The notes under the pieces were generated by a model, which did not search any database, was not told the origin of the DNA, and saw only the letters and a list, made by a program, of their open reading frames with translations. A DNA stretch of 64,000 bases. It comes from Lachnospiraceae bacterium (GTDB lineage Bacteria > Bacillota > Clostridia > Lachnospirales > Lachnospiraceae). The stretch spans positions 1 through 64,000 of the forward strand of contig FUZG01000008.1 of NCBI GenBank assembly GCA_900168235.1. The letters run 5' to 3'. Below, piece after piece: positions 1-64,000 of the stretch (its first letter is position 1; the number at the start of each line of letters is the position of its first letter). Position numbers and translations under genes: made by a program.

Positions 1-1
1 G

Positions 2-370
2 CGAAAAATAATTTACAATCAATACAAGGTGGATATAAGAGATATCATCAAGCAACTGTGTAGTTATAAAGGCGTTGAGATAATAGAGGGACATTTAATG
101 CCGGATCATATACACATGTTGGTGAGCATTCCACCGAAGATGAGTGTATCGTCGTTTATGGGATATCTGAAGGGTAAAAGTGCGCTTATGATATTCGATA
201 GACATGCAAACTTGAAATATAAGTTTGGAAATCGTCACTTTTGGGCAGAAGGATACTATGTAAGTACGGTAGGATTGAATGAAGCCACAATAAGAAAGAA
301 CATTCAGGAACAGGAAAAGCACGATATAGCCATGGATAAACTGAGTGTAAACCACCCGTTGGACGGGTAG
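2..370 (+). CDS. tnpA: IS200/IS605-type transposase TnpA, 5' end outside window
   Basis: The open frame continues upstream of base 1, so only the C-terminal ~122 residues are visible. The HUH motif appears as His-Ile-His in MPDHIHMLVSIPPK, and the Gly-Tyr-Tyr stretch near the end (EGYYVST) supplies the candidate catalytic tyrosine. Y1 transposases of this family cut and rejoin single-stranded DNA at hairpin ends. A short hairpin (ACCCGT, 3-base loop, ACGGGT, 354-368) overlaps the stop codon and may belong to the right end of the element. No tnpB accessory gene follows. The family is clear; whether the copy is intact cannot be judged here. Confidence 0.88.
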   Translation, partial: RKIIYNQYKVDIRDIIKQLCSYKGVEIIEGHLMPDHIHMLVSIPPKMSVSSFMGYLKGKSALMIFDRHANLKYKFGNRHFWAEGYYVSTVGLNEATIRKNIQEQEKHDIAMDKLSVNHPLDG

Positions 371-386
371 TTCTGATGATAGGATA

Positions 387-415
387 TTGACAAAAAGCAA
401 TCATACTGCTACGAT
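387..415 (+). promoter_or_regulatory. Promoter of the toxin-antitoxin pair
   Basis: TTGACA (387-392), 17-base spacer, TACGAT (410-415). It lies just outside the transposase frame and about 50 bases before the TTG start of the toxin-like gene. No clear operator palindrome is seen. Confidence 0.5.
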
Positions 416-467
416 GATGATGGAATAAATTAAAAATAATATCATATACTCTGCGGAGGATGAAGTA

Positions 468-854
468 TTGAACATAGATCAGAAAGACATAGAGCAGTAT
501 CTTTCCGAGGTGAAGGAAGCTGTTGAAAAGGATAATTACCGGCTAGATCGAAACGCCAGACGTCAGGATAACATCAATCTGTTTCTGGATTATGTTATCG
601 ACGAGGCAAAAGCCAAAGATATAATATTGAGCCTTACTGCAATGGATTTTTCGGAGATCCTGCAGAATGAGCATAAAGGTTATGAACATGAAAAGCTGTA
701 TGTATTTGGCAAGGATGTAATCCTTTTGGAGAGGAATGGAACAGAAGAAAAAACAGTATCTCTGTATATCAAGTTTAACAAGCTGGAGAACTGCTTCGTG
801 ATCGTAATTTCGTTCCATGAACAGAAATATCCGCTTACATACTATTTCAGATAA
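468..854 (+). CDS. MqsR-like toxin of a Panacea toxin-antitoxin pair
   Basis: A 128-residue protein starting at TTG, fixed by GGAGGA at 455-460 seven bases upstream. The C-terminal half (VLYVFGKDVILL-like stretch, then SLYIKFNKLEN and VIVISFHEQ near the end) resembles the small MqsR/RelE-fold RNase-like proteins that precede DUF4065 antitoxins in Firmicutes. The next gene, 27 bases downstream, encodes a zinc-ribbon/HTH/Panacea protein, which fits a toxin-first pair. Activity as an mRNA interferase is inferred from the pairing and resemblance; I cannot assign catalytic residues. It sits directly after a transposase, typical for mobile toxin-antitoxin genes. Confidence 0.6.
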   Translation: MNIDQKDIEQYLSEVKEAVEKDNYRLDRNARRQDNINLFLDYVIDEAKAKDIILSLTAMDFSEILQNEHKGYEHEKLYVFGKDVILLERNGTEEKTVSLYIKFNKLENCFVIVISFHEQKYPLTYYFR

Positions 855-881
855 TCAGGAGGCAAATCGGAGGTGACCATT

Positions 882-1892
882 ATGACAGAGAAGGGAAGAA
901 GAGATTTCTGCATAGAGTGCAGGAAAGAGACCGAGTACCTTTTGCAGAAGAAGGACATCGTGAAGAATATAAGGGATAAGGAATATACCTTTGCAATTAC
1001 TGTGGCTGTCTGCACAGAATGCGGGGAAGAAATGAGTATTCCGGGTCTTATTGATAAGAATGTTCAGGAAATCGATGAGCAGTACAGGACGGCAGAGGGG
1101 CTTGTATCGATTGATGATATCGAAAGGCTGATGAAGATCTATAAGATTGGAAAGGCTCCGTTGTCCCTGGCGCTTGGGTTCGGAGAGGTGACGATTCCGA
1201 GATACCTGGAAGGACAGGTGCCTTCCAAAGAGTATTCGGATATCATGAAAGCAGCGCTTTCATCTCCGGCATACATGAAGCAGAAGCTCATGGAGAACAG
1301 GGAGAAGCTGACGGATGCGGCATACAGGAAAGCTTTTACCGCGGCAGAAAGCATAGAAAGCCTGTTTTCCGTATCAGATAAGATGCTCCGGGTGATCGCA
1401 TATATCTTTGAAAAGCTGGAGGAGGTAACGCCCCTCATGCTTCAGAAGCTGCTTTACTTTATCCAGGGAGTGTATTCCGCATTATATGGAAGACCAATCT
1501 TTGAAGAGGATTGCAGGGCTTGGGTACACGGTCCGGTCTATCCGGAGGTATATGAGCTGTTCCGGGATTTCAAATATAATCCGATCGATGATGCGCGGTT
1601 CGCGCTTCTGGAAGGGACAGAGGATGCCCTGACGGATGACGAGAAACGTGTAATTGACCTTGTTGTGAATACGTTTGGGATGTATGGCGGAAAGGTACTG
1701 GAGAGGATCACACATAATGAGGATCCGTGGATGGAAGCGAGAAAAGGATATGGAGACAGCATTCCTTCCAGTGAGCTTCTGCCGAAAGAACGGATCATGA
1801 AGTATTATATCCTTATAAACCAGAAATACGGCATAGACACGGAGGACGGTCTTCGGACATATATCCATGACATGCTTGATAAAGCATCATGA
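882..1892 (+). CDS. Antitoxin-type zinc-ribbon/HTH protein with Panacea (DUF4065) domain
   Basis: About 336 residues. The N-terminus has two Cys pairs (CIEC and CTEC, within the first 55 residues) forming a zinc ribbon as in MqsA antitoxins. An HTH-like region follows (residues ~75-130, with the LALGFGEVTIPRYLEG stretch), then a C-terminal Panacea/SocA-like domain (~165-335, with LMLQKLLYFIQGVYSALYG and the AWVHGPVYPEVY signature). Panacea domains are known to neutralise many unrelated toxins. A GTG at 873 is also in frame, but ATG 882 is chosen because GGAGG at 869-873 sits eight bases before it. Likely autoregulatory with the preceding gene. Confidence 0.75.
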   Translation: MTEKGRRDFCIECRKETEYLLQKKDIVKNIRDKEYTFAITVAVCTECGEEMSIPGLIDKNVQEIDEQYRTAEGLVSIDDIERLMKIYKIGKAPLSLALGFGEVTIPRYLEGQVPSKEYSDIMKAALSSPAYMKQKLMENREKLTDAAYRKAFTAAESIESLFSVSDKMLRVIAYIFEKLEEVTPLMLQKLLYFIQGVYSALYGRPIFEEDCRAWVHGPVYPEVYELFRDFKYNPIDDARFALLEGTEDALTDDEKRVIDLVVNTFGMYGGKVLERITHNEDPWMEARKGYGDSIPSSELLPKERIMKYYILINQKYGIDTEDGLRTYIHDMLDKAS

Positions 1893-1928
1893 TCCATAAT
1901 AATTGAATCCGGTTTATAAAATCAGAGC

Positions 1929-1977
1929 ATAAGGCTCAGAAGAGTTAAATCTTCTGGGTCTTATTTTTTGCTTTTTT
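1929..1977 (+). terminator. Rho-independent terminator after the TA pair
   Basis: 13-bp stem with G-U pairs (AAGGCTCAGAAGA 1931-1943, TCTTCTGGGTCTT 1950-1962), six-base loop, then a T-rich run. Confidence 0.8.
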
Positions 1978-2070
1978 CTCTGAGAGGGGTTTAAAAGATC
2001 CCTCTTTCTTTGACTGGGATTTGAGGGGAACTGGCCCTTCACAAAATCTCATTTCAAAGGAGGGTAATTC

Positions 2071-2310
2071 ATGAGTGAGTTACAGATTTTCAACAATACG
2101 GAATTTGGCTCTGTCCGCAGCCTTATGGTAAATTGTGAGCCGTATTTTATCGCGAAGGATATTGCTCTTAGGGTACGCAAATCCGCAGAAAGCTGTCAGG
2201 GATCATGTTGATGATGAAGACAAAGGGGTGAACGAAATGGTCACCACTGGCGGAAAGCAGTCGTTCGTTGTGATCAACGAGTCCGGTCTGTACAGCCTGC
2301 TATACAGGTC
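2071..2310 (+). pseudogene. Prophage antirepressor (Bro-N domain), frameshifted and truncated
   Basis: AAAGGAGGG precedes an ATG at 2071. The first 31 codons read like the start of a Bro-N antirepressor (MSELQIFNN, then PYFIAKDIA). Near 2163 the frame is lost, and the rest of the domain (LLGYANPQKAVRDHVDDED, FVVINESGLYSLLYRS) continues in the +2 frame. At about 2308 it runs directly into serine-recombinase sequence, so the DNA-binding C-terminal half is gone. This is a prophage relic with at least one indel and one deletion junction. Confidence 0.8.
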
Positions 2311-2787
2311 GATGGTTATAGTCTTGATGCTCAGAAGGAAAAACTTCGCAGATATGCAGAGTATCAGGAAATGGAGATTGCTCATGAGTATTCTGATGAA
2401 GGCTTTTCTGGTAAAAACATACAGGGAAGGCGTGAGCAAAAAGCCCGTGAAGGTAGATGGAATGGCGGCTTTGCTCCATATGGATATAAACTTGAAAATG
2501 GTGAACTTGTCATAGCTGAGGATGAAGTGGATATAATTAAAATGATTTATAATCGCTACATTCACACAAACTCTGGAATTAATGGAGTAGCTGCTTATCT
2601 TAATAATCATGGCTATACCAAAAAGCTCAGGCAGAACAATACGATAGCAGGATTTTCAACTTCCTTTGTAAAGAGGGTTCTTGATAATCCTGTATATATG
2701 GGCAAGATCGCTTATGGTAGACGCAAGACAGAAAAGAAAATTGGCAAAATCCGTTACGTGAGCGAGCCGGAAGCGAGTGAACAGTAA
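2308..2787 (+). pseudogene. Large serine recombinase fragment with internal deletion
   Basis: Translation from 2308 reads VDGYSLDAQKEKLRRY and SDEGFSGKNIQGR, the middle of a resolvase catalytic domain without the N-terminal catalytic serine. It jumps at about residue 42 into REQKAREGRWNGGFAPYGY, the start of the recombinase domain; the roughly 60-80 residues normally between these are missing. It then continues to AYGRRKTEKK and stops at 2785-2787 without the coiled coil and C-terminal part. It is fused to the Bro-N relic upstream. A matching C-terminal scrap lies at 5987-6148, beyond the chemoreceptor and MerR genes. Confidence 0.85.
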
Positions 2788-2791
2788 CGCT
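2758..2791. repeat. Short hairpin repeat, family B copy 1
   Basis: CGTTAC ... GTAACG ends enclose a GTGAGCGAGC ... GCGAGTGAAC core. A close relative lies at 43227-43257 (GTGAGCGAGC, GCGAGCGAAC, GGTAAC). The copy spans the accidental stop codon of the recombinase fragment. Confidence 0.45.
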
Positions 2792-2994
2792 CTTTGTGAA
2801 GTAGCATGCAGATAAAAAAGTGTTTACTTTCAAATACAAATTTATAATTTCATTATTTTCTTCATATAACGTTTATAAAGTTTATTTTTTGTTAAAACTA
2901 AATTTGTTGACCTGGTGGTAACAACCGGGTTTATAAAATCGTGTACACAAAAATTAAAGATTGATAAACGTAGATAAGAATTTAGGAGGAAACA

Positions 2995-4989
2995 ATGAAA
3001 TTACCTAAGCTCAACAGGCTTAAAGGCAGTGTGAAAGTGAAATTGATAGCTCTTATGCTGTTAATAGCTATCATACCACTGACAGTAGCAGTTACCATCA
3101 GCTATTCAAGCTCAACTGCAAGTTCCAAGCAGTCAGCAAAAGAAACGATCGAATGGCAGGCGAAATTCATTGAATCGGAAGTTGATAAGATGTTTAATAA
3201 CAGTCTTACAGCTCTTACAAGTTTTGCATCATCTCCGCAGACGGTAGCTTTTCTTAAAGGAGAACTTACTGATTCTGCTGCGATAAAACAGCAGATGATC
3301 GATATAAATGAAGCATTCGATGATGATAATACTATTGTTATGTCTAACACTGAAGGAATGATGGTTCTCAGAAGCGATAACGGAGAATTAAAAAGTATTG
3401 CTGAGAGAGACTATTTCCAAAATGCTGTTGCAGGTAAGCCATTTGTTTCCAATGTATTTGTAAGTTCTGTTACAAAGACAAGAAATATATGTATAGCGGT
3501 TCCGGTTGTTGATTCAGCAACAAAGAAGGTTTTGGGTGTTGTTCACAAAACATTTGATCCTAATGATATTCATGAAATGCTTCGGGAAGAAGCAGATGAA
3601 GCATTTCTTGTTGATAAAAATGCTGACATGGTAGCACATTCACAGTTAGAAATTAATGCAGATGATGAAGCACAGAATTTTTCATCATCACCGTATATGA
3701 CTTCAAATGATACAACAGGATTTTACATCAGTAACTCGAAGGGATATCCGGTATATCTGTGCTATGCCAAGAATGAATTGTCCGGTTATACCATATGTGC
3801 AGCGGTAAGTGAGAAAAATGTTCTTAAAGCAGCTGCAAGCAGTGCTAATAGCATCATTTTTGTTGGACTGATACTGATACTTATGGTTCTTGTTCTTTCA
3901 TTCTTTATTGCGAACAGCTTCACCAGTCCTATGCTCGAAGTAAATAATCTTCTTTCGGCATTGGCAAATGGTGAATTTATAAAAATAGATAAATTTACAA
4001 ATAGAAGCGATGAATTCGGACATATGATAAACAATTCAAATGCTGTTGTCGATAAGCTTCAGAGTATTGTAGATCATATTAAGCAATCATCGGGCACAGT
4101 AAATGCATCTTCAGAAGAGTTATCTGAGATGGCAAACCAGATAGCTTCTACAACAGAGAGTGTTGCAGAGGCAGTACAGGACATTGCATCAGGTGCTTCA
4201 GAGCAGGCAAAAGAAGTTCAGAACTCTGTTAATAACGCAAGCATGATCACTGAGGCTATTGAGAATGTACAGGGATCTGCAAATGGTCTTAACGTTCTTG
4301 CAGGTCGCATGAGAACTGCTTCTGAGACATCAGGTAAGTCTCTTGCAAACTTCCGTGAGTCAAGTGAAGTAATGGCTCATAAGATTGTAGACATCGCAGA
4401 AAAAATCTCGGATACACAGAATGCTGTAGCAGATATTAATGCAAGAGTAGAAGGAATATCCGGAATCGCTGCACAGACAAATCTTCTGTCACTTAATGCA
4501 TCGATCGAGGCTGCAAGAGCAGGAGATGCAGGTAGGGGATTTGCAGTAGTAGCAGATGAGATCAGAAAGCTTGCAGATGATTCTGAGACCTTGGCAAGCG
4601 AGATTCATAGTGTCATGGAGACACTTCTTGACGAGTCAAGATCAGCTGTTAACGCGGCTAATGAAATCATTGAAGAGAATAGATCACAGCAGAAGGCTTT
4701 GGCAGAAACAATAGATGCAGTAAAGGGAATGCTTGGAGATATCGAAAAGACAGTTGAAAGTGTTGCTCAGATATCCGGTGAGACAGATACATGTGTAAAT
4801 TCCAACAAGAATGTATCTAATTCTATGGCATCTCTATCAGCTATTTCTGAAGAAAATGCAGCTGCAACAGAGACAACCGGTGCTTCTGTTGAGGAGTTGT
4901 CCGCAACTGTAACGACACTTGCGGAATCAGCGACAGCTCTTAAGGACATTGCTGAGAAACTTAACGAAGAAATGCAGTTCTTCAAATAA
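2995..4989 (+). CDS. Methyl-accepting chemotaxis protein, dCache-type sensor
   Basis: 664 residues with AGGAGG five bases before the ATG. Order: TM1 (~17-40), a large extracellular double-Cache-like ligand domain (~41-280), TM2 (~283-306), HAMP (~306-360), methylation helices, and the conserved signalling tip near residues 485-525 ([16 protein letters not shown] followed by [13 protein letters not shown]). It ends in MQFFK, with no CheR-tethering pentapeptide. It transmits ligand binding to CheA/CheW at the membrane. No che genes are in the window. It lies between two serine-recombinase fragments, suggesting an arrival or rearrangement at an integrase site. Confidence 0.95.
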
Positions 4990-4998
4990 AAACATATT

Positions 4999-5055
4999 AA
5001 AAGAGGTATCATTCAAGCTTCGAAAAAAGAAAGAAGTAATGGTGATACCTCTTTT
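4999..5055. terminator. Possible long-loop terminator shared by convergent genes
   Basis: Perfect 13-bp inverted repeat (AAAAGAGGTATCA 4999-5011, TGATACCTCTTTT 5043-5055) with a 31-base loop. It spans the 3' end of the convergent merR-type gene. The loop is long for a classic terminator, so the function is tentative. Confidence 0.4.
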
Positions 5056-5791
5056 CTGCATCAAAAAATCGGGAAATAAGGATAGCGTAAATTGTATGAA
5101 ATTCTCTGGAATACTTTTTTGTTATGGATGCTTTGAAATCATCAACTATGGTTTCGTTAATCGGGATTCTTCCGATCACATCAATAATCTGGCTGACAAC
5201 ATGAGATTTTTCTATGACGATGCCCTTATTTATCTTAAGAAAATCAGCATAGGATTTCTCGGTAATTAAGCCAAAGCATTCCATATTGTGATGATGACCA
5301 TCAATTGTAAGCGCAGTAGAAAAAAACTGCGAATTGTTAAAAGCATACTGCATGGCAGAGAAGTATTCATTGGTATGATCAGTGGTATATGGAATAAAAA
5401 ACAGATCTATCATGTCTGTTTCCGAAATATCTTCGATATGATCCATGGCGCCGCGAAGATAGGCAAAATCCCGCCGTGTTTTTTCAAGCAGGAGTTCATA
5501 TTGCTTTATAACGTTCGTAAAATAATCGGTATGATCTTCGAGCATATCGACTATTTTTGGAAAATCCATATCAAAAATAGCATCTTTTGTGTTGGAAAGC
5601 GTAAAACCTAATGAGCGATATTTAAGGATGTCAATGATCGTGCTCACATCCCAGTAACTATATTCTCTGTAGCCATTAGCCGGGTTGATGTGCGGACGAA
5701 GCAGTCCAAGCCTCTCATAATGGCGCAGAGTCTCTCTCGTGACATTGAAGATCTGACATATTTGCTTAGTGGAATACTTCGATGTGCTCAT
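5009..5791 (-). CDS. MerR-family transcriptional regulator
   Basis: 260 residues. The N-terminal winged helix (residues ~5-75) has the MerR pattern: YSTKQICQIFNVTRETLRHYERLGLL, then HINPANGYREYSYWDV. A coiled-coil dimer helix follows (~85-125), then a C-terminal domain (~130-260) resembling GyrI-like effector-binding regions only vaguely. No Cys cluster suggests metal or redox sensing, so the ligand is probably an organic molecule. It is convergent with the chemoreceptor and ends 20 bases from it. The target is unknown; MerR proteins often regulate a neighbouring or their own promoter. Confidence 0.85.
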   Translation of the reverse strand: MSTSKYSTKQICQIFNVTRETLRHYERLGLLRPHINPANGYREYSYWDVSTIIDILKYRSLGFTLSNTKDAIFDMDFPKIVDMLEDHTDYFTNVIKQYELLLEKTRRDFAYLRGAMDHIEDISETDMIDLFFIPYTTDHTNEYFSAMQYAFNNSQFFSTALTIDGHHHNMECFGLITEKSYADFLKINKGIVIEKSHVVSQIIDVIGRIPINETIVDDFKASITKKYSREFHTIYAILISRFFDAEKRYHHYFFLFSKLE

Positions 5792-5986
5792 ACTGAGTCC
5801 CCATAAAATATGCGAAAATTAATTCATGTTGCTGCCTATAAAGTACATATCGTCTCTTATATAAGTCTTATACATAGTTTCGATTAAAAGATGCAGGATA
5901 TTTAATATATGATCCAGATGGCATTAAGTCAGCGCTTAAAGACAGAGCTGATGAAATTGCCTATCCGGGTTAGATTGAATAATAAT

Positions 5987-6148
5987 TTTACACAGATTTT
6001 ACAAAAACATAATATCTACAAAGCTCTAATCTTTTTTGACAAAATGTATGAGCCAATGAATGAAGCGGAACGCAGAGAGTTCCTGACATAGTTCATTGAA
6101 AAGGTTGAGATTTATGAAGAAGAGCAAGCAAACGGACAGTGGCTTAAA
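5987..6148 (+). pseudogene. C-terminal scrap of a large serine recombinase
   Basis: Reads FTQILQKHNIYKALIFFDKM, then MNEAERREFLT, an in-frame TAG at 6089-6091, and continues FIEKVEIYEEEQANGQWLKY. This is the usual tail of the recombinase family whose middle part lies at 2308-2787. An unrelated short open stretch (5892-5973, ending ADEIAYPG) just upstream is another unidentified gene tail. The rest of 5792-6408 shows only the hairpin at 6153-6199. Confidence 0.75.
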
Positions 6149-6152
6149 TACA

Positions 6153-6199
6153 GGGATTCCGATAGACTACTCCTGAATAGAGGAGTTTGTTGGAATCCC
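6153..6199. terminator. Hairpin terminator after the recombinase scrap
   Basis: GGGATTCC ... GGAATCCC outer stem (6153-6160 and 6192-6199) with an inner CTCCT/AGGAG stem, followed by GTTTTCATT. Confidence 0.6.
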
Positions 6200-6408
6200 G
6201 TTTTCATTAATTAGTGGTCGGACTGCATAATTTTACTGAGCAAGGGACGATATAGAAAAAGCCGGGTGATCTTCATGCTATACTATGATATAAGGCAAAA
6301 CAGGATCCTTCTTGACCAGGCTGGAGGCATTTTGTAATAAGCTTCCGATAAAAATAATATACACAAATTCGATGAAGGGGTTTCGGAAGATTCTAGAGGG
6401 GTAAGAAT

Positions 6409-6914
6409 ATGGATATCAATATTTTGCTGATTCTGCAATCATTTCGTGAAGGCGTGGGAGCTGTTTTTACAGATTTTCAAGATGACATGGTTCGGTGAGA
6501 TGAACACCGTTTTGATCATTGCGGGGCTGATCTACTGGTGTGCCAGCAAGGAGATCGGGACGTATCTGCTGATGGGATGGTCCGGGAACCGCATCGTCTC
6601 TTTTTGGAGGGCTCGGGCTTAAGATGTCGAATGATACTTTTAAGGCAGTGGGCTGGAGCAGTGCGTTTCTTGCGGGATGGTTTCTGGAACGGCAGTTTGT
6701 GGGCTTTACAACAGAAGTGACCACGCAGCAGCGCTTCTTGCGTCTGACCGGAGGACTGCTGAGTTATTATGCAGTTTCTCTGATCATCAACCCGATCATC
6801 AAGGCATCAGCGGCAGGATTTGCAGGTACAGTGATCACGTGCTTCATCCAGATGTTCTATATCACATTTCTGTTTCCTGCCATCATAAAGATTGCAGAGC
6901 GCAAGTTTGAGTAA
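6409..6914 (+). pseudogene. PAP2-family membrane phosphatase, core deleted and frameshifted
   Basis: ATG 6409 begins MDINILLILQSFREGVG, like the N-terminus of Firmicute PAP2 phosphatases. A frameshift near 6478 moves the reading to the frame with MTWFGEMNTVLIIAGLIYWC and GWSGNRIV, which ends at a TAA near 6622. The membrane C-terminus then continues in another frame from 6624 (MSNDTFKAVGWSSAFLAGW to IIKIAERKFE). The catalytic central part with the KxxxxxxRP and SxxxH motifs is missing. This is a clear decayed gene, consistent with the scar-rich surroundings. Confidence 0.75.
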
Positions 6915-6985
6915 TTCTCATAGTCAGCCTGACAGCCGTGTTTTTCGAATGGATTCGAGATTAAGAAACTAAGGATAGGAATAAA

Positions 6986-8722
6986 ATGATTAGAAATTTG
7001 AAGACGATGGTCTCGTATTATGGAAAATACAGGGTAGTATTTTGGCTGGATCTTTTCCTTGCCGCATTGTCGGCGGCGATAGTATTGATAATCCCGCTTA
7101 TCGTGCGGTATGTGACAACAAAGCTGATATATGAAACACCCGCTGTGATCCTCTCACAGGGTAAATGGATCGCAGTCGGGCTCATCATTATGATACTGGT
7201 TGAATTTGGATGTAAATTTTACATTTCGAATGTAGGTCACGTGATGGGCAGCAGGATTGAGTATGACATGCGTGCAGAAGTATTCGATCATCTGCAGAAG
7301 CTGTCATTTGCTTTCTATGACAATCAGAAAGTCGGCGCGCTGATGTCAAGGATCACCACAGATCTCTTTGACATAACGGAGCTTATGCATCATGGACCGG
7401 AAAATATCATACTTTCCGTAATAAAGATCGCAGGAGCCATTGTGATACTCATTTCTATCAATCTGAAACTTGCTCTTGCGGCTATAGTCGTGCTTCCGTT
7501 CATGTTTACCTTTGCATTTGCAATGAACAAAAAAATGCGCAGAGCCTTTAAACGGAACAGGGAAAAGATTGCTGTGATCAATGGACAGATAGAGGACAAT
7601 CTGTCAGGTATCCGGGTGGTAAAATCCTTTGCGAATGAAGATATAGAAAATGAGAAATTTAAAGTCGGAAATATGGGATTTTTAAGCGCGAAAAAGAACA
7701 GCTATTTTTACATGGGAACTTTCCAGGCCGGCGTCGGCACCTTCACAATGATAATACAATGCGTTGTGATCATCTCCGGAATCATTCTGATAGCAGGCGG
7801 AAGCGTGGAGGCTTCGGATCTTATAACTTTCATGCTGTATATCAGTGTCCTGACTGAGCCGATAAATACACTCATAACCTTTACTGAGCAGTTTCAGAAT
7901 GGATATACAGGGTTCGAAAGATTTCGAGAGATCATGGAAACCATACCTGATATCAAGGACAAAAAGGATGCGGTGAATTTTGAGATCAAAAAGGGTGAGA
8001 TCACATTTTCGGATGTGTTTTTCAGGTATGAGGATGCCAATGATGCAGTTCTGTCGAATGTAAATCTTACAGTTCCTGCGGGGGCATACTATGCGCTCGT
8101 AGGATCATCAGGAGCAGGAAAAAGTACTCTTTGTTCGTTGATTCCCAGATTCTATGATGTCACAAAGGGAGCGATCTCCATTGACGGAGTTGATATTAGG
8201 GATGTGAAGCTTAAGAGTCTTCGGAATCAGATCGGAATAGTACAGCAGGACGTTTATCTTTTTGCCGGAACTATTATCGAAAATATTCTGTATGGGCGAC
8301 CTGATGCATCAAGGGAAGAAGTGATAGAAGCGGCAAAAAATGCCAATGCTCATGATTTCATTATGAGTATGCCTGACGGATATGATACTGATATCGGGCA
8401 GAGAGGTGTGAAACTGTCCGGCGGTCAGAAGCAGAGAATATCCATAGCAAGAGTTTTTCTGAAAAATCCGCCTATACTTATCTTTGATGAGGCAACATCC
8501 GCATTGGATAATGAATCCGAAAAAGTGGTGCAGGAAAGCCTTGAGACTCTCGCAGCGAACAGGACAACGATAGTTATAGCGCACAGACTTTCCACGATCA
8601 GAAATGCGCAGAAGATACTGGTTCTTACGGATAATGGAATAGAAGAGCAGGGAACCCACGATGAACTGATAGAGCAAAACGGAATATATCGTGGGCTGTA
8701 TGATATGCAGTTTAAGAATTGA
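6986..8722 (+). CDS. ABC exporter, fused permease and ATPase (MsbA/LmrA type)
   Basis: 578 residues, a half-transporter expected to homodimerise. Six membrane helices occupy residues ~15-310, with the ABC_membrane signature FDHLQKLSFAFYDNQKVGALMSRI. The ATPase domain carries Walker A GSSGAGKST (~372-380), the LSGGQKQR signature (~477), Walker B ILIFDEATSALD (~495-506) and an H-loop AHRLST (~532). Such proteins export lipids, drugs or peptides; no substrate can be assigned. There is no partner half-transporter next to it, favouring a homodimer. Upstream lies the PAP2 pseudogene. Confidence 0.93.
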   Translation: MIRNLKTMVSYYGKYRVVFWLDLFLAALSAAIVLIIPLIVRYVTTKLIYETPAVILSQGKWIAVGLIIMILVEFGCKFYISNVGHVMGSRIEYDMRAEVFDHLQKLSFAFYDNQKVGALMSRITTDLFDITELMHHGPENIILSVIKIAGAIVILISINLKLALAAIVVLPFMFTFAFAMNKKMRRAFKRNREKIAVINGQIEDNLSGIRVVKSFANEDIENEKFKVGNMGFLSAKKNSYFYMGTFQAGVGTFTMIIQCVVIISGIILIAGGSVEASDLITFMLYISVLTEPINTLITFTEQFQNGYTGFERFREIMETIPDIKDKKDAVNFEIKKGEITFSDVFFRYEDANDAVLSNVNLTVPAGAYYALVGSSGAGKSTLCSLIPRFYDVTKGAISIDGVDIRDVKLKSLRNQIGIVQQDVYLFAGTIIENILYGRPDASREEVIEAAKNANAHDFIMSMPDGYDTDIGQRGVKLSGGQKQRISIARVFLKNPPILIFDEATSALDNESEKVVQESLETLAANRTTIVIAHRLSTIRNAQKILVLTDNGIEEQGTHDELIEQNGIYRGLYDMQFKN

Positions 8723-8924
8723 TCATGTCCGGAAGTAAGCTGCAAAGAAAAGCTGAAGCTCCCGGGGCAGATATTCTAAACCGCAAAGCACCACCTGCAG
8801 CGGGTGAAGCCTTCGATGATGAAATATGCATCGACGGCTTTTTCTTGGCATAGCTCATGATTCCGATGACAGAGTCAAAATATGTATCAGGGATTGTGAA
8901 TAGTTTCTTGTGGAGTTCTTCCAT
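8712..8924 (-). CDS. Small hypothetical protein, possibly decayed
   Basis: 70 residues from an ATG (8922-8924) with AGGA six bases upstream on the minus strand. The first 35 residues (MEELHKKLFTIPDTYFDSV, then MSYAKKKPS) look like a real soluble protein of a type I have seen in Lachnospiraceae; the second half is low-complexity and may be a frameshifted tail. It overlaps the end of the convergent ABC gene by 11 bases. No function is assigned. Confidence 0.35.
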   Translation of the reverse strand: MEELHKKLFTIPDTYFDSVIGIMSYAKKKPSMHISSSKASPAAGGALRFRISAPGASAFLCSLLPDMINS

Positions 8925-9090
8925 AATGTTCCTGCGAAATAGTAAAAAACAGAAGCAAAAATAAAAAAACTTAAGCCAGATAATAATGGCGAATAAAGCA
9001 TATGTCAACGCAACAAAAAATTGTCACTTTGAGCTATAATGTGGCTAATAAATCTATCGAAGACCTCAACCAACAAGGGAGAAGACCACC

Positions 9091-10017
9091 ATGCTGACCT
9101 GGCTTTTGCTGAAACAGATATTTGTAATGTTCCTTATGATGGCGTGCGGATACCTATTAGTGCGTGTGCGCCTCTTAAAGCCGGAAGACAGCAGAAGTCT
9201 GTCGGTGGTGGTAGTTTACCTGATAATGCCCTGCGTGATAGTAAAAGCATTTCAGGTGGAGTTTACAGACAGTATCAGAAGCGGATTCATAATAGCCCTT
9301 ATATCGGCGGTGGTGATACATATCTTACTGTTTATCCTGACTGCTGTTGTCGGAAAAATCCTAAACTTAAACAGGATAGAAAGAGCATCCATCATATATT
9401 CAAATGCAGGAAATCTGATAGTTCCTCTTGTTACGGCAGTTCTTGGAGAAGAATGGGTTATATATGCAAGTGCATTTATGTGTGTGCAGATGGTATTCCT
9501 ATGGACCCATTGCCAGTCGCTGATAAAAGGAGAAGAAGTTTTTTCGTTCAAAAAGGTGATCACAAATATAAATCTCATCGCCGTGATCCTTGGTTTTTCC
9601 CTATTGATATTTAATATAAAATTGCCGGGTGTGGTAATGGATACGCTGAAAGGATTATCGGCGACCATCGGCCCCATGAGCATGATAATGCTTGGGATAA
9701 TGCTCGCCGGTATAAAGATCGAAGCAATCCTGTGTCAAAAAAGGATATATTTAGTGTGCCTTTTAAAAATGATAATCGTACCTGCATTGGTGATGTTCAT
9801 AATGAAGCTGTCAGGTCTGTATTCGCTCACCACAGATGGAAAAATGATAGGTTTTATCAGTATACTTGCACTGATAGCACCGGCGGCAATGGCAGTGACC
9901 CAGATGGCACAGTTATACAATAGTGATGCAGAATATTCAGGTTCTATAAATGCGGTCACAACCTTATCATGTATCGTGACCATGCCTGTCATGACACAGC
10001 TGTACATGATGCTGTAG
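9091..10017 (+). CDS. AEC-family (auxin efflux carrier-like) membrane transporter
   Basis: 308 residues, almost entirely membrane, about ten helices in two five-helix halves. The start MLTWLLLKQIFVMFLMMACGYL, the MPCVIVKAF stretch (about residue 47), SNAGNLIVPLV (~105) and PAAMAVTQMAQLY (~270) follow the AEC/MleP family pattern. These carriers move malate or other organic anions or export small metabolites. AGGGAG lies ahead of the ATG. It is a single-gene unit; nothing nearby indicates a substrate. A -10-like TATAAT sits about 60 bases upstream without a good -35. Confidence 0.88.
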   Translation: MLTWLLLKQIFVMFLMMACGYLLVRVRLLKPEDSRSLSVVVVYLIMPCVIVKAFQVEFTDSIRSGFIIALISAVVIHILLFILTAVVGKILNLNRIERASIIYSNAGNLIVPLVTAVLGEEWVIYASAFMCVQMVFLWTHCQSLIKGEEVFSFKKVITNINLIAVILGFSLLIFNIKLPGVVMDTLKGLSATIGPMSMIMLGIMLAGIKIEAILCQKRIYLVCLLKMIIVPALVMFIMKLSGLYSLTTDGKMIGFISILALIAPAAMAVTQMAQLYNSDAEYSGSINAVTTLSCIVTMPVMTQLYMML

Positions 10018-10249
10018 CGCACACATTCGGTGTGGGAGCGGATTACGCGCGGATGAAAAGAAATTATTTTAATCATAAAAAGTTGTATCGTGATGGTGAA
10101 AAAATTTCTTCTTATGCGCATATTTAGGTATAATTTACATAGAACTGTATCAACAGTGGAGCAATTTGTGCCATAGGTTATGAATAGCATTTAAGCGATA
10201 AAGATTTAATCAACGATTGTCGAAAAAATATAAAGGAACAGTATAAAAA
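10018..10249. other. Intergenic stretch without a recognisable gene
   Basis: It holds a short CACAC/GTGTG hairpin just after the AEC gene and an AT-rich leader before the dipeptidase gene. No complete promoter or terminator could be assigned. Confidence 0.3.
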
Positions 10250-10906
10250 ATGAAGGCAGAATATAAAAATGAGCTGATGGATCCGTCGGATTTTGTAGTG
10301 CTCGGTGACTTTGTACCGCAGATCATTCAGGAAATCAGATATCATTCGACATATAATTTTATCGGAGATAGGATAGACGGATACGAAGATCCCTGTGCAC
10401 TGCTTACGGTAGAAGCGGCAAGGGCGCTTAAGGGTGCGGCTAATGAGTTCATGGTTCAGGGATACCGCCTGAAAGTATTTGATGCCTATCGCCCTGCGTG
10501 CGCGGTAAAGCATTTTGTTTTATGGGGGATAGAAGATCAGGATATCAGGATGAAACCGTATTTTTATCCTGACCTCGAGAAGCAGGCGTTATTTTCTGAA
10601 GGATATATAGCAAAGAAGTCAAGCCACAGCAGGGGAAGTGCTGTTGACCTGACGCTTGTCGATATGAAGACCGGAAAAGAAGTAGATATGGGCGGACCAT
10701 TCGATCTTTTCAGTGAAGTATCACATCCGGATTATAGGGGAATCACGGATGAGCAGTATGAAAACCGGATGAAACTCCGGAGTGTGATGGTACGTAACGG
10801 TTTCAGGACGATAGACTGCGAATGGTGGCATTTCTATCTGGATAATGAGCCTTATCCGGACACGTATTTCGAATTTCCGGTATCTCTTGCTTATCTAAAA
10901 AAATAA
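10250..10906 (+). CDS. D-Ala-D-Ala dipeptidase, VanX/DdpX type (peptidase M15D)
   Basis: 218 residues. The zinc site is complete: SSHSRGSAVDLT gives His126 and Asp133, and CEWWHFYL gives Glu191 and His194. The conserved arginine of the DAYRP motif is Arg81. These enzymes hydrolyse D-alanyl-D-alanine. No vanA/vanH ligase or dehydrogenase and no VanRS pair is nearby, so a role in peptidoglycan turnover or D-Ala salvage is more likely than glycopeptide resistance. No signal peptide is seen, so cytoplasmic action is expected. A hairpin (CTGTTCAGA/TCTGAACAG, 10912-10940) separates it from the next gene. Confidence 0.9.
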   Translation: MKAEYKNELMDPSDFVVLGDFVPQIIQEIRYHSTYNFIGDRIDGYEDPCALLTVEAARALKGAANEFMVQGYRLKVFDAYRPACAVKHFVLWGIEDQDIRMKPYFYPDLEKQALFSEGYIAKKSSHSRGSAVDLTLVDMKTGKEVDMGGPFDLFSEVSHPDYRGITDEQYENRMKLRSVMVRNGFRTIDCEWWHFYLDNEPYPDTYFEFPVSLAYLKK

Positions 10907-10911
10907 ATCAG

Positions 10912-10940
10912 CTGTTCAGAAAACGGTAAGCTCTGAACAG
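10912..10940 (+). other. Intergenic hairpin without T-run
   Basis: Perfect 9-bp stem (CTGTTCAGA, TCTGAACAG) between the dipeptidase and HD-GYP genes. It is followed by AAAGAGGGG rather than T residues, so a processing or mRNA-stability role is as likely as termination. Confidence 0.4.
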
Positions 10941-10957
10941 ATAAAGAGGGGATATAT

Positions 10958-13114
10958 ATGGGGGGTTATAAAAGGCGGTTAAAGGTTGAACGTGACCGCG
11001 GGAATATGGGTAGTTCCCAGAGAATGTTATTGGCTGTACTGGGTATAGCCGTTAATGTGCTACTTGCATTTATTACAAACAAAGTAGGTTTTCTCTTATT
11101 TTTTGATACAATAGGAACAGTTTGTGTAACCGCAGTGGGCGGGGTTCTGCCCGGTATTTTTACTGCGGTCTTTACTAATGTCATCTGTACGGCATTTGAT
11201 AAACATGCCATCTATTTTGGATTCTTAAATGCCTTTGTGGCTATCAGTTTCCACTGGTTCTTAAAAAAGCGTTCTCTTAAGAAAGTAAAGGACGTTATTT
11301 CATTTATCCTGATCATCTCTTTAATCACCGGAAGTGTGAGTTTCCTTATCCACTGGTTTCTGCTGGATGGAGTTCAAAGCTCGATTTATTCTGATACTGT
11401 GCTCTCATTCGCATCATCGGTTCATATCCCTGTTATTCTCGGCAGCTTCATTGTCGGTATGATCATGAATCTTATTGATAAAGGGATCTCGATTGGTGTT
11501 GTAATACTTCTCTTAAGGATCATTCCACATAAAAAACTTGAAGAAATAAAGGAAAAAAGCTGGGGACAGAGACCACTTTCGGCGGAAGAAATAGCTGAGC
11601 TTGAAGGATGGGGAAAAAATATACGCCTCGATATACGTAAAAAGATCACCATCACCATACTTTCAGTATCTATCCTGCTCGTAGTAGTTACGGGTTTTAT
11701 AGGGGTGTCGCTGTATTTCAACAATCTGGACAAGGAAAAAACGACTGATGCACAAAATATGCTCAGGCTGGTTTCGGAAGTAGTAGAACCAGAAAAGCTT
11801 AGAAAATTTATGGTGTTTGGTGATACTGCACCGGGATATAAAGAGACTGAAATATTACTGAAGCATATAAAAGAAAATGTCGGAGCAGTAGAAAAAATGC
11901 GCCTTATCAGGTTTGAGATGAACGGCGGATATATCATTTTTGACATATCGGATGAGGGGCTTGGATCAAATGACAGGGTGGAATATACCGGAAAAATGGA
12001 GGCTTATAAAAGCAGACTTATTGCCGGTAAAGATATCGAGCCGATAGAGCATAGCGACATCTCGGGACTGATGCGATCGGTTTATTTCCCTATAAGAGAT
12101 AAAGATGGAAAGTGTATCTGTTACGCGGTTGCAGATATCTCCATAACCTATATGACTGATTATATGAGGATTTTTATCATAAGATCAGTCCTTGTTCTCA
12201 TGGGATTTTTTATACTCGTTTTCGCTCAGGGTATGGCAGTTTCGAATACTGCTATAGTTTATCCCATAAGAAGCATGGCTAAGTGTATCGATGGATTTAC
12301 GGAATTAGGCTATGACCAGGAGCAGCTTGATGAAAATGTAAGGAGTATAAGGCGTCTCGATATCCATACAGGTGACGAAGTAGAAATGCTGTATCACTCG
12401 ATATGCGAAATGACTCTTAATCTGTCTGAGCAGGTCAGGGAACTTCGGCATCTTACAGACATTACGGTAAAGATGCAGGACGGACTCATTATTACCATGG
12501 CAGATATGGTCGAAAACCGTGATTCGGATACAGGTGCCCATATTCAGAAAACTGCGGCGTATGTAAAGATCATATTAGATGGATTAAAGAAAAAGGGGTA
12601 CTACACAGAAAAGATCACGCCGAAGTTTGAGTCTGATGTAGTGAGCTCAGCGCCGCTTCATGATATCGGAAAGATAAATATCTCGGATCGCATATTAAAT
12701 AAGCCCGGAGAACTCACGGATGATGAATATGAGATCATGAAGACTCATACAACTGTGGGTAAAAAGATAATGGAAAACGCTATCAGTACTGTGCGGGGAG
12801 AAAATTATCTGAAAGAAGCGCGGAATATGGCGGCATATCATCATGAAAGATGGGACGGAACAGGTTATCCCGAAGGGCTCCATGGAGAGGTAATACCTTT
12901 ATCGGCACGTATAATGGCAGTTGCCGATGTTTTCGATGCACTGACATCACCAAGAGTATATAAAGAGGCTTTTTCTGTTGATGAAGCGGTAGCGATGCTG
13001 GAAGAGGGCGCCGGAAGCCGGTTTGATCCAAAATGTGTCGAGGCATTTATGGATTCACTTCCGGAAGTAAAAATGGTATTGAAGAGATTCAGCCGCAGCA
13101 TGAAAGAGAGGTGA
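10958..13114 (+). CDS. Membrane HD-GYP phosphodiesterase with HAMP-like linker
   Basis: 718 residues. An N-terminal block of about six helices (~22-190) resembles small-molecule uptake or sensory membrane domains. A further helix (~232-252), an extracytoplasmic region (~255-400), a last helix (~405-428) and a HAMP-like coiled region precede the HD-GYP domain (~505-715). That domain has HDIGK at ~568-572, the downstream AAYHHERWDGTGYPEGL with the GYP signature at ~634-640, and AVADVFDAL. HD-GYP proteins hydrolyse cyclic di-GMP to GMP. It heads a four-gene signalling block; only two bases separate its stop from the kinase start. Confidence 0.9.
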   Translation: MGGYKRRLKVERDRGNMGSSQRMLLAVLGIAVNVLLAFITNKVGFLLFFDTIGTVCVTAVGGVLPGIFTAVFTNVICTAFDKHAIYFGFLNAFVAISFHWFLKKRSLKKVKDVISFILIISLITGSVSFLIHWFLLDGVQSSIYSDTVLSFASSVHIPVILGSFIVGMIMNLIDKGISIGVVILLLRIIPHKKLEEIKEKSWGQRPLSAEEIAELEGWGKNIRLDIRKKITITILSVSILLVVVTGFIGVSLYFNNLDKEKTTDAQNMLRLVSEVVEPEKLRKFMVFGDTAPGYKETEILLKHIKENVGAVEKMRLIRFEMNGGYIIFDISDEGLGSNDRVEYTGKMEAYKSRLIAGKDIEPIEHSDISGLMRSVYFPIRDKDGKCICYAVADISITYMTDYMRIFIIRSVLVLMGFFILVFAQGMAVSNTAIVYPIRSMAKCIDGFTELGYDQEQLDENVRSIRRLDIHTGDEVEMLYHSICEMTLNLSEQVRELRHLTDITVKMQDGLIITMADMVENRDSDTGAHIQKTAAYVKIILDGLKKKGYYTEKITPKFESDVVSSAPLHDIGKINISDRILNKPGELTDDEYEIMKTHTTVGKKIMENAISTVRGENYLKEARNMAAYHHERWDGTGYPEGLHGEVIPLSARIMAVADVFDALTSPRVYKEAFSVDEAVAMLEEGAGSRFDPKCVEAFMDSLPEVKMVLKRFSRSMKER

Positions 13115-13116
13115 TC

Positions 13117-16100
13117 ATGTATATGAAAAAAAGTACATTAAAATACATGATCGCATCGGCTTCACTTATCTTTTTTATTACTGCAGGGTTATCAAAGCAG
13201 GTTCCGGCAGAGGAAATGCCTGAGCCGGTTGAAGAAGTGATGCACCCTGAGCTTGTCGGTGGTGGATATGCTGTTACCGGGCAAATGGAAAATTCAGGAT
13301 ATACTGCGGAAATTTATGATGCAGCGAACGGACTCCTCACCTCAGATGCAAATTATATACTTGGATCCCGGGACGGATATGTATGGATCGGCAGTTACAG
13401 TGGAATAATAAAATACGATGGAACTTCTTTTGACAGGCTGGACACAGGAGATGGACTGACCAACGGAAGAGGCTTATTTGAAGACAGTAAAGGCAGGATA
13501 TGGGTCGGAACAAATGACAACGGCGTCGTCGTGATCAGCGGTGAAAAAAGTTTGCACTTAACCTATAAGGATGGATTGCCTTCGTCATCGATAAGGATTT
13601 TTGAAGAAGACCGTGAAGGAAATATATACATTGGTACAACTTCGGGAGTCTGCTATGTAGATAATGATATGAATATCCACATTATCGACGATACCAGGAT
13701 AAATAATGAACGGGTATTGAAGCTCAATGCTGACAAAAATGGCAGGATCTTTGGCCAGACAAAGAGTGGCATAGTTTTTGCGATAGATCATAAAAAAATA
13801 TCCGAACTCTATTACGGAGTGAACCTTGGGATAGGCAATATCACAACGATCCTTGCAGATCCCAGGAAAAGTAATGAAGTCTACCTTTGCACAGATAAAA
13901 ATATTATCTATCGCGGAAAGTTTGGAGCGAGGGCAAAAGACTTAAAACAGATAACAGTCGCGCCGCTGGAAAATACTCATTGGATAAGCTATGACTGCGG
14001 AAGAGTCTGGCTGGCGTCAAATCATGTGATCGGATATCTTGATGAAAACGATCAGTTCCATGAGGTTGATGATCTTCCGATGAACAGCGGAATAGAGATG
14101 ATGACGTCTGATTATCAGGGGAATATGTGGTTTGCGTCATCTACTCAGGGAGTCATGAAAGTTGTCGAAAATAGTTTTGTGAACATGGCTCAGGTAAATG
14201 ACCAGCTTGATGAAGTCGCAAACGCGACATGTGTTATCGATGATAATCTTTATATAGGTACGGACAAGGGGCTCCGTATACTGAATAGAAAAGGATGGGT
14301 TCTGAATAACAGACTCACAAGATATATAGGTGGAGCAAGGGTCAGATGCTTTACCGTTGATGGTAAGGGAAATCTCTGGATATCAACGTTCACCAATGAT
14401 CTTGGACTTATCTGTTACTCAAAGAACGGGGGGATAACGTCATATACAGTTGATGACGGTATGCCCGGAAATGAGATCAGGTGTACCGCGGAAGCATCAG
14501 ACGGTTCGATAATCGTAGGGACAAATGCGGGACTAGCGATCATACAAAACGGGAAGGTAGCGAAAACTTTAAATGCCCAGAATGGTGTCCTGAATACAGT
14601 GATCCTGACCGTTGCGGAAGGCGAAAACGGTGAAATTTACGCAGGATCGGACGGCGATGGAATATATGTCATCGAAGATGCCGATATAAAAAAGATAGGG
14701 CGTGATGACGGACTTACCAGTGATGTGATAATAAGGATAAAGAAGGATGAAAAAAGAGGTTTATACTGGATAGTCACATCTAATTCCATTCAGTATATGA
14801 AGGATGGGGTTATAAACGAGGTAACATCATTTCCGTACAATAATAACTACGATGTTTTCTGGAGTGATGATAGTGATGACATGTGGATCATATCATCATA
14901 CGGCGTATATGTCGTTAATGTAGAAGATATGTTAAATGACGCCGTCGGAGAATACAGACTTTATACCGTGGCAAATGGTGTTACCAGTATTCCGACTACA
15001 AACGGATACAGCTATCTGGATGATGAGGGTAATCTGTTCATCGCAGGAAGAGCCGGTGTATGCGGAGTAAATATCAATAACTTTTTCAAAGAAAAAGTTA
15101 TTGTAAAAGCCGCTATAAAAAATGTGCAGATCGATGATAAAAAGATAATGCCTGATAAATATGGCAAATATGTGATACCTTCATCTGCATGGCGTGTAAA
15201 GATCACGGCATCTGTGATGGATTATTCGTTGGCAAATCCTACGGTCCGGATTTTTATGGAAGGGGAAGAAAATGACGGCATAGAAGTAAAAAGGGACCTG
15301 CTCCCGCCTCTTGAGTATACCGGAATGAAGTACGGCGAGCATATACTTCATATCCAGATCCTTGACAGTGATGAAAAAAAGATTGTTTTGGATAATGTAT
15401 TTACCATAGTTAAAGAACCCAAACTTTCAGAACTTCTCTTAGTAAGGGTCTTGCTGTTTTTGTTTACAGCGATGGCAGCGGGTTTTATCGTATGGCGTAT
15501 CATGAAAAATACGGTCATCAGCAGACAGCTTGAGGAAATACGGCAGGCAAAGGAAGAGGCAGAACGTGCAAATACGGCAAAGACCCGTTTTCTTGCAAAT
15601 ATGTCCCATGAAATACGAACGCCTATAAATACCATCATGGGCATGAATGAGATGATAATGAGAGAAGACGCGAAGGATGTTCCGAAGGGCTATTTTATGT
15701 CCATGATGAACTATGCATTTGATATAAAAAATGCGACAGAAACTCTTCTCGGACTCATTAACGATCTCCTTGACATGTCAAAGATAGAATCGGGCAAGAT
15801 GCATGTCGTTGAACAGGAATATGATCTGGCGGAGATGCTGAGGTCGATCGTATCCATGATCCGTGTAAAAAGCATAGAAAAAGATCTAATGTTTGACGTT
15901 GTGGTAGATGAGATACTGCCTGTAAGGATGTACGGAGATGCAGGAAAGATAAAGCAGATAGTTCTGAACCTGCTGACAAATGCGGTCAAGTACACGGAGA
16001 AGGGCGGCTTTGTCCTGAGTGTGTCCATAAAAGAGCGGATTGACGAAAAGATCACTTTAAGTTTCCTCGTAAAAGATACCGGAATAGGTGTTAAAGAAGA

Positions 16101-17361
16101 GGATATGGAAAAGCTTTTCACTGCCTATGAGCGTCTCGATGAAGAAAAGAACAGTGCTATACAGGGAACAGGACTGGGCCTTGATATTTCGAGAAAATTT
16201 GCTGAGCTTATGGGCGGAAGTCTTGTGTGCAGGAGTGTTTACGGAGAAGGTTCGGAATTTGAGCTGACCATAGACCAGCGTATCATTGACAGCACGCCTA
16301 TCGGACTTTTCTCGGAACATGAGGACAATTCGGAAAAGGGTCCTTACGTACCGAAGTTTATAGCGCCGGATGCGGATGTTCTTGTAGTAGACGACAATCC
16401 TATGAACTTAAATGTCATAAGATCACTTTTAAAAGCTACAAGGATATTCATAACAACTGCATCAAGCGGAGAAGAGTGTCTGGAAAAGATGAAATCTACC
16501 AGATTTAACGTAGTTCTCCTGGATCACATGATGCCGGGAATGGATGGTATCGAGACAGTAGCGAGGATACGTGAAAAAGATCCGGATATTCCGGTATATG
16601 CGCTTACTGCAAATGTTACATCAGGAGAAGATTTTTATATACAGAAAGGATTCACAGGGTATCTGGCAAAACCGGTTGACAGTCTGGCGCTCGAAAATGC
16701 GATCATGCGGCATCTGCCGGAAGAAATGATGCTGAAACCCGAAAAAGCAGAGGAAGAAGAGGAAATACAGGAGATACCGGAAGAACTTAAGTGGATCTAC
16801 GATGTAGAAGACATTGATGTAGAAGAAGGTATCACTAATTCCGGCGGTGTTCCGTCCTACATTTTCTCTCTGAAACTGTTCCTTGAAACTATTGACGGAA
16901 ATTCAAAGATCATAAGTGATTCGTATGAAGCGGGAGATATCCGCCTCTATACCATAAAGGTTCATGCACTGAAAAGCTCTGCTCGTATAATCGGTGCAAA
17001 GGGATTATCGGTTCTTGCAGCGGAACTTGAGGATGCCGGAAATAAGAATGATATGGAGTTTATTGATAAAAATACGGATCAGCTTCTTTCGGACTATACG
17101 GCTTATAAGGAAAAGCTTAGACGCCTTTCTAACCCGGAAAGTTCTGATGAGGGTAAGGAGATGATCCCGGAAGATGTACTGGAGGATGCTTACGGGGCAC
17201 TTAGGGATGTTATCCCGCAGATGGATTATGATTCGGTAGAAATGATACTGGAACAGCTGCGGGAATACAGGCTTCCTGATGAGGAAAAGGAAAGGGTCGG
17301 TAAACTCGAAAAGAGCCTCAAGCTTTTTGACTGGAGCGGTATGGAAGAGCTCATGAAATGA
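13117..17361 (+). CDS. Hybrid sensor kinase with two-component propeller, REC and HPt domains
   Basis: 1414 residues. ATG 13117 is preferred because GAGAGGTGATC, matching the 16S 3' end, lies directly before it; a second ATG is six bases on. Signal segment (~8-25), then many Reg_prop blades (~70-690; for example YVWIGSYSGI, RIWVGTNDNG, NLWISTF, EIYAGSDGDG), a Y_Y_Y-like domain, a membrane helix (~772-795), HisKA with ANMSHEIRTPINT (His ~831), HATPase with NLLTNAVKY and GTGLGLDISRK, a receiver (VVDDNPMN, phospho-Asp in LLDHMMPGMDG ~1134) and an HPt domain (VHALKSSARIIG, His ~1283). An outside ligand would be read by the propeller and relayed His-Asp-His. Confidence 0.95.
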   Translation: MYMKKSTLKYMIASASLIFFITAGLSKQVPAEEMPEPVEEVMHPELVGGGYAVTGQMENSGYTAEIYDAANGLLTSDANYILGSRDGYVWIGSYSGIIKYDGTSFDRLDTGDGLTNGRGLFEDSKGRIWVGTNDNGVVVISGEKSLHLTYKDGLPSSSIRIFEEDREGNIYIGTTSGVCYVDNDMNIHIIDDTRINNERVLKLNADKNGRIFGQTKSGIVFAIDHKKISELYYGVNLGIGNITTILADPRKSNEVYLCTDKNIIYRGKFGARAKDLKQITVAPLENTHWISYDCGRVWLASNHVIGYLDENDQFHEVDDLPMNSGIEMMTSDYQGNMWFASSTQGVMKVVENSFVNMAQVNDQLDEVANATCVIDDNLYIGTDKGLRILNRKGWVLNNRLTRYIGGARVRCFTVDGKGNLWISTFTNDLGLICYSKNGGITSYTVDDGMPGNEIRCTAEASDGSIIVGTNAGLAIIQNGKVAKTLNAQNGVLNTVILTVAEGENGEIYAGSDGDGIYVIEDADIKKIGRDDGLTSDVIIRIKKDEKRGLYWIVTSNSIQYMKDGVINEVTSFPYNNNYDVFWSDDSDDMWIISSYGVYVVNVEDMLNDAVGEYRLYTVANGVTSIPTTNGYSYLDDEGNLFIAGRAGVCGVNINNFFKEKVIVKAAIKNVQIDDKKIMPDKYGKYVIPSSAWRVKITASVMDYSLANPTVRIFMEGEENDGIEVKRDLLPPLEYTGMKYGEHILHIQILDSDEKKIVLDNVFTIVKEPKLSELLLVRVLLFLFTAMAAGFIVWRIMKNTVISRQLEEIRQAKEEAERANTAKTRFLANMSHEIRTPINTIMGMNEMIMREDAKDVPKGYFMSMMNYAFDIKNATETLLGLINDLLDMSKIESGKMHVVEQEYDLAEMLRSIVSMIRVKSIEKDLMFDVVVDEILPVRMYGDAGKIKQIVLNLLTNAVKYTEKGGFVLSVSIKERIDEKITLSFLVKDTGIGVKEEDMEKLFTAYERLDEEKNSAIQGTGLGLDISRKFAELMGGSLVCRSVYGEGSEFELTIDQRIIDSTPIGLFSEHEDNSEKGPYVPKFIAPDADVLVVDDNPMNLNVIRSLLKATRIFITTASSGEECLEKMKSTRFNVVLLDHMMPGMDGIETVARIREKDPDIPVYALTANVTSGEDFYIQKGFTGYLAKPVDSLALENAIMRHLPEEMMLKPEKAEEEEEIQEIPEELKWIYDVEDIDVEEGITNSGGVPSYIFSLKLFLETIDGNSKIISDSYEAGDIRLYTIKVHALKSSARIIGAKGLSVLAAELEDAGNKNDMEFIDKNTDQLLSDYTAYKEKLRRLSNPESSDEGKEMIPEDVLEDAYGALRDVIPQMDYDSVEMILEQLREYRLPDEEKERVGKLEKSLKLFDWSGMEELMK

Positions 17362-17382
17362 TGAAGACCGGAGGGTAAAAGA

Positions 17383-18138
17383 ATGAGTGATCGTTTGATA
17401 GTGATAAGTGAAAAAGAGACATTTATCGTGCGGGTCCTTATGAATAAAGCAAAAGGGGCGGGGATAGACTGCGAGTTTGTTCCATGTAATGTTGATGATA
17501 TAAACGGAAAGCTTGACGACAATCCGCTTATCACGCTGTACATGGATGATGCTGCGGGACCTTCTGATGAGGTACTGCATTTCCTACTTGATGCGATGGA
17601 TGAAAAAGGTCTTGAAATGATCCTTATCGGTGAAAAAAATGATCTGGATATTATGGGCGGGAAGATACCGTCGCGGCTTATCTTCAAAAAATTCACAAGG
17701 CCGGTGGATAATGACCAGTTCGTAAGGACTCTTCAGGATTATTACAAAAAATTGAACTCAGGTGAATTCAGGAAGAGTATTCTCGTGGTGGATGATGATC
17801 CGAATTATCTGGGACTTGTGCGTGAGTGGCTTAAAGATACCTACAAGGTCTTTATGGCTAATTCGGGTCTGCAGGCGATAAAGTGGCTTGGAAAAAACAA
17901 GGTAGACCTGATCCTCCTTGATCATGAAATGCCTGTGACAAGCGGACCGAAAGTTCTGGAAATGCTGAGGAGTGACTCGGAAACGGAGTCTATACCTGTA
18001 ATGTTCCTTACAGGAAAGGGGGACAAGGAAAGTGTTATGCAGGTAGTAGCATTAAAGCCTGAAGGATATTTCCTGAAAAATATCCAAAAAGATGAATTGC
18101 TGGAAAAGCTTAACGAATTTTTTATCCTTCATAAGTAA
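17383..18138 (+). CDS. Two-receiver response regulator without output domain
   Basis: 251 residues, 21 bases after the hybrid kinase. The C-terminal half (~128-251) is a standard receiver: acidic VVDDDPN (~134-140), phospho-acceptor in LILLDHEMP (~178), and Thr/Lys in LTGKG. The N-terminal half (~1-120) looks like a degenerate receiver without the acidic pocket. There is no DNA-binding domain, so the output is probably protein-protein, for instance on the HD-GYP proteins on both sides or the HPt domain of the kinase. Gene order argues for one phosphorelay. Confidence 0.88.
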   Translation: MSDRLIVISEKETFIVRVLMNKAKGAGIDCEFVPCNVDDINGKLDDNPLITLYMDDAAGPSDEVLHFLLDAMDEKGLEMILIGEKNDLDIMGGKIPSRLIFKKFTRPVDNDQFVRTLQDYYKKLNSGEFRKSILVVDDDPNYLGLVREWLKDTYKVFMANSGLQAIKWLGKNKVDLILLDHEMPVTSGPKVLEMLRSDSETESIPVMFLTGKGDKESVMQVVALKPEGYFLKNIQKDELLEKLNEFFILHK

Positions 18139-18156
18139 AAGAGGAGAAGCAGGTAA

Positions 18157-20517
18157 ATGTATGACTTTATCAGGGAGAATCAATTAAATATCATGCTGCT
18201 TTTATGCGGTGCCTGTGGTACGCTGGCGTTTCTCCTTGTGATCACCAGGTTTATGTCAAAAAGCAGGAAATATGTGCTGATCCTCATGGAGACTATAGCT
18301 TTTTTCCTGCTGTGGTTTGACAGGCTGGCGTATGTCTATTCAGGAAATACTGAAACTATTGGCTATATCATGGTACGGGTCAGCAATTTCTTTGTATTTT
18401 TCCTGACATCAGCTATAGTGCTTGGCTTAAACTTGTATATTATAGACTTGATGAGGCATGAGGGCGGTAGGGACACTGTGCCGCTCCGGCTCAAGGTCGT
18501 TTCGGCGCTGTCAGTCGTAGGGATGTTATTTGTCATCGTATCAGCGTTTACAGGATGGTATTATTACTTCGACGGATATAATGTATATCATAGGGGCAGT
18601 TTATTTCTTGCAGCATATATCGTTCCTGTTTTGTGCCCGCTGATACAGTTTACAGTGATTCAGCAATACAGAAAATCGTTTACATCGCTTATATATACAT
18701 CGCTGGTGCTGTACATTTTTTTGCCTATAATTTGCGGCATTGTTCAGATTTTTGCGTACGGAATATCCATTGTAAATATGTCTATGGTCTTGGTTTCCAT
18801 ATCTCTGTATATTTTTGCTTATCTCGATATCAATAATGAGGTTGAGAGAGCTCATAAGATCGAGATGAATAATCTTCTGGAAGAGAAGAAGAGCATGAGG
18901 AGGCTTTTTGATCAGACTGCTACAGCATTTGTTACGGCTGTTGAAAAGAAGGATGATTTCACAGAGGGGCATTCTGTGAGAGTCGCAGAGATCGCAAAAA
19001 AGATCGCTGAGATGGGCGGTAAGGATGAGGATGAGTGCAACAGGGTCTACTACACAGCGCTCCTTCATGATGTGGGACTTATCGGCGTGCCGGATAGTGT
19101 TATAAAGAATGAAGCAGATCCCGAAAAGTGGGATTATGAAGCAATAAGACAGAAACCTGTTATAGCAAGAGAAATTCTTTCGAATATTACAGAATACCCA
19201 TACCTCAGTCAGGGGGCATATTACAGTCATGAAAGATACGATGGTTCAGGTTATCCGGAAGGATTAAAAGGCGAGGAGATACCTGAGATCGCGCGTATCG
19301 TTGCCGTAGCGGATGCATTTGACACCATGTCGACCAAAAAAAGATTTCGTGATGCAAGACCGGCGTTCATGGTCCGGGAAGCATTTGTAAAGGGAAGCGG
19401 AGCAGAGTTTGATCCGAAGTACGCAAACCTGATGGTAAAGCTCATTGATTCAAAGACGGGGGAAAGAAGTGTGGATGATCTGTCGCACATAGAGAAGGAA
19501 CTTCAGTGCAAAGAGTACAGGAAAACTGTTTCTGCAGGTATCATTATAGAAACCAATTATGTCCATATTTCTTTTGAATGTGAAGAGTTAAAGGACGGAG
19601 AGGACAAGTTCAGCGCGCCGTCAATGATACTTTTTGATTCATACGATGGACGGGTTCATGTGGATAAGAAAGCCATAGAGGCATACAAGTATCTGGAATA
19701 CGGAGAAATATGGTTTGACAAGCACAGTATAGTCACTGCTGCGCGGAATATAAGGATCACCAATCTGGACGGAGAGAAGCCGTCAGGAGAATCCTCAAGT
19801 TATAATATAACGGCGGTTCGGTCGAGAGATCATATCAGGATGGAGCTCGTTGGTCCGGGATTCAGAAACGAAGTTGTGGTAGCGCTTCCTGATGAGACAA
19901 AGGATGCATTTATAGGACTCACGGGTGAAAACTGTATTATAAAGAACATAATCGCAGAAAAATCCGAAGAAAAGGTGAATCCTGCGGATATGCCGAGGAT
20001 CGAGGATGCGATCAGCTATATCGATCACATGGAGTCTGACATAAAGAATGTCCAGATAGACAGGACGAGATCAGCTTCTACAGAGGGCGTGGAATTAAAA
20101 GACAGGATGAACATAATTTTTCACACTATGAGTCTTCCGAGCGCGAATCTGGTATGGCACTGCCCGTATATACTTTTATTCTACTCGGCTGACGGACAGG
20201 TCAATGGACCGGATTACAGGGAGTATGCCCTTATAAAGCTGAATGGAGAAAATGAAGTTGCAGGAGATCTTGCTGAAAACAAATTTGTCATGAAGAGAAA
20301 TGACAAATTCCCAGGCTGGGAGAAATGGAAAGAAATAAATAAAAAAGGTCTGGAGTGCAAGGTTTATATAAAAAACAGAGGCGACCGTATAGTAACTACT
20401 ACGGAGAATCTGGGTGTCTATATTCGTAATACTACGACAATCCGGGATAATACCGACAAAGTCTATGTGGCACTTACCGGTGACCAGTGTGCTATCACAG
20501 ATATAAGGATTCATTAA
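18157..20517 (+). CDS. Seven-helix HD-GYP protein with duplicated C-terminal domains
   Basis: 786 residues. Seven membrane helices (~10-225), a coiled linker, then an HD-GYP domain (~255-430) with EGHSVRVAEIA, LLHDVGLIG (~301-309) and SHERYDGSGYPEGL (GYP ~363-368). HDVGL replaces the usual HDIGK, so the Lys is lost. A region of ~350 residues follows that seems to be two related beta-rich domains: the first ends VALPDETKDAFIGLTGENC, the second VYVALTGDQCAITDI, a laminin-G or DUF1349-like style. An intracellular lectin-like pair behind HD-GYP is unusual. Last gene of the block; a strong terminator follows. Confidence 0.88.
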   Translation: MYDFIRENQLNIMLLLCGACGTLAFLLVITRFMSKSRKYVLILMETIAFFLLWFDRLAYVYSGNTETIGYIMVRVSNFFVFFLTSAIVLGLNLYIIDLMRHEGGRDTVPLRLKVVSALSVVGMLFVIVSAFTGWYYYFDGYNVYHRGSLFLAAYIVPVLCPLIQFTVIQQYRKSFTSLIYTSLVLYIFLPIICGIVQIFAYGISIVNMSMVLVSISLYIFAYLDINNEVERAHKIEMNNLLEEKKSMRRLFDQTATAFVTAVEKKDDFTEGHSVRVAEIAKKIAEMGGKDEDECNRVYYTALLHDVGLIGVPDSVIKNEADPEKWDYEAIRQKPVIAREILSNITEYPYLSQGAYYSHERYDGSGYPEGLKGEEIPEIARIVAVADAFDTMSTKKRFRDARPAFMVREAFVKGSGAEFDPKYANLMVKLIDSKTGERSVDDLSHIEKELQCKEYRKTVSAGIIIETNYVHISFECEELKDGEDKFSAPSMILFDSYDGRVHVDKKAIEAYKYLEYGEIWFDKHSIVTAARNIRITNLDGEKPSGESSSYNITAVRSRDHIRMELVGPGFRNEVVVALPDETKDAFIGLTGENCIIKNIIAEKSEEKVNPADMPRIEDAISYIDHMESDIKNVQIDRTRSASTEGVELKDRMNIIFHTMSLPSANLVWHCPYILLFYSADGQVNGPDYREYALIKLNGENEVAGDLAENKFVMKRNDKFPGWEKWKEINKKGLECKVYIKNRGDRIVTTTENLGVYIRNTTTIRDNTDKVYVALTGDQCAITDIRIH

Positions 20518-20528
20518 CAGTAAAATTT

Positions 20529-20562
20529 CCCCGTCCGGATCGGTTCTGACTTCCGGACGGGG
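20529..20562. terminator. Bidirectional terminator
   Basis: Perfect 11-bp GC-rich stem (CCCCGTCCGGA / TCCGGACGGGG) flanked by an A-rich left side and ATTATTTA. It serves the signalling block and the convergent lipoprotein gene. Confidence 0.85.
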
Positions 20563-20572
20563 ATTATTTATG

Positions 20573-21562
20573 TTACTGGTATTTTTTTACATTTGATGCA
20601 TCGACAGGTTCGAATGGTACGAATACGTTTCGATGGTCTTTGGTGATCCATTCAAGAGATGAGAGTGATTTACCCTGCGCCATAAGGGCAGCGGCATTAA
20701 CGGCAGATTCACCCTGACCCTTGGCACTCTGCAAAACAGTGAAACTCATTTCGCCTGCTGCGATCGATGCACAGCCTTCAGCAGTGGCATCAACGCCGCA
20801 TACCGGAATAGATGCCGGATCAATGTTGTGAGCTTTCATGGATTTAATAGCTCCGAGTGCAAGAGAATCGTTATTGCAGAAAATTGCGTCAACAGACTGT
20901 TCTGTTTTGAAAAAAGCTTCCATCAATCTTTCTGCAGCTTCTTCGTTCCAGCCTGTACCATAGTCTGAAAAGACTATATTGTAATCGATCCCTGAATCCT
21001 GAAGGGCGTACTTTAAAGCCTTCGTACGGCCTACTGCAGCGGAGTGACCCTTATCGCCCATTATTATGATAATGTTCAGTGAGGGTTTATTTCCGAGCTT
21101 TTTTAGTATGTACTCAGCCTGCATAGTTCCCGCGTCTCCTTCATTAGAACCTGCGAATACGTATTTGTCAGCCTTTAGAACGTCTATTGACGGTGAGTTA
21201 TTAACAAATACGATCGGAAGAGTCGTCGCAGCCTCAAGCTGAAGCGCAGTAGATGCGTCATTTGGTCTGCATATTATGGCATTATAGCCGCTTGAAGCTG
21301 CGTTCTTAATGTCATTTACCTGATTCTGAACATCAGCGCCGCAGAGCTTCACATCCAGAGTATAACCCTTTGCTTTCGCGGTAGACTGCATACTCTCTAC
21401 GAGAGCGGCCCTGAAGGTGTCATCATTATTATCAATGGTATAGAGGATCTTTATATTTCCGGCAGATGCTCCTCCGGAGGAACCGCATCCTGCGATCAGT
21501 GCGCCGGTCAGGACACATACCAGCAGCACGCTTAAGATCTTTGTAATAAGATTATTATTCAT
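20573..21562 (-). CDS. Sugar-type periplasmic binding lipoprotein (Peripla_BP_4)
   Basis: 329 residues from ATG 21560-21562, with AAAGG upstream; longer in-frame starts run into the chemoreceptor tail and lack a signal peptide. The lipobox LIAGC places the acylated Cys at 26. The mature protein has the ribose/galactose-binding fold pattern: IKILYTIDNNDDTFRAAL, then AGSNEGDAGTMQAEY, IMGDKGHSAAVGRT, DAIFCNNDSLALGAI and VCGVDATAEG. It is the second gene after a chemoreceptor (34-base gap), and no ABC ATPase or permease gene is present, so its likely job is presenting a ligand, probably a sugar, to that receptor. Confidence 0.88.
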   Translation of the reverse strand: MNNNLITKILSVLLVCVLTGALIAGCGSSGGASAGNIKILYTIDNNDDTFRAALVESMQSTAKAKGYTLDVKLCGADVQNQVNDIKNAASSGYNAIICRPNDASTALQLEAATTLPIVFVNNSPSIDVLKADKYVFAGSNEGDAGTMQAEYILKKLGNKPSLNIIIIMGDKGHSAAVGRTKALKYALQDSGIDYNIVFSDYGTGWNEEAAERLMEAFFKTEQSVDAIFCNNDSLALGAIKSMKAHNIDPASIPVCGVDATAEGCASIAAGEMSFTVLQSAKGQGESAVNAAALMAQGKSLSSLEWITKDHRNVFVPFEPVDASNVKKYQ

Positions 21563-21596
21563 GGCAACCAACCTTTCTTTTAGAATCTCAGAGAAC

Positions 21597-23609
21597 TCAT
21601 ACGCGGAATTGCTCCACATAGGATGCAAGTGTTTCGGACGTCTTTTCAAGGTCACGGGCATTATTGGAAACATCCTGACTGCTTTCCGTGATGCCGCGTG
21701 CCTGATCGACCATCTTCTGACTTGCTTCAAGGATCTCGTCTGCACTCGCTGCCTGCTCTTCGGATATGGCTGCTACGTTTGTTGCAACATCGTCAACCTT
21801 ATTGATGTTCTCTATCATAGATGAAACTTCGACATTAGTTGCCTGGATATTTTCATAAATCTGGTCAAAGGTCTCTACTGCAGAATTTATAAGCTCTGTA
21901 TTTGCCTTGATGCTTGCGGAGCTTTCATTTGCTTTGTTTACGGAATCGCGTATCAGGTTATTAACCTCTGTGATCAGATCGGTTATCCTCTGTGCGCTTT
22001 CAGAACTGGTCTGAGCCAGTTTGCCGATCTCTGTTGCAACTACAGCAAAGCCTTTACCAACTTCACCGGCACGGGCGGCTTCTATAGAAGCGTTGAGTGA
22101 CAATAGATTCGTCTCCTCGGAGATTTCGCCGATAAGACTTACGATATTCGTGATCTTACCGGATGCTTCACCAACCTTGTTTATAGAATCTACCAGCTCG
22201 ATATTGGCATCTTCGATACCTGACATGGCAGCGCTGAGCCTCTGCATTCCGGAACGGCCGTTTCGTGATATTTCAACAGTAGCCTGCATGCGGCTGTTTG
22301 CATTGTCACTGTTAGACTTGGTGTCAGATACAACACCGGCGAGAACAGTGGCGTTTTGAGCAATTTCATTAACCGCATTAGCAAGCTGGTCAACAGTCTC
22401 ATTCAGATTTTGCATTGCAAGTGCCTGAGACTGTGACGCATCATACATATCTCTTGAAACGGTTGCACTGCTGTCTGCCTGTCTGCCGAGTTTCTCGGAT
22501 TCGTTGCTGATGGAGGATATCATATTCCGCATGTTCAAAATGAATGTGTGGATGCGGGAACCCATGAGACCGATCTCATCGTTGCTGTTGGAGATTACGT
22601 CAATAGTGAAATCACCCGATGACATATCGATAATGTGCTTCGTGATATCTGAAAGAGGGGCAATTACTCTGTTTATCACGTAGAGGATTATCAGAACTAT
22701 CAGTATGACAGAGACCACACCAATGAGGATAAGTAAATTCCCGAGTGCGATAACGTCAGAAAGGATGATATCTGTCTTTATAGAGGAAACCAGAACCCAG
22801 CCGGTTGACCCGATTTCAGCAAAATCAACCATATAATCGCCGATTATCTGGGACTCGTAATTTCTTTCTCTGATCACAGATGCAACTCCGCTCATAAGCT
22901 TGTCGGGGTCACTTTCGGAGATCGTAGATGATATTTTATTACTGTCACGGTGGGCAAGTATCGTACCATCGGCTGTGTCTACAAGGAATGAACTTGCATC
23001 AGTCATTTTAACGCCGGAATTAACGATGATACTTATGCGGTTTAACGGCACATCTGCACCGATAACCTTGAGTTCGCCGCTTCCGTCGTCAAGTATTCCT
23101 GTTGCACTTACTACGTAATCGCCGGCATCATCTTTATAGGCTTTTCCGTAGTCCATCTTCACACGCGTGATTCCCTGCCTGAACCATTCGGTGGAAGCAG
23201 GATCGCTTACATTATCTTCTGAGTCCTGAGCCTTATAGAAATTGCCCGAAGCAGTTCCGATAAAGAGCCCGTTTGGTGCATTGGTATTAAAGCCGTAGCA
23301 GCTGTCAAGTATGGTCTGCAGCTCGGCGTCGTCTGGCTTTGTTGTCTCGATGATGTTCTTGGTAGTTGAGAAAAATTCCATATTTGAATCGAGCCATGAC
23401 TGGATATTGTCTGCCTGATTCGTGATGGAAGAGTCCAGAGCCTGTTTTGCCATGGATGTCAGATACTTTTTTGACAGAGTCGTAGACAGAAATATGATGA
23501 TGATGATAGTCAATACGACAACAGGCATGATACATACGAGCAGTTTATTTCGTATGCTCCCGCGTTTTTTTGTTGTCTTACCGGTACGTTTTTTTGTGGA
23601 TTCACTCAT
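21597..23609 (-). CDS. Methyl-accepting chemotaxis protein paired with binding lipoprotein
   Basis: 670 residues from ATG 23607-23609, behind AGAAGGGGG; the seven extra in-frame codons upstream lack a ribosome site. Lys/Arg-rich N-terminus, TM1 (~25-47), dCache_1-like domain (~48-300, with WFRQGI and [18 protein letters not shown]), TM2 (~305-330), HAMP and the signalling hairpin with [19 protein letters not shown] and [14 protein letters not shown]. No C-terminal pentapeptide. It is transcribed from a sigma-28 type promoter at 23680-23706 together with the binding lipoprotein. It may take direct Cache ligands, lipoprotein-bound sugar, or both. Confidence 0.95.
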
Positions 23610-23679
23610 TATGAAGCCCCCTTCTTGCATTAAATCTGTATTTTTATAAGTACAGATTTCCGCACATTATTCAATCTTT

Positions 23680-23706
23680 ATATCGGCGGAAAAACTGTAT
23701 TTTTTA
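23680..23706 (-). promoter_or_regulatory. Sigma-28 (FliA/SigD) motility promoter
   Basis: On the minus strand: TAAA, 15 bases, GCCGATAT, against the consensus TAAA-N15-GCCGATAA. It lies about 70 bases before the chemoreceptor start, tying the receptor and binding lipoprotein to the flagellar regulon. Confidence 0.8.
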
Positions 23707-23835
23707 TACACATTTAGAGAAAATATGGAATTATTATTGAATTGAAATTTGTTTGGTGATGTGCTAAAAATGGTACTAAATATGGTTGAGCAGGAAAGCG
23801 GTTCGTGACACCGTTTTAGAATTGAAAGGAGAGCC

Positions 23836-24681
23836 ATGCTTCATGAGATCGCGCCTCACGCGCTGAATAATCAATATGATCCTGATGCCGTTATAGATCA
23901 GGACAGCATTTTATTTTTTTTTCGGGGACGAGAGCTTTTATGCAGGAGAGAGGATGATGAGATACTTCTCCCCCATGCATCGGACTTTCCGGAAATAAAG
24001 GAAGCGGTCTATCTTTTTGAATTTGACGGCAAGCATTGTTTTATGCCTCTCGATACACCTGATGCAGGAAACGGATTTGCTTATCGTGATATCTGGGTCA
24101 TCAGAAAGACAGGCGGTGCGCCGAAGCACTTTATGTTTATGGCAGTCACCGCTTATCAGCTTTCACACTGGTACAGTGTCCACCGTTTCTGCGGTTCCTG
24201 CGGCACGGAGACCAGGCGCTCAGGTAAGGAGAGGGCGATAGTATGTCCGAACTGCGGGCAGCGGGAATATCCAAAGATCGCACCGGCAGTAGTAGTCGCC
24301 ATCATCGACACCGAGACAGACAAGATCCTCCTCACAAAGTACGCAGGCTCCCGTGGAGCATATCCATACTACGCGCTGGTGGCAGGCTTCACAGAGATAG
24401 GTGAAACACTTGAGGAAACTGCCATTCGTGAGGTCCGCGAGGAAACAGGACTGGAGATCACAGACATCCGCTACTACAAGTCACAGCCCTGGGGCATCGT
24501 GGATGACCTGATGATAGGCTTCTTCTGCCACGTAAAAGGCAGCAGAGAGATACACATGGACGCATCCGAACTCAAGGAAGCCGTATGGCTCAGCCGCGAA
24601 GAGGTCATCCCCCAGCCGGACGACTTCTCCCTCACCAACGAAATGATGTGCCTCTTCAAAGACGGCAAAGAACCGAAGTAA
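23836..24681 (+). CDS. nudC: NADH pyrophosphatase NudC
   Basis: 281 residues. A four-cysteine zinc ribbon (Cys119, Cys122, Cys137, Cys140) precedes a Nudix domain with a complete box: Gly184, Glu190, then REVREETGL at 198-206. The N-terminal NudC-like domain (~20-105) is present. The enzyme cleaves NADH or NAD to NMN(H) and AMP and can remove NAD caps from RNA. The usual SQPWPFP signature is changed here to SQPWGIVDDLMIGF, so substrate preference could be shifted. AAAGGAG stands before the ATG. Single-gene unit, divergent from the chemoreceptor. Confidence 0.92.
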   Translation: MLHEIAPHALNNQYDPDAVIDQDSILFFFRGRELLCRREDDEILLPHASDFPEIKEAVYLFEFDGKHCFMPLDTPDAGNGFAYRDIWVIRKTGGAPKHFMFMAVTAYQLSHWYSVHRFCGSCGTETRRSGKERAIVCPNCGQREYPKIAPAVVVAIIDTETDKILLTKYAGSRGAYPYYALVAGFTEIGETLEETAIREVREETGLEITDIRYYKSQPWGIVDDLMIGFFCHVKGSREIHMDASELKEAVWLSREEVIPQPDDFSLTNEMMCLFKDGKEPK

Positions 24682-24739
24682 GCGCTTTCGTCACCTACAT
24701 CAACACAGCAGAAGCACTCTATTGTATGTATTAGTGTAC

Positions 24740-24768
24740 TTGCAAAGGGTGTTAGAATCTGCTAACAT
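24740..24768 (+). promoter_or_regulatory. Iron-type promoter P1: -35, palindrome, -10
   Basis: TTGCAA (24740-24745), 17 bases, TAACAT (24763-24768). A perfect GTTAG-N6-CTAAC palindrome (24751-24766) starts 11 bases after the -35 start and overlaps the -10. It drives the FeoB-associated small protein and the DtxR-type regulator. Same design as P2-P6 at 36065, 36419, 42597, 46291 and 47171. Confidence 0.7.
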
Positions 24769-24828
24769 GATAGTCGGTGAAAGCACGCTGGTAGTGTGAT
24801 TTGATTAGTAATTTAGGAGGCTTTTTAT

Positions 24829-25041
24829 ATGGCATCACTTATTGTTCTTCTGCTCTTACTGATTGCCTGTGCAGGAGCGATGCATTATATCTGGCAGGCA
24901 AAGAAAAGCGGAACCTGCATTGGATGCGGTGAAGGAAAATGCAGTCATAACTGCGCTCATTATGCTGCGGAACAGGCAGAGCGTAAGAAATTGGATGAGA
25001 TACGCGCAGCAAAAGCTGCGGAAGAAAAGGGGCAGAGGTAA
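24829..25041 (+). CDS. FeoB-associated Cys-rich small membrane protein
   Basis: 70 residues: one membrane helix (~3-23), then a short cytoplasmic Cys/His cluster (TCIGCGEGKCSHNCAHY, ~30-46) and a charged helix. This pattern matches the small Cys-rich proteins usually found just behind feoB in Firmicutes and Bacteroidetes, thought to assist Fe(II) uptake. Here no feoA or feoB is adjacent; the partner is a DtxR-type regulator four bases downstream. A TTTAGGAGG ribosome site precedes the ATG. Expression is likely under the palindromic promoter at 24740. Confidence 0.82.
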   Translation: MASLIVLLLLLIACAGAMHYIWQAKKSGTCIGCGEGKCSHNCAHYAAEQAERKKLDEIRAAKAAEEKGQR

Positions 25042-25045
25042 GAGT

Positions 25046-25441
25046 ATGCAGGAATCAGGAGAGGATTATATCGAGACCATCTATCGCCTGAAGAAAAAGA
25101 ACGGCTCAGTCCGTTCCGTTGATGTGGCGAAAGAACTAGGTTTTTCAAGACCCAGTGTTTCACGTGCTGTAGGTATCCTTAAGAGGGATGGATATCTCAC
25201 AATGGATGAAAGCGGTGAACTGGAGCTCACTGAAAAGGGAAGAAAAAAAGCTACAGGAGTCTATGACCGTCACAGGACGCTCACGAGATTTCTGATGGAG
25301 ACCGCGAGTGTATCGGAAAAAACTGCTGAAGCAGACGCATGCCGTATAGAGCATGTCATAAGCGAGTCAACATTTCGCGGTATCAAAAAGTACATAAAGA
25401 GCGTAGATACAGAAAAACAGGAAACGGTTGGAACATTTTGA
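25046..25441 (+). CDS. DtxR/MntR-family metal-dependent repressor
   Basis: 131 residues. The winged helix (~3-65: EDYIETIYRLKKKNGSVRSV, DVAKELGFSRPSVSRAV, LKRDGYLTM) is followed by the metal-binding dimer domain (~66-125) with ACRIEHVISE, matching the Cys-x-x-Glu-His ligand set of DtxR/IdeR rather than the Asp/Glu set of MntR. The SH3-like C-terminal domain of full-length DtxR is missing. It is co-transcribed with the FeoB-associated protein, so Fe(II) is the likely corepressor. It is the best candidate to bind the GTTAG-N6-CTAAC palindromes of this window. ATG 25046 is taken; earlier in-frame codons overlap the small gene. Confidence 0.88.
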   Translation: MQESGEDYIETIYRLKKKNGSVRSVDVAKELGFSRPSVSRAVGILKRDGYLTMDESGELELTEKGRKKATGVYDRHRTLTRFLMETASVSEKTAEADACRIEHVISESTFRGIKKYIKSVDTEKQETVGTF

Positions 25442-25520
25442 CCTTATTCCTATACAATTTGACAAATCCTGGGTTTGGGAGTAACCTTTCGATTTATAAA
25501 GGAGGATAATACAAAAACAT

Positions 25521-25673
25521 ATGGACAGTATTGCTGACGCGGCCCTATCGGGCATAGGATTTGTAGTTATTAACTTTTTCCTTGTACTAGGCGCTGAAGG
25601 AATCCGAAGATTTTACGAAAAATTCAGGTCATATCGGCGGAAGGGGTTGGATATCCCTGAATCATATCGATAA
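25521..25673 (+). CDS. Small 50-residue membrane-anchored protein
   Basis: ATG 25521 to TAA 25673. Predicted sequence starts MDSIADAALSGIGFVVINFF, one helix (~9-27), followed by a basic tail (RRFYEKFRSYRRKG). A TTGACA box near 25459 and GGAGG at 25501-25505 precede it; the GGAGG-ATG gap of 15 bases is long. Not recognised. It follows the DtxR-type gene and could belong to its regulon, but no palindrome is present at its promoter. Confidence 0.5.
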   Translation: MDSIADAALSGIGFVVINFFLVLGAEGIRRFYEKFRSYRRKGLDIPESYR

Positions 25674-25690
25674 ACTAAATAGAGAAAAAT

Positions 25691-25722
25691 AACGGGGAGA
25701 GCCTGAGAGGGTTCTCCCCGTT
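25691..25722. terminator. Bidirectional terminator before pyrG end
   Basis: AACGGGGAGA / TCTCCCCGTT stem, 12-base loop, A-rich left side and T-rich right side; it serves the small gene and the convergent pyrG. Confidence 0.85.
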
Positions 25723-25735
25723 GATTTTATCTTTT

Positions 25736-27343
25736 TTATGCTTCAGCGTGCTTAAGGATCGCTTCGATGAATCCGCGGAACAGAGGGTGCGGACGGTTCG
25801 GGCGGGATTTAAACTCAGGATGAGCCTGTGTAGCAACGAACCAGGGGTGATCCGGAAGCTCTACCATCTCAACGATGTGTCCGTCAGGTGAAAGGCCGCT
25901 GAGCTTCATGCCGGCTTTGGTGAGGTCATCTCTGTAGTAGTTATTAACCTCATAACGATGACGGTGACGCTCATATATCACATCCTCGCCGTAGAGCTCA
26001 TGAGCCTTGGAACCTTTCTCAAGATGGCAGGGATAAGAACCAAGACGGAGAGTTCCGCCGATGTCTTCGATACCATCCTTGTCCGGCATGATGTGGATAA
26101 CAGGATGAGTAGTCTCAGGATCCTGCTCTGTGCTGTTCGCATCAGAATATCCAAGAACATCTCTTGCAAATTCAACGATAGAAAGCTGCATACCGAGGCA
26201 GAGACCAAGGTAAGGAACACCGTTTTCACGTGCATAGCGGATAGAAGTCAGCATACCGTCGATACCGCGCTGGCCGAAACCACCGGGAACGATGATACCG
26301 TCTACATCGCCAAGCATCTCTTCAACATTATCCGGAGTGATATCCTCAGAAGAAAGCCACTTAATATCAATATCAGCTTCGTGTGCGATAGCACCGTGCT
26401 TTAATGCCTCAACAACGCTGATATAAGCATCGTGAAGAGCAACATACTTTCCGACGAGTGCCAGATGAGCAGTCTTCTTCGGGTTAAGAAGCTTATTTAC
26501 CATGGATGCCCACTCAGTGAGGTCAGGCTTCTGGTTCTCAAGGTGAAGGAGATCGCAGACATCATCAGCAAGGTGCTCCTCTTCCATAGCGAGCGGTGCA
26601 GCGTAAACAGTAGGAAGGTTCAGGTTCTGGATAACATTCTTCTTTGGAACGTTACAGAAAAGAGAAATCTTTTCCTTGATATTCTCATCAAGAGGCTTCT
26701 CAGTACGGCATACAACGATGTCAGGCTGGATACCAAGTGCCTGAAGCTCGCGTACGCTTGCCTGTGTAGGCTTAGTCTTAAGCTCCTCTGATGCGTGGAG
26801 ATAAGGAACCAGTGTTACGTGGATAAGGATAGCGTTTTCATGTCCGATATCATGCTGGAACTGACGGATAGACTCGATGAAAGGCTGGCTTTCGATGTCG
26901 CCTACGGTTCCGCCGACCTCGATGATAGCGATATGTGTCTCGTTAGAACCGTCATTTCTGTAGAAACGGCTCTTGATCTCGTTTGTGATGTGAGGGATTA
27001 CCTGAACTGTGCCTCCGCCGAAATCTCCGCGTCTCTCCTTAGAAAGAACAGACCAGTAAACCTTACCTGTTGTTACATTAGAGCGCTTGTCCAGACTCTC
27101 ATCGATGAAACGCTCGTAATGACCGAGGTCGAGGTCAGTCTCTGTTCCATCGTCGGTTACAAAAACCTCACCGTGCTGGATCGGGTTCATTGTACCGGGA
27201 TCGATATTGATGTAGGGGTCAAATTTCTGCATGGTTACTTTGTAACCGCGCTCTTTCATAAGTCTTCCAAGAGAAGCTGCGGTGATACCCTTACCGAGAC
27301 CGGATACAACACCTCCTGTAACAAACACATATTTTACTGGCAT
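25736..27343 (-). CDS. pyrG: CTP synthase
   Basis: 535 residues, the usual length. Start at ATG 27341-27343 ([19 protein letters not shown]) behind AAAGGAG; the 34 extra in-frame codons lie in the leader. The N-terminal synthetase domain has the P-loop [13 protein letters not shown] and the [12 protein letters not shown] signature. The C-terminal glutamine amidotransferase has LGLCLGMQ (nucleophile Cys ~381) and a late HPEF with its His-Glu pair. It converts UTP to CTP with glutamine and ATP. Expression probably passes through the attenuator-like hairpin at 27374-27419. Confidence 0.97.
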
Positions 27344-27373
27344 GAATTTCTCCTTTCGAACTGCATTTTCCAT

Positions 27374-27419
27374 AAAAAAAGAGACAAAGACCCCGTAGAA
27401 AGGGACGCCTTTGCCTCTT
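27374..27419 (-). terminator. Leader attenuator hairpin of pyrG
   Basis: On the minus strand: AGAGGCAAAGGC, loop, GGTCTTTGTCTCT with G-U pairs, then seven T residues, located between the promoter and the pyrG start. Such a leader terminator is known for pyrG of Bacillus. The Bacillus initiation sequence GGGC is not present at the predicted start (CCGTT), so a different control is possible. Confidence 0.65.
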
Positions 27420-27472
27420 CTGCTTCGCTCACTAAAAACATTCATTGTTTTCGCGCGTTTTTTAACGGAAAA

Positions 27473-27501
27473 ATTATAAGAGCATGATTAAATATTGTCA
27501 A
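27473..27501 (-). promoter_or_regulatory. Consensus sigma-A promoter of pyrG
   Basis: Minus strand TTGACA, exact 17-base spacer, TATAAT: a perfect match to consensus. Transcription would start near 27466, leaving a leader of about 120 bases with the attenuator. Confidence 0.85.
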
Positions 27502-27612
27502 TCAGTTTTTTGAAATAAAAAACATCAAATTTTGAAAGGTTAATGTATTCAGTAAAAAGCGTCGATATAAGAGCTGACAGGTTTTGTTGCGGCTTAACGG
27601 AAGGAGTTTTTT

Positions 27613-27975
27613 ATGGCAGTACAGATGAACGGACTTGATCAGAATACAGTAAATGCATGGCAGAACAGCAGCACAGAAAAAAATCAGGACTTAAGATCCG
27701 AATTTTCTGCCGCAGTTCAGGAAATATATGATAAGGTAAAGAACGGAGATACGGAGGAAAGTATTCCAATCGGCGGGCAGTCCTTTACGGTAAAAGAGTG
27801 GGACAAGATGATGCGCCGTTTTGACCGTATCCAGGAAGGTATCCGCGAGTCCATCGAGGAAGAGATAGAAAAGCGGAAGGCAGAAAATGAAGATCGTTTA
27901 GAAAGGCATAAGGCTGAGATCTCAAAGAAAGATAAAGAGTCCGACACGATGGAGCTTTTTGAAGAGATCTTGTGA
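27613..27975 (+). CDS. Conserved hypothetical, charged helical protein
   Basis: 120 residues behind AAGGAG. The middle (IPIGGQSFTVKEWDKMMRRFD, ~55-75) looks like a small folded motif; the rest is predicted helical and strongly charged, with a coiled-coil-like C-terminus (SIEEEIEKRKAENEDRLERH). No signal peptide or helix in the membrane. I have seen similar proteins in Lachnospiraceae without known function. It lies four bases before the HAD phosphatase and probably shares its transcript. Confidence 0.7.
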   Translation: MAVQMNGLDQNTVNAWQNSSTEKNQDLRSEFSAAVQEIYDKVKNGDTEESIPIGGQSFTVKEWDKMMRRFDRIQEGIRESIEEEIEKRKAENEDRLERHKAEISKKDKESDTMELFEEIL

Positions 27976-27979
27976 CTGA

Positions 27980-28606
27980 ATGGTAGTAATGGCAGAGATA
28001 ACAACAGTAATATTTGATATAGGAAATGTCCTTATAGGTTTTGACGGAGGGGATTTTCTTAAGAGACTATTTGATGAAAAGACAGCTGAAATAGTGGCGG
28101 ATGCCATGTTTGGCGGAAAATGGTGGAATGAGCTTGACCGCGGAGTCTTCTCTGATGAAGAGATCGTTGGCGGCTTTATAGAGCGTGCACCGGAATATGA
28201 AAAAGAAATCAAAGAGGCTTTTGGCAGAGTGAATGAGTGTATTCACCGTGTCGACTATGCCATTCCCTGGATCAGAGAGGTAAAGAAAGCAGGATTTGAG
28301 ACATATTTCCTGTCCAATTATTCGGAGCATGTGCTGGACCACAGTACTCATGCGATGGATTTCCTTCCGCTCCTCCTTGGCGGAATATTTTCATGCAGGG
28401 TGAAGATGGTAAAACCGGACAGTGAGATCTACAGACTTTTCCTTGATACCTATAAGAAAAAGCCGGAGGAATGTCTCTTTATCGATGATACAGAAGCGAA
28501 TATCAAGGCGGCAGAAGAATTAGGTATCAATGGATGGCATTTCCACGGATATGAAAAGGATCATGATGCCATTATGAAATATCTGCAGGAGAATGGTCGG
28601 AAATAA
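27980..28606 (+). CDS. HAD-superfamily hydrolase (subfamily IA)
   Basis: 208 residues. Motif I is FDIGNVLIGFD (~12-22), where Asp13 is the nucleophile but the usual second Asp at +2 is Gly-Asn, as in YihX-like HAD proteins. Motif II is TYFLSNYS (~112), motif III Lys in KMVKPDSEIY (~142), motif IV FIDDTEANIKAAEELG (~172-187). It probably acts on a sugar or nucleotide phosphate. ATG 27980 and ATG 27989 are both possible; neither has a strong ribosome site, so translation may be coupled to the gene before it. Confidence 0.88.
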   Translation: MVVMAEITTVIFDIGNVLIGFDGGDFLKRLFDEKTAEIVADAMFGGKWWNELDRGVFSDEEIVGGFIERAPEYEKEIKEAFGRVNECIHRVDYAIPWIREVKKAGFETYFLSNYSEHVLDHSTHAMDFLPLLLGGIFSCRVKMVKPDSEIYRLFLDTYKKKPEECLFIDDTEANIKAAEELGINGWHFHGYEKDHDAIMKYLQENGRK

Positions 28607-28650
28607 GGAGTTATTTAGTGTGGTAAAGCGTTAATTTGATGTAATTTTTC

Positions 28651-28680
28651 TTGACATAAAAAATCGGACTGATTTATAAT
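28651..28680 (+). promoter_or_regulatory. Promoter of the dapF-dapL unit
   Basis: TTGACA (28651-28656), 18-base spacer, TATAAT (28675-28680). Confidence 0.75.
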
Positions 28681-28689
28681 TTCACTCAG

Positions 28690-28733
28690 AAAGAGCAAGG
28701 GAGCTTTTTTATTGGCTATCTCTCGCTCTTTTT
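28690..28733 (+). terminator. Leader hairpin upstream of dapF, attenuator-like
   Basis: AAAGAGC (28690-28696) pairs with GCTCTTT (28725-28731), with extra inner GGGAG/CTCTC pairing, then TTTT. It lies between the promoter and the dapF start, so it may attenuate transcription. No lysine riboswitch features were recognised. Confidence 0.5.
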
Positions 28734-28778
28734 ACGTTTAAATAAAAGAGCTTTGAGGTTTCAAGGAGCAGAAGCATA

Positions 28779-29642
28779 ATGAAATTTACGAAAATGCAGG
28801 GCTGCGGAAATGATTACGTATATATAAACGGGTTTGCCGAAAAAATTGCGGATCACAGCAAGGCAGCTATTTTCTTAAGCAATCGAAATTTCGGTGTTGG
28901 TTCTGACGGCTTGATCTTTATTAATCCGTCGGAAAATGCTGATTTTGAGATGGAAATGTACAATTCCGACGGCTCCAGATCAGAAATGTGCGGCAACGGC
29001 ATGCGTTGCGTCGGAAAGTATGTATATGATCATGGTCTTACAGATAAAACACACTTTACTGTAGATACTCTTGCAGGAGTGAAAACTCTGGATCTAAAAG
29101 TGGCTGACGGAAAGGCCTATGAGATCACTGTTGATATGAGTTCTCCGATACTTACACCGGAACTTATTCCCGTAAAGGCAGAGGGGCTTGATCCTAAGGC
29201 AGAGTCGGCAGTGAAGGTTCCGATACGAGTACTTGATAAAGATTATGAGATGACTTGTGTTTCCATGGGAAATCCTCACGCAGTGATCTTTGTTGACGAG
29301 GATCCTGTAAATCTCGATCTTCCGAAGATCGGTCCTCAGTTTGAAAATCATGAAGATTTTCCGAACAGGACCAATACAGAATTTATCTATGTTAAGGACA
29401 GAAAGCACCTTGTGATGAGAGTGTGGGAGAGAGGAACAGGAGAAACTCTCGCCTGCGGAACAGGTGCCTGTGCATCCCTTGTAGCGGCAGTACTTAACGG
29501 ACTTGCTGATGATGAGGTTGAGATAAAACTGCTCGGCGGTACATTAAAGGTCCGCTGGGACAGAGAAGAAAATAAAGTATACCTGACAGGACCGGCAGTT
29601 ACGGTCTTTGAGGGTGAAATGGAGAATTCATGCTTACAGTAA
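28779..29642 (+). CDS. dapF: Diaminopimelate epimerase
   Basis: 287 residues. The two catalytic cysteines are in motifs EMCGNGMRC (Cys71) and LACGTGACA (Cys ~226); GNDYVYING and GNPHAVIF are also present. The enzyme interconverts LL- and meso-diaminopimelate, the last step before peptidoglycan and lysine use. The stop overlaps the start of the LL-DAP aminotransferase by 13 bases, so the two are translated together and form adjacent steps of the aminotransferase variant of lysine biosynthesis. Confidence 0.97.
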
Positions 29643-30847
29643 ATGAAAACTATCTGAAACTCAGAGGTTCATATCTCTTTTCAGATATCGCAAAAAAGGT
29701 GTCAGCCTTTACAACCGCAAACCCTGACAGGACTATCATCCGTCTCGGTATCGGTGATGTTACTGAGCCTCTTACGCCCACTATCGTAAAAGCGCTTAAA
29801 GACGCAGTAGAAGAGCAGGCTCATGCTGAGACTTTCAGAGGTTATACCCCTGATCTCGGATATGATTTCCTTAGAAATGCTATCGCTGAGCACGATTACA
29901 AGGCGCGCGGCTGCAAGATCGAGGCTGATGAGATCTTTGTTTCCGATGGCGCAAAGAGTGATTCCGGAAATATTCAGGAGATTTTTTCTGACAAGGTACG
30001 TGTAGCCGTATGTGACCCTGTTTACCCCGTTTACGTGGATACAAACGTAATGGGCGGACGCGCAGGTGTATTTGATGAGGCCCGTGAGCAGTGGAGCAAC
30101 ATCATCTATATGCCCTGCACTGCTGAAAACGGTTTTGTACCGGAATTTCCTGCTGAGACACCGGATCTGATCTATATCTGTTCACCTAATAATCCGACAG
30201 GATCCGCGCTTAAAAAAGACGAGCTTCAGAAGTGGGTAGATTATGCAAATGAGCATGGATCTGTCATCATTTTTGATGCTGCATACGAAGCATACATCAC
30301 AGAAGAGGATGTACCTCACTCTGTTTATGAGTGCAGAGGTGCTGAGACTTGTGCTATTGAGATTCATTCTTTCTCTAAAAATGCAGGATTTACAGGTGTT
30401 CGTCTGGGATACACTGTTGTTCCGAAGGCGCTTAAGGATGCAAACGGAGTGTCGATCCACAGTCTTTGGACGCGTCGTCACGGAACCAAGTTTAACGGTG
30501 CTCCTTACATCCAGCAGAGAGCAGGAGAAGCGGTTTATTCTGAAGCAGGTCAGAAGGAAGTTCGTGAACTTGTTTCCTACTACATGGAAAATGCGCGCAT
30601 GATCCGCGAGGGTCTTACTAACGCCGGATATACAGTTTACGGTGGTGTAAATGCGCCTTATATCTGGCTCAAGACACCTGACAATATGACAAGCTGGCAA
30701 TTTTTTGATCATCTTCTTGAAAAAGCAGGTATCGTAGGTACTCCGGGTTCGGGATTCGGACCTTCGGGAGAAGGATACTTCCGCCTTACTGCATTTGGAA
30801 ATCACGAGAATACCAAAGCGGCAGTTGAGAGATTCCAGACTCTTTGA
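29630..30847 (+). CDS. dapL: LL-diaminopimelate aminotransferase
   Basis: 405 residues, class I/II PLP fold. The N-terminus ([20 protein letters not shown]) and [11 protein letters not shown] are typical for Dap[26 protein letters not shown] and the PLP lysine in [14 protein letters not shown] (~250) are present. It converts tetrahydrodipicolinate to LL-DAP in one step, bypassing the succinylase or acetylase branches. Pairing with dapF confirms the assignment. It starts inside the last codons of dapF. Confidence 0.96.
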
Positions 30848-30885
30848 GGAATCATCTGAACTGCTGCGATGACCCGTACTGTTCC

Positions 30886-30955
30886 GTTGTCTAGGTTATT
30901 TTTCACAGAGGGAAAATTAGATGACTGGTATTTCGGTCTTTTTTCCCTAGACAAC
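30886..30955. repeat. 70-bp hairpin element with 10-bp perfect ends
   Basis: GTTGTCTAGG (30886-30895) and CCTAGACAAC (30946-30955) form a perfect inverted repeat. Inside, GGGAAAA/TTTTCCC and GACTG/CGGTC can pair as well, followed by a T-run. It could terminate dapL, or be a small palindromic element. It lies about 95 bases before asnB. Confidence 0.55.
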
Positions 30956-31048
30956 ACTTAACATAAGGAGATTAAGTGGTTTGTGAACAGTAACCTCGTG
31001 ATTAAAATGCAGGCAGCGACTATGCTGCTAAAAAGGTGAGGTATAACT

Positions 31049-32635
31049 ATGTGTTCGATCATTGGTTTTGAAAAAAGAAGCATCCCCGAGGAAACAGCAA
31101 AAAAATGTCTTGAGCTTACAATATCCAGAGGCCCTGATATGACCCGTTTCGAGGAAGCAGGTCAGGGCTGGCTTGGATTTAACCGTCTTGCCATAATGGG
31201 TCTTACAGAATACGGTATGCAGCCCTTCCATTCAGGAAAAAGCATGGTTGTGTGCAACGGTGAGCTTTTTGGCTTCCGCGCCCAGAGAGCGGATATGATC
31301 GGTAAAGGTCACAAGTTCATCAGTAACTCTGACTGTGAGATCATCCTTCCCATGTACGAAGAGTACGGCGTTGCCATGTTTGACAAACTGGATGCCGAAT
31401 TTGCAATGATCATTTATGACGGAGAAGCGGATAAATTTATCGCAGCACGTGATCCTATCGGAATCCGTCCGCTTTTCTATGGCTACGTGGATGATGGTTC
31501 CATTGCATTCGCAAGTGAAGCAAAGAACCTGATACCGGTAGTTAAGGAGGTATTTCCTTTCCCTCCCGGCTGCTATTATAAGGACGGCGCATTTATCAGA
31601 TACGCTGATCCCGCAGCGGTTCATCATTATATCGTAGACGATGCTGATACAGCATCCGAGAAGATCCGTGAGAAGCTTGTAGCAGGCGTTGCCAAGCGTC
31701 TTGATGCAGATGCTCCGGTAGGATTCCTTCTGTCAGGAGGATTGGATTCTTCTCTTGTTTGTGCTATCGCACAGCGCATCAACCCGAGAAAGAAGATCCG
31801 TACATTTGCGATCGGAATGGATGTTGATGCGATCGACCTGAAATATGCCCGTGAAGTGGCTGATTTCATCGGCTCTGAGCATACAGAGGTGATCATTTCA
31901 AGAGATGATGTCATCGAGGCACTTGAGCCTGTCATCGCGACTCTCGGAACCTTTGATATCACTACTATCCGTGCAAGTATCGGAATGTACCTTGTGTGCA
32001 AATATATCCACGAAAACACAGATATCCGCGTGCTCTTAACAGGTGAGATCTCTGATGAGATGTTTGGATATAAATATACAGATTTCGCTCCGTCACCTGC
32101 TGAGTTCCAGAAAGAGGCTATGAAGCGTATCAGAGAGCTTCACTACTATGATGTTCTCCGTGCGGACCGCTGTATCGCAGTGAACTCTATCGAGGCACGT
32201 GTGCCTTTCGGTGATCTGGATCTGGTAGAGTACGTAATGAGCCTTACACCGGAGGTAAAGATCAATACTTACGGAAAGGGCAAGTACCTGCTCCGCCATG
32301 CTTTCGATAAGGGTGAGTGGCTCCCTGAGTCCATCGTACAGCGTGAGAAGGCTGCTTTCTCCGATGCGGTAGGCCATTCCATGGTAGACGATCTGAAGGA
32401 ATATGCTGAGTCAAAGTATGCAGATGATGAGTGGCAGGCTATAGCTTCAAAGTATGAGCATGCGACTCCGTTCACTAAGGAGAGCCTCCTGTACCGAGAA
32501 ATCTTTGAAAAGTATTACCCGGGTCAGTCTGCTATGATCCCAGACTTCTGGATGCCGAACAAAGAGTGGCCGGGATGCAACGTAAACGATCCTTCAGCAA
32601 GGGTCCTTGCAAACTACGGTGCAAGCGGAGTCTGA
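31049..32635 (+). CDS. asnB: Asparagine synthase, glutamine-hydrolysing
   Basis: 528 residues, matching the AsnB size of enteric bacteria rather than the longer Bacillus forms. Cys2 is the N-terminal nucleophile of the class II amidotransferase (CSIIGFEKR); the glutaminase half has RGPDMTRFEE and CNGELFG. The synthetase half begins with the PP-loop SGGLDSSLV (~229-237). It forms asparagine from aspartate, glutamine and ATP. The leader carries the 70-bp hairpin element at 30886 and a small GCAGC/GCTGC hairpin near 31011. Confidence 0.96.
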   Translation: MCSIIGFEKRSIPEETAKKCLELTISRGPDMTRFEEAGQGWLGFNRLAIMGLTEYGMQPFHSGKSMVVCNGELFGFRAQRADMIGKGHKFISNSDCEIILPMYEEYGVAMFDKLDAEFAMIIYDGEADKFIAARDPIGIRPLFYGYVDDGSIAFASEAKNLIPVVKEVFPFPPGCYYKDGAFIRYADPAAVHHYIVDDADTASEKIREKLVAGVAKRLDADAPVGFLLSGGLDSSLVCAIAQRINPRKKIRTFAIGMDVDAIDLKYAREVADFIGSEHTEVIISRDDVIEALEPVIATLGTFDITTIRASIGMYLVCKYIHENTDIRVLLTGEISDEMFGYKYTDFAPSPAEFQKEAMKRIRELHYYDVLRADRCIAVNSIEARVPFGDLDLVEYVMSLTPEVKINTYGKGKYLLRHAFDKGEWLPESIVQREKAAFSDAVGHSMVDDLKEYAESKYADDEWQAIASKYEHATPFTKESLLYREIFEKYYPGQSAMIPDFWMPNKEWPGCNVNDPSARVLANYGASGV

Positions 32636-32674
32636 TAAATACTCCTTGTTTTGTACAAAAATATGACCATTTTA

Positions 32675-32706
32675 CCCGCCGTGAAAGGTTGATGTTTCAC
32701 GGCGGG
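32675..32706 (+). terminator. Terminator of asnB
   Basis: Perfect 12-bp stem CCCGCCGTGAAA / TTTCACGGCGGG, eight-base loop, then TGTTTTATTTTT. Confidence 0.9.
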
Positions 32707-32760
32707 TGTTTTATTTTTAAATAAGGGTGCAGGGAGTTTTTATAAGAAGGGGGGATGCCT

Positions 32761-32913
32761 ATGGAAGAAAAAGAAAGAACCGGGAATACAGAAAAAGAAA
32801 AGAAGGACTGGAAAAAGGTAAAGATACCTTTGGGCAAGTATCAGCTCCTGCTTATTTACTGCGGGATAGTCCTGCTGTATTACGTGATACGATATGTCAT
32901 CCTTAAGGGATAA
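32761..32913 (+). CDS. Small single-pass membrane protein, 50 residues
   Basis: ATG 32761 (six bases after GGGGGG) to TAA 32913; an ATG at 32755 is less well placed. About 26 charged residues (many Lys/Glu) precede one membrane helix (YQLLLIYCGIVLLYYVI) and end in LKG, giving an N-in topology. Not recognised. Terminators on both sides make it an independent transcription unit. Confidence 0.6.
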   Translation: MEEKERTGNTEKEKKDWKKVKIPLGKYQLLLIYCGIVLLYYVIRYVILKG

Positions 32914-32917
32914 AAAA

Positions 32918-32945
32918 GAGAGCGGTGCCGTTTGGCATCGCTCTC
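32918..32945. terminator. Bidirectional terminator before the alcohol dehydrogenase end
   Basis: GAGAGCGGTGCC / GGCATCGCTCTC with a four-base loop; A-rich to the left and T-containing to the right. Confidence 0.8.
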
Positions 32946-32980
32946 AGTCTTTATCAGTATAAACCCGCTTAAAGCCTTAT

Positions 32981-34198
32981 TTAGAAGTCTACCTCGAGAT
33001 CGTAGTAGCAGCAGTCAAGCAGCTTCTCCATCTCTTCCTGAGACGGCTGACGAGGGTTAGAACCTGTACATGCATCAAGGATAGCATTAGCTGCGATATC
33101 ATGACGTCTCTCTTTGTAGATCTCTTCCGGAACGAAACCGTTCTCTGTCGGGAAGGAATCTGCGCCATAATTCTTGATGCAGTGAGGAATATTAAGGTCG
33201 TCGTTCATGCCGCGGAGATACTTGATGAGGAGAGCAACCTTCTCGTCGTCGTTGCTTCCGCCGAGATGCATGTAATCAGCGATGACACCGTAACGCTTCT
33301 TAGCAGCGGGATCCTTAGCGTTGAATGCGATAACCTTCGGAAGGTACATAGCATTAGCAGCACCGTGGATGATGTGTGCGCCCTGATCTGCGAATACGGC
33401 ACCTGTCTTGTGAGCCATTGAGTGAACGATACCAAGCAGAGCGTTGGAGAATGCCATACCTGCAAGACACTGAGCATCGTGCATGATGTCACGAGCTTCC
33501 ATATCCTCGTTATAGGACTTAACGAGATTTGCCTGAATGAGCTCGATCGCATGGATAGCGAGGGAATCAGCGTAAGCACTGTTAGCTGTAGAAACATATG
33601 CCTCAATAGCATGTGTGATAGCGTCCATACCTGTGTGAGCAACAAGCTTTTTAGGCATTGTCTCAGCGAGCTCAGGATCAACGATAGCGATATCAGGAGT
33701 AATCTCAAAGTCAGCGATAGGATACTTGATACCCTTTGAGTAGTCAGTGATGATAGAGAATGCAGTAACCTCTGTAGCTGTACCTGATGTAGAAGAAATA
33801 GCGCAGAAATGAGCCTTCTTACGAAGCTCCGGGATACCGAATACCTTGCACATATCCTCGAATGTGCACTCAGGATACTCGTACTTGATCCACATAGCCT
33901 TTGCAGCATCGATAGGTGAACCGCCGCCGATAGCTACGATCCAGTCCGGTCCGAACTCCTGCATTACTTCAGCACCCTTCATAACAGTCTCAACGGAAGG
34001 GTCAGACTCGATACCTTCAAAGATCTTAACTTCCATTCCTGCTTCCTTGAGGTAACCCTCAGCTCTCTGCAGGAATCCGCCGCGCTTCATAGAACCACCG
34101 CCTACACAGATGATAGCCTTCTTGCCCTTAAGAGTTTTAAGGTTTTCAAGTGCGCCTTTGCCGTGGTACAGGTCTCTGGGTAAAGTAAAACGTGCCAT
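32981..34198 (-). CDS. Iron-containing alcohol dehydrogenase
   Basis: 405 residues from ATG 34196-34198 behind AGGAGG. NAD(P)-binding loop GGGSPIDAAKAMW (~90-103), and the metal ligands in GMDAITHAIEAYVS and GIVHSMAHKTGAVF ... HGAANAMYLP (one Asp, three His). Type III alcohol dehydrogenases reduce acetaldehyde or butyraldehyde with NADH and reoxidise cofactor during fermentation. A Rex-type operator 22 bases upstream (34220-34236) fits control by the NADH/NAD ratio. Specific substrate (ethanol, butanol or diol) cannot be told. Confidence 0.93.
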   Translation of the reverse strand: MARFTLPRDLYHGKGALENLKTLKGKKAIICVGGGSMKRGGFLQRAEGYLKEAGMEVKIFEGIESDPSVETVMKGAEVMQEFGPDWIVAIGGGSPIDAAKAMWIKYEYPECTFEDMCKVFGIPELRKKAHFCAISSTSGTATEVTAFSIITDYSKGIKYPIADFEITPDIAIVDPELAETMPKKLVAHTGMDAITHAIEAYVSTANSAYADSLAIHAIELIQANLVKSYNEDMEARDIMHDAQCLAGMAFSNALLGIVHSMAHKTGAVFADQGAHIIHGAANAMYLPKVIAFNAKDPAAKKRYGVIADYMHLGGSNDDEKVALLIKYLRGMNDDLNIPHCIKNYGADSFPTENGFVPEEIYKERRHDIAANAILDACTGSNPRQPSQEEMEKLLDCCYYDLEVDF

Positions 34199-34219
34199 TT
34201 TAGAATCCTCCTGAAAAAA

Positions 34220-34236
34220 TGTTAATAACTTAACAA
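34220..34236 (-). promoter_or_regulatory. Rex (redox) operator of the alcohol dehydrogenase
   Basis: Minus strand TTGTTAA-N4-TTAACA, near the clostridial Rex consensus TTGTTAANNNNTTAACAA. It sits between the promoter region and ribosome site of the alcohol dehydrogenase. The rest of 34199-34588 is an AT-rich double promoter region with no gene visible. Confidence 0.72.
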
Positions 34237-34588
34237 ACCTCATTTAGTATATCCTTTGCACTAAAATAATGCAATGCTTTGTTGCTAAATTCACAAAATA
34301 TTTACATCTGACAGCAAATTTTTTGTAAATTTAGACTTATTTAATTGATTATGTTGTCATATGATGAAATGCACAAAAACAGGTGATTAATTTAGACGTT
34401 TTAAGAAATTGTGTAGAATATTTATTTGTGCTATTGATTTAAAATATAAAAAGTGTAGGATTATGAATAGCGATATAAACTAGAGGGGAATGTTCGTAGT
34501 TTTGAACATATTGTTTAACTGACGGAATATGTATCGCCTGCGGTAGAAGGGAACTGCCGACAGATATTAGAAGAAAGGGGAGATAAAT

Positions 34589-34834
34589 ATGACAGACGTA
34601 GCAGTAAAGCTCAGCAGCAAAGAACAGATTGAAGAGTTTGTTCAGATCAACACCAGATCAGGATGCCAGGTTGATGTCAGGAGCGGAAGAAGTTACATTG
34701 ACGGAAAGTCCATCATGGGACTTCTTACATTAAAGCTTCTGAAGCCGATCTACGTAAGCCTCATCGGAGACGACAGTAATGTTTCCGAAGTTATGCAGGC
34801 ATATAAAAAGCAGCATCTTTTGGTTCAGGGCTGA
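34589..34834 (+). CDS. HPr-like protein lacking the phospho-histidine
   Basis: 81 residues with the HPr fold pattern, but the active-site segment normally reading GLHARPA is INTRSGCQVDVRSG here, so His15 is missing. The second regulatory site is kept: KSIMGLLTLKLLK has the Ser equivalent to HPr Ser46, the target of HPr kinase. It therefore cannot pass phosphate in the sugar PTS but could act like Crh as a regulator of catabolite repression. Strong GGGGAG ribosome site, own terminator behind, no PTS genes near. Confidence 0.8.
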   Translation: MTDVAVKLSSKEQIEEFVQINTRSGCQVDVRSGRSYIDGKSIMGLLTLKLLKPIYVSLIGDDSNVSEVMQAYKKQHLLVQG

Positions 34835-34862
34835 TATTTTCGAATAAAGAAATGGATTTTTT

Positions 34863-34895
34863 AAAAGCTGTACTTCATAATGAGGTACAGCTTTT
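34863..34895 (+). terminator. Terminator of the HPr-like gene
   Basis: AAAAGCTGTAC / GTACAGCTTTT, perfect 11-bp stem, 11-base loop. Confidence 0.85.
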
Positions 34896-34960
34896 AGTAT
34901 TATGCGGAGTATTTGGCGGGGGATTAAACCTGCGTGACAGGTGCTTTTAGGAGGATATGT

Positions 34961-35944
34961 TTGAAAGGTCACAGTGAAAAAATGCTTTATCCAAAGGAGC
35001 TTCTGAAGCTGCTCAAGGATCTCATAGAAACGGATTCGCTGGAGTTTGTGCGGGATGCGCTCGATGACACGTGCATCAGGATTCCGTATATGATGAGTGA
35101 TGCCGTGGAGAATTATATAGAGCTCCGGGGATGCAGTGTTTTCGGCGTTCTTGAAGAAGAATTTGAAGTGGGTACTTCTATTCGTATAAGCTCTGACGGA
35201 TATATGCTGAGGATCTTTTTCTGTGCACCTGACGAACGGGAACTAAGGATTGAGTGCAGCAGTGCGATCCAGCGGATCACCCTGTATCAGTATCACAGGA
35301 CAGGTCACTACTGGGTGGAAGGAAATGAGTTCCTGAGACGTCTCGTCTATATGGTAGGAACGGTCCATGACAAGGTAGAGTTCATGGGACGGGATTACTG
35401 CAACGAGACAGAGTTATCCTATTATCATTTGATAGAGTTTGCGCCCTTCAGATACTGGTCTCCTATAGATGAGACGATGGATGACTGGTACCATAATTCC
35501 GCTGCGGGAACGGAAGTTATGAGGGAACTCGCCCGGGAGGCGGGGGATGAGAGATTTCTCTGGATGATAGACCAGTACACTGAGTCGCCTGAGATACGGA
35601 ATGTCCTTGCAAGATATTTATCCGGCAATGATGGAGACAGGATGATGGAATGTCTTCAGAAAAGGATCGTCAAGGGCTCGTCATCCTACGAAGAGCGGAG
35701 ATATGATCCGCTTCTTGAGGAACAGATCCTTAGAAAAAGAGAGGAGATCACAGACCGCCTGACAGCCTCCGGTTATGAGGGAACGTATCCTGAATTTCAG
35801 CGGGGAAATATCCGTGTACTCGTGATAGAAGAACAGCCTTTTACAATAATGGACAGAGAAGATGCGGAATACCGTTTTCATTTTGAGTTCTGTGAAGAAG
35901 CAGACGGAAAGATGATAAGAACGGTCAAGCATGAAAATCTGTGA
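34961..35944 (+). CDS. Uncharacterised soluble protein (DUF3878-like)
   Basis: 327 residues from TTG 34961, six bases after AGGAGG; a GTG at 34934 has no ribosome site. No signal peptide or membrane helix. The composition is acidic, with motifs such as LLKLLKDLIETDSLEFVRDA at the N-terminus and TGHYWVEGNEFLRRLVYMVG and LSYYHLIEFAPFRYW in the middle. From memory it resembles a Lachnospiraceae-restricted family (DUF3878); the function is unknown. It is a single gene between two terminated units. Confidence 0.7.
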   Translation: MKGHSEKMLYPKELLKLLKDLIETDSLEFVRDALDDTCIRIPYMMSDAVENYIELRGCSVFGVLEEEFEVGTSIRISSDGYMLRIFFCAPDERELRIECSSAIQRITLYQYHRTGHYWVEGNEFLRRLVYMVGTVHDKVEFMGRDYCNETELSYYHLIEFAPFRYWSPIDETMDDWYHNSAAGTEVMRELAREAGDERFLWMIDQYTESPEIRNVLARYLSGNDGDRMMECLQKRIVKGSSSYEERRYDPLLEEQILRKREEITDRLTASGYEGTYPEFQRGNIRVLVIEEQPFTIMDREDAEYRFHFEFCEEADGKMIRTVKHENL

Positions 35945-36064
35945 AAAATCGGAGAATTTTTCAAAGCTGTGAACCTTGGGACAGGAGTCTTGGGTTCACG
36001 GCCTTTGCTAAATTTCTGTCAGACTCGGAATCGTGCGGATAATAAAATAAATTTATAAAAATTA

Positions 36065-36115
36065 TTGACAGATGTGTTAGCTGGTGCTAAATTAACATTG
36101 TTAGTTGAAGCTAAC
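36065..36115 (+). promoter_or_regulatory. Iron-type promoter P2 with two palindromes
   Basis: TTGACA (36065-36070), 17 bases, TAAATT (36088-36093). TTAGC-N4-GCTAA (36077-36090) overlaps the -10; GTTAG-N6-CTAAC (36100-36115) covers the predicted start. First palindrome begins 11 bases after the -35 start, as in P1 and P3-P6; the second begins 24 bases later, as in P5. Confidence 0.72.
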
Positions 36116-36212
36116 TACCGCAAAAGTACAGGTTCATGCGCATGAATTTTGTACAACTTTCAGATTTCTCTTACCTTGGCCTGCCGTGCCCAGCCATCAC
36201 GGCAGGCTCATT
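36100..36212 (+). ncRNA. Candidate iron-responsive small RNA A
   Basis: Predicted transcript from promoter P2. It would start in a GTTAG/CTAAC stem-loop, followed by a hairpin with the perfect palindrome TTCATGCGCATGAA (36133-36146) extended by GTAC/GTAC pairing. Then comes the unpaired AGATTTCTCTTACC (36162-36175), and a GC-rich hairpin GCCTGCCGTG/CACGGCAGGC (36179-36207) with a weak T-rich tail. It holds no convincing reading frame. The AGATTTCTC stretch is shared with the RNA at 46326. The leader of pflB begins only downstream, at a separate promoter. Confidence 0.55.
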
Positions 36213-36240
36213 TCATAATGTAAATAAATGCACAATAAAA

Positions 36241-36260
36241 AAACTTGAATAATCAAGTTT
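36241..36260. promoter_or_regulatory. Palindrome upstream of pflB, possible FNR/CRP-type site
   Basis: AAACTTGA-N4-TCAAGTTT, 8-bp perfect arms; the TTGA-N4-TCAA core resembles FNR/CRP-family sites. It lies about 180 bases upstream of the pflB promoter P3. A weak terminator is the alternative. Confidence 0.4.
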
Positions 36261-36368
36261 GTTGGCAGGTTGAACAAAGTTGAAAATACATGATTTTGCA
36301 GTATAAATTTGGGCTTTTGTTCTTGTTTTTATACACTTTAAACAGCCTTTTATAAAGTTGTTCCGAGG

Positions 36369-36386
36369 TTGTTGATTTTTTAACAA
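36369..36386 (+). promoter_or_regulatory. Rex-like operator upstream of pflB
   Basis: TTGTTGA-N4-TTAACAA, one mismatch from the Rex consensus TTGTTAANNNNTTAACAA, about 35 bases before the -35 region of P3. Confidence 0.6.
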
Positions 36387-36418
36387 AAGTCTGATAGTAT
36401 TCTAACTTGGATTTTGGA

Positions 36419-36447
36419 ATGACAAGATTGTTAACCAAAGCTAACTA
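36419..36447 (+). promoter_or_regulatory. pflB promoter P3 with GTTA-type palindrome
   Basis: ATGACA (36419-36424), 17 bases, TAACTA (36442-36447). GTTAACCAAAGCTAAC (36430-36445) is one base from the GTTAG-N6-CTAAC palindrome and again starts 11 bases after the -35 start. The promoter has no second palindrome. Confidence 0.6.
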
Positions 36448-36480
36448 AAATACACAGGAGACCAGTAAGGAGGTTTCACA

Positions 36481-38739
36481 ATGTTGTTACAGAACGAAGA
36501 ATGGAAAGGCTTTGAAGGCCGCCTTTGGAAGGAAGAGTGCAACGTACGCGATTTCATCCAGAATAACTATGAGCCGTATGACGGAGACGAGAGCTTCCTC
36601 GCAGACGCTACAGATGCTACAAACAAGCTCTGGGGCAGACTTCAGGAGCTTCAGAAGGAAGAGCGCGCAAAGGGCGGCGTTCTTGATATGGAGACAGAGG
36701 TAGTTTCCAGCCTTACAGCTTATGGCCCGGGCTACATCGACGAGTCCATGAAGGATCTTGAGACAGTAGTAGGTCTTCAGACAGATAAGCCGCTTAAGAG
36801 AGCATTCATGCCTTTCGGTGGTATCAAGATGGCTGAGGAGTCCTGCCAGAACTACGGCTACACTCCGAACCCGAAGTTCCACAAGATCTTCAATGATTAT
36901 CATAAGACACACAACCAGGCAGTATTTGATGCATATACAGACGAGATGAGAGCAGCTCGCCGCAGCCACATCGTAACAGGTCTTCCTGATACATACGGCC
37001 GTGGACGTATCGTAGGCGACTACAGAAGAGTAGCTCTTTACGGTATCGACCAGCTCATCGCTTGGAAGAACGAAGACAAGAAGAACTGTGGCGATGGCAC
37101 AATGACAGATGATGTTATCCGTCAGAGAGAAGAGCTTGCTGAGCAGATCAAGGCTCTTAACGGAATGAAGGCTATGGCTCAGGCTTACGGCTTCGACATC
37201 TCTGCTCCTGCTAAGAACGCAAGAGAAGCAGTTCAGTGGCTGTACTTCGGCTACCTTGCAGCTGTTAAGACACAGAACGGTGCAGCTATGTCCGTTGGAC
37301 GTATCTCCACATTCCTTGATATCTACATGCAGAGAGACCTCAAGAACGGTACTCTTACAGAGGCTCAGGCTCAGGAGCTCATCGACCATATGACAATGAA
37401 GTTCCGTATGGTTAAGTTTGCTCGTATCACTTCTTACAACGAGCTGTTCTCCGGAGATCCGGTTTGGGCAACTCTTGAAGTTGGTGGTATCGGCATGGAT
37501 GGCCGCAGCATGGTTACAAAGAACGACTACAGATTCCTCCACACACTGGAGAACATGGGTCCTTCTCCGGAGCCGAACCTTACAGTTCTTTACTCTCCTG
37601 CACTTCCTGAGAACTTCAAGAAGTACGCTGCAAAGATCTCTGTAACAACATCTTCCATCCAGTATGAGAACGATGATGTTATGAAGCCGATCTGGGGCGA
37701 TGATTACTCCATCTGCTGCTGTGTATCTGCTACACAGACAGGTAAGGAGATGCAGTTCTTCGGAGCTCGTGCAAACCTTGCTAAGGCTCTTAACTACGCT
37801 ATCAATGGCGGTATCGATGAGAAGAGCGGTGTTCAGGTTGGACCTGCTTACAGACCGATCACTTCCGAGTACCTTGACTTCGATGAAGTTTATGCTTCAT
37901 ATGATCGTATGCTTGACTGGCTTGCAGGCCTCTATGTAAACGTACTTAACCTCATCCAGTACATGCACGACAAGTACTACTATGAGGCAGCTGAGATGGC
38001 TCTTATCGATACTGATGTACGTCGTACATTCGCTACAGGTATCGCAGGCTTCTCACACGTAATCGATTCCCTTTCTGCTATCAAGTATGCAAAGGTTAAG
38101 ACTGTACGTGATCCTGAGACAGGTCTCGTAGTTGACTACGAAGTAGAGGGCGATTTCCCGAAGTATGGTAACGATGATGACCGCGCTGATAACATCGGTG
38201 TTGAGGTTCTTCACAGCTTCCTGACAAAGATCAAGAAGAGACATACTTACAGAAATTCTGAGCCTACAACTTCTATCCTTACTATTACTTCTAACGTTGT
38301 ATATGGTAAGTACACAGGTAACCTTCCGGATGGAAGAAGAGCTTGGACACCGTTCGCTCCTGGTGCAAACCCGAGCTACGGCGCAGAGCAGAATGGTCTT
38401 CTTGCTTCCCTTAACTCTGTAGCTAAGATGCCGTATGAGTGGGCTCTTGATGGTATTTCCAATACTCAGACAATGAACCCGTCAGCTCTTGGTCACGATG
38501 ATGAGGAGAGAAAGAATAACCTTGTTAACGTACTTGACGGTTACTTCAGCCAGGGTTCACATCACCTGAACGTAAACGTATTTGGTAAGGAGAAGCTCAA
38601 GGACGCTATGGAGCATCCTGAGAAGCCTGAGTACGCTAACTTCACTATCCGTGTATCTGGTTATGCTGTTAAGTTCATCGATCTTACTCGTGAGCAGCAG
38701 ATGGATGTTATCTCCAGAACATTCCACGAGAAGCTTTGA
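36481..38739 (+). CDS. pflB: Pyruvate formate-lyase
   Basis: 752 residues. The adjacent catalytic cysteines lie in [12 protein letters not shown] (~410) and the glycyl radical in RVSGYAVKF (Gly727). It converts pyruvate and CoA to acetyl-CoA and formate anaerobically; the radical is installed by PflA encoded downstream. GGAGG sits ten bases before the ATG, and codon use is biased to a restricted set (AAG, CTT, GCT, ACA), as expected for a major fermentation protein. Regulation signals upstream include a Rex-like site and a GTTA palindrome in the promoter, suggesting joint redox and metal control. Confidence 0.98.
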
Positions 38740-38761
38740 TTGAATGATTCAAAAACTGCAT

Positions 38762-38833
38762 GGGCTCTCAAGTCCGGTAGTAACTGAATAAAGCTAGAAG
38801 AGAGAGCCCTGTGACATTTTGCCGCAGGGCTCT
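38762..38833 (+). terminator. Terminator with competing hairpin between pflB and pflA
   Basis: Terminator stem AGAGCCCTG (38803-38811) / CAGGGCTCT (38825-38833) followed by TTTAAAA. An upstream GGGCTCTC (38762-38769) can pair instead with GAGAGCCC (38802-38809), which would break the terminator. This is an attenuation-like arrangement. Confidence 0.65.
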
Positions 38834-38911
38834 TTTAAAATATATGGCATAATTTATGTAGCTGATATATTTTAATTTACAACGGTAGTTATGAGTAGAT
38901 AGGAGAAAGAA

Positions 38912-39679
38912 ATGGCTGAGGAAATTCTCGGACGCGTAAATTCCATAGAGTCTTTTGGCTCAGTGGATGGCCCTGGCGTAAGATTTATATTCTTTATGCA
39001 GGGATGCAGAATGAGATGCAAATATTGTCACAATCCCGAGACATGGAAGACAGATGACGGCGGTGAACTTTACACACCGGAAGATGCTTTCAAAAAGGCA
39101 TATAGATACAAAAATTACTGGAATAACGGCGGAGGTATCACAGTAAGCGGTGGTGAGCCCCTGCTTCAGATAGAATTCGTAACAGAGCTTTTTAAGATCG
39201 CTCATGAAAAAGGGGTAAATACTGCGCTGGATACATCTGCAAATCCCTTTAATTCCGCAGATCCTGAGTTCATGAAGAAGTTTGAAGCGCTTCTTGAGGT
39301 GACAGATCTCTTCTTATTAGATATCAAAGAGATCAATCCTGAGAGACATAAGGACCTCACAGCATGGGATAACTCCAATATCCTTGAGATGGCAAAATAC
39401 CTTTCAGACCACGGCAAGAATATGTGGATCCGCCATGTACTCGTACCGGGTGTGAATGATTTCGAGGAAGACCTGCAGGGACTCTCAGACTTCGTAAAGA
39501 CACTTAAGACAGTACAGAGATTTGAAATACTTCCGTATCACAACATGATGATACCCAAGTATGAAAAGCTCGGGATCGACTTCCCGTTAAAAGACCTCGA
39601 TGCAGCTGATAAGTCAGATGTAGAAAAGGCAGATAAGATACTCAATACTTCAGAGTATAAGGGTTATCTTGCAAAGTAA
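38912..39679 (+). CDS. pflA: Pyruvate formate-lyase activating enzyme
   Basis: 255 residues, radical SAM family. The cluster motif CRMRCKYC has Cys32, Cys36 and Cys39; a GGEPLLQ SAM-binding stretch is at ~80-86. It uses a 4Fe-4S cluster and S-adenosylmethionine to create the Gly radical on PflB. Separated from pflB by a conditional-looking terminator, so the activase can be made in lower amounts. Its ribosome site reads ATAGGAGAAA (38899-38908), perfectly complementary to ten bases of the candidate RNA at 46326. Confidence 0.97.
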   Translation: MAEEILGRVNSIESFGSVDGPGVRFIFFMQGCRMRCKYCHNPETWKTDDGGELYTPEDAFKKAYRYKNYWNNGGGITVSGGEPLLQIEFVTELFKIAHEKGVNTALDTSANPFNSADPEFMKKFEALLEVTDLFLLDIKEINPERHKDLTAWDNSNILEMAKYLSDHGKNMWIRHVLVPGVNDFEEDLQGLSDFVKTLKTVQRFEILPYHNMMIPKYEKLGIDFPLKDLDAADKSDVEKADKILNTSEYKGYLAK

Positions 39680-39689
39680 ATATGTAGTT

Positions 39690-39737
39690 AAAAGCCCTCT
39701 GAACCGGATTTATAACATTTCGGTTTGGAGGGCTTTT
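39690..39737 (+). terminator. Terminator of pflA
   Basis: AAAAGCCCTC / GAGGGCTTTT with inner ACCG/CGGT pairing. Confidence 0.85.
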
Positions 39738-39746
39738 GCATTTGTG

Positions 39747-39779
39747 GAGCACTTAGCGAAGTATTTCCGAGCCTTAGTG
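39747..39779. repeat. Intergenic hairpin repeat, family A copy 1
   Basis: GAGCACTTAGCGAAG ... CCGAGCCTTAGTG. Same pattern at 48354, 48440, 57556 and 57602: arms that pair imperfectly around a GCGARGTNTTNTCGAGC-like core. Confidence 0.6.
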
Positions 39780-39818
39780 TTGTGCGGGTAAAAATATTTT
39801 TGGAATCAACCGAACACT

Positions 39819-39865
39819 TGATTGGCTGCAACTTATTTTGTATAATATATCAGAATATACGTTCG
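39819..39865 (+). promoter_or_regulatory. SOS-type promoter with LexA box
   Basis: TTGATT (39819-39824), 16 bases, TATAAT (39841-39846), then AGAATATACGTTCG (39852-39865), 12 of 14 matches to the Gram-positive LexA box CGAACATATGTTCG. The box lies just after the -10, where LexA binding would block transcription. Confidence 0.75.
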
Positions 39866-39890
39866 TAATACGCGCGGGAAAGGAGGCAGT

Positions 39891-41396
39891 ATGAAAGAAC
39901 GTGTTTACATAGCGATAGATCTGAAGTCTTTCTACGCCTCGGTGGAGTGCCGTGCGAGAAAAAAGGACCCGTTTACGACAAATCTTGTGGTTGCTGATGC
40001 TTCACGGACGGATAAAACCATATGCCTTGCGGTATCACCTGCATTAAAAGCTTTTGGAATCCCCGGACGTCCGCGGCTTTTTGAAGTAAAACAGGCTATA
40101 AAGGAAATAAACAGAGCCCGTCTCAGAGCACTTAAGGGCAAGGCTTTTCAGGGAAAGTCCGATGATATTGAAGAATTACGGGAAAATCCTGCACTGGAGC
40201 TTGACTTCATCGCTGCGCGTCCCCAGATGAAAAAATATGAAGAGATCAGTGCAAAGATATATTCTATCTATTTAAGATATATAGCACCCGAGGATATTCA
40301 TGTGTATTCTATAGATGAGGTATTTATGGATGTCACGGGGTATCTCAGGACTTATGGCCTCTCTGCGCGGGAACTTGCGGTAAAAATGATACATGAAGTT
40401 TTTGAGGAAACAGGGATAACCGCGACAGCAGGGATCGCGCCAAATCTCTATCTTTGTAAGGCGGCTATGGATATCGTTGCAAAGCATATCCCGGCGGATA
40501 AAGAAGGCGTGCGGATAGCGGAACTTGATGAGATGAGTTACAGGCGTATCCTATGGAATCACCGCCCGCTTACGGATTTTTGGAGAGTCGGGACAGGTTA
40601 TGCAAGGAAACTGGAATCCAAAGGTATGTTTACCATGGGGGATATTGCTAGATGCGCGCTTGAAAGCGAAGATATGCTTTTCAAGATGTTTGGCGTAAAT
40701 GCAGAGTATCTCATAGATCATGCTTTTGGAGTGGAAAATACGACCATAGCAGACATAAAGGCATATAAGCCCCAGTCTACCAGCACAGGCGCAGGTCAGG
40801 TTTTGAGTCAACCATATACTGTCGAAAAAACAAGGATCATTATACGGGAGATGGCAGAAAACCTCGCTATGGATCTCCTGTCAAAAGGACTGGTGACAGA
40901 CCAGATAGTGATCACTGTTGGATATGACATTGAAAACCTAAGAAATCCATCAGTCATGCAGAACTATAAAGGTGTGATAAAGACTGATCATTATGGAAGA
41001 AAGGTTCCGAAAAGTGCACACGGAAGTATAAATCTTGACAGGTGGACGTGCTCTGTAAAAAAGATCGCAGAAGCATCTCTAAAGCTTTTTGACAGCATCA
41101 TTGAGCCGGATTTACTCACCAGACGGGTTTATATAACGGCTAATCATACGAGAAGGGAAAACGAAGTCAGGGAAGAACCGGTATATGAACAGCTCGACCT
41201 CTTTACAGATTACGGAGCACTGGAAGCTGAACGGGAGAAAGAAGAAAAGGAGCTTCAGAGAGAAAAAAGGATGCAGCTCGCAACGCTGGAACTCAGAAAA
41301 AAGTTTGGAAAAAACGCGGTTCTGAAAGGAACCGACCTTCAGGAAGGCGCAAATACGCTAGAGCGCAATAAGCAGATCGGAGGTCATAGAGCCTGA
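39891..41396 (+). CDS. Y-family DNA polymerase (UmuC/UvrX-like)
   Basis: 501 residues. Catalytic acidic residues lie in YIAIDLKSFYASVEC (~6-20) and YSIDEVFMD (~139-147); a helix-hairpin-helix region and little-finger domain follow. The insertion near residue 40-55 and the C-terminal extension follow the UvrX/ImuB-like DNA-damage polymerases of Firmicutes rather than DinB. It would copy past lesions with low fidelity. The pairing with a YolD-like gene two bases downstream and the LexA box in front both support an SOS mutagenesis unit. Confidence 0.92.
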   Translation: MKERVYIAIDLKSFYASVECRARKKDPFTTNLVVADASRTDKTICLAVSPALKAFGIPGRPRLFEVKQAIKEINRARLRALKGKAFQGKSDDIEELRENPALELDFIAARPQMKKYEEISAKIYSIYLRYIAPEDIHVYSIDEVFMDVTGYLRTYGLSARELAVKMIHEVFEETGITATAGIAPNLYLCKAAMDIVAKHIPADKEGVRIAELDEMSYRRILWNHRPLTDFWRVGTGYARKLESKGMFTMGDIARCALESEDMLFKMFGVNAEYLIDHAFGVENTTIADIKAYKPQSTSTGAGQVLSQPYTVEKTRIIIREMAENLAMDLLSKGLVTDQIVITVGYDIENLRNPSVMQNYKGVIKTDHYGRKVPKSAHGSINLDRWTCSVKKIAEASLKLFDSIIEPDLLTRRVYITANHTRRENEVREEPVYEQLDLFTDYGALEAEREKEEKELQREKRMQLATLELRKKFGKNAVLKGTDLQEGANTLERNKQIGGHRA

Positions 41397-41397
41397 T

Positions 41398-41883
41398 ATG
41401 ACAAAGGATAGATTTGAAAATTCCTGGCATAATGTAAGAGGCGTTTCGGAAGAGGAACTGCGGGGAGATCCTGAAGTTATCAGAAAGTATGGTGATATAC
41501 TTAATACAAAGTGGGATGGTGTGAGAAACCATCTAAAGGCAAAGCCGGATGTGAGGGCTGCGCAGTTTTCACCTTTTGCAGCACTCACGGGATATGATGA
41601 TGAGATCCGTGAAACAGCGAGACTTACTGAATCGCAAAGAGATCTTGCAGAAGACGTCAGGGAAGAACTGGACATAAAAATGTGCGAGATACAGGCACGC
41701 TTTTCGGAACACCCGGAGATCTCCGTGACACACTTTGTTCCCGATCAGAATAAAAAGGGCGGTGCATACGTAACATTAGAAGGCACTGTACATAAAATTG
41801 ATGTGATTGAAGGCGTGTTGGTCATGACCGGAGGAAAAACTATAGATATAGACAGCATTTCTGAGATAGTGATAAAAGATTAG
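41398..41883 (+). CDS. YolD-like protein
   Basis: 161 residues starting two bases after the polymerase stop. The YolD-like region (residues ~50-160) contains the FSPFAALTGYDDEIRETARL stretch that precedes the SH3-like barrel in this family, and ends with ISEIVI. YolD-like proteins accompany UvrX-type polymerases and are predicted to be UmuD replacements. The N-terminal ~45 residues are an extra segment. Co-regulated by the LexA box at 39852. Confidence 0.85.
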   Translation: MTKDRFENSWHNVRGVSEEELRGDPEVIRKYGDILNTKWDGVRNHLKAKPDVRAAQFSPFAALTGYDDEIRETARLTESQRDLAEDVREELDIKMCEIQARFSEHPEISVTHFVPDQNKKGGAYVTLEGTVHKIDVIEGVLVMTGGKTIDIDSISEIVIKD

Positions 41884-41904
41884 AAGAAAAGTGGAGATAG
41901 TTAA

Positions 41905-42516
41905 ATGACTTACAATTTTTTTGCGGCAATATCCAGAATGAAATATATAGAGCGCTGGGCACTTATGAGAAACGCAAGAGCAGAGACTCTGTCGGAGCAC
42001 TGCCTCGATGTAGCAATGATCGCACACGTGCTCGCAGTCATGTCAAAGGTCAGGTACGGACATGATATAGATGCGGAGAAAGCGGCGCTTGTAGGACTTT
42101 ATCATGATGCGTCTGAGATCATTACAGGCGACATGCCTACCCCTGTGAAATATTTCAATAGGGATATCAGAACTGCATATAAGCAGATCGAGTCAATGGC
42201 GGAGGATAGGCTCATAAGCAAGCTTCCTGATGATCTAAAACCTGAATACGAGCGGATCTTTAAGGAAAAGAAGAATGAAGACGGTTCGGATGATCCGGAA
42301 GAAAAGTACATGAGACGGCTCGTAAAAGCAGCGGATAAGCTTTCTGCGCTTATCAAGTGCATGGAAGAACGGCAGGCAGGAAATTCTGAGTTCCGTACTG
42401 CGGAAAAAACTATCCGTGATTCGGTATACCGGATGTCAGAGGATATGCCGGAGGTGAAGGATTTTCTGGAGGAATTTCTACCACCATACGGTAATACATT
42501 GGATGAACTTTCGTAA
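41905..42516 (+). CDS. HD-domain 5'-deoxynucleotidase, YfbR-like
   Basis: 203 residues. The HD metal site is visible as SEHCLDVAMIAH (Glu31-His32) and LYHDASE (His67-Asp68), with a final Asp in AADKLSALIKC. YfbR enzymes dephosphorylate deoxynucleoside monophosphates such as dAMP and dUMP. Located 21 bases after the YolD-like gene, so it may be induced in the same SOS transcript, where it could adjust nucleotide pools. No membrane segment. Confidence 0.87.
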   Translation: MTYNFFAAISRMKYIERWALMRNARAETLSEHCLDVAMIAHVLAVMSKVRYGHDIDAEKAALVGLYHDASEIITGDMPTPVKYFNRDIRTAYKQIESMAEDRLISKLPDDLKPEYERIFKEKKNEDGSDDPEEKYMRRLVKAADKLSALIKCMEERQAGNSEFRTAEKTIRDSVYRMSEDMPEVKDFLEEFLPPYGNTLDELS

Positions 42517-42596
42517 GAGGCATCATGTGGGCGGGATAAAAGCGCGCGAAAACTCCACGGTAACCGGTTATTGAGAAAAAATGCTCAGTAAGAAAA

Positions 42597-42649
42597 TTGT
42601 TTTATAGGTTAAACTGTACTAATATCATAATTGATAATGAATATCATTC
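42597..42649 (+). promoter_or_regulatory. Iron-type promoter P4 with Fur-like box
   Basis: TTGTTT (42597-42602), 17 bases, TAATAT (42620-42625). GTTAAACTGTACTAA starts at +11 from the -35 start, as in P1-P6. At the position of the second palindrome is TGATA-N5-TATCA (42633-42647), which resembles half of the Fur consensus GATAATGATAATCATTATC. Confidence 0.6.
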
Positions 42650-42734
42650 TGTTTTTAAATGTTAATCTTATGCGTTTCTGACAGCCATGCCGGGACTTTC
42701 TATTAAGAACGAAAGGGACCGGCAGGCTTCTTTT
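42631..42734 (+). ncRNA. Candidate small RNA B upstream of the P-type ATPase locus
   Basis: Transcript predicted from P4 that ends in a long hairpin, TGCCGG-CTTTC / GAAAG-CCGGCA with outer GCC/GGC (42684-42727), and TTCTTTTGTG. No reading frame. It is separated by about 150 bases, including a new leader, from the small glycine-zipper gene. The alternative is a terminated leader of that gene. Confidence 0.42.
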
Positions 42735-42886
42735 GTGTTCTATTGAAAATATTTATCAATAAGTTCCCTTGTTTTTGACTATTTTTTGGACATACAATCA
42801 ATTAAAGTGCACGTAAATTCTGGCGAAATGATATAGGAGGTCCTAGATCATTTTGCTTTTGAACGTGGTTTGAAAGGAGAAAAAAT

Positions 42887-43216
42887 ATGATTCTTGAGTG
42901 TTTATCAAAAGTAGCGTGGAAAAAGGTTGGTCTGTTTGCAGGTGGTGTTCTTTTCGGAACAGCAGGTATCAAGATCCTCAGCAGCCAGGATGCAAAGAAG
43001 GCTTATACAGAGTGCACTGCTGCTGTTCTTCGTATGAAGGACTATACTCTTGAGAAGAAGGATATTCTCACAGAGAACTGCGCTGATATTTATGCTGATG
43101 CAAAGAGCATTAATGAGAAGAGAGATCAGGAGCGTCGTGAAAGAGAGTACAGAGAAGCTGAAGAGCTCTTAAAGGCAAAAAAATGTGCGGCAGAAGCAGC
43201 CGGTCTTGAGGTTTAA
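42887..43216 (+). CDS. Small glycine-zipper membrane protein (FezA-like or DUF6110-like)
   Basis: 109 residues. One hydrophobic helix (~12-33, VGLFAGGVLFGTAGIKI) has overlapping GxxxG spacing (Gly15-Gly19, Gly20-Gly24), which promotes tight helix packing. A charged, helical cytoplasmic region with KSINEKRDQERRE follows, and a single late Cys. It directly precedes an unusual P1B-type ATPase. In ferrosome loci a small membrane protein (FezA) accompanies the P1B-6 ATPase FezB; the arrangement and features agree, but sequence identity cannot be checked here. AAAGGAGAAAA forms the ribosome site. Confidence 0.6.
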   Translation: MILECLSKVAWKKVGLFAGGVLFGTAGIKILSSQDAKKAYTECTAAVLRMKDYTLEKKDILTENCADIYADAKSINEKRDQERREREYREAEELLKAKKCAAEAAGLEV

Positions 43217-43226
43217 TGTTGTTGTG

Positions 43227-43257
43227 TGAGCGAGCTTAAGGCGAGCGAACGGTAACA
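43227..43257. repeat. Short hairpin repeat, family B copy 2
   Basis: GTGAGCGAGC ... GCGAGCGAAC, GGTAAC; related to 2758-2791. It sits between the small membrane protein and the ATPase. Confidence 0.4.
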
Positions 43258-43283
43258 TGAAATAATATTTCGGATGGAGAAGT

Positions 43284-45365
43284 ATGAATTTTACAGTTTT
43301 GCATGAGAACGATGGTCAGATGCGTATCCGTGCACATGTATACGGCAAAATGACTGTACACGAGGCGGATCTTCTCCAGTATTACCTCATACAGAATCCC
43401 AATATCAAGAATGTGGTTGTGCATGAGAGAACGTCCTCTGTCATGATCAAATATAAGAATGACAGGCAGGATATTATAGATACGCTGCTCGCATTTGACT
43501 TTAATGATGATAAAAATGAAGAGCTCGTGCCTGAAAATACAGGACGGGCACTTGATCGTGAGTATGAAGACAGGCTTTTCTGGATAATCTGCGGAAGAAT
43601 CTTGATGAAAACGCTTACACCTGCGCCTGTAAGGGCTGTTCTCACCGGAGCAAACGCCCTTCGTTATCTCGTAAAGGGCGTAAAGAGCCTTAAGGGTGGA
43701 AAGCTCAAGGTAGAGGCACTGGATGCTACGGCGGTTACGGTGTCGATGCTTAGAAGTGACATTGATACCGCAGGTTCGATCATGTTCCTTTTGAGTGTGG
43801 GAGCGCTTCTTGAGGACTGGACACATAAGAAATCTGTAAGTGATCTGGCAAGGAGCATGGCTCTCAATGTAGCTCATGTCTGGAAAAAGACCGGAGACGG
43901 TGAGGAAGTCAGAGTTCGCGTAACGGATGTGAATGAGAATGATATCATCATAGTCCGTGCAGGAAATATGATACCGCTTGACGGTGTGGTTTCATCAGGT
44001 GAAGCCATGGTAAATCAGGCATCAATGACGGGGGAAGCGGTTTCGGTAAGAAAAAACGAAGGCGTGACCGTCTATGCCGGAACAGTCATAGAAGATGGCG
44101 AATTAGAAATAAGGGTCACAGCCGAATCAGGCGGAACGCGTTACGAAAAGATCGTCCGGATGATCGAAGAATCTGAAAAACTTAAGAGTGAGCTTGAAAC
44201 AAGGGCATCGTCTCTTGCAGATCATTTGGTGCCTTACAGTTTTGCCGGAACGATACTAACATATCTCTTTACGAGAAATGTGACGAGAGCACTTTCGGTC
44301 CTGATGGTAGATTTCTCCTGTGCGCTGAAGCTTGCTATGCCGATAGCGGTGATCTCTGCCATGCGTGAAGCCGGAAGTTACAAGATCACGGTCAAAGGCG
44401 GAAAATATCTGGAAGCTGTTTCAAGTGCAAGTACTATCGTATTTGATAAGACAGGAACGCTTACAAAAGCAGATCCGACTGTTGCGGATGTGATTCCTTT
44501 TGGCGGAAATGATAAGAATGAGATGCTGCGTCTGGCTGCGTGCCTTGAAGAGCATTTCCCTCATTCCATCGCAAATGCGGTCGTGAATAAAGCTCTTGAG
44601 CAAAATCTTGCACATGAGGAAATGCACTCGGAAGTAAAGTATATTGTGGCTCACGGTATAGCGAGTTCCGTTGACGGTCAGGACGTGGTGATAGGAAGTT
44701 ATCACTTTGTTTTCGAGGATGAGAAAACACAGATACCTGATGGTGAGAAAGAGAAGTTTGACAGTCTGGAACTTCAGTATTCCCACCTCTATCTCGCTAT
44801 CGGAGGAAAACTTGCTGCTGTCATTTATATCAGTGATCCTATCCGTGAAGAAGCAAGTGCGGTTATAACTACTCTTCATAAGATGGGGATCGAAAAGATC
44901 GTTATGATGACAGGTGACAGCGAACGCACGGCTGAAGCCATTGCGAAGCAGGTTGGCGTAGATGAATACTACGCAGAAGTTCTTCCTGAGGACAAAGCTG
45001 CATTTATCGACAGAGAACATGCAGAAGGCCGCAAGGTTATAATGGTCGGCGATGGAATCAATGATTCACCGGCACTCAGCGCATCGGATGCGGGCATTGC
45101 TATCAGCGAAGGTGCGCAGATCGCAAGGGAAGTAGCTGATATTACGGTTTCTGCGGATACGCTTTTTGAACTTGTGACGCTTAGAAATATCAGTGATTTC
45201 CTTATGAAGAGGATTGAGACGAATTATCGTTTTGTTATCGGCTTTAACTTTGGACTGATAGTGCTCGGAGTTTTTGGAGTTCTGCCGCCTGCTGTGTCAG
45301 CAGTACTGCATAATGCATCGACCGTAGGTGTGTCCCTTCACAGCATGACAGATCTTATCGAATAA
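43284..45365 (+). CDS. P1B-type metal ATPase with SCA motif (FezB/P1B-6-like)
   Basis: 693 residues. The N-terminal ~70 residues form a ferredoxin-like HMA fold without CxxC. The catalytic Asp is Asp388 in VFDKTGTLTK, the hinge MVGDGINDSPAL is at ~586-597, and the actuator TGEA is present. The metal-site helix reads DFSCALKLAMP (Ser345-Cys346-Ala347) instead of CPC, so this is neither a classic copper nor zinc/cadmium pump. The SCA motif and missing CxxC suggest the P1B-6 group that includes FezB, which loads iron into membrane-bound ferrosomes. Substrate assignment is inferred. A terminator follows. Confidence 0.8.
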   Translation: MNFTVLHENDGQMRIRAHVYGKMTVHEADLLQYYLIQNPNIKNVVVHERTSSVMIKYKNDRQDIIDTLLAFDFNDDKNEELVPENTGRALDREYEDRLFWIICGRILMKTLTPAPVRAVLTGANALRYLVKGVKSLKGGKLKVEALDATAVTVSMLRSDIDTAGSIMFLLSVGALLEDWTHKKSVSDLARSMALNVAHVWKKTGDGEEVRVRVTDVNENDIIIVRAGNMIPLDGVVSSGEAMVNQASMTGEAVSVRKNEGVTVYAGTVIEDGELEIRVTAESGGTRYEKIVRMIEESEKLKSELETRASSLADHLVPYSFAGTILTYLFTRNVTRALSVLMVDFSCALKLAMPIAVISAMREAGSYKITVKGGKYLEAVSSASTIVFDKTGTLTKADPTVADVIPFGGNDKNEMLRLAACLEEHFPHSIANAVVNKALEQNLAHEEMHSEVKYIVAHGIASSVDGQDVVIGSYHFVFEDEKTQIPDGEKEKFDSLELQYSHLYLAIGGKLAAVIYISDPIREEASAVITTLHKMGIEKIVMMTGDSERTAEAIAKQVGVDEYYAEVLPEDKAAFIDREHAEGRKVIMVGDGINDSPALSASDAGIAISEGAQIAREVADITVSADTLFELVTLRNISDFLMKRIETNYRFVIGFNFGLIVLGVFGVLPPAVSAVLHNASTVGVSLHSMTDLIE

Positions 45366-45390
45366 AAACTGATAAAAAATTATCACTACA

Positions 45391-45436
45391 AAAACAGCAA
45401 TTCTTTGCAGATGTCAGAGAATTGCTGTTTTTTATT
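45391..45436 (+). terminator. Terminator of the P-type ATPase unit
   Basis: AAAACAGCAATTCT / AGAATTGCTGTTTT, 14-bp perfect stem, then TTTATTT. Confidence 0.9.
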
Positions 45437-45609
45437 TAAACAATCTGATAAAATATTCTCATTTCAGCAGAGATGTATTAAAATGATGTCGGGGTTAATT
45501 GAAAAAGTACAAGTTCAAGGTCGATATTGTTTTTACTGAACAGAAATGGGCAATTTTTAGATGGGAAGTATTACCTATTTCAAAAGTCATACGTTGTGGA
45601 GGAGGATGT

Positions 45610-46185
45610 ATGAACGAATTTTTTCAGAAGCAGTTGTATCGATTTGCGGAAATGATGGAAACGGCAATGGCAGTATGCGTGGGTGTAGCTATTGTCGTTT
45701 CTTTATTTACTTTTGTGCCGAGGATAATGTATCTGCTGAGGGAAGGGGCGGATAAGGCAGAGTTAAATGAGGTTTTGGCGATAATATTTGTGATCGTGAT
45801 AGCCATTGAATTTCTGAAACTCTTGCTGAAACCGGATATGACAAGTGTCGTAGAGGTGCTGATATTCCTGATTGCCCGTCATATGATCATCGAAGACACA
45901 TCACCCACGCAGAATCTCATATCGATACTCAGCATCTGTCTCCTGTTCCTCATCGAGAACCTTCTGAAATACGGCGCATCATGGATGAAGAGATGGAAAA
46001 AGAGGGAAGACTTCAGGATAACGGAAACTCTTCACGAGCACGAGGAAAAGGGAATCGCTGATCTCGACGCCGGAGCGCTGACAAGCGAAAAGCCCAAGAA
46101 AGAAGAACCGAGAAAGGTTGCCGCTGTGATGGAGATGCGGTTTGACGATGTGGAGCCTCGGGTCAGTGGAAGACAGAATGTGTGA
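45610..46185 (+). CDS. PsiE-like four-helix membrane protein
   Basis: 191 residues from ATG 45610, directly behind GGAGGAGG; the upstream in-frame ATG at 45499 has no ribosome site. Four hydrophobic helices between ~15 and ~130 (for example AMAVCVGVAIVVSLFTFV and LNEVLAIIFVIVIAIEFLKL), LIARHMIIE in the loop as in the PsiE phosphate-starvation family, then a charged cytoplasmic tail rich in Glu and Lys. The function of PsiE proteins is unknown. The tail is longer than in E. coli PsiE. Confidence 0.65.
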   Translation: MNEFFQKQLYRFAEMMETAMAVCVGVAIVVSLFTFVPRIMYLLREGADKAELNEVLAIIFVIVIAIEFLKLLLKPDMTSVVEVLIFLIARHMIIEDTSPTQNLISILSICLLFLIENLLKYGASWMKRWKKREDFRITETLHEHEEKGIADLDAGALTSEKPKKEEPRKVAAVMEMRFDDVEPRVSGRQNV

Positions 46186-46290
46186 AACAGATATTGACGG
46201 AAGCTGAGCGTGTTGTTTCCAACGCATCACGGGACAAAAAGGAGTGATTAAGCGCAGAAGTAAGTGAGAATGATTGATCGATAAGAAGCA

Positions 46291-46341
46291 TTGACGATGG
46301 TGTTAGCTTGTGCTAATATAACCTTGTTAGCAAAAACTAAC
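46291..46341 (+). promoter_or_regulatory. Iron-type promoter P5 with two palindromes
   Basis: TTGACG (46291-46296), 17 bases, TAATAT (46314-46319). TTAGC-N4-GCTAA (46303-46316) overlaps the -10; GTTAG-N6-CTAAC (46326-46341) covers the predicted start. The distance between palindromes (24 bases) equals that in P2. Confidence 0.75.
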
Positions 46342-46408
46342 GTAGTAAACTTTAGATTTCTCCTATTCAGAATACAGCCGCGGTCGAGCCAACCGCGGCT
46401 GTTTTTTT
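46326..46408 (+). ncRNA. Candidate iron-responsive small RNA C
   Basis: About 83 bases from the predicted start of P5 to a strong terminator: CAGCCGCGGT (46375-46384) / ACCGCGGCTG (46392-46401) and seven T residues. The 5' end would fold into a GTTAG/CTAAC hairpin, leaving AGATTTCTCCTATTC (46354-46368) unpaired. That stretch matches the RNA at 36100 (AGATTTCTC) and is complementary to Shine-Dalgarno sequences. There is no ORF. It sits alone between the PsiE-like and YdjM-like genes. Confidence 0.68.
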
Positions 46409-46471
46409 GACGTTTTATGGAAGGGTACGTTATTATATAGTCCGAAAAAATGATAGGAGACATAATGATTC

Positions 46472-47113
46472 ATGCTTGGAAAAACACATTTTTTTGTAGG
46501 TACAGCGGCGGCACTTGTGGTGATGGAACCGAGGACGCTGCCGATAATGGTCGCAGGAACAGGAGCTGCAGCGCTTGGCGGCGTTATAAGTGACGTAGAT
46601 TCGGGAACATCAGTGGCTCATAAAGACGCGGATAAGATCATAGCCGTATCGGTATTTATCATCGGTGCAGTAATCGTATTGGAGTACTTCTTTCACCTTG
46701 GTATTTATAACAGACTGGAAAGAGACAGCAATATTGCCAGAATCCTGATAGGTCTGATGGCATTTATACTGGTGTGTGCATTTGGTATGCAGCAGCCCCA
46801 TCGGGCATTTATGCATTCATTTCTGGCGATGGCGCTTCTGACTGCCTGCGTGGGGATAGTTTTCCCGGCAGTGGCACCCTACTTTGCGATCGGTTTTGCA
46901 TCCCATCTGCTGGTGGATGTATTCAATAAAAAAGGAGAGAAATTGTTGTGGCCCTATAAAAAAGGTTTTAGTTTCAGACTCTGCTCATCACATGGTACAG
47001 TGAACAGCCTGCTGATGGCAGGTGGAATGGCGGTTTCTGCTCTGTACTTTGCATTATCATCACCGATACATACAGCAGTCGGAAAAGTGATGACAATGAT
47101 CTCACTTAAATAA
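46472..47113 (+). CDS. YdjM-type membrane-bound metal-dependent hydrolase
   Basis: 213 residues. The N-terminus MLGKTHFFVGTAAAL with His6, ISDVDSGTS (~48) and QQPHRAFMHSFLAMALL (~109-125), then FASHLLVDVFNKKG (~148), carry the conserved His/Asp residues of the YdjM/LexA-regulated hydrolase family. Five or more membrane helices. The substrate is unknown in the family; phospholipid or undecaprenyl-type substrates have been suggested. The ribosome site AGGAG lies 13 bases before this ATG; an out-of-frame ATG at 46465 is better spaced, which could weaken expression. Confidence 0.78.
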   Translation: MLGKTHFFVGTAAALVVMEPRTLPIMVAGTGAAALGGVISDVDSGTSVAHKDADKIIAVSVFIIGAVIVLEYFFHLGIYNRLERDSNIARILIGLMAFILVCAFGMQQPHRAFMHSFLAMALLTACVGIVFPAVAPYFAIGFASHLLVDVFNKKGEKLLWPYKKGFSFRLCSSHGTVNSLLMAGGMAVSALYFALSSPIHTAVGKVMTMISLK

Positions 47114-47170
47114 AAATCCCTATAAATCAAATGCCACTTCTTTATTGATAATTGAAGATCAAAAACGCAC

Positions 47171-47222
47171 TTGTTCTGTCTGTTAGTCTGTGCTAATATC
47201 TAAATAGTTAGAATAGACTAAC
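47171..47222 (+). promoter_or_regulatory. Iron-type promoter P6 of flavodoxin
   Basis: TTGTTC (47171-47176), 17 bases, TAATAT (47194-47199). GTTAGTCTGTGCTAA (47182-47196) at +11 and GTTAG-N6-CTAAC (47207-47222) at the predicted start. Flavodoxin as a target is the strongest hint that the palindromes report iron. Confidence 0.75.
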
Positions 47223-47248
47223 AAAAGTTTCGAAAGGACATAAAGAAG

Positions 47249-47680
47249 ATGGCAGAGATAAAGGTTGTATATTGGAGCGGAACAGGAAATACACAGGCTA
47301 TGGCAGAGGCAGTAGCAAAGGGAATCCAGTCCGCAGGCGCAACAGCAAATGTACTTGGTTTCAGTGAGATCTCAGCAGCAGAGCTTGCAAAGGACAGCAA
47401 GTTTGCTTTAGGATGCCCCGCTATGGGAGCTGAAGTTCTCGAAGAGGGCGAAGTAGAGCCTTTCATGACAGAGCTGGATAACCTTCTTGCCGGCAAAAAG
47501 GTAGCACTTTTTGGCTCATACGGATGGGGATCCGGTGAGTGGATGTCTTCTTGGCAGGACAGAGTATCATCCGACGGTGCAACAGTTGTAAATGGAGAAG
47601 GTGTAATGGCAAACAATGCACCGGACGACGGAGCACTTGCTGAGTGTGAAGCACTTGGCAAAGCTCTTGTGAATGCATGA
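47249..47680 (+). CDS. Short-chain flavodoxin
   Basis: 143 residues. The FMN phosphate loop is SGTGNTQAMA (~10-19) after the first strand KVVYWSG; the 50s and 90s loops (ALGCPAMGAEVLE, FGSYGWGSGEW) supply isoalloxazine contacts, with Trp97-type stacking residues. It is typical for clostridia, carrying electrons in place of ferredoxin when iron is short. The promoter P6 has two palindromes of the shared type. Four-base overlap with the following DUF3793-type gene implies a common transcript. Confidence 0.95.
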   Translation: MAEIKVVYWSGTGNTQAMAEAVAKGIQSAGATANVLGFSEISAAELAKDSKFALGCPAMGAEVLEEGEVEPFMTELDNLLAGKKVALFGSYGWGSGEWMSSWQDRVSSDGATVVNGEGVMANNAPDDGALAECEALGKALVNA

Positions 47681-48294
47681 GCAGGGATGTATACGATATC
47701 ATAGATTTTCGTGAGGTGGAGCACTCGTTGATTTATCAGTGCGCACCGGTGCTATCAGGATTGAAAATGAGTAATCTGCTCATCCTGGATCGTGAAATAG
47801 TGGCGGCAGCACTGATGATCATAAGGTCGGTTGGACTTTCCTTTTATGTGCTGTACAGAAATGAAAAGAAGATCACATTCATCGTATTTCATGAGGATGA
47901 ACTCAGACGTGTCCTTCGTGAGAAACGGAATGTTTCATTTCTGAAAAAGCGCGGATATCCATCCGGTCCTCTGCAGAGAGTGATGATGGAAGCAGCTTCC
48001 CGTTACAGGGCGTGTATGGACGGAAAAGCGGGATTCCCGGATGAGTTGGGATTGTTTTTGGGATATCCGTTTGAAGACGTGATCGGATATATAGAACAGA
48101 ACGGAAGAAACTTTCTCCTTAATGGATATTGGAAGGTTTATTCTGATCCCGAGGCAGCGGCAGAACGCTTTGAGAGCTATGATGTCATAACTGAAAAAAT
48201 GATGCGGGAGGTTATTTCCGGCAAGAGCATCCTGAGAGTTATCAGAGATAACAGGATAGATGTTGACAAAAAAATGCACTCCTATGCAGGATGA
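47677..48294 (+). CDS. DUF3793-family protein coupled to flavodoxin
   Basis: 205 residues; its ATG overlaps the flavodoxin stop (ATGA). The family pattern is clear: an N-terminal hydrophobic CAPVLSGLKMSNLLIL, then a C-terminal ELGLFLGYPFEDVIGYIEQN and GYWKVYSDPEAAAERF. DUF3793 proteins are regularly found next to flavodoxins in clostridia, and the likely function is in the same iron-limitation response; the activity is unknown. No membrane segment. Confidence 0.85.
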   Translation: MSRDVYDIIDFREVEHSLIYQCAPVLSGLKMSNLLILDREIVAAALMIIRSVGLSFYVLYRNEKKITFIVFHEDELRRVLREKRNVSFLKKRGYPSGPLQRVMMEAASRYRACMDGKAGFPDELGLFLGYPFEDVIGYIEQNGRNFLLNGYWKVYSDPEAAAERFESYDVITEKMMREVISGKSILRVIRDNRIDVDKKMHSYAG

Positions 48295-48299
48295 AAAGT

Positions 48300-48346
48300 A
48301 AAAGAAGGCCGTTTCGGAAGTGGTAAATCCGAGGCGGCTTTCTTTT
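48300..48346 (+). terminator. Terminator of the flavodoxin unit
   Basis: AAAAGAAGGCCG ... CGGCTTTCTTTT with inner TCGG/TCCGA pairing, then GTTTT. Confidence 0.75.
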
Positions 48347-48353
48347 GTTTTCG

Positions 48354-48387
48354 GAGCACTTAGCGAGGTATTTTCGAGCTTATGGCT
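48354..48387. repeat. Intergenic hairpin repeat, family A copy 2
   Basis: GAGCACTTAGCGAGG then TATTTTCGAGCTTATGGC; close to copies 1 and 4. Confidence 0.6.
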
Positions 48388-48439
48388 GAAATAGCAAATC
48401 TATTGATTTGCGTGATTGAAGCTATGCAGAGCTGTGCGT

Positions 48440-48484
48440 GTTATGCCAGTTCGCTTGGCGAGGTTTTGTCGAGCCTGGCGTAAC
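48440..48484. repeat. Intergenic hairpin repeat, family A copy 3
   Basis: GTTATGCCAG and CTGGCGTAAC form a 10-bp stem (one G-U) around TTCGCTTGGCGAGGTTTTGT and CGAGC. The outer arms differ from other copies but still pair, as expected for a conserved hairpin. Confidence 0.6.
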
Positions 48485-48560
48485 TTGTTGTTGCCGCGTG
48501 CATATAAGTGGTATGATGTCCAAAGTACTATAAACGGTAAGAAGTAAGGAGATTTTATAG

Positions 48561-49508
48561 ATGCCGGTCATAGATCTAATCACGGGTTTTCTTGGTTCCG
48601 GGAAGACCACATTCATCAGAAAATATGCGCAGTATCTAATGGATAAAGGGATGCGTATAGGTATCCTGGAAAATGATTACGGTGCGGTAAATGTGGATAT
48701 GACACTGCTCTCAGACCTTAGAAGCGATAAGTGCGAGCTTGAGATGGTGAGCGGCGGATGCGATTACGACTGCCACAGAAGACGTTTTAAGTCAAAGCTT
48801 ATTTCAATGGGAATGTCGGGCTATGACAGGATAATAGTCGAGCCCTCTGGAGTTTTTGACACGGACGAATTTTTTGATATTTTGCATGAAGATCCTATAG
48901 ACAGCTGGTACAGGATCGGAAGCGTGCTCACCATTGTAGATGCAGGTATCCCGGATGAAATGTCTGAGGAAGCAGAATACTTTTTTATGGCGCAGGCTGC
49001 AAATGCGGGAAAAATCGTGCTGAGCCACGTGGACACAAATCCCGGACAGGAGCAAAAAATTGCAGACCACCTGAACCGTGTCATGGAGCAGTTTAAGTGT
49101 AAGCGGCGCTTCAAACCTGAAAATCTTTTCGCAAAAGAAATAGACAGTATAACAACGGAAGACTTCGATAAGCTGTCACGGGTGGAGTATGTGGGGGCGG
49201 ATCATGTAAAGATAACCACCATGGATGACAACGGTTTCCAGTCACTTTTTTATATGAATGTGATCATGGAAGAGGAAGATTTCAGGGAAAAGATACGCAG
49301 GCTTTTTCAGGATCAGGATGCAGGTCATGTGCTCAGAGTAAAGGGCTACCTGCAGACGCCGGAAGAAAAGTGGTACGAACTCAACATCACAAAAGAAACC
49401 GAGATAATAAAGGAAGTTGAGTCAGGTCAGGCGATACTCATAGTCATCGGAGAAGAACTGAATAAAGAAAAAGTCTACTCATATTTTGAAGGAGCGACGA
49501 CTGTATAA
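48561..49508 (+). CDS. COG0523 / CobW-type GTPase
   Basis: 315 residues. Walker A GFLGSGKTT (9-17), NDYGAVNVD (~38-46), a modified metal motif GGCDYDC (Cys67, Cys71) in place of the usual CxCC, IIVEPSGVFDT (~92) and SHVD where NKxD is expected. G3E GTPases deliver zinc, nickel or cobalt-type cofactors to client enzymes. The altered Cys motif (CxxxC) suggests a different metal site. Positioned 80 bases before the PreA-like iron-sulfur enzyme, possibly on one transcript. Confidence 0.88.
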   Translation: MPVIDLITGFLGSGKTTFIRKYAQYLMDKGMRIGILENDYGAVNVDMTLLSDLRSDKCELEMVSGGCDYDCHRRRFKSKLISMGMSGYDRIIVEPSGVFDTDEFFDILHEDPIDSWYRIGSVLTIVDAGIPDEMSEEAEYFFMAQAANAGKIVLSHVDTNPGQEQKIADHLNRVMEQFKCKRRFKPENLFAKEIDSITTEDFDKLSRVEYVGADHVKITTMDDNGFQSLFYMNVIMEEEDFREKIRRLFQDQDAGHVLRVKGYLQTPEEKWYELNITKETEIIKEVESGQAILIVIGEELNKEKVYSYFEGATTV

Positions 49509-49589
49509 AGATTTTTGATGTTCAATTTTTTGAATACTGGACCGATATACTCTTTATAGGCAAATGGGGATGTTTATAAGGAGGAGAAA

Positions 49590-51089
49590 ATGATCGGGAA
49601 AGAGTCTGAAATAGTCAGAGCGGATATGATACGGTGTACGCTGTGTGATGATGCGCCGTGTGACCGCGCCTGTGAAATAATAGATCCTGCCAAAATCCTG
49701 CGGAGCATCTGGTTTAAGAATGAGCAGACTGCCGCACAGAGTCTTCCTAAGGAAAATCCCTGTACAGGCTGTACGGCGCCTTGTGAACATGACTGCGTGA
49801 GAGCGGGAGAGGTTCCTGTAAAGAAGCTCATAGACCGCTTGTACAGCGAGATCAGACCGCATTGTGAGACACAGATACCTGATGATGAGGATCTGTTAAA
49901 GTGTGATCTGTGCGGCATACCGCTTGAAAATCCTTTCCTGCTGTCATCGTCGGTAGTGGCGAGCACTTATGATATGTGCGCCCGTGCATTTGAAGCAGGC
50001 TGGGCAGGTGTGTGCTTTAAGACTATCTGTTCTCTGGATATTCACGAAGCATCTCCCAGATTTTCGGCGATAACGGGAAATGACGGCAGTATCGTAGGAT
50101 TCAAAAATATAGAACAGCTTTCAGATCACAGTGTTGCCGAAAATATGGAGATCTTTCGTAGGCTCAAGGCAAATTACCCCGGGAAATTCATACTGGCGTC
50201 CATAATGGGACAGAATGAAAAAGAATGGGGAGAGCTGGCACGGCTCTGCGAAGAAAATGGCGCAGATGCTGTCGAGCTGAATTTCTCGTGTCCGAATATG
50301 GCTGAGGGCGGACTTGGAAGTGACATAGGTCAGGTGCCGGAGCTGGTGGAGCGGTTCACGAGAGCTGCAAAAAACGCGTGCAGTATACCTGTTTTGGCAA
50401 AGCTCACACCGAATGTGGCAGCAATGAGTCCCGCGGGCGAAGCAGCAAAGCGGGGCGGAGCCGATGGTATAGCGGCTATAAATACAATTAAGTCTGTGAC
50501 GGGCGTAAATATACACACATTTGTAGCAGCACCGGCAGTGCATGGACACAGCGCCGTTGGCGGATACAGCGGAAACGCAGTGAAGCCGATCGCCTTGAGA
50601 TTTATTTCGGAACTGGCGCAGAATCCCGAGCTTTCAGGCATGCATCTGTCAGCTATGGGCGGAATCGAAACATGGCAGGATGCGCTGGAATTTCTGCTTC
50701 TCGGAGGCGGTTCGATCCAGATCACAACAGCAGTCATGCAGTACGGATACAGGATCATTGATGATCTGAAATCAGGTCTTAATCTTTACCTTAAAGAAAA
50801 AGGATTTTCCGGTGTAAAAGATGTGATAGGACAGGGACTTGATACACTGAGTGACACGACCGATACGCTGGAACGCGATACCGTGCTTTTCCCGAAGTTT
50901 GATACAGAACGCTGTATAGGGTGCGGACGGTGCAGGATTTCCTGTGATGACGGCGGACATCAGGCAATACGTCTGGATGAAAACCGTAAGCCTGTCTTAA
51001 ACGGTAAAAAATGTGTGGGATGTCATCTATGTGTACTCGTTTGTCCGGAGCGTGCCATAACGCCCGGAAAGAAGAGGATAAGCAGATAA
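49590..51089 (+). CDS. PreA-like dihydropyrimidine/dihydroorotate dehydrogenase with Fe-S clusters
   Basis: 499 residues. A Cys-rich N-terminal region (~14-70, with CTLCDDAPCDRAC and CTGCTAPCEHDC), like the N-terminal iron-sulfur domain of dihydropyrimidine dehydrogenase. Then an FMN barrel (~105-410) with PFLLSSSVVA, ELNFSCPN and IQITTAVMQYG, and a C-terminal double 4Fe-4S ferredoxin (CIGCGRCRISC and CVGCHLCVLVCP). PreA normally works with PreT to reduce uracil and thymine; no preT is nearby, and the fused N-terminal domain may replace part of its function. AGGAGGAGAAA is the ribosome site. Confidence 0.88.
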   Translation: MIGKESEIVRADMIRCTLCDDAPCDRACEIIDPAKILRSIWFKNEQTAAQSLPKENPCTGCTAPCEHDCVRAGEVPVKKLIDRLYSEIRPHCETQIPDDEDLLKCDLCGIPLENPFLLSSSVVASTYDMCARAFEAGWAGVCFKTICSLDIHEASPRFSAITGNDGSIVGFKNIEQLSDHSVAENMEIFRRLKANYPGKFILASIMGQNEKEWGELARLCEENGADAVELNFSCPNMAEGGLGSDIGQVPELVERFTRAAKNACSIPVLAKLTPNVAAMSPAGEAAKRGGADGIAAINTIKSVTGVNIHTFVAAPAVHGHSAVGGYSGNAVKPIALRFISELAQNPELSGMHLSAMGGIETWQDALEFLLLGGGSIQITTAVMQYGYRIIDDLKSGLNLYLKEKGFSGVKDVIGQGLDTLSDTTDTLERDTVLFPKFDTERCIGCGRCRISCDDGGHQAIRLDENRKPVLNGKKCVGCHLCVLVCPERAITPGKKRISR

Positions 51090-51103
51090 GGAGGAGAGTA
51101 AAA

Positions 51104-51874
51104 GTGGTGGATGTAAGAAAAATTGTTGTTTCTGTGCTGATTTCTTCAATGGTGGTGACTTTAGTATCCTGTGGTGTAAAGAAGGAAAAAACTGATGAAG
51201 TATTAAATGAAGTTATTTCAGAGGAATTGGCGTCAAATACGGAAACAGCAGAAACATCTGAAAGCGCTGCGGAAACAATCGAGGAGACTGAGACAGATGA
51301 AACAGAAGCATCGGAAGCCACAGAGGAAAATGTTGTCGCAGCGGAGACACTTCCGGCGTACGAATACCCGGGACCGGAACTTTTTTACTCTGTACTGTAC
51401 AAATATTTGATCGATGAGCTCGGACAGTGGTATGAACCTGCCGATGTCTGCATCCCGTGTCCTGTGATCATCCATGAGGATGAGAGCAACAAAGAAGACA
51501 TTCGGGTTTATGGCGATTTTTGGATATATAACTATGATCTGGATGGGGATACACTGGTGAATACTTCCGGCGGTTCACACCCGGGATGCATCCATCTGAA
51601 GGCTACCGATGAAGGCTATGAAGTGACCGGAATGGACGCGGTAGAGGATGGAAGCAATTATGATCCCACAGCAAAGAAGATCTTTGGTGAGTACTACGAA
51701 GATTTCATAAAGGAGATCGGAGATACAGAGAAAACAGAAAAGATCAGAGCGCAGATTATTGCAAATTATGTTGCGGCAAATAATCTTTCTATCACGGCAT
51801 ACAGGGATTACGGCTGGGATCCGGTGACTCTGCCGGAGGAAAATATCGATTCATTTTACAGTGTATTAAACTGA
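51104..51874 (+). CDS. Secreted lipoprotein of unknown function
   Basis: 256 residues. GTG 51104 is chosen, nine bases after GGAGG; a second GTG follows at once. Signal sequence with lipobox LVSCG (Cys23). Residues ~25-85 are a Glu/Thr-rich linker (many ET and EE repeats), and the C-terminal domain (~95-256) includes YEYPGPELFYSVLYKYL and FWIYNYDLDGDTLVNTSGG, a shape seen in secreted Lachnospiraceae proteins without named activity. Starts 14 bases after the PreA-like gene. Not recognised further. Confidence 0.75.
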   Translation: MVDVRKIVVSVLISSMVVTLVSCGVKKEKTDEVLNEVISEELASNTETAETSESAAETIEETETDETEASEATEENVVAAETLPAYEYPGPELFYSVLYKYLIDELGQWYEPADVCIPCPVIIHEDESNKEDIRVYGDFWIYNYDLDGDTLVNTSGGSHPGCIHLKATDEGYEVTGMDAVEDGSNYDPTAKKIFGEYYEDFIKEIGDTEKTEKIRAQIIANYVAANNLSITAYRDYGWDPVTLPEENIDSFYSVLN

Positions 51875-51879
51875 TGAAA

Positions 51880-51941
51880 AAAAGAGCTTTCTGCTCATGT
51901 TCACTTTTTTGAAGTGCGACAGGACAGCAGAAAGCTCTTTT
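51880..51941. terminator. Bidirectional terminator
   Basis: AAAAGAGCTTTCTGCT / AGCAGAAAGCTCTTTT with an inner CACTT/AAGTG hairpin; serves the lipoprotein and the convergent phosphatase gene. Confidence 0.9.
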
Positions 51942-51945
51942 ATGT

Positions 51946-52614
51946 TTATTTCGGACCTGATGTGTATGAATCGACAGCGAGTGATGCATCGTACAAAATT
52001 TTGTCCTTTTCAACAAGGACTGCTTTTCCGTTTTCTGCATCTACGATATTTACGGCGCAGTTCATGGGAACATTTCCCTGCCAGAAATCAGACGGATCAT
52101 CGTAGAGCGGATTGAGGAGTGCTCGCATTGCGCATCCGTGCATGGCGATTAGGATAGTCTTATCCTGCATGTCCTTTTTATGGATCAGTTCCTGAAGGAA
52201 CGATGCAGTACGTTCGCAGACCTGGGGGATCGTTTCGGTATCAGGTGCTCCGCGGAAATTAAAGGAGTCATAGTAAAACTTATCAAATTCCTCTTTGCTT
52301 ATTGGAACATTGTACTCGTCACCGCGGCATGTAAGGTAATCCCAGCTTCCCCAATCGATCTCCACGAGCCTCGGATCTACGGAAATTGTGAGATTAGATG
52401 ACGTTTTATTCTGAGAAAGAATGAGACGCGCGGTATCATAGGCGCGGACCAGGGGGCTGGATATCGCAGCATCAAAATGGATATCGCTAAGTCCCTGCCC
52501 GGTTACGAGAGCGAGGTCAACACCGCTCTGGTTTAAGGGTTCGTTTACCCGTCCCTGCAGACGTTTCTCCTTATTTAATCGTGTTTCACCGTGACGTACG
52601 ATATATAAACGCAT
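51946..52614 (-). CDS. Histidine phosphatase family protein
   Basis: 222 residues. The RHGE motif (His8) at the very N-terminus, Arg in SSPLVRAYDTARLIL (~55-70), and a second His in AMHGCAMRALL (~158) define the phosphoglycerate-mutase-like fold. The distribution of residues fits broad-specificity phosphatases more than a glycolytic mutase. Immediately downstream of dtd and an AAA ATPase on the same strand; 29 bases separate it from dtd, so a shared transcript is likely. Confidence 0.9.
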   Translation of the reverse strand: MRLYIVRHGETRLNKEKRLQGRVNEPLNQSGVDLALVTGQGLSDIHFDAAISSPLVRAYDTARLILSQNKTSSNLTISVDPRLVEIDWGSWDYLTCRGDEYNVPISKEEFDKFYYDSFNFRGAPDTETIPQVCERTASFLQELIHKKDMQDKTILIAMHGCAMRALLNPLYDDPSDFWQGNVPMNCAVNIVDAENGKAVLVEKDKILYDASLAVDSYTSGPK

Positions 52615-52643
52615 ATTGGACTCCTTTCCGCGCGAAAAATTAT

Positions 52644-53096
52644 TTATCTAAAAATCTCGTCAGAATCAAGAATGATGGTGAACGGACCTTCGTTTGTGAG
52701 GCTCACCTTCATTTCTGCACCAAAGACACCTTTCTCGACAACGGGTACTGATTCCCTGCACTTATCAAGGATATATTCATACATATCATTAGCCATGTCA
52801 GGCGCGCCTGCATTGAGGAAATTCGGGCGGTTTCCCTTGTGGCAGTCAGCATACAGGGTAAACTGGGAAATGAGCAGGAGCTCGCCGTTTACATCCTTAA
52901 GAGAAAGATTCGTCTTGTCATTTTCATCGGGAAAAATACGAAGACCGATAAGCTTTTTCACCATTTTATCGGCGATCTCTTTCGTATCATTCTGTCCGAT
53001 ACCAACGAGGACCAGAAATCCCTGTCCGATCTCACCCTTAACTTCACCATCAACTTTTACATCTGCATGACTGCAGACCTGTATCACAAATCTCAT
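52644..53096 (-). CDS. dtd: D-aminoacyl-tRNA deacylase
   Basis: 150 residues. The active-site motif [15 protein letters not shown] (~77-91) and the C-terminal [11 protein letters not shown] (~132-142, replacing the common NxGPVT) identify Dtd. It hydrolyses D-amino acids from tRNA, guarding translation. The N-terminus [17 protein letters not shown] has Cys-Ser-His instead of the common RVxxASV. Next to a histidine phosphatase gene on the same strand. Confidence 0.95.
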
Positions 53097-53144
53097 ATCA
53101 AATCCTATGCGCGGTATTACCGCGATGATCCTTTCTGTTATTTT

Positions 53145-54185
53145 TCAATACTGCTGTGACTCAATAAAGACATCAAATCTTGGCAGTGTGTAGCTGATAA
53201 CGCCGCGTGTTGAAACATTGATGAGTCCTTTGTCTCTAAGTCTCGCACGATATTGAGAAAACTCGTTTTTTTTCTGACCTGACAATTCAAGCAATTCAGC
53301 CGTGGTTATAGATTCCTTCTTTACTATAAAGGACATGTTCCACTGGTCTTTTGGAGAAAGCTCTTTCCATATTTTTTCATACACATAGTGGCTTAGAGCT
53401 TCATCAAATTTAGCAAGGACTGAACTAGTCATTTCATGGTCTTTTTCATCCCAGACATACTTTCCCAATGCCTGATAAGCAAATGGATAACCCTTTGTCA
53501 TCACAGCCATATCGTAAGCCTTTTCCTGAGAAATACCAAAAATCTTCATGTATTTATCGGCGATGAGCGTACGGTTTAACGGTTCCATATCATATTGAGG
53601 AGAGCGGTAAAGAAAGGTAAGAGCTTTATCATCCTTTAGCTCGCGAACATTCTCATATAGTCCTGCCATAACAAGAAAAATAGGAAGGTCCTCACGAATC
53701 ATTATTTGAAGACAGCTTGCAAACTCTCGCATAAACTGTGTTTTTGAAACTTCGTCAATGGTGACGAGCAGACGTTTTTTTCTTTTCTTTATTTCTTTAA
53801 GAATGATCTCAAGCGCAGATTCTATGTCGGCAACAGGAGGCACAGATGTCAGCTCCACACCGATTCCAAATTTGGAAAGATTGACAGTAGCATTAATGAA
53901 ACGTGTAAGAAAGTCACGGCTGTCGTAGAGTTTAGCAACCAGACTGCTGATCATATCTCTGGTCGGATTTAATCGAACGATTATCCAGTTGTCATCATCA
54001 GCTATTCTTTTTTCAAGAGCGGTCATGGTAACGGTTTTTCCGCTTCCGCGTGTTCCAGACAGCATAAAGCACTGATTCTGGATATCATCAGAGGTTAGTT
54101 CCTCAACAAGTTCGTCAATCAGAAATTCACGATCAATATACTGAGTAGGAACTTTCCCAAAATTAAGAGTAAAAGGATTTCTCAT
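53145..54185 (-). CDS. AAA ATPase with C-terminal winged helix
   Basis: 346 residues from ATG 54183-54185; the upstream in-frame ATG is four codons earlier. Walker A GTRGSGKTV (44-52), Walker B LLVTIDEVS (~138-146), sensor residues near FLVMAGLYENV, then a winged-helix-like end (~260-340: STAELLELSGQKKNEFSQYR, IVKK, VSTRGVISYTLP). Similar ORC/Cdc6-like ATPases are common as mobile accessory genes of unknown role. Its promoter is covered by an ordered array of six TATATACTT boxes; the wHTH could recognise them. AT-rich, unlike its neighbours. Confidence 0.8.
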   Translation of the reverse strand: MRNPFTLNFGKVPTQYIDREFLIDELVEELTSDDIQNQCFMLSGTRGSGKTVTMTALEKRIADDDNWIIVRLNPTRDMISSLVAKLYDSRDFLTRFINATVNLSKFGIGVELTSVPPVADIESALEIILKEIKKRKKRLLVTIDEVSKTQFMREFASCLQIMIREDLPIFLVMAGLYENVRELKDDKALTFLYRSPQYDMEPLNRTLIADKYMKIFGISQEKAYDMAVMTKGYPFAYQALGKYVWDEKDHEMTSSVLAKFDEALSHYVYEKIWKELSPKDQWNMSFIVKKESITTAELLELSGQKKNEFSQYRARLRDKGLINVSTRGVISYTLPRFDVFIESQQY

Positions 54186-54223
54186 AAATACCCTCACTTT
54201 AGAGCTAATGTTTTGATGCTTTT

Positions 54224-54300
54224 TATATACTTCTATATACTTTTAGATTGCTTATATACTTTTATATACTTCTAATACGATTATATACTTCTATATACTT
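54224..54300. promoter_or_regulatory. 29-bp operator array of six TATATACTT boxes
   Basis: TATATAC occurs at 54224, 54234, 54253, 54263, 54282 and 54292. Spacing is 10 within a pair and 29 from pair to pair, so each of three repeats carries two boxes one helical turn apart. It fills the gap between the divergent AAA ATPase and the small membrane protein. Confidence 0.85.
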
Positions 54301-54387
54301 CTGTCAATGGTGTATAATGGGGATGTTTGGGCAGAATGTGGCGGGGAATTTATTTTTGCAGGAAGGTCAAATGCCATAAAGGAGAGT

Positions 54388-54876
54388 ATGAAGTTGGCGG
54401 TATTTTTTATTCTGTTTTATATAATCTTTATTCCTATGTTTATAGTTGTTGCGGTGAATAATTCAAGGGTCAGGAACCCTAAAAATAAGGAAGACGACAT
54501 TTCTTCTTTGGACGGCGCAGCATATCTTATCAGGGATGATAATGCCTATGTCATGTATAAACTGAAGACGGCATGGAACAGTAAATATATCAGGAAGTGG
54601 GAATTTACGCCGGTCTCGGATACGGAGGGCACGATATGTTTCGGTGATCTGAATTATACGACTCTCGGAAGGGGAAATAATGATTTCGGTCATACATTTC
54701 AGATTACTCTTGAACCGGCTGAAAACAAGACCATCATGCATCTGAGATACATAGGAAATAAGCAGTTTTTTGGAAAGAACAGCAGACCGACAAAGCTTCT
54801 GACAGAGTCCTACCACTTTTTCTTCAAAGAGCAGTTTGACGTAGAAAAGCTGTATCCTCCGATGCAGAAGCACTGA
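54388..54876 (+). CDS. Membrane-anchored hypothetical protein
   Basis: 162 residues from ATG 54388, behind AAAGGAG; earlier in-frame codons to 54307 lack a ribosome site and reach the repeat array. An N-terminal helix (~3-28, FFILFYIIFIPMFIVVAV) is followed by a soluble beta-rich region with TFQITLEPAENKTIMHLRY near the end. Not recognised. It is divergent to the AAA ATPase and converges with the alarmone synthetase; it could be co-controlled by the TATATACTT array. Confidence 0.6.
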   Translation: MKLAVFFILFYIIFIPMFIVVAVNNSRVRNPKNKEDDISSLDGAAYLIRDDNAYVMYKLKTAWNSKYIRKWEFTPVSDTEGTICFGDLNYTTLGRGNNDFGHTFQITLEPAENKTIMHLRYIGNKQFFGKNSRPTKLLTESYHFFFKEQFDVEKLYPPMQKH

Positions 54877-54895
54877 ATCCGTGTCAGACGTGTTT

Positions 54896-55873
54896 TTAGT
54901 CGATGATATCATTCTGAAAACGTGAAAGATGCTCGTATGGCAGGATGAGCCTGCCTCTGTATAAACCGCATCCATCGTTTATCAGATTGTTATTTGCGGC
55001 GCTGAACATATTTACATCAACCTTGGATAATTCAAGGTTTTGAAGCAATACACCTCTTTTATAGGACTCGTCGAAATAAAGACATTCTCCCTCGGGGATG
55101 CTCTCACGTCGTGTTCGGTCCTGCATCTGTCGTTTTTCATATCCCAGGTGGTTTGCAGGTCCTATCTCTGCGAAATCATCCATCTCCTTTGTCCGGAGCT
55201 GGACTTCCACATAACTCCTTGTTTCATTATCAAAAAGCGTGATATGAAGAGACTGGTAGCCGTAGCTCGGATGCTGGATATAGTCTCTGAAATACATTTT
55301 CACATCCGGGGAGAGCCTGTCGGAAACATCCCCTGCAGAAAGCTCTGCACTGAAGCCGCGCTGTTCCAGAAAATCGGGAAGAGAAGCCGCAATCTCATAC
55401 AGATATTCCTGTTCTTTTGCCCTTCTCTCTGCATCATTTTCAATATGACATTTCGGAAGTGCGATAACGATTCTGTACGCTATGAGATCGCGGAAATATC
55501 GTATGCGCTTTTTTACTTCCACAGGGTCAGGATACTCCTTGTGCTTTTTATAGTGATCATAGACCATTTCTACGATATACCCGTTGAATTTTTCCTCGGC
55601 ACGGATCAGAGACTTGATCCTGCCCTTAAAGGTAAAAGCAAGAAAAGGGTAGTTTACCGCCATGAATTTGTAGAATTCCTTGAGTCTCTGTGACTGGGAG
55701 GTTAGGAAATCGTTGTGTTCCAGGATTTCCTCCAGCTGCAGCAAAAAATTGCAGTGGAAAAGATCCATGCTGTTTCCTGTTTCTATCGCTGATTTTCTAA
55801 GATCGGAAGAATAGTTCCTTATGATCTTCAGGACTGTGTCGCCATTATATAAATAATCGTTCAATGCTACCAT
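54896..55873 (-). CDS. Small alarmone synthetase (RelA/SpoT synthetase domain)
   Basis: 325 residues. The synthetase motifs are complete: FKGRIKSLIRAEEK (~80-94), RYFRDLIAYRIV (~122-135), YGYQSLHITLFD (~210) and VEVQLRTKEMDDFAE (~225-240). No HD hydrolase or TGS/ACT domains, but extra N- and C-terminal segments of ~75 and ~70 residues. It makes (p)ppGpp or a related alarmone. Preceded by a strong leader terminator (55906-55942). It sits among accessory genes, so a role in a toxin or anti-phage unit (toxSAS-like) is possible. Confidence 0.87.
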   Translation of the reverse strand: MVALNDYLYNGDTVLKIIRNYSSDLRKSAIETGNSMDLFHCNFLLQLEEILEHNDFLTSQSQRLKEFYKFMAVNYPFLAFTFKGRIKSLIRAEEKFNGYIVEMVYDHYKKHKEYPDPVEVKKRIRYFRDLIAYRIVIALPKCHIENDAERRAKEQEYLYEIAASLPDFLEQRGFSAELSAGDVSDRLSPDVKMYFRDYIQHPSYGYQSLHITLFDNETRSYVEVQLRTKEMDDFAEIGPANHLGYEKRQMQDRTRRESIPEGECLYFDESYKRGVLLQNLELSKVDVNMFSAANNNLINDGCGLYRGRLILPYEHLSRFQNDIID

Positions 55874-55905
55874 GTGTATTCATAACCCCTTTTCATGTAT
55901 AAAGC

Positions 55906-55942
55906 AAAAAAGCGCTCTGATGCACTTGATACATCAAAACGC
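55906..55942 (-). terminator. Leader terminator of the alarmone synthetase
   Basis: Minus strand: GCGTTTTGATG / CATCAGAGCGC (11 bp, two G-U pairs), then six T residues, 33 bases before the start codon. It suggests attenuation, or termination of a transcript from further upstream. Confidence 0.6.
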
Positions 55943-56096
55943 CGTTGTTTTAATAAAAATAGATATTTTGAAATACTTGTACTTCAAAAGTATACCTGTT
56001 ATCGCCTGTAATAGCAATTAAGAACGACAGCAAGACAAAGTTCATCACAGTTGAAAGCAATGACTTCACAGGATCATAAAGACGTCCATGGTTCGA

Positions 56097-56150
56097 CTGA
56101 GATAAGCACCATCCAATCCAGTTAATGGGAAATGGATGGTGCTTATTTTT
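56097..56150 (+). repeat. 54-bp terminator repeat, copy 1
   Basis: CTGAG, then ATAAGCACCATCCA (56102-56115) / TGGATGGTGCTTAT (56133-56146), then TTTT. Copy 2 lies 1400 bases downstream and differs by a single base. This copy has no visible intact gene in front of it; 55943-56096 shows no recognisable gene. Confidence 0.85.
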
Positions 56151-56255
56151 TCGGTCAGGCTTATTTGGAAAGAAAATCTAGTACAGAGAAAATAGAACAA
56201 AAATTATGTTCTAATCGTCGTAATCTGATATAATATATGAAAAGGAGCAAAAACT

Positions 56256-57374
56256 ATGAAATTATTACGTTTAGTTGCAAGTAATTTTAAAAACTGCAGG
56301 GATAATTTTGAAATAGACTTTGTGGCTGTATCAAAGAAGACAGCGGAGGATAGAGAATACGAACTTCAGGAAATTGCAGAAGGTCTGTTTACTTACAGCA
56401 CGCTTGCATTTGTCGGAAAAAATGCCTCCGGTAAAACCACAGCTGTTGAGCTTCTTGATGCATGTTATTCCATATTAGGGAATTTCAGACTTGAGAATAG
56501 AAACTACGATTTTGATAATGTAAGCCTTCTTATAGATTTTTATTATGAGGGTTATATTTACAGATATGAAACAGTTCTAAAAAATTCAGACAGTATCGGA
56601 ACCAGAGCGATATTCACAGAGCAGAGAATTAGAAGAAAAAAATATTATAAGAGCAAGATCAAAAGCATATATGTAGATTCAGAATTTAAGGATGTTAAGG
56701 TAAAAGGAGAGCTGCCTGATGATACATCAAGCCTTTTCTTTGTATTAAAAAAGAAAGAAACACATGCGGTCTATTTTGACAGCTATGGAAATGGAAAGGA
56801 TACATACAGGCTTATATTCGCCGCAATGAAGGACTATTCTATTCCGGCAGATATTTTGATACGCATAATAACCATATTTGACGAAAATGTATCTGATCTG
56901 CAGATGCTTGATGAACATAATTTCAGCCTGAATTATAGTGGAAGCAAATATATTGTCTCTGATAAGGAACTGCTGTATAAACTGTCAAGCGGTACAACAA
57001 AAGGTATGCTGCTTTATATTCTCATGGTTGCGTCACTACAGAACGGGTTTGATCTGATCATAGATGAGGTGGAGAATCATTTTCACAAGACGCTCGTTGA
57101 GAATATGATTACACTTTATAAGGATAAGAAAACTAATAAAAAAAATTCGACTCTCATTTTTACCACGCATTACTGTGAAATACTAGATTTATTTAATCGA
57201 CAGGACAATATTTATATAGCAAGAGCCGAAGATAAAGTTTATCTCACAAATATGTACAGAGGATTTAATGTAAGACCGGAATTGCTTAAGAGCAGACAAT
57301 TTTATAATAATGTTTTTCAAACAAGTGTAAATTACGAAGATCTGATGAATCTAAAAAAGGAGTTGAAAAAATGA
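56256..57374 (+). CDS. OLD-like AAA ATPase, candidate defence gene
   Basis: 372 residues. Walker A GKNASGKTT (54-62) in an OLD/ABC-like ATPase head, an inserted charged region (~125-175), signature-like KLSSGTTKGM (~245) and Walker B LIIDEVENHFHK (~267-278), with TTHYCEILDL after it. ATPases of this group pair with TOPRIM nucleases in OLD, Gabija and PARIS type systems. Here the partner starts at the overlapping ATGA of the stop codon but is cut short after 44 residues. The codon use and low GC suggest transfer. Confidence 0.82.
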   Translation: MKLLRLVASNFKNCRDNFEIDFVAVSKKTAEDREYELQEIAEGLFTYSTLAFVGKNASGKTTAVELLDACYSILGNFRLENRNYDFDNVSLLIDFYYEGYIYRYETVLKNSDSIGTRAIFTEQRIRRKKYYKSKIKSIYVDSEFKDVKVKGELPDDTSSLFFVLKKKETHAVYFDSYGNGKDTYRLIFAAMKDYSIPADILIRIITIFDENVSDLQMLDEHNFSLNYSGSKYIVSDKELLYKLSSGTTKGMLLYILMVASLQNGFDLIIDEVENHFHKTLVENMITLYKDKKTNKKNSTLIFTTHYCEILDLFNRQDNIYIARAEDKVYLTNMYRGFNVRPELLKSRQFYNNVFQTSVNYEDLMNLKKELKK

Positions 57375-57505
57375 AACTCCTTATAATGTGTGAAGGTCCA
57401 AATGAAAAAGAAATAATTGAGATACTTCTTGCAAATGGATTTTTGAAGTTTTCAGAGGATGATCTGATTGGTGTGACACCATTTCATGGTAATGGTCTGA
57501 GATAA
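57371..57505 (+). pseudogene. Truncated TOPRIM-like partner of the AAA ATPase
   Basis: 44 codons only, beginning MKLLIMCEGPNEKEIIEILL. The Cys-Glu-Gly and following Glu match the first (glutamate) motif of TOPRIM nuclease domains. The frame reaches FHGNGLR and ends at TAA 57503-57505, created by the start of terminator copy 2. The DxD half of a TOPRIM domain is missing. Translationally coupled to the ATPase by four bases. Confidence 0.65.
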
Positions 57506-57550
57506 GCACCATCCAATCCCGTTAATGGGAAATGGATGGTGCTTATTTTT
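57497..57550 (+). repeat. 54-bp terminator repeat, copy 2
   Basis: Nearly identical to 56097-56150 (one A/C difference at base 24). The repeat borders probably mark the recombination event that truncated the TOPRIM-like gene. Confidence 0.85.
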
Positions 57551-57555
57551 GTGCG

Positions 57556-57588
57556 GAGCACTTAGCGAGGTTTTTTCGAGCTTAGTGC
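57556..57588. repeat. Intergenic hairpin repeat, family A copy 4
   Basis: GCACTTAGCGAGG, T-run, CGAGCTTAGTGC; arms pair with one mismatch. Confidence 0.65.
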
Positions 57589-57601
57589 GTGCCATGCAAA
57601 T

Positions 57602-57632
57602 TCACTTGGCGAGGTCTTATCGAGCCTAGTGA
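57602..57632. repeat. Intergenic hairpin repeat, family A copy 5
   Basis: TCACTTGGCGAGG ... CGAGCCTAGTGA; arms differ from copy 4 but pair in the same way. Confidence 0.65.
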
Positions 57633-57731
57633 TATTTGTAAATCTTAAATGAATCTTAAATCATAATTCTTCAAAAAAATGTACTATTAATAGAGATTTT
57701 TGGAGGATTAAAAATTAAGAATAAAACTGCT

Positions 57732-58730
57732 ATGAAGAAACAGATAATGAAGAGTTCAAAATTTTGTATGGTGATTCTTGCTGCGGCTGCTTTGATGATC
57801 GGCTGCGGGAGCGATGGCGATGTTATCACGGAGAGTAATGATCAGAGCGTAGAAACTGATGAAAACGTAAGTACAGAAGAGACAGAGGAAAGTTTCAGCA
57901 CAGGAGAAATGCCTGAAGATGATTCATCAGATACAGAGAATAGTGATCAGAGCAACGAAGAATATGATGAATCCGATTCACCTAAATCAAAAGACGAAAT
58001 CAATCTGGATTCTCAATCTGAAGAATTGTATGACGGATTTATTGAAGGTAAGGATAAAGCAGAATATTCTGCAGAAGCTGATATAGGCAGATTTTTATAT
58101 TTGAAGGATGATCTGGAAGATGGCGGGGATTATAGTTTAGATGAGATTAAGGAAAAACTTGGTGATGCAGGTGTTTATACGGATTGCATTAGTGAGAGCT
58201 ACATTGATGCCGGTCTTGATGGTACATATGAACTGAAACTGGATATAGGCGGTGCTGATAACTGCGCGACATTTGTCATTAAAAACAACGCCGGAAACCT
58301 GAAAATATGCTTTGTGGGAGATTCAACCAGGTTCGGCAGCACGAATGTTACGTACTCAGGAGAAGTAAATTATTTTTACTCTGTAGATAATGATTCCCAC
58401 GGCTATGAAAAGGGATATATTGATGCAGAAGGCAGCTATGATCTGAGTGAGGTATCAACAGAAGACGGATATAATATTGGTGAGGATGGTGATCTTTACT
58501 ATAATGATCAGTATATCGGGACCGGAATCGGATTATATATAGATGAACATTCATCTGACAGAAATAATACCGATCCATTTTACTCGATCCATATCGTGGA
58601 TAAAGACAACAAAGATATAGAGGAAGACAAGGCAGATCCGAATGACCCATATAAATTAGCGAGGAAAGCTCTTGAAAAAGGAGGAAAGCGCGTGGTCACG
58701 GGAGATGAAGAAAAGAAGCTGCTGGATTAA
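57732..58730 (+). CDS. Lipoprotein with acidic linker, unknown function
   Basis: 332 residues. Lipobox LMIGCG (Cys25), then ~75 residues rich in Ser, Glu and Asp, and a C-terminal domain (~100-332) with strings such as YDLSEVSTEDGYNIGEDG. Not recognised. The only strong ribosome site, GGAGG at 57702-57706, is 25 bases before this ATG; an in-frame ATT at 57714 lies seven bases behind it and could be a rare start, adding six residues. Eleven bases before the next gene, likely the same transcript. Confidence 0.7.
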   Translation: MKKQIMKSSKFCMVILAAAALMIGCGSDGDVITESNDQSVETDENVSTEETEESFSTGEMPEDDSSDTENSDQSNEEYDESDSPKSKDEINLDSQSEELYDGFIEGKDKAEYSAEADIGRFLYLKDDLEDGGDYSLDEIKEKLGDAGVYTDCISESYIDAGLDGTYELKLDIGGADNCATFVIKNNAGNLKICFVGDSTRFGSTNVTYSGEVNYFYSVDNDSHGYEKGYIDAEGSYDLSEVSTEDGYNIGEDGDLYYNDQYIGTGIGLYIDEHSSDRNNTDPFYSIHIVDKDNKDIEEDKADPNDPYKLARKALEKGGKRVVTGDEEKKLLD

Positions 58731-58741
58731 CGGGAGATTTT

Positions 58742-59734
58742 GTGAGGATGTTTAAGTTCTTTGGAAAAAGGTATGAAACCAGATTTAAGGACGGAAAGAT
58801 AATACTTAAGGATAACAGGACCCGGGGCCTGTACATGATGCTTTTTTTCATATTTTTGATAGGTGGGGTAATTATTGGATTTGCAGCAGCAGACGGAACA
58901 TTTGAAGATGTTGGGATGAGCATAGCATTGTGTCTGACCATGTGGGGGATTATAAGTATTATATGTGTATTGGCTGAAATATCCTTTGTAGTTACGGATG
59001 AATATATTGTTAAGCAGACAGGCTTATTTAGAAAGAAGATCTGGTACAGAGATATAGAAAAAGTCTGTAATTGCGGGAAAATGCTGATCATCCTGAGTAA
59101 GAGAAAGGAAAATATCGTCAATCTTCATTATCTTGAGAGCGGAGCAGAAGAATATATAAAAAGTTCGCTGCGAAGATATGGTTTTCGTGATGATGAGAGG
59201 ACATGTTCATTAGTTCCGGGTGTGAGGACACATGGTACAAATTTTTTACCATACGATAATTTTGTAATGGCTAAAAAGGACAGGTTTACCATGTATGGTC
59301 TGAGCCTTTTTATGCTAGTTACCAGTGTATTTATATTGAGTAATTGTATAGATGATATTGCATATGAGAAGTTTGTCTATCAGGTACTCTTTTGGGCGAT
59401 GATACTGCTTATGATCATAATTTCAGTTTTAATGATCATAAGCTATTCTACAAAGATCCGTGTCATGGATGGCAGGATAGATGCGGTGCGCTTTGGAATG
59501 GTCGTGAACAGTATGGATCTTTCGGAGGTCGCAGAGATTCGCAGAAAAACAACGTATGTTCACAGATCAAGGGGCGCGTCGTACTATACAGAAGAACTCA
59601 GTTTTTATGACAGGAATATGAAGGAGATCTTTCTAAAAGAAAAGATCAACTATCATGAATATAAGCACTATCTGAAACTGATCGATTATTTGTATGATAA
59701 AAATATGCCGATACAGGTGAGGAAAAGCTCTTAA
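58742..59734 (+). CDS. Membrane protein with two PH-like segments
   Basis: 330 residues from GTG 58742 (GGGAG five bases before) or ATG 58748. Two membrane-helix pairs (~30-75 and ~190-235) are each followed by a beta-rich region: FVVTDEYIVKQTGLF (~82-97) and the second with KIRVMDGRIDAV (~242). This repeat resembles bacterial PH (bPH2/YdbT-like) proteins, here duplicated. Function unknown. Follows the lipoprotein on the same strand. Confidence 0.65.
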   Translation: MRMFKFFGKRYETRFKDGKIILKDNRTRGLYMMLFFIFLIGGVIIGFAAADGTFEDVGMSIALCLTMWGIISIICVLAEISFVVTDEYIVKQTGLFRKKIWYRDIEKVCNCGKMLIILSKRKENIVNLHYLESGAEEYIKSSLRRYGFRDDERTCSLVPGVRTHGTNFLPYDNFVMAKKDRFTMYGLSLFMLVTSVFILSNCIDDIAYEKFVYQVLFWAMILLMIIISVLMIISYSTKIRVMDGRIDAVRFGMVVNSMDLSEVAEIRRKTTYVHRSRGASYYTEELSFYDRNMKEIFLKEKINYHEYKHYLKLIDYLYDKNMPIQVRKSS

Positions 59735-59745
59735 CTCTCATAGGC

Positions 59746-60372
59746 TCATTTTTGTAGTTTCTTCCAGGCTGTTGTGTCCAATCGATTTTCAATGATGGAT
59801 TCATTTAATTCTTTCTCAAAAGCTTCCTTACTGACTTCCTTATCATCAACTTCATATATAGGGGTGGCCAAAGAAGTATCCTGATTTAACGGTTCTTCCC
59901 GAATATATAGGGTTTTCACTGTCTCTGATCTACCCGTAGAAAGATAGCGGAATATATGATATGAGATTGAACCGCCATAGTCGTATTCTTCGACCATCAG
60001 CCCATTTTGAAGAGGATAATCAAAACAAGTCATTTCAACACTGTCACTGAACCAACAGGTAATGTGATCATTTTCAAAATGAAATACTGCATTATATCCG
60101 CCAGGATCATTCTCCATCTGGACTATCAGTTCATCAGCTTTGTCACCGTCTAAATCCAAGAAAGTGTATTCGTAATCAAAATCTCCATCAGAAAAGTCAG
60201 GAACAAAAAATTGTTCTTTAGATTCATCAAGGAGACTCATATCACCGAATAAGAGTTTGTTATAAGCGATATATTCAGGCGCGTTATCTTTATTACCCTG
60301 TTTTTCAGCGAAAGAACAGGAAGATAAAAAACATAAACAGATTAGTGTTGTTGTGAGCAATGATTTTTTCAT
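59746..60372 (-). CDS. Lipoprotein with Asp-rich repeat, unknown function
   Basis: 208 residues. Signal sequence with the lipobox FLSSC (Cys19). FLDLDGDKADELIV (~72-85) is an EF-hand/FG-GAP-like calcium motif common in VCBS-type secreted proteins. The rest is beta-rich with no assignable enzyme motif. It is convergent to the PH-like gene. Confidence 0.65.
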   Translation of the reverse strand: MKKSLLTTTLICLCFLSSCSFAEKQGNKDNAPEYIAYNKLLFGDMSLLDESKEQFFVPDFSDGDFDYEYTFLDLDGDKADELIVQMENDPGGYNAVFHFENDHITCWFSDSVEMTCFDYPLQNGLMVEEYDYGGSISYHIFRYLSTGRSETVKTLYIREEPLNQDTSLATPIYEVDDKEVSKEAFEKELNESIIENRLDTTAWKKLQK

Positions 60373-60426
60373 GAAAGATCCTTTTGTATCCTTGAGAGAC
60401 TTCTTTTTGAAAGCATGGTCGCTATA

Positions 60427-60921
60427 TCATAGGTTTTCATCGGACATGCGGATTTTTTTATAAATATTATATTGGCGTTCCTCCTCGTTTAAACAGCCAG
60501 AGGTCATTACCTTGGCTTCAAGGATTCTATCTATGGCTTGCGCTGGATCCATAGTGTGGTATGGCAAAAATAGTTGGCGTAATTCCTTAGGTTTAACTGT
60601 ACGGTATACTTGAGTTGAGGTTTTCTCATACGTATACGCATAATAGCGATATATATATCCAATCCAGTATAATTCATTTGCTGTGTACTTTAAGGAACCG
60701 TAATCTGATTTTCCATACTCTTCATCGAGACGATCTAAGATATCTTTGGGTTGAAGATTGTTTTGGAGTAAAACTTCGTTGTCAAAATCTTTAGCTATGG
60801 AACTGTTCATAAATCGTCTGATGAATATTTCTGAGCTTGTATCCTGTTCTGAAAGAGAGAGTTCAAAAGTTTTTGCCTGAATGTCGCATAATATCAAACC
60901 GTCTTTACTCATTTTTTTCAT
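60427..60921 (-). CDS. Candidate antitoxin partner of the HTH-ART gene
   Basis: 164 residues, no signal peptide or membrane helix; mostly helical. The stretch TANELYWIGYIYRYYAYTYE (~80-99) resembles the DUF3791/DUF3990-associated small proteins that follow ART-toxin genes. It starts 20 bases after the HTH-ART gene on the same strand, so both are made from one palindrome-controlled promoter. Assignment as antitoxin rests on gene order. Confidence 0.5.
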   Translation of the reverse strand: MKKMSKDGLILCDIQAKTFELSLSEQDTSSEIFIRRFMNSSIAKDFDNEVLLQNNLQPKDILDRLDEEYGKSDYGSLKYTANELYWIGYIYRYYAYTYEKTSTQVYRTVKPKELRQLFLPYHTMDPAQAIDRILEAKVMTSGCLNEEERQYNIYKKIRMSDENL

Positions 60922-60941
60922 ACAGTGATTCTCCTATTATC

Positions 60942-61796
60942 TCAGTTAAGCAGTTCGTCTATGTATTGTCCTTTTCCTCTGTATTGTCTGCGTGCAAGCT
61001 TTACTTTATCAGCTCCGAGTTTTGAATCCTCGTTTCGTATTTCTTTATAGTATGTTCGCTCGTTGACGGGGATGTAGCAGCGTTCTAAAATTTTTAGGTT
61101 TTGGCATGCTTTTTCGGTTATGAATACGTATTGATTACCAAGATTGGTAGCTGCAAGACAGTGTTTGCACTGCTCATCTGTTATTTCCCCATCAATAAAA
61201 GAATTAATTATCTGAAACATTCGGTTATCAGCAATGGGAGCGATAATATAATCGCAATCTCTGGATTTCTGAATCAATGTCTCAACAAGAGGGTGATTCT
61301 TGTACTCGTCTAATCGCCCTCTGTAATATGCAATAGTGAGCATCCAGTCACGATCGACATCATATTTTCGAAATCTGAGATGTTCAGTGTCAAAATCAAG
61401 AAAGTATACGGAAGATTTATCAAAACCGGAGACAAATGAAATAGCCTGAGAATAGCTTTCGCCGCAATAAAAACCTGAGCCAAAATCATTATTTGTCCGA
61501 CTTTTGGCGACACTGATATCACCATCGATAATACTTTTAGCGCCATGAAAGAGAAGTTTATGTCCCGCTTTAAGATCTTCTAACCACAACATTTCTTTTA
61601 ACCGACCAAGTTTGATATTTTGAGCAAAAGCGAAGCTGTAAACCTTTTCTAAAAGCTTATCGGAAGCACTTGTTGCACCGGATTCATTTCGGGATAAAGT
61701 AGCCTGCTGGACACCTAGTTTTGATGCCATTTCTGTCTGTGTTAGTCCGAGAATTTCTCGTATAGCTCTTAAGTCATCAGAAAACTTATAATTCAT
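60942..61796 (-). CDS. HTH-fused DUF3990-like ADP-ribosyltransferase toxin-like protein
   Basis: 284 residues. N-terminal Xre-type HTH (~8-55: LRAIREILGLTQTEMASKLG, QQATLSRNESG), followed by an ART-like domain (~80-250) with KLLFHGAKSIID, the Asp-Phe-Gly-Ser-Gly-Phe-Tyr-Cys segment (~105-113) and later DCDYIIAPIADNRMF, the pattern of DUF3990 proteins. ART-fold toxins modify proteins or nucleic acids with ADP-ribose. Fusion of repressor and toxin in one chain is unusual, since normally the antitoxin carries the HTH. Two giant palindromes lie immediately upstream. Confidence 0.75.
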   Translation of the reverse strand: MNYKFSDDLRAIREILGLTQTEMASKLGVQQATLSRNESGATSASDKLLEKVYSFAFAQNIKLGRLKEMLWLEDLKAGHKLLFHGAKSIIDGDISVAKSRTNNDFGSGFYCGESYSQAISFVSGFDKSSVYFLDFDTEHLRFRKYDVDRDWMLTIAYYRGRLDEYKNHPLVETLIQKSRDCDYIIAPIADNRMFQIINSFIDGEITDEQCKHCLAATNLGNQYVFITEKACQNLKILERCYIPVNERTYYKEIRNEDSKLGADKVKLARRQYRGKGQYIDELLN

Positions 61797-61811
61797 AATT
61801 CACCGCCTTAT

Positions 61812-61883
61812 AACTTGTTTATATAATATTACATAAACAAGTTCGATGTAAACTTATTTATGTAATATTACATAAATAAGTTT
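61812..61883 (-). promoter_or_regulatory. Two giant palindromic operators of the HTH-ART gene
   Basis: 61812-61843 is a 32-bp near-perfect palindrome (one mismatched pair); 61850-61883 is a perfect 34-bp palindrome. They share the core TTTATGTAATATTACATAAA, with the centres 39 bases apart, and lie directly before the HTH-ART gene. Xre-type autoregulation is expected. Confidence 0.85.
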
Positions 61884-61920
61884 TGGGCGTGATTAGTTCA
61901 ATCTGTATTGAGACAGTATA

Positions 61921-62055
61921 AGTGATCTTGGACAGGTGTTATTTTGTAGCTGTATTCCGATGTCAAAGGGAGGACTGACGAAGGAAAATAATCTGCAAAC
62001 ATTATGCTGGAAATGTAATCGTAGCAAGGGGGCAAAACTTACCTTAACATTGTAA
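61921..62055 (+). pseudogene. C-terminal remnant of an HNH endonuclease
   Basis: In frame: CIPMSKGGLTKENNLQTLCW then KCNRSKGAK and a stop at 62053-62055. The Ser-Lys-Gly-Gly, Asn-Asn-Leu-Gln-Thr-Leu-Cys and Lys-Cys-Asn signature is the second half of an HNH domain with its zinc cysteines. The N-terminal part is missing. Confidence 0.7.
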
Positions 62056-62092
62056 CGAGTAGTAAAAATTTGAAGTGAAAAAACGAAAACCA

Positions 62093-62315
62093 GTCCCTGC
62101 ACGGGGTATCATCATACTAAGCGAACCATTTGGAAGCGGAGGCAGGAAGCGCGAGTATAGCGCAGGCGAATGAAGCACTGTTTGAGAGCACTTTGAGCAC
62201 CGACCGGAGGTCATAGGTGCAAAGTGCCCGAGTTGCGGAATCGCCTGCGTATAGGCGGCGGAGCGCTGACAACGAAGCGACGGTTCGCGTGTATGATGAT
62301 ACCCCGTGCAGGGAC
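62093..62315. repeat. 223-bp structured element with 25-bp perfect inverted ends
   Basis: 62093-62117 and 62291-62315 are perfect inverted repeats. Inside, GCGAACC (62121-62127) pairs with GGTTCGC (62282-62288), GCAGGCGA with TCGCCTGC, and GCACTTTG with CAAAGTGC, so nearly the whole element can fold into one nested stem. It has no open frame. A MITE-like element or a structured RNA are both possible. Confidence 0.75.
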
Positions 62316-62347
62316 GTCACTATGTTATCGACCAAAACACCAACAAA

Positions 62348-62393
62348 AACCACACAACAAACCCTTGACAAACCACACAACAAATCATAAAAT
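62348..62393 (+). promoter_or_regulatory. Promoter of the glycyl radical enzyme with direct repeats
   Basis: TTGACA (62365-62370), 17 bases, TAAAAT (62388-62393). AACCACACAACAAA occurs at 62348 and 62371, a 14-bp direct repeat with a 23-base period on both sides of the -35. The leader 62400-62531 folds into small hairpins (GCTGTAT/ATACAGC; CTGTC/GACAG). Confidence 0.7.
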
Positions 62394-62531
62394 CATCTAA
62401 TAAACCAATTCAAAATTCTGTTGCTTTTAAAAAATCGTAGACGCTGTATCCTGGTGGGACAGAATACAGCAGGAACCATAGGTCCTGTCGAAAAGACAGA
62501 AACAAAGTACCATTCAGGAGGTACTGTTTTG

Positions 62532-64000
62532 GTGAAACTAAATACGATGCCGACCGCAAAATCGGACCGCATACAAAAGCTCATAGACAATCTCTATGCA
62601 AAAATGCCTGAAATAGAGGCATCACGTGCGGAACTGCTGACGGAAAGCTATAAGCGGACAGAAAACGAACCCATCGTAATGCGCCGCGCACATGCGTTTG
62701 AGCACATTCTCGACAACATCCCGATCATAATCCGTGATAACGAACTGATAGTAGGTTCAACAACTATCGCTCCACGCGGATGTCAGACCTATCCCGAATT
62801 TTCATACGAGTGGCTGGAACCGGAATTCGAAACTGTCGCGTCAAGAGAAGCAGATCCCTTTTATATTTCAGAAGAAACGAAAACAAAGCTGCTCAGGGTG
62901 CATCCTTATTGGAAAGGAAAGACCAGCAGTGATCTCGCGTCATACTATATGACGGAAGAAACCAAAAAGGCTATAGATCACGCTGTCTTCACGCCCGGTA
63001 ACTATTTCTATAACGGTGTAGGACATATAACTGTCAAATACTGGGAAGTTCTGGAAATCGGCTTTGAAGGAATTATAAAAAAGATCGAAGCCGAAATGGA
63101 AAAAGAAAAAATCGGAGACGGTGATTACGCGAGAAAGCATACACTTCTCGAAGCCATGATAATAAGCTGTAAAGCTGTCATCCGCTACGCAGAGCGTTAT
63201 GCGGAGCTTGCAGAAAAAATGGCGAGAGAAACTGTTGATCAGAAAAGAGCAGGAGAACTGCGTAAAATCGCAGAAAACTGCCGAAATGTCCCTCGTCGTC
63301 CGGCAGGAAGCTTTTACGAAGCATGCCAGACTTTCTGGTTCATCCAGCAGCTTCTGCAGCTGGAGTCCAGCGGTCACTCCATATCTCCGGGACGCTTTGA
63401 CCAGTATATGTATCCGTACTATAAAAAAGATCTCGATGCAGGAAAGATCACCCGTGACGAAGCACAGGAATATCTGGACTGCGTATGGGTTAAATTCAAC
63501 GACCTCAATAAATGCAGGGACGAAGCAAGCGCAAAGGGTTTTGCGGGATACTCACTGTTTCAGAATCTCACAGTCGGCGGTCAGGATACATACGGCGTAG
63601 ATGCAAGTAATGATCTGACGCTCATGTGCATCTGGGCAGAAGACCACGTTCATCTCCCGGCACCATCGCTCTCGCTTCGGGTTTGGAATCTCACACCTCA
63701 CGCGGTTATGAATGAAGCATGCAAGCTCACCCGTACAGGAATGGGCATGCCTGCTTACTACAATGATGAAGTCATAATCCCGTCACTCATGAGCATGGGA
63801 TTAACACTGGAAGAAGCCCGTAACTACGGCATCATCGGATGCGTAGAACCCCAGATCGGCGGAAAGACTATGGGCTGGCATGATGCTGCATTTTTCAATA
63901 TGTGCAGACCGCTAGAGCTCGTATTCTCAAACGGTTATGAAAACGGTGAGAGAATCAGTATCCAGACCGGAGAACTGTCAGAACTAAAGACATTTGATGA
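62532..64000 (+). CDS. Glycyl radical enzyme, glycerol/propanediol dehydratase-like (3' end outside)
   Basis: The first ~489 residues of an enzyme family of ~780-850. GTG 62532 is ten bases behind AGGAGG; TTG 62529 is also possible. Catalytic cysteine loop IIGCVEPQIGGKT (~435-448) with the Cys-Val-Glu-Pro pattern shared by glycerol, propanediol and choline-lyase type enzymes; WHDAAFFN follows, as in B12-independent diol dehydratases. The C-terminal Gly-radical domain and the activase gene lie beyond the window. The substrate cannot be fixed without the remainder. Confidence 0.88.
   Translation, partial: MKLNTMPTAKSDRIQKLIDNLYAKMPEIEASRAELLTESYKRTENEPIVMRRAHAFEHILDNIPIIIRDNELIVGSTTIAPRGCQTYPEFSYEWLEPEFETVASREADPFYISEETKTKLLRVHPYWKGKTSSDLASYYMTEETKKAIDHAVFTPGNYFYNGVGHITVKYWEVLEIGFEGIIKKIEAEMEKEKIGDGDYARKHTLLEAMIISCKAVIRYAERYAELAEKMARETVDQKRAGELRKIAENCRNVPRRPAGSFYEACQTFWFIQQLLQLESSGHSISPGRFDQYMYPYYKKDLDAGKITRDEAQEYLDCVWVKFNDLNKCRDEASAKGFAGYSLFQNLTVGGQDTYGVDASNDLTLMCIWAEDHVHLPAPSLSLRVWNLTPHAVMNEACKLTRTGMGMPAYYNDEVIIPSLMSMGLTLEEARNYGIIGCVEPQIGGKTMGWHDAAFFNMCRPLELVFSNGYENGERISIQTGELSELKTFD

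Follow-up and report, generated by a model that had tools for sequence, protein, structure and literature searches.

A putative DtxR-type operator regulon with a conserved, candidate iron-sparing small RNA in a Lachnospiraceae bacterium

Introduction

Iron-sparing small RNAs are known from Proteobacteria, Bacillus, Staphylococcus and mycobacteria (PMC9410917). FsrA of Bacillus subtilis and IsrR of Staphylococcus are iron-linked Firmicutes RNAs with C-rich stretches that pair with the Shine-Dalgarno sequences of Fe-S enzyme mRNAs, and glutamate synthase is a target type they have in common with that predicted here for the P5 RNA (PMC9410917). FsrA and IsrR are however Fur-controlled, whereas the P5 RNA, from a Lachnospiraceae host, combines a DtxR-type operator with a single short UUUCUCCUA core and has no Rfam match in the window (Rfam 15, gathering score), the window being the entire 64,000-nucleotide stretch analyzed. 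MrsI of Mycobacterium tuberculosis is likewise an iron-sparing small RNA, with a box for the DtxR-family repressor IdeR, a six-nucleotide seed and bfrA and hypF as targets (PMC8628891), while the P5 RNA has tandem operators, the second of which is probably transcribed as its 5' stem. MrsI thereby represents one such RNA, despite Table 1 of a 2022 review listing no iron-sparing small RNA for DtxR as iron regulator (PMC8628891, PMC9294342).

In C. difficile and C. acetobutylicum, flavodoxin and feo are similarly under iron control, but linked to Fur (PMC6311696) rather than to a DtxR-type operator as here. The word sRNA is absent from the main text of that paper, and none of the literature matches listed reports an iron-sparing small RNA from Clostridia. 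DtxR and IdeR regulons share with the present locus a DtxR-family protein and half sites of the type TTAG...CTAA, but differ in half-site spacing. The classical DtxR/IdeR box is the 19-bp TTAGGTTAGCCTAACCTAA, of which there is no exact copy in the window (plus-strand letters searched, the box being palindromic).

On balance, we lean slightly towards a regulon under a DtxR-family repressor that would make flavodoxin and iron-sparing RNAs under iron limitation, with P1, P2, P5 and P6, and more weakly P3 and P4, united by GTTAG-N6-CTAAC operators that are often in tandem (Table 1).

Table 1. Features of the locus, in window coordinates
Feature	Coordinates	Strand	Details
P1 promoter TTGCAA-N17-TAACAT	24740..24768	+	operator GTTAGAATCTGCTAAC at 24751-24766
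FeoB-associated Cys-rich membrane protein gene	24829..25041	+	Pfam PF12669, 28.1 bits, cut-off 27
DtxR-family metalloregulator gene, 131 aa, two-domain	25046..25441	+	Pfam PF01325, PF02742
P2 promoter TTGACA-N17-TAAATT	36065..36093	+	first operator 36076-36091; conserved in G009, G014, G031
P2 RNA, predicted	36100..36212	+	second operator 36100-36115; core AGATTTCTCTTA 36162-36173; hairpin 36178-36208
P3 operator GTTAACCAAAGCTAAC	36430..36445	+	four-genome alignment
pflB, formate C-acetyltransferase	36481..38739	+	TIGR01255, 1124 bits
P4 promoter	42597..42625	+	GTTAAACTGTACTAAT at 42608-42623
P4 Fur-box-like palindrome TGATAATGAATATCA	42632-42646	+	then hairpin 42684-42727
DUF6110 gene 42887-43216 and heavy-metal P-type ATPase gene 43284-45365	42887..45365	+	profile matches
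P5 promoter TTGACG-N17-TAATAT	46291..46319	+	first operator 46302-46317
P5 small RNA, predicted	46326..46409	+	~84 nt; second operator/5' stem 46326-46341
P5 RNA invariant core AGATTTCTCCTA	46354-46365	+	unpaired in predicted fold
P5 RNA terminator (plus T run)	46374-46402	+	strong terminator
P6 promoter TTGTTC-N17-TAATAT	47171..47199	+	first operator 47182-47197; second 47207-47222
Flavodoxin gene 47249-47680 and DUF3793 gene 47677-48294	47249..48294	+	profile matches

Operator architecture

The first-pass annotation had proposed six promoters with one palindrome design, forming a local iron regulon. Indeed, the six-site geometry is exact: NTG-N8-GTTA-N7-CTAA is found six times in the window, at P1 to P6, all on the plus strand and none on the minus strand. 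The 17-base spacers between the -35 and -10 boxes are present as well, but do not constitute independent evidence, since the -10 hexamer begins with the TAA of CTAA. Across 60 dinucleotide shuffles of the window, TTGN8GTTAN7CTAA averaged 0.03 occurrences (maximum 1) against 5 observed in the window, and GTTAGN6CTAA, counted on both strands, 0.42 (maximum 3) against 11. These palindromes are genuine and conserved, and they far exceed chance expectation. A genome-wide scan yielded 22 matches of GTTAGN6CTAA against 16 of the reversed control pattern, with 11 of the 22 inside the window, which places the lone motif close to background in the rest of the genome. The double form GTTAGN6CTAAN{9,10}GTTAG occurs three times in the genome, all within the window, against 0 for the control. 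Promoter-embedded and doubled operators are specific, unlike the single motif.

Second palindromes had been assigned to P2, P4, P5 and P6. A second GTTAG-N6-CTAAC is in place at P2, P5 and P6, 24, 24 and 25 bases after the first, while the P4 candidate is not of the GTTAG type, but Fur-box-like; it recurs with one change in G014 (TGATAACGAATATCA) and is absent from G033, and the aligned stretch of G009 ended before reaching it. In the tandem layout, one operator lies over the -10 box and the other at the predicted transcription start. A NiCo/Sensei-type riboswitch in the P4 leader was considered and rejected, with Rfam at a relaxed threshold returning five chance-level matches, none of that kind.

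At P3, the palindrome is invariant, but the '-35' ATGACA reads ATAGCA in the three aligned relatives, and a better conserved promoter, TTGATT-N17-TAGTAT, is located upstream at 36372-36400. With these two features, P3 looks like an operator that probably sits in the pflB 5' untranslated region, not a promoter of the P1-P6 design. The expression of pfl in C. difficile falls under low iron (PMC6311696), opposite to the proposed derepression of pflB, which counts against the regulon model that we favor.

As for the iron regulon, the proposal of a common operator class connected with iron is supported: the class includes the sites before the FeoB-associated gene and flavodoxin here, and the operator is also found 5' of feoA, feoB and a ZIP transporter gene (the latter in G083) in other genera. 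The regulon is however not purely local, with similar sites preceding two ABC-transporter genes and one methyltransferase gene elsewhere in the genome. This genome has two feoB genes, and in the 17 kb and 14 kb surrounding them the sole GTTAGN6CTAA belongs to an ABC transporter gene, a further point against the favored model.

The DtxR-family regulator

P1 precedes the FeoB-associated gene and the regulator gene 25046. The earlier designation of the 25046 product as a DtxR-type regulator is borne out by Pfam, with the winged helix PF01325 (46.3 bits) and the metal-binding/dimerisation domain PF02742 (60.2 bits) both over cut-off, and its best solved relatives are IdeR/DtxR. The best NCBIfam matches are MntR models, but the protein stays under every MntR/DtxR equivalog cut-off (89.9 against 153, 73.1 against 138, 60.2 against 290 and 35.5 against 350); both scans used the translation from an upstream TTG (192 aa in the NCBIfam scan). 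Read by eye from the alignment, and in the numbering of the IdeR metal ligands, Cys102, Glu105 and His106 are kept, while Met10, Glu83 and His98 are replaced by Asp, Thr and Glu, respectively.

These features bear on the signal, which could be manganese, or both metals, in which case the system would resemble MntR/RsaC more than an iron-sparing one. The Asp at the Met10 position, as in MntR, the sub-threshold MntR matches and the ZIP gene behind an operator in G083 hint in this direction; the retained Cys of the DtxR/IdeR primary site, the Feo genes and flavodoxin point to iron instead, and we regard a manganese or two-metal signal as quite unlikely. It is also possible, but unlikely, that a different regulator, Fur or the product of the second DtxR-like gene of the genome (C9:58636), binds the operator common to the small RNAs and flavodoxin. 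Such a role would be congruent with the Fur-box-like palindrome of P4, including its near-copy in G014, and with 4 of the 11 close dtxR orthologues being without an upstream operator. The remaining 7 of 11 however keep the operator before dtxR itself, and GTTAGN6CTAAC does not, to our knowledge, resemble a Fur box. The RNA also lies close to such genes, its start being 134 nt past dtxR in G032 and its end about 33 nt away from a dtxR-like gene in G023.

A conserved predicted small RNA

Three short transcripts had also been annotated; that those of P2 and P5 are predicted conserved small RNAs with an anti-Shine-Dalgarno core was missed, and this changes the predicted action of the regulon. Judged by sequence, the P5 RNA is a separate transcription unit with its own promoter and terminator, conserved as an RNA, the exception being G007, where no clear terminator was found 3' of the core. 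The invariant anti-Shine-Dalgarno core AGAUUUCUCCUA is unpaired in the predicted fold (z -4.6). Among six distinct sequences, 7 of the 11 pairs of the terminator stem have changes on both sides and the covariation score was reached by 0 of 500 shuffles; the 16 named pairs are paired in 100% of cells, against 16-47% in slid controls. The RNA family is well supported by these comparisons, and we infer that the P5 and P2 RNAs are transcribed. The latter, with a predicted start inside the second operator and a predicted fold of z -3.5, matches model R1 of the P5-type RNA at 25.4 bits (E 0.0028, window search), and is a predicted diverged paralogue of the P5 RNA. At 15400-15486, a further R1 match of 15.8 bits falls within a long ORF and was taken as chance.

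The P2 RNA is conserved upstream of pflB in four genomes, at a distance of 405-416 nt, and its hairpin has a weak T run in the window's own genome, both of which speak for the short RNAs being attenuated leaders of the next gene rather than trans-acting. The P5 RNA however has a strong terminator, and the genes 3' of P5-type RNAs differ (YdjM here and, by eye, flavodoxin, DUF6110 and ackA in relatives). Hence it is no leader dedicated to one gene; we consider attenuation very unlikely.

Proposed mechanism and candidate targets

In the regulon model that we favor, a DtxR-family repressor, most likely the adjacent 25046 product, would bind the operators with Fe(II) and hold the promoters off when iron suffices. 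When iron is short, flavodoxin (replacing ferredoxin), the FeoB-associated protein, the regulator and the two small RNAs would be made. The P5 RNA would then expose its core, pair with UAGGAGAAAU-type ribosome-binding sites and block translation of iron-sulphur and iron enzymes, proposed to be monomeric [FeFe] hydrogenase, NADPH-dependent glutamate synthase GltA and Cys-cluster flavoproteins, sparing iron. We infer the repressor, its metal and the target repression from sequence features. That a lineage within the Clostridia evolved an iron-sparing RNA of its own, under DtxR control and with the second tandem operator as 5' stem, silencing [FeFe] hydrogenase and glutamate synthase while flavodoxin is turned on, is a tentative proposal that falls just short of an even chance. 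If correct, strict anaerobes with a metabolism built on Fe-S proteins would have a short, defined RNA through which iron is tied to hydrogenase, glutamate synthesis and flavodoxin. In rumen-type anaerobes, iron supply would then redirect both the flow of electrons and the output of hydrogen. The isolates NK4A144, MC2017 and MA2020 carry the RNA and could serve to test the proposal.

The data on iron-enzyme mRNAs as targets are suggestive only. In this genome, an Fe-S-type Cys motif is encoded by 6 of 13 genes with AGGAGAAAT ribosome-binding sites, compared with 2 of 34 at control sites AGGAGRTWT (p 0.003), and the same rule scored 0 of 21 in the RNA-negative genomes G028 and G039 combined. Pooled by protein family, the enrichment is 10 of 57 against 2 of 34 (p 0.10). 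Six families were matched in at least three genomes, of which five are iron or Cys-cluster proteins, a post hoc count in which three genomes are close relatives. All target matches were read in five RNA-positive genomes, 49 of 51 control matches (two within the window left out) and 51 of 58 in the RNA-negative set (7 from G028 left out), with open frames below 80 aa dropped before counting; four near-copies of one G033 gene with the perfect site AGGAGAAATCTGCATG were counted once. The Cys-motif rule does not detect NifH, PurF, GltB or rubrerythrin, and it counts a molybdopterin-binding protein, one of the six genes here and probably a motif coincidence.

The core could alternatively be a general anti-Shine-Dalgarno or protein-binding element, with an accidental enrichment of iron enzymes. 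The pooled test agrees with this, as do the prismane-like and rubrerythrin-like genes of G039, which by eye still carry a AGGAGAAAT-type site in a genome where no such RNA was found (operator-plus-core search; 30 of 32 core matches read). The single-genome contrast, the RNA-negative count and the five of six families argue against it, and we judge this alternative somewhat unlikely. A single target of long complementarity was sought for the P5 RNA only and rejected: with up to 3 mismatches allowed over 22 complementary bases, no further site coincides with a gene start, the only other match being inside coding sequence by eye.

Distribution of the RNA

Of the 48 genomes of the genus, 18 have the RNA according to model R1 and 21 contain the operator-plus-core pattern, for which the control gave one match; the count of 21 leaves out L378, a second match in G010. 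A full GTTAGN6CTAAC is located at the RNA start in 21 of 21, and 18 of 21 also have the upstream operator. Close orthologues of 25046 (at least 68% identity) are present in 11 genomes, all 11 with the RNA, and in 0 of 27 RNA-negative genomes (p 2e-5, where the 11 may be one clade). In the 10 RNA-positive genomes without such an orthologue, identity to the top regulator match is only 47-53%, and a match is likewise present in 18 RNA-negative genomes. In a family-wide search, 8 of 397 genomes matched, by eye genuine in three genus members only (G000, G014 and G041); the remaining matches, candidates for the RNA outside the genus, were judged not genuine by eye. G041, being RNA-positive, was left out of the RNA-negative control counts.

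A scan of the genome collection returned 24 stretches, of which 16 are from this genus and 7 are by eye unlike the RNA; L411, a Clostridia genome, carries the whole RNA architecture. Two of the seven, L397 and L403, have paired palindromes in another layout.

Operators in the window and across genomes

The first-pass annotation had placed one palindrome design at six promoters, P1 to P6 (24740, 36065, 36419, 42597, 46291 and 47171); each palindrome was recovered at its position, and the geometry has no further copy in the 64 kb. GTTAGN6CTAA occurs 11 times in the window against a mean of 0.42 in dinucleotide shuffles, and TTGN8GTTAN7CTAA 5 times against 0.03, both strong excesses. The 17-base spacer is indeed constant, however as a consequence of the design, since the palindrome and the -10 box have TAA in common. 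Across the 3.79 Mb draft genome, the single motif is near background (22 matches, 16 for the reversed pattern), although 11 of the 22 lie inside the window. The double operator, with one palindrome at the -10 box and one in tandem at the predicted start, is on the other hand specific: its three genomic copies all fall within the window, and it was found in 18 of the 117 genomes searched, with 2 control-pattern matches across the 117. The regulon is real and conserved.

Elsewhere in the genome, similar sites stand before an LCM-type methyltransferase gene and two ABC transporter genes, one of which has a feoB gene at a distance of about 4 kb (see table); these may form a metal or siderophore uptake set. 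The site of that transporter gene is the sole GTTAGN6CTAA in the 17 kb and 14 kb surrounding the two feoB genes, so that no such operator is seen at feoB itself in this genome.

Two of the six promoters required revision. In a four-genome alignment the P3 palindrome is invariant while its proposed -35 box varies, and a conserved TTGATT-N17-TAGTAT upstream instead puts the operator probably in the pflB leader. The second palindrome reported for P4 exists but is Fur-box-like in type, having one change in genome G014 and being missing from G033. The P4 leader gave no credible Rfam match; G014 carries a hairpin of different sequence at the position of the P4 leader hairpin.

Features of the window and of related loci in the same genome
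Feature	Position	Remark
P2 RNA	36100..36212 (+)	predicted small RNA
Near-perfect palindromic hairpin GTACAGGTTCATGCGCATGAATTTTGTAC	36126-36154	inside P2 RNA; nearly invariant, four genomes
P4 leader	42597-42760	GTTA palindrome, Fur-box-like palindrome, stable hairpin, then GGCTTCTTTTG
P5 RNA	46326..46409 (+)	predicted small RNA
ABC transporter (ATPase-permease) gene	L107:10338-12122	GTTAG-type site near promoter
ABC transporter (ATPase-permease) gene	L105:3874-5670	GTTAG-type site near promoter
LCM methyltransferase gene	L108:5988-6779	GTTAG-type site near promoter

A family of small RNAs behind the double operator

In members of the genus, which contains the Lachnospiraceae isolates NK4A144, MC2017 and MA2020 plus many MAGs, several rumen-derived, the double operator is nearly always followed by a short RNA of the P5 or P2 type. 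Across 10 aligned copies GTTAGCA, AGATTTCTCCTA and the loop AGCCA are constant. Every pair of the terminator stem forms across seven copies, of which six are distinct in sequence, with two-sided changes at 7 of 11 pairs; the covariation score of the stem was reached by 0 of 500 shuffles, and slid controls pair 16-47% of cells. A covariance model, R1, recovers one copy per genome in 18 of the 48 genus genomes. An operator-plus-core pattern (22 matches, with L378 left out as background-like; control pattern, one) covers all 18 and finds the RNA in 21 of 48, or 11 of the 22 of good quality. By eye, full GTTAGN6CTAAC opens 21/21 RNAs, the outer G and C not being demanded by the pattern, and 18/21 also have the upstream operator. 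Transcription is expected to begin at the second palindrome, 7 nt past the -10 box, so one sequence probably serves both as DNA operator and as the RNA's 5' stem. The G007 copy shows no clear terminator 3' of the core.

Two subfamilies share the core ATTTCTCCT, one with loop GAGCCA or CAGCCA, including this genome, the other with loops such as GTGGGATAC. The P2 RNA (core AGATTTCTCTTA, loop CAGCCA, one additional hairpin) is a paralogue of the P5 RNA, scoring 25.4 bits against R1 (E 0.0028, within the window), and is kept in four genomes 405-416 nt upstream of pflB. Rfam 15 gave 0 matches in the window, and we have high confidence, on a sequence basis, that these RNAs represent a new family. 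Locus L411 of Clostridia bacterium RGIG5014, which may lie outside the genus, has a promoter, a palindrome at the start, the AGATTTCTCCTA core and a terminator.

YdjM follows the P5-type RNA here; read by eye, the next gene is DUF6110 in G033, ackA in both G032 and G015, and in G009 and G014 a flavodoxin carrying a double operator of its own. With downstream genes differing and a strong terminator closing it, the P5 RNA is tied to no single gene, which fits action in trans.

FsrA and IsrR pair C-rich stretches with Shine-Dalgarno regions, and IsrR targets include glutamate synthase, according to the excerpted text of PMC9410917; MrsI carries an IdeR box (PMC8628891, in excerpt). The excerpted part of a review gives no sRNA for DtxR/iron (PMC9294342), and our literature search returned no clostridial or Lachnospiraceae counterpart among the matches listed.

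Regulator and signal

P1 is followed by a FeoB-associated gene and a two-domain DtxR-family gene (25046), whose product is the probable regulator of these operators. The operator lies upstream of dtxR in 7 of 11 close orthologues (at least 68% identity), the upstream regions in G035, G010, G015 and G032 lacking it. All 11 genomes with a close orthologue are RNA-positive, compared with 0 of the 27 RNA-negative genomes having one (p 2e-5), a co-occurrence that may reflect common descent. In the remaining 10 RNA-positive genomes the regulator is only 47-53% identical, and RNA-negative genomes have regulators of that kind too. In G032 the RNA begins 134 nt beyond the dtxR stop codon; in G023 a convergent dtxR-like gene stops about 33 nt from the end of the RNA.

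Iron, judged from the genes, is our best guess for the signal. Outside the genus, the operator stands in front of feoA (G111 and G068, the Pfam check covering G111), feoB (G049, single palindrome), and a ZIP transporter and Na/Pi cotransporter (G083). Manganese is a possible but less likely signal. When the 25046 protein is aligned to IdeR, Cys, Glu and His of the primary site are unchanged, whereas Met10 has become Asp, the MntR residue, and two ancillary ligands differ. A CobW-type GTPase and a DHO_dh/4Fe-4S protein just past the flavodoxin-DUF3793 pair (48561-51089) are possible further metal genes without an operator.

In C. difficile low iron raises flavodoxin, which agrees with this regulon, and lowers pfl, which does not agree with it should P3 act by simple repression (PMC6311696, in excerpt).

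Candidate targets

Candidates were genes with the ribosome-binding site AGGAGAAAT-N0-7-ATG, the complement of the core, in five RNA-positive genomes, every match being read. In this genome 23 matches yielded 13 open frames of at least 80 aa, among them a monomeric [FeFe] hydrogenase, GltA, an XDH-type 2Fe-2S subunit, an FMN-dependent dehydrogenase and an FMN reductase-like protein (each with a Cys cluster by eye), HemL, QueD, a TSCPD protein, an OPT transporter and a molybdopterin-binding protein. A fixed Cys-motif rule selected 6/13, compared with 2/34 at control sites AGGAGRTWT (p 0.003); the other RNA-positive genomes gave 6/17, 6/19, 2/18 and 1/13, and the RNA-negative G028 and G039 together 0/21. 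Merged by protein family, the counts are 10/57 versus 2/34 (p 0.10), or p 0.017 versus both controls (2/55).

The rule overlooks NifH, PurF, GltB and rubrerythrin in G033, an aconitase-family protein and PurF in G042, and a lactaldehyde reductase (iron-type alcohol dehydrogenase family) of G014, G031 and G042. By eye it also overlooks prismane-like and rubrerythrin-like genes in RNA-negative G039 and an aconitase-family gene at control sites, which count against targeting of iron enzymes. Five of the six families matched in at least three genomes, a cut chosen post hoc, are iron or Cys-cluster proteins. Targeting of iron enzymes by the RNA appears likely but unproven, and an iron-sparing function is plausible. 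The ribosome-binding site AGGAGAAATCTGCATG, which matches the RNA core perfectly, stands before a gene, TnpB-like by eye, that G033 carries in four near-identical copies (L166-L169).
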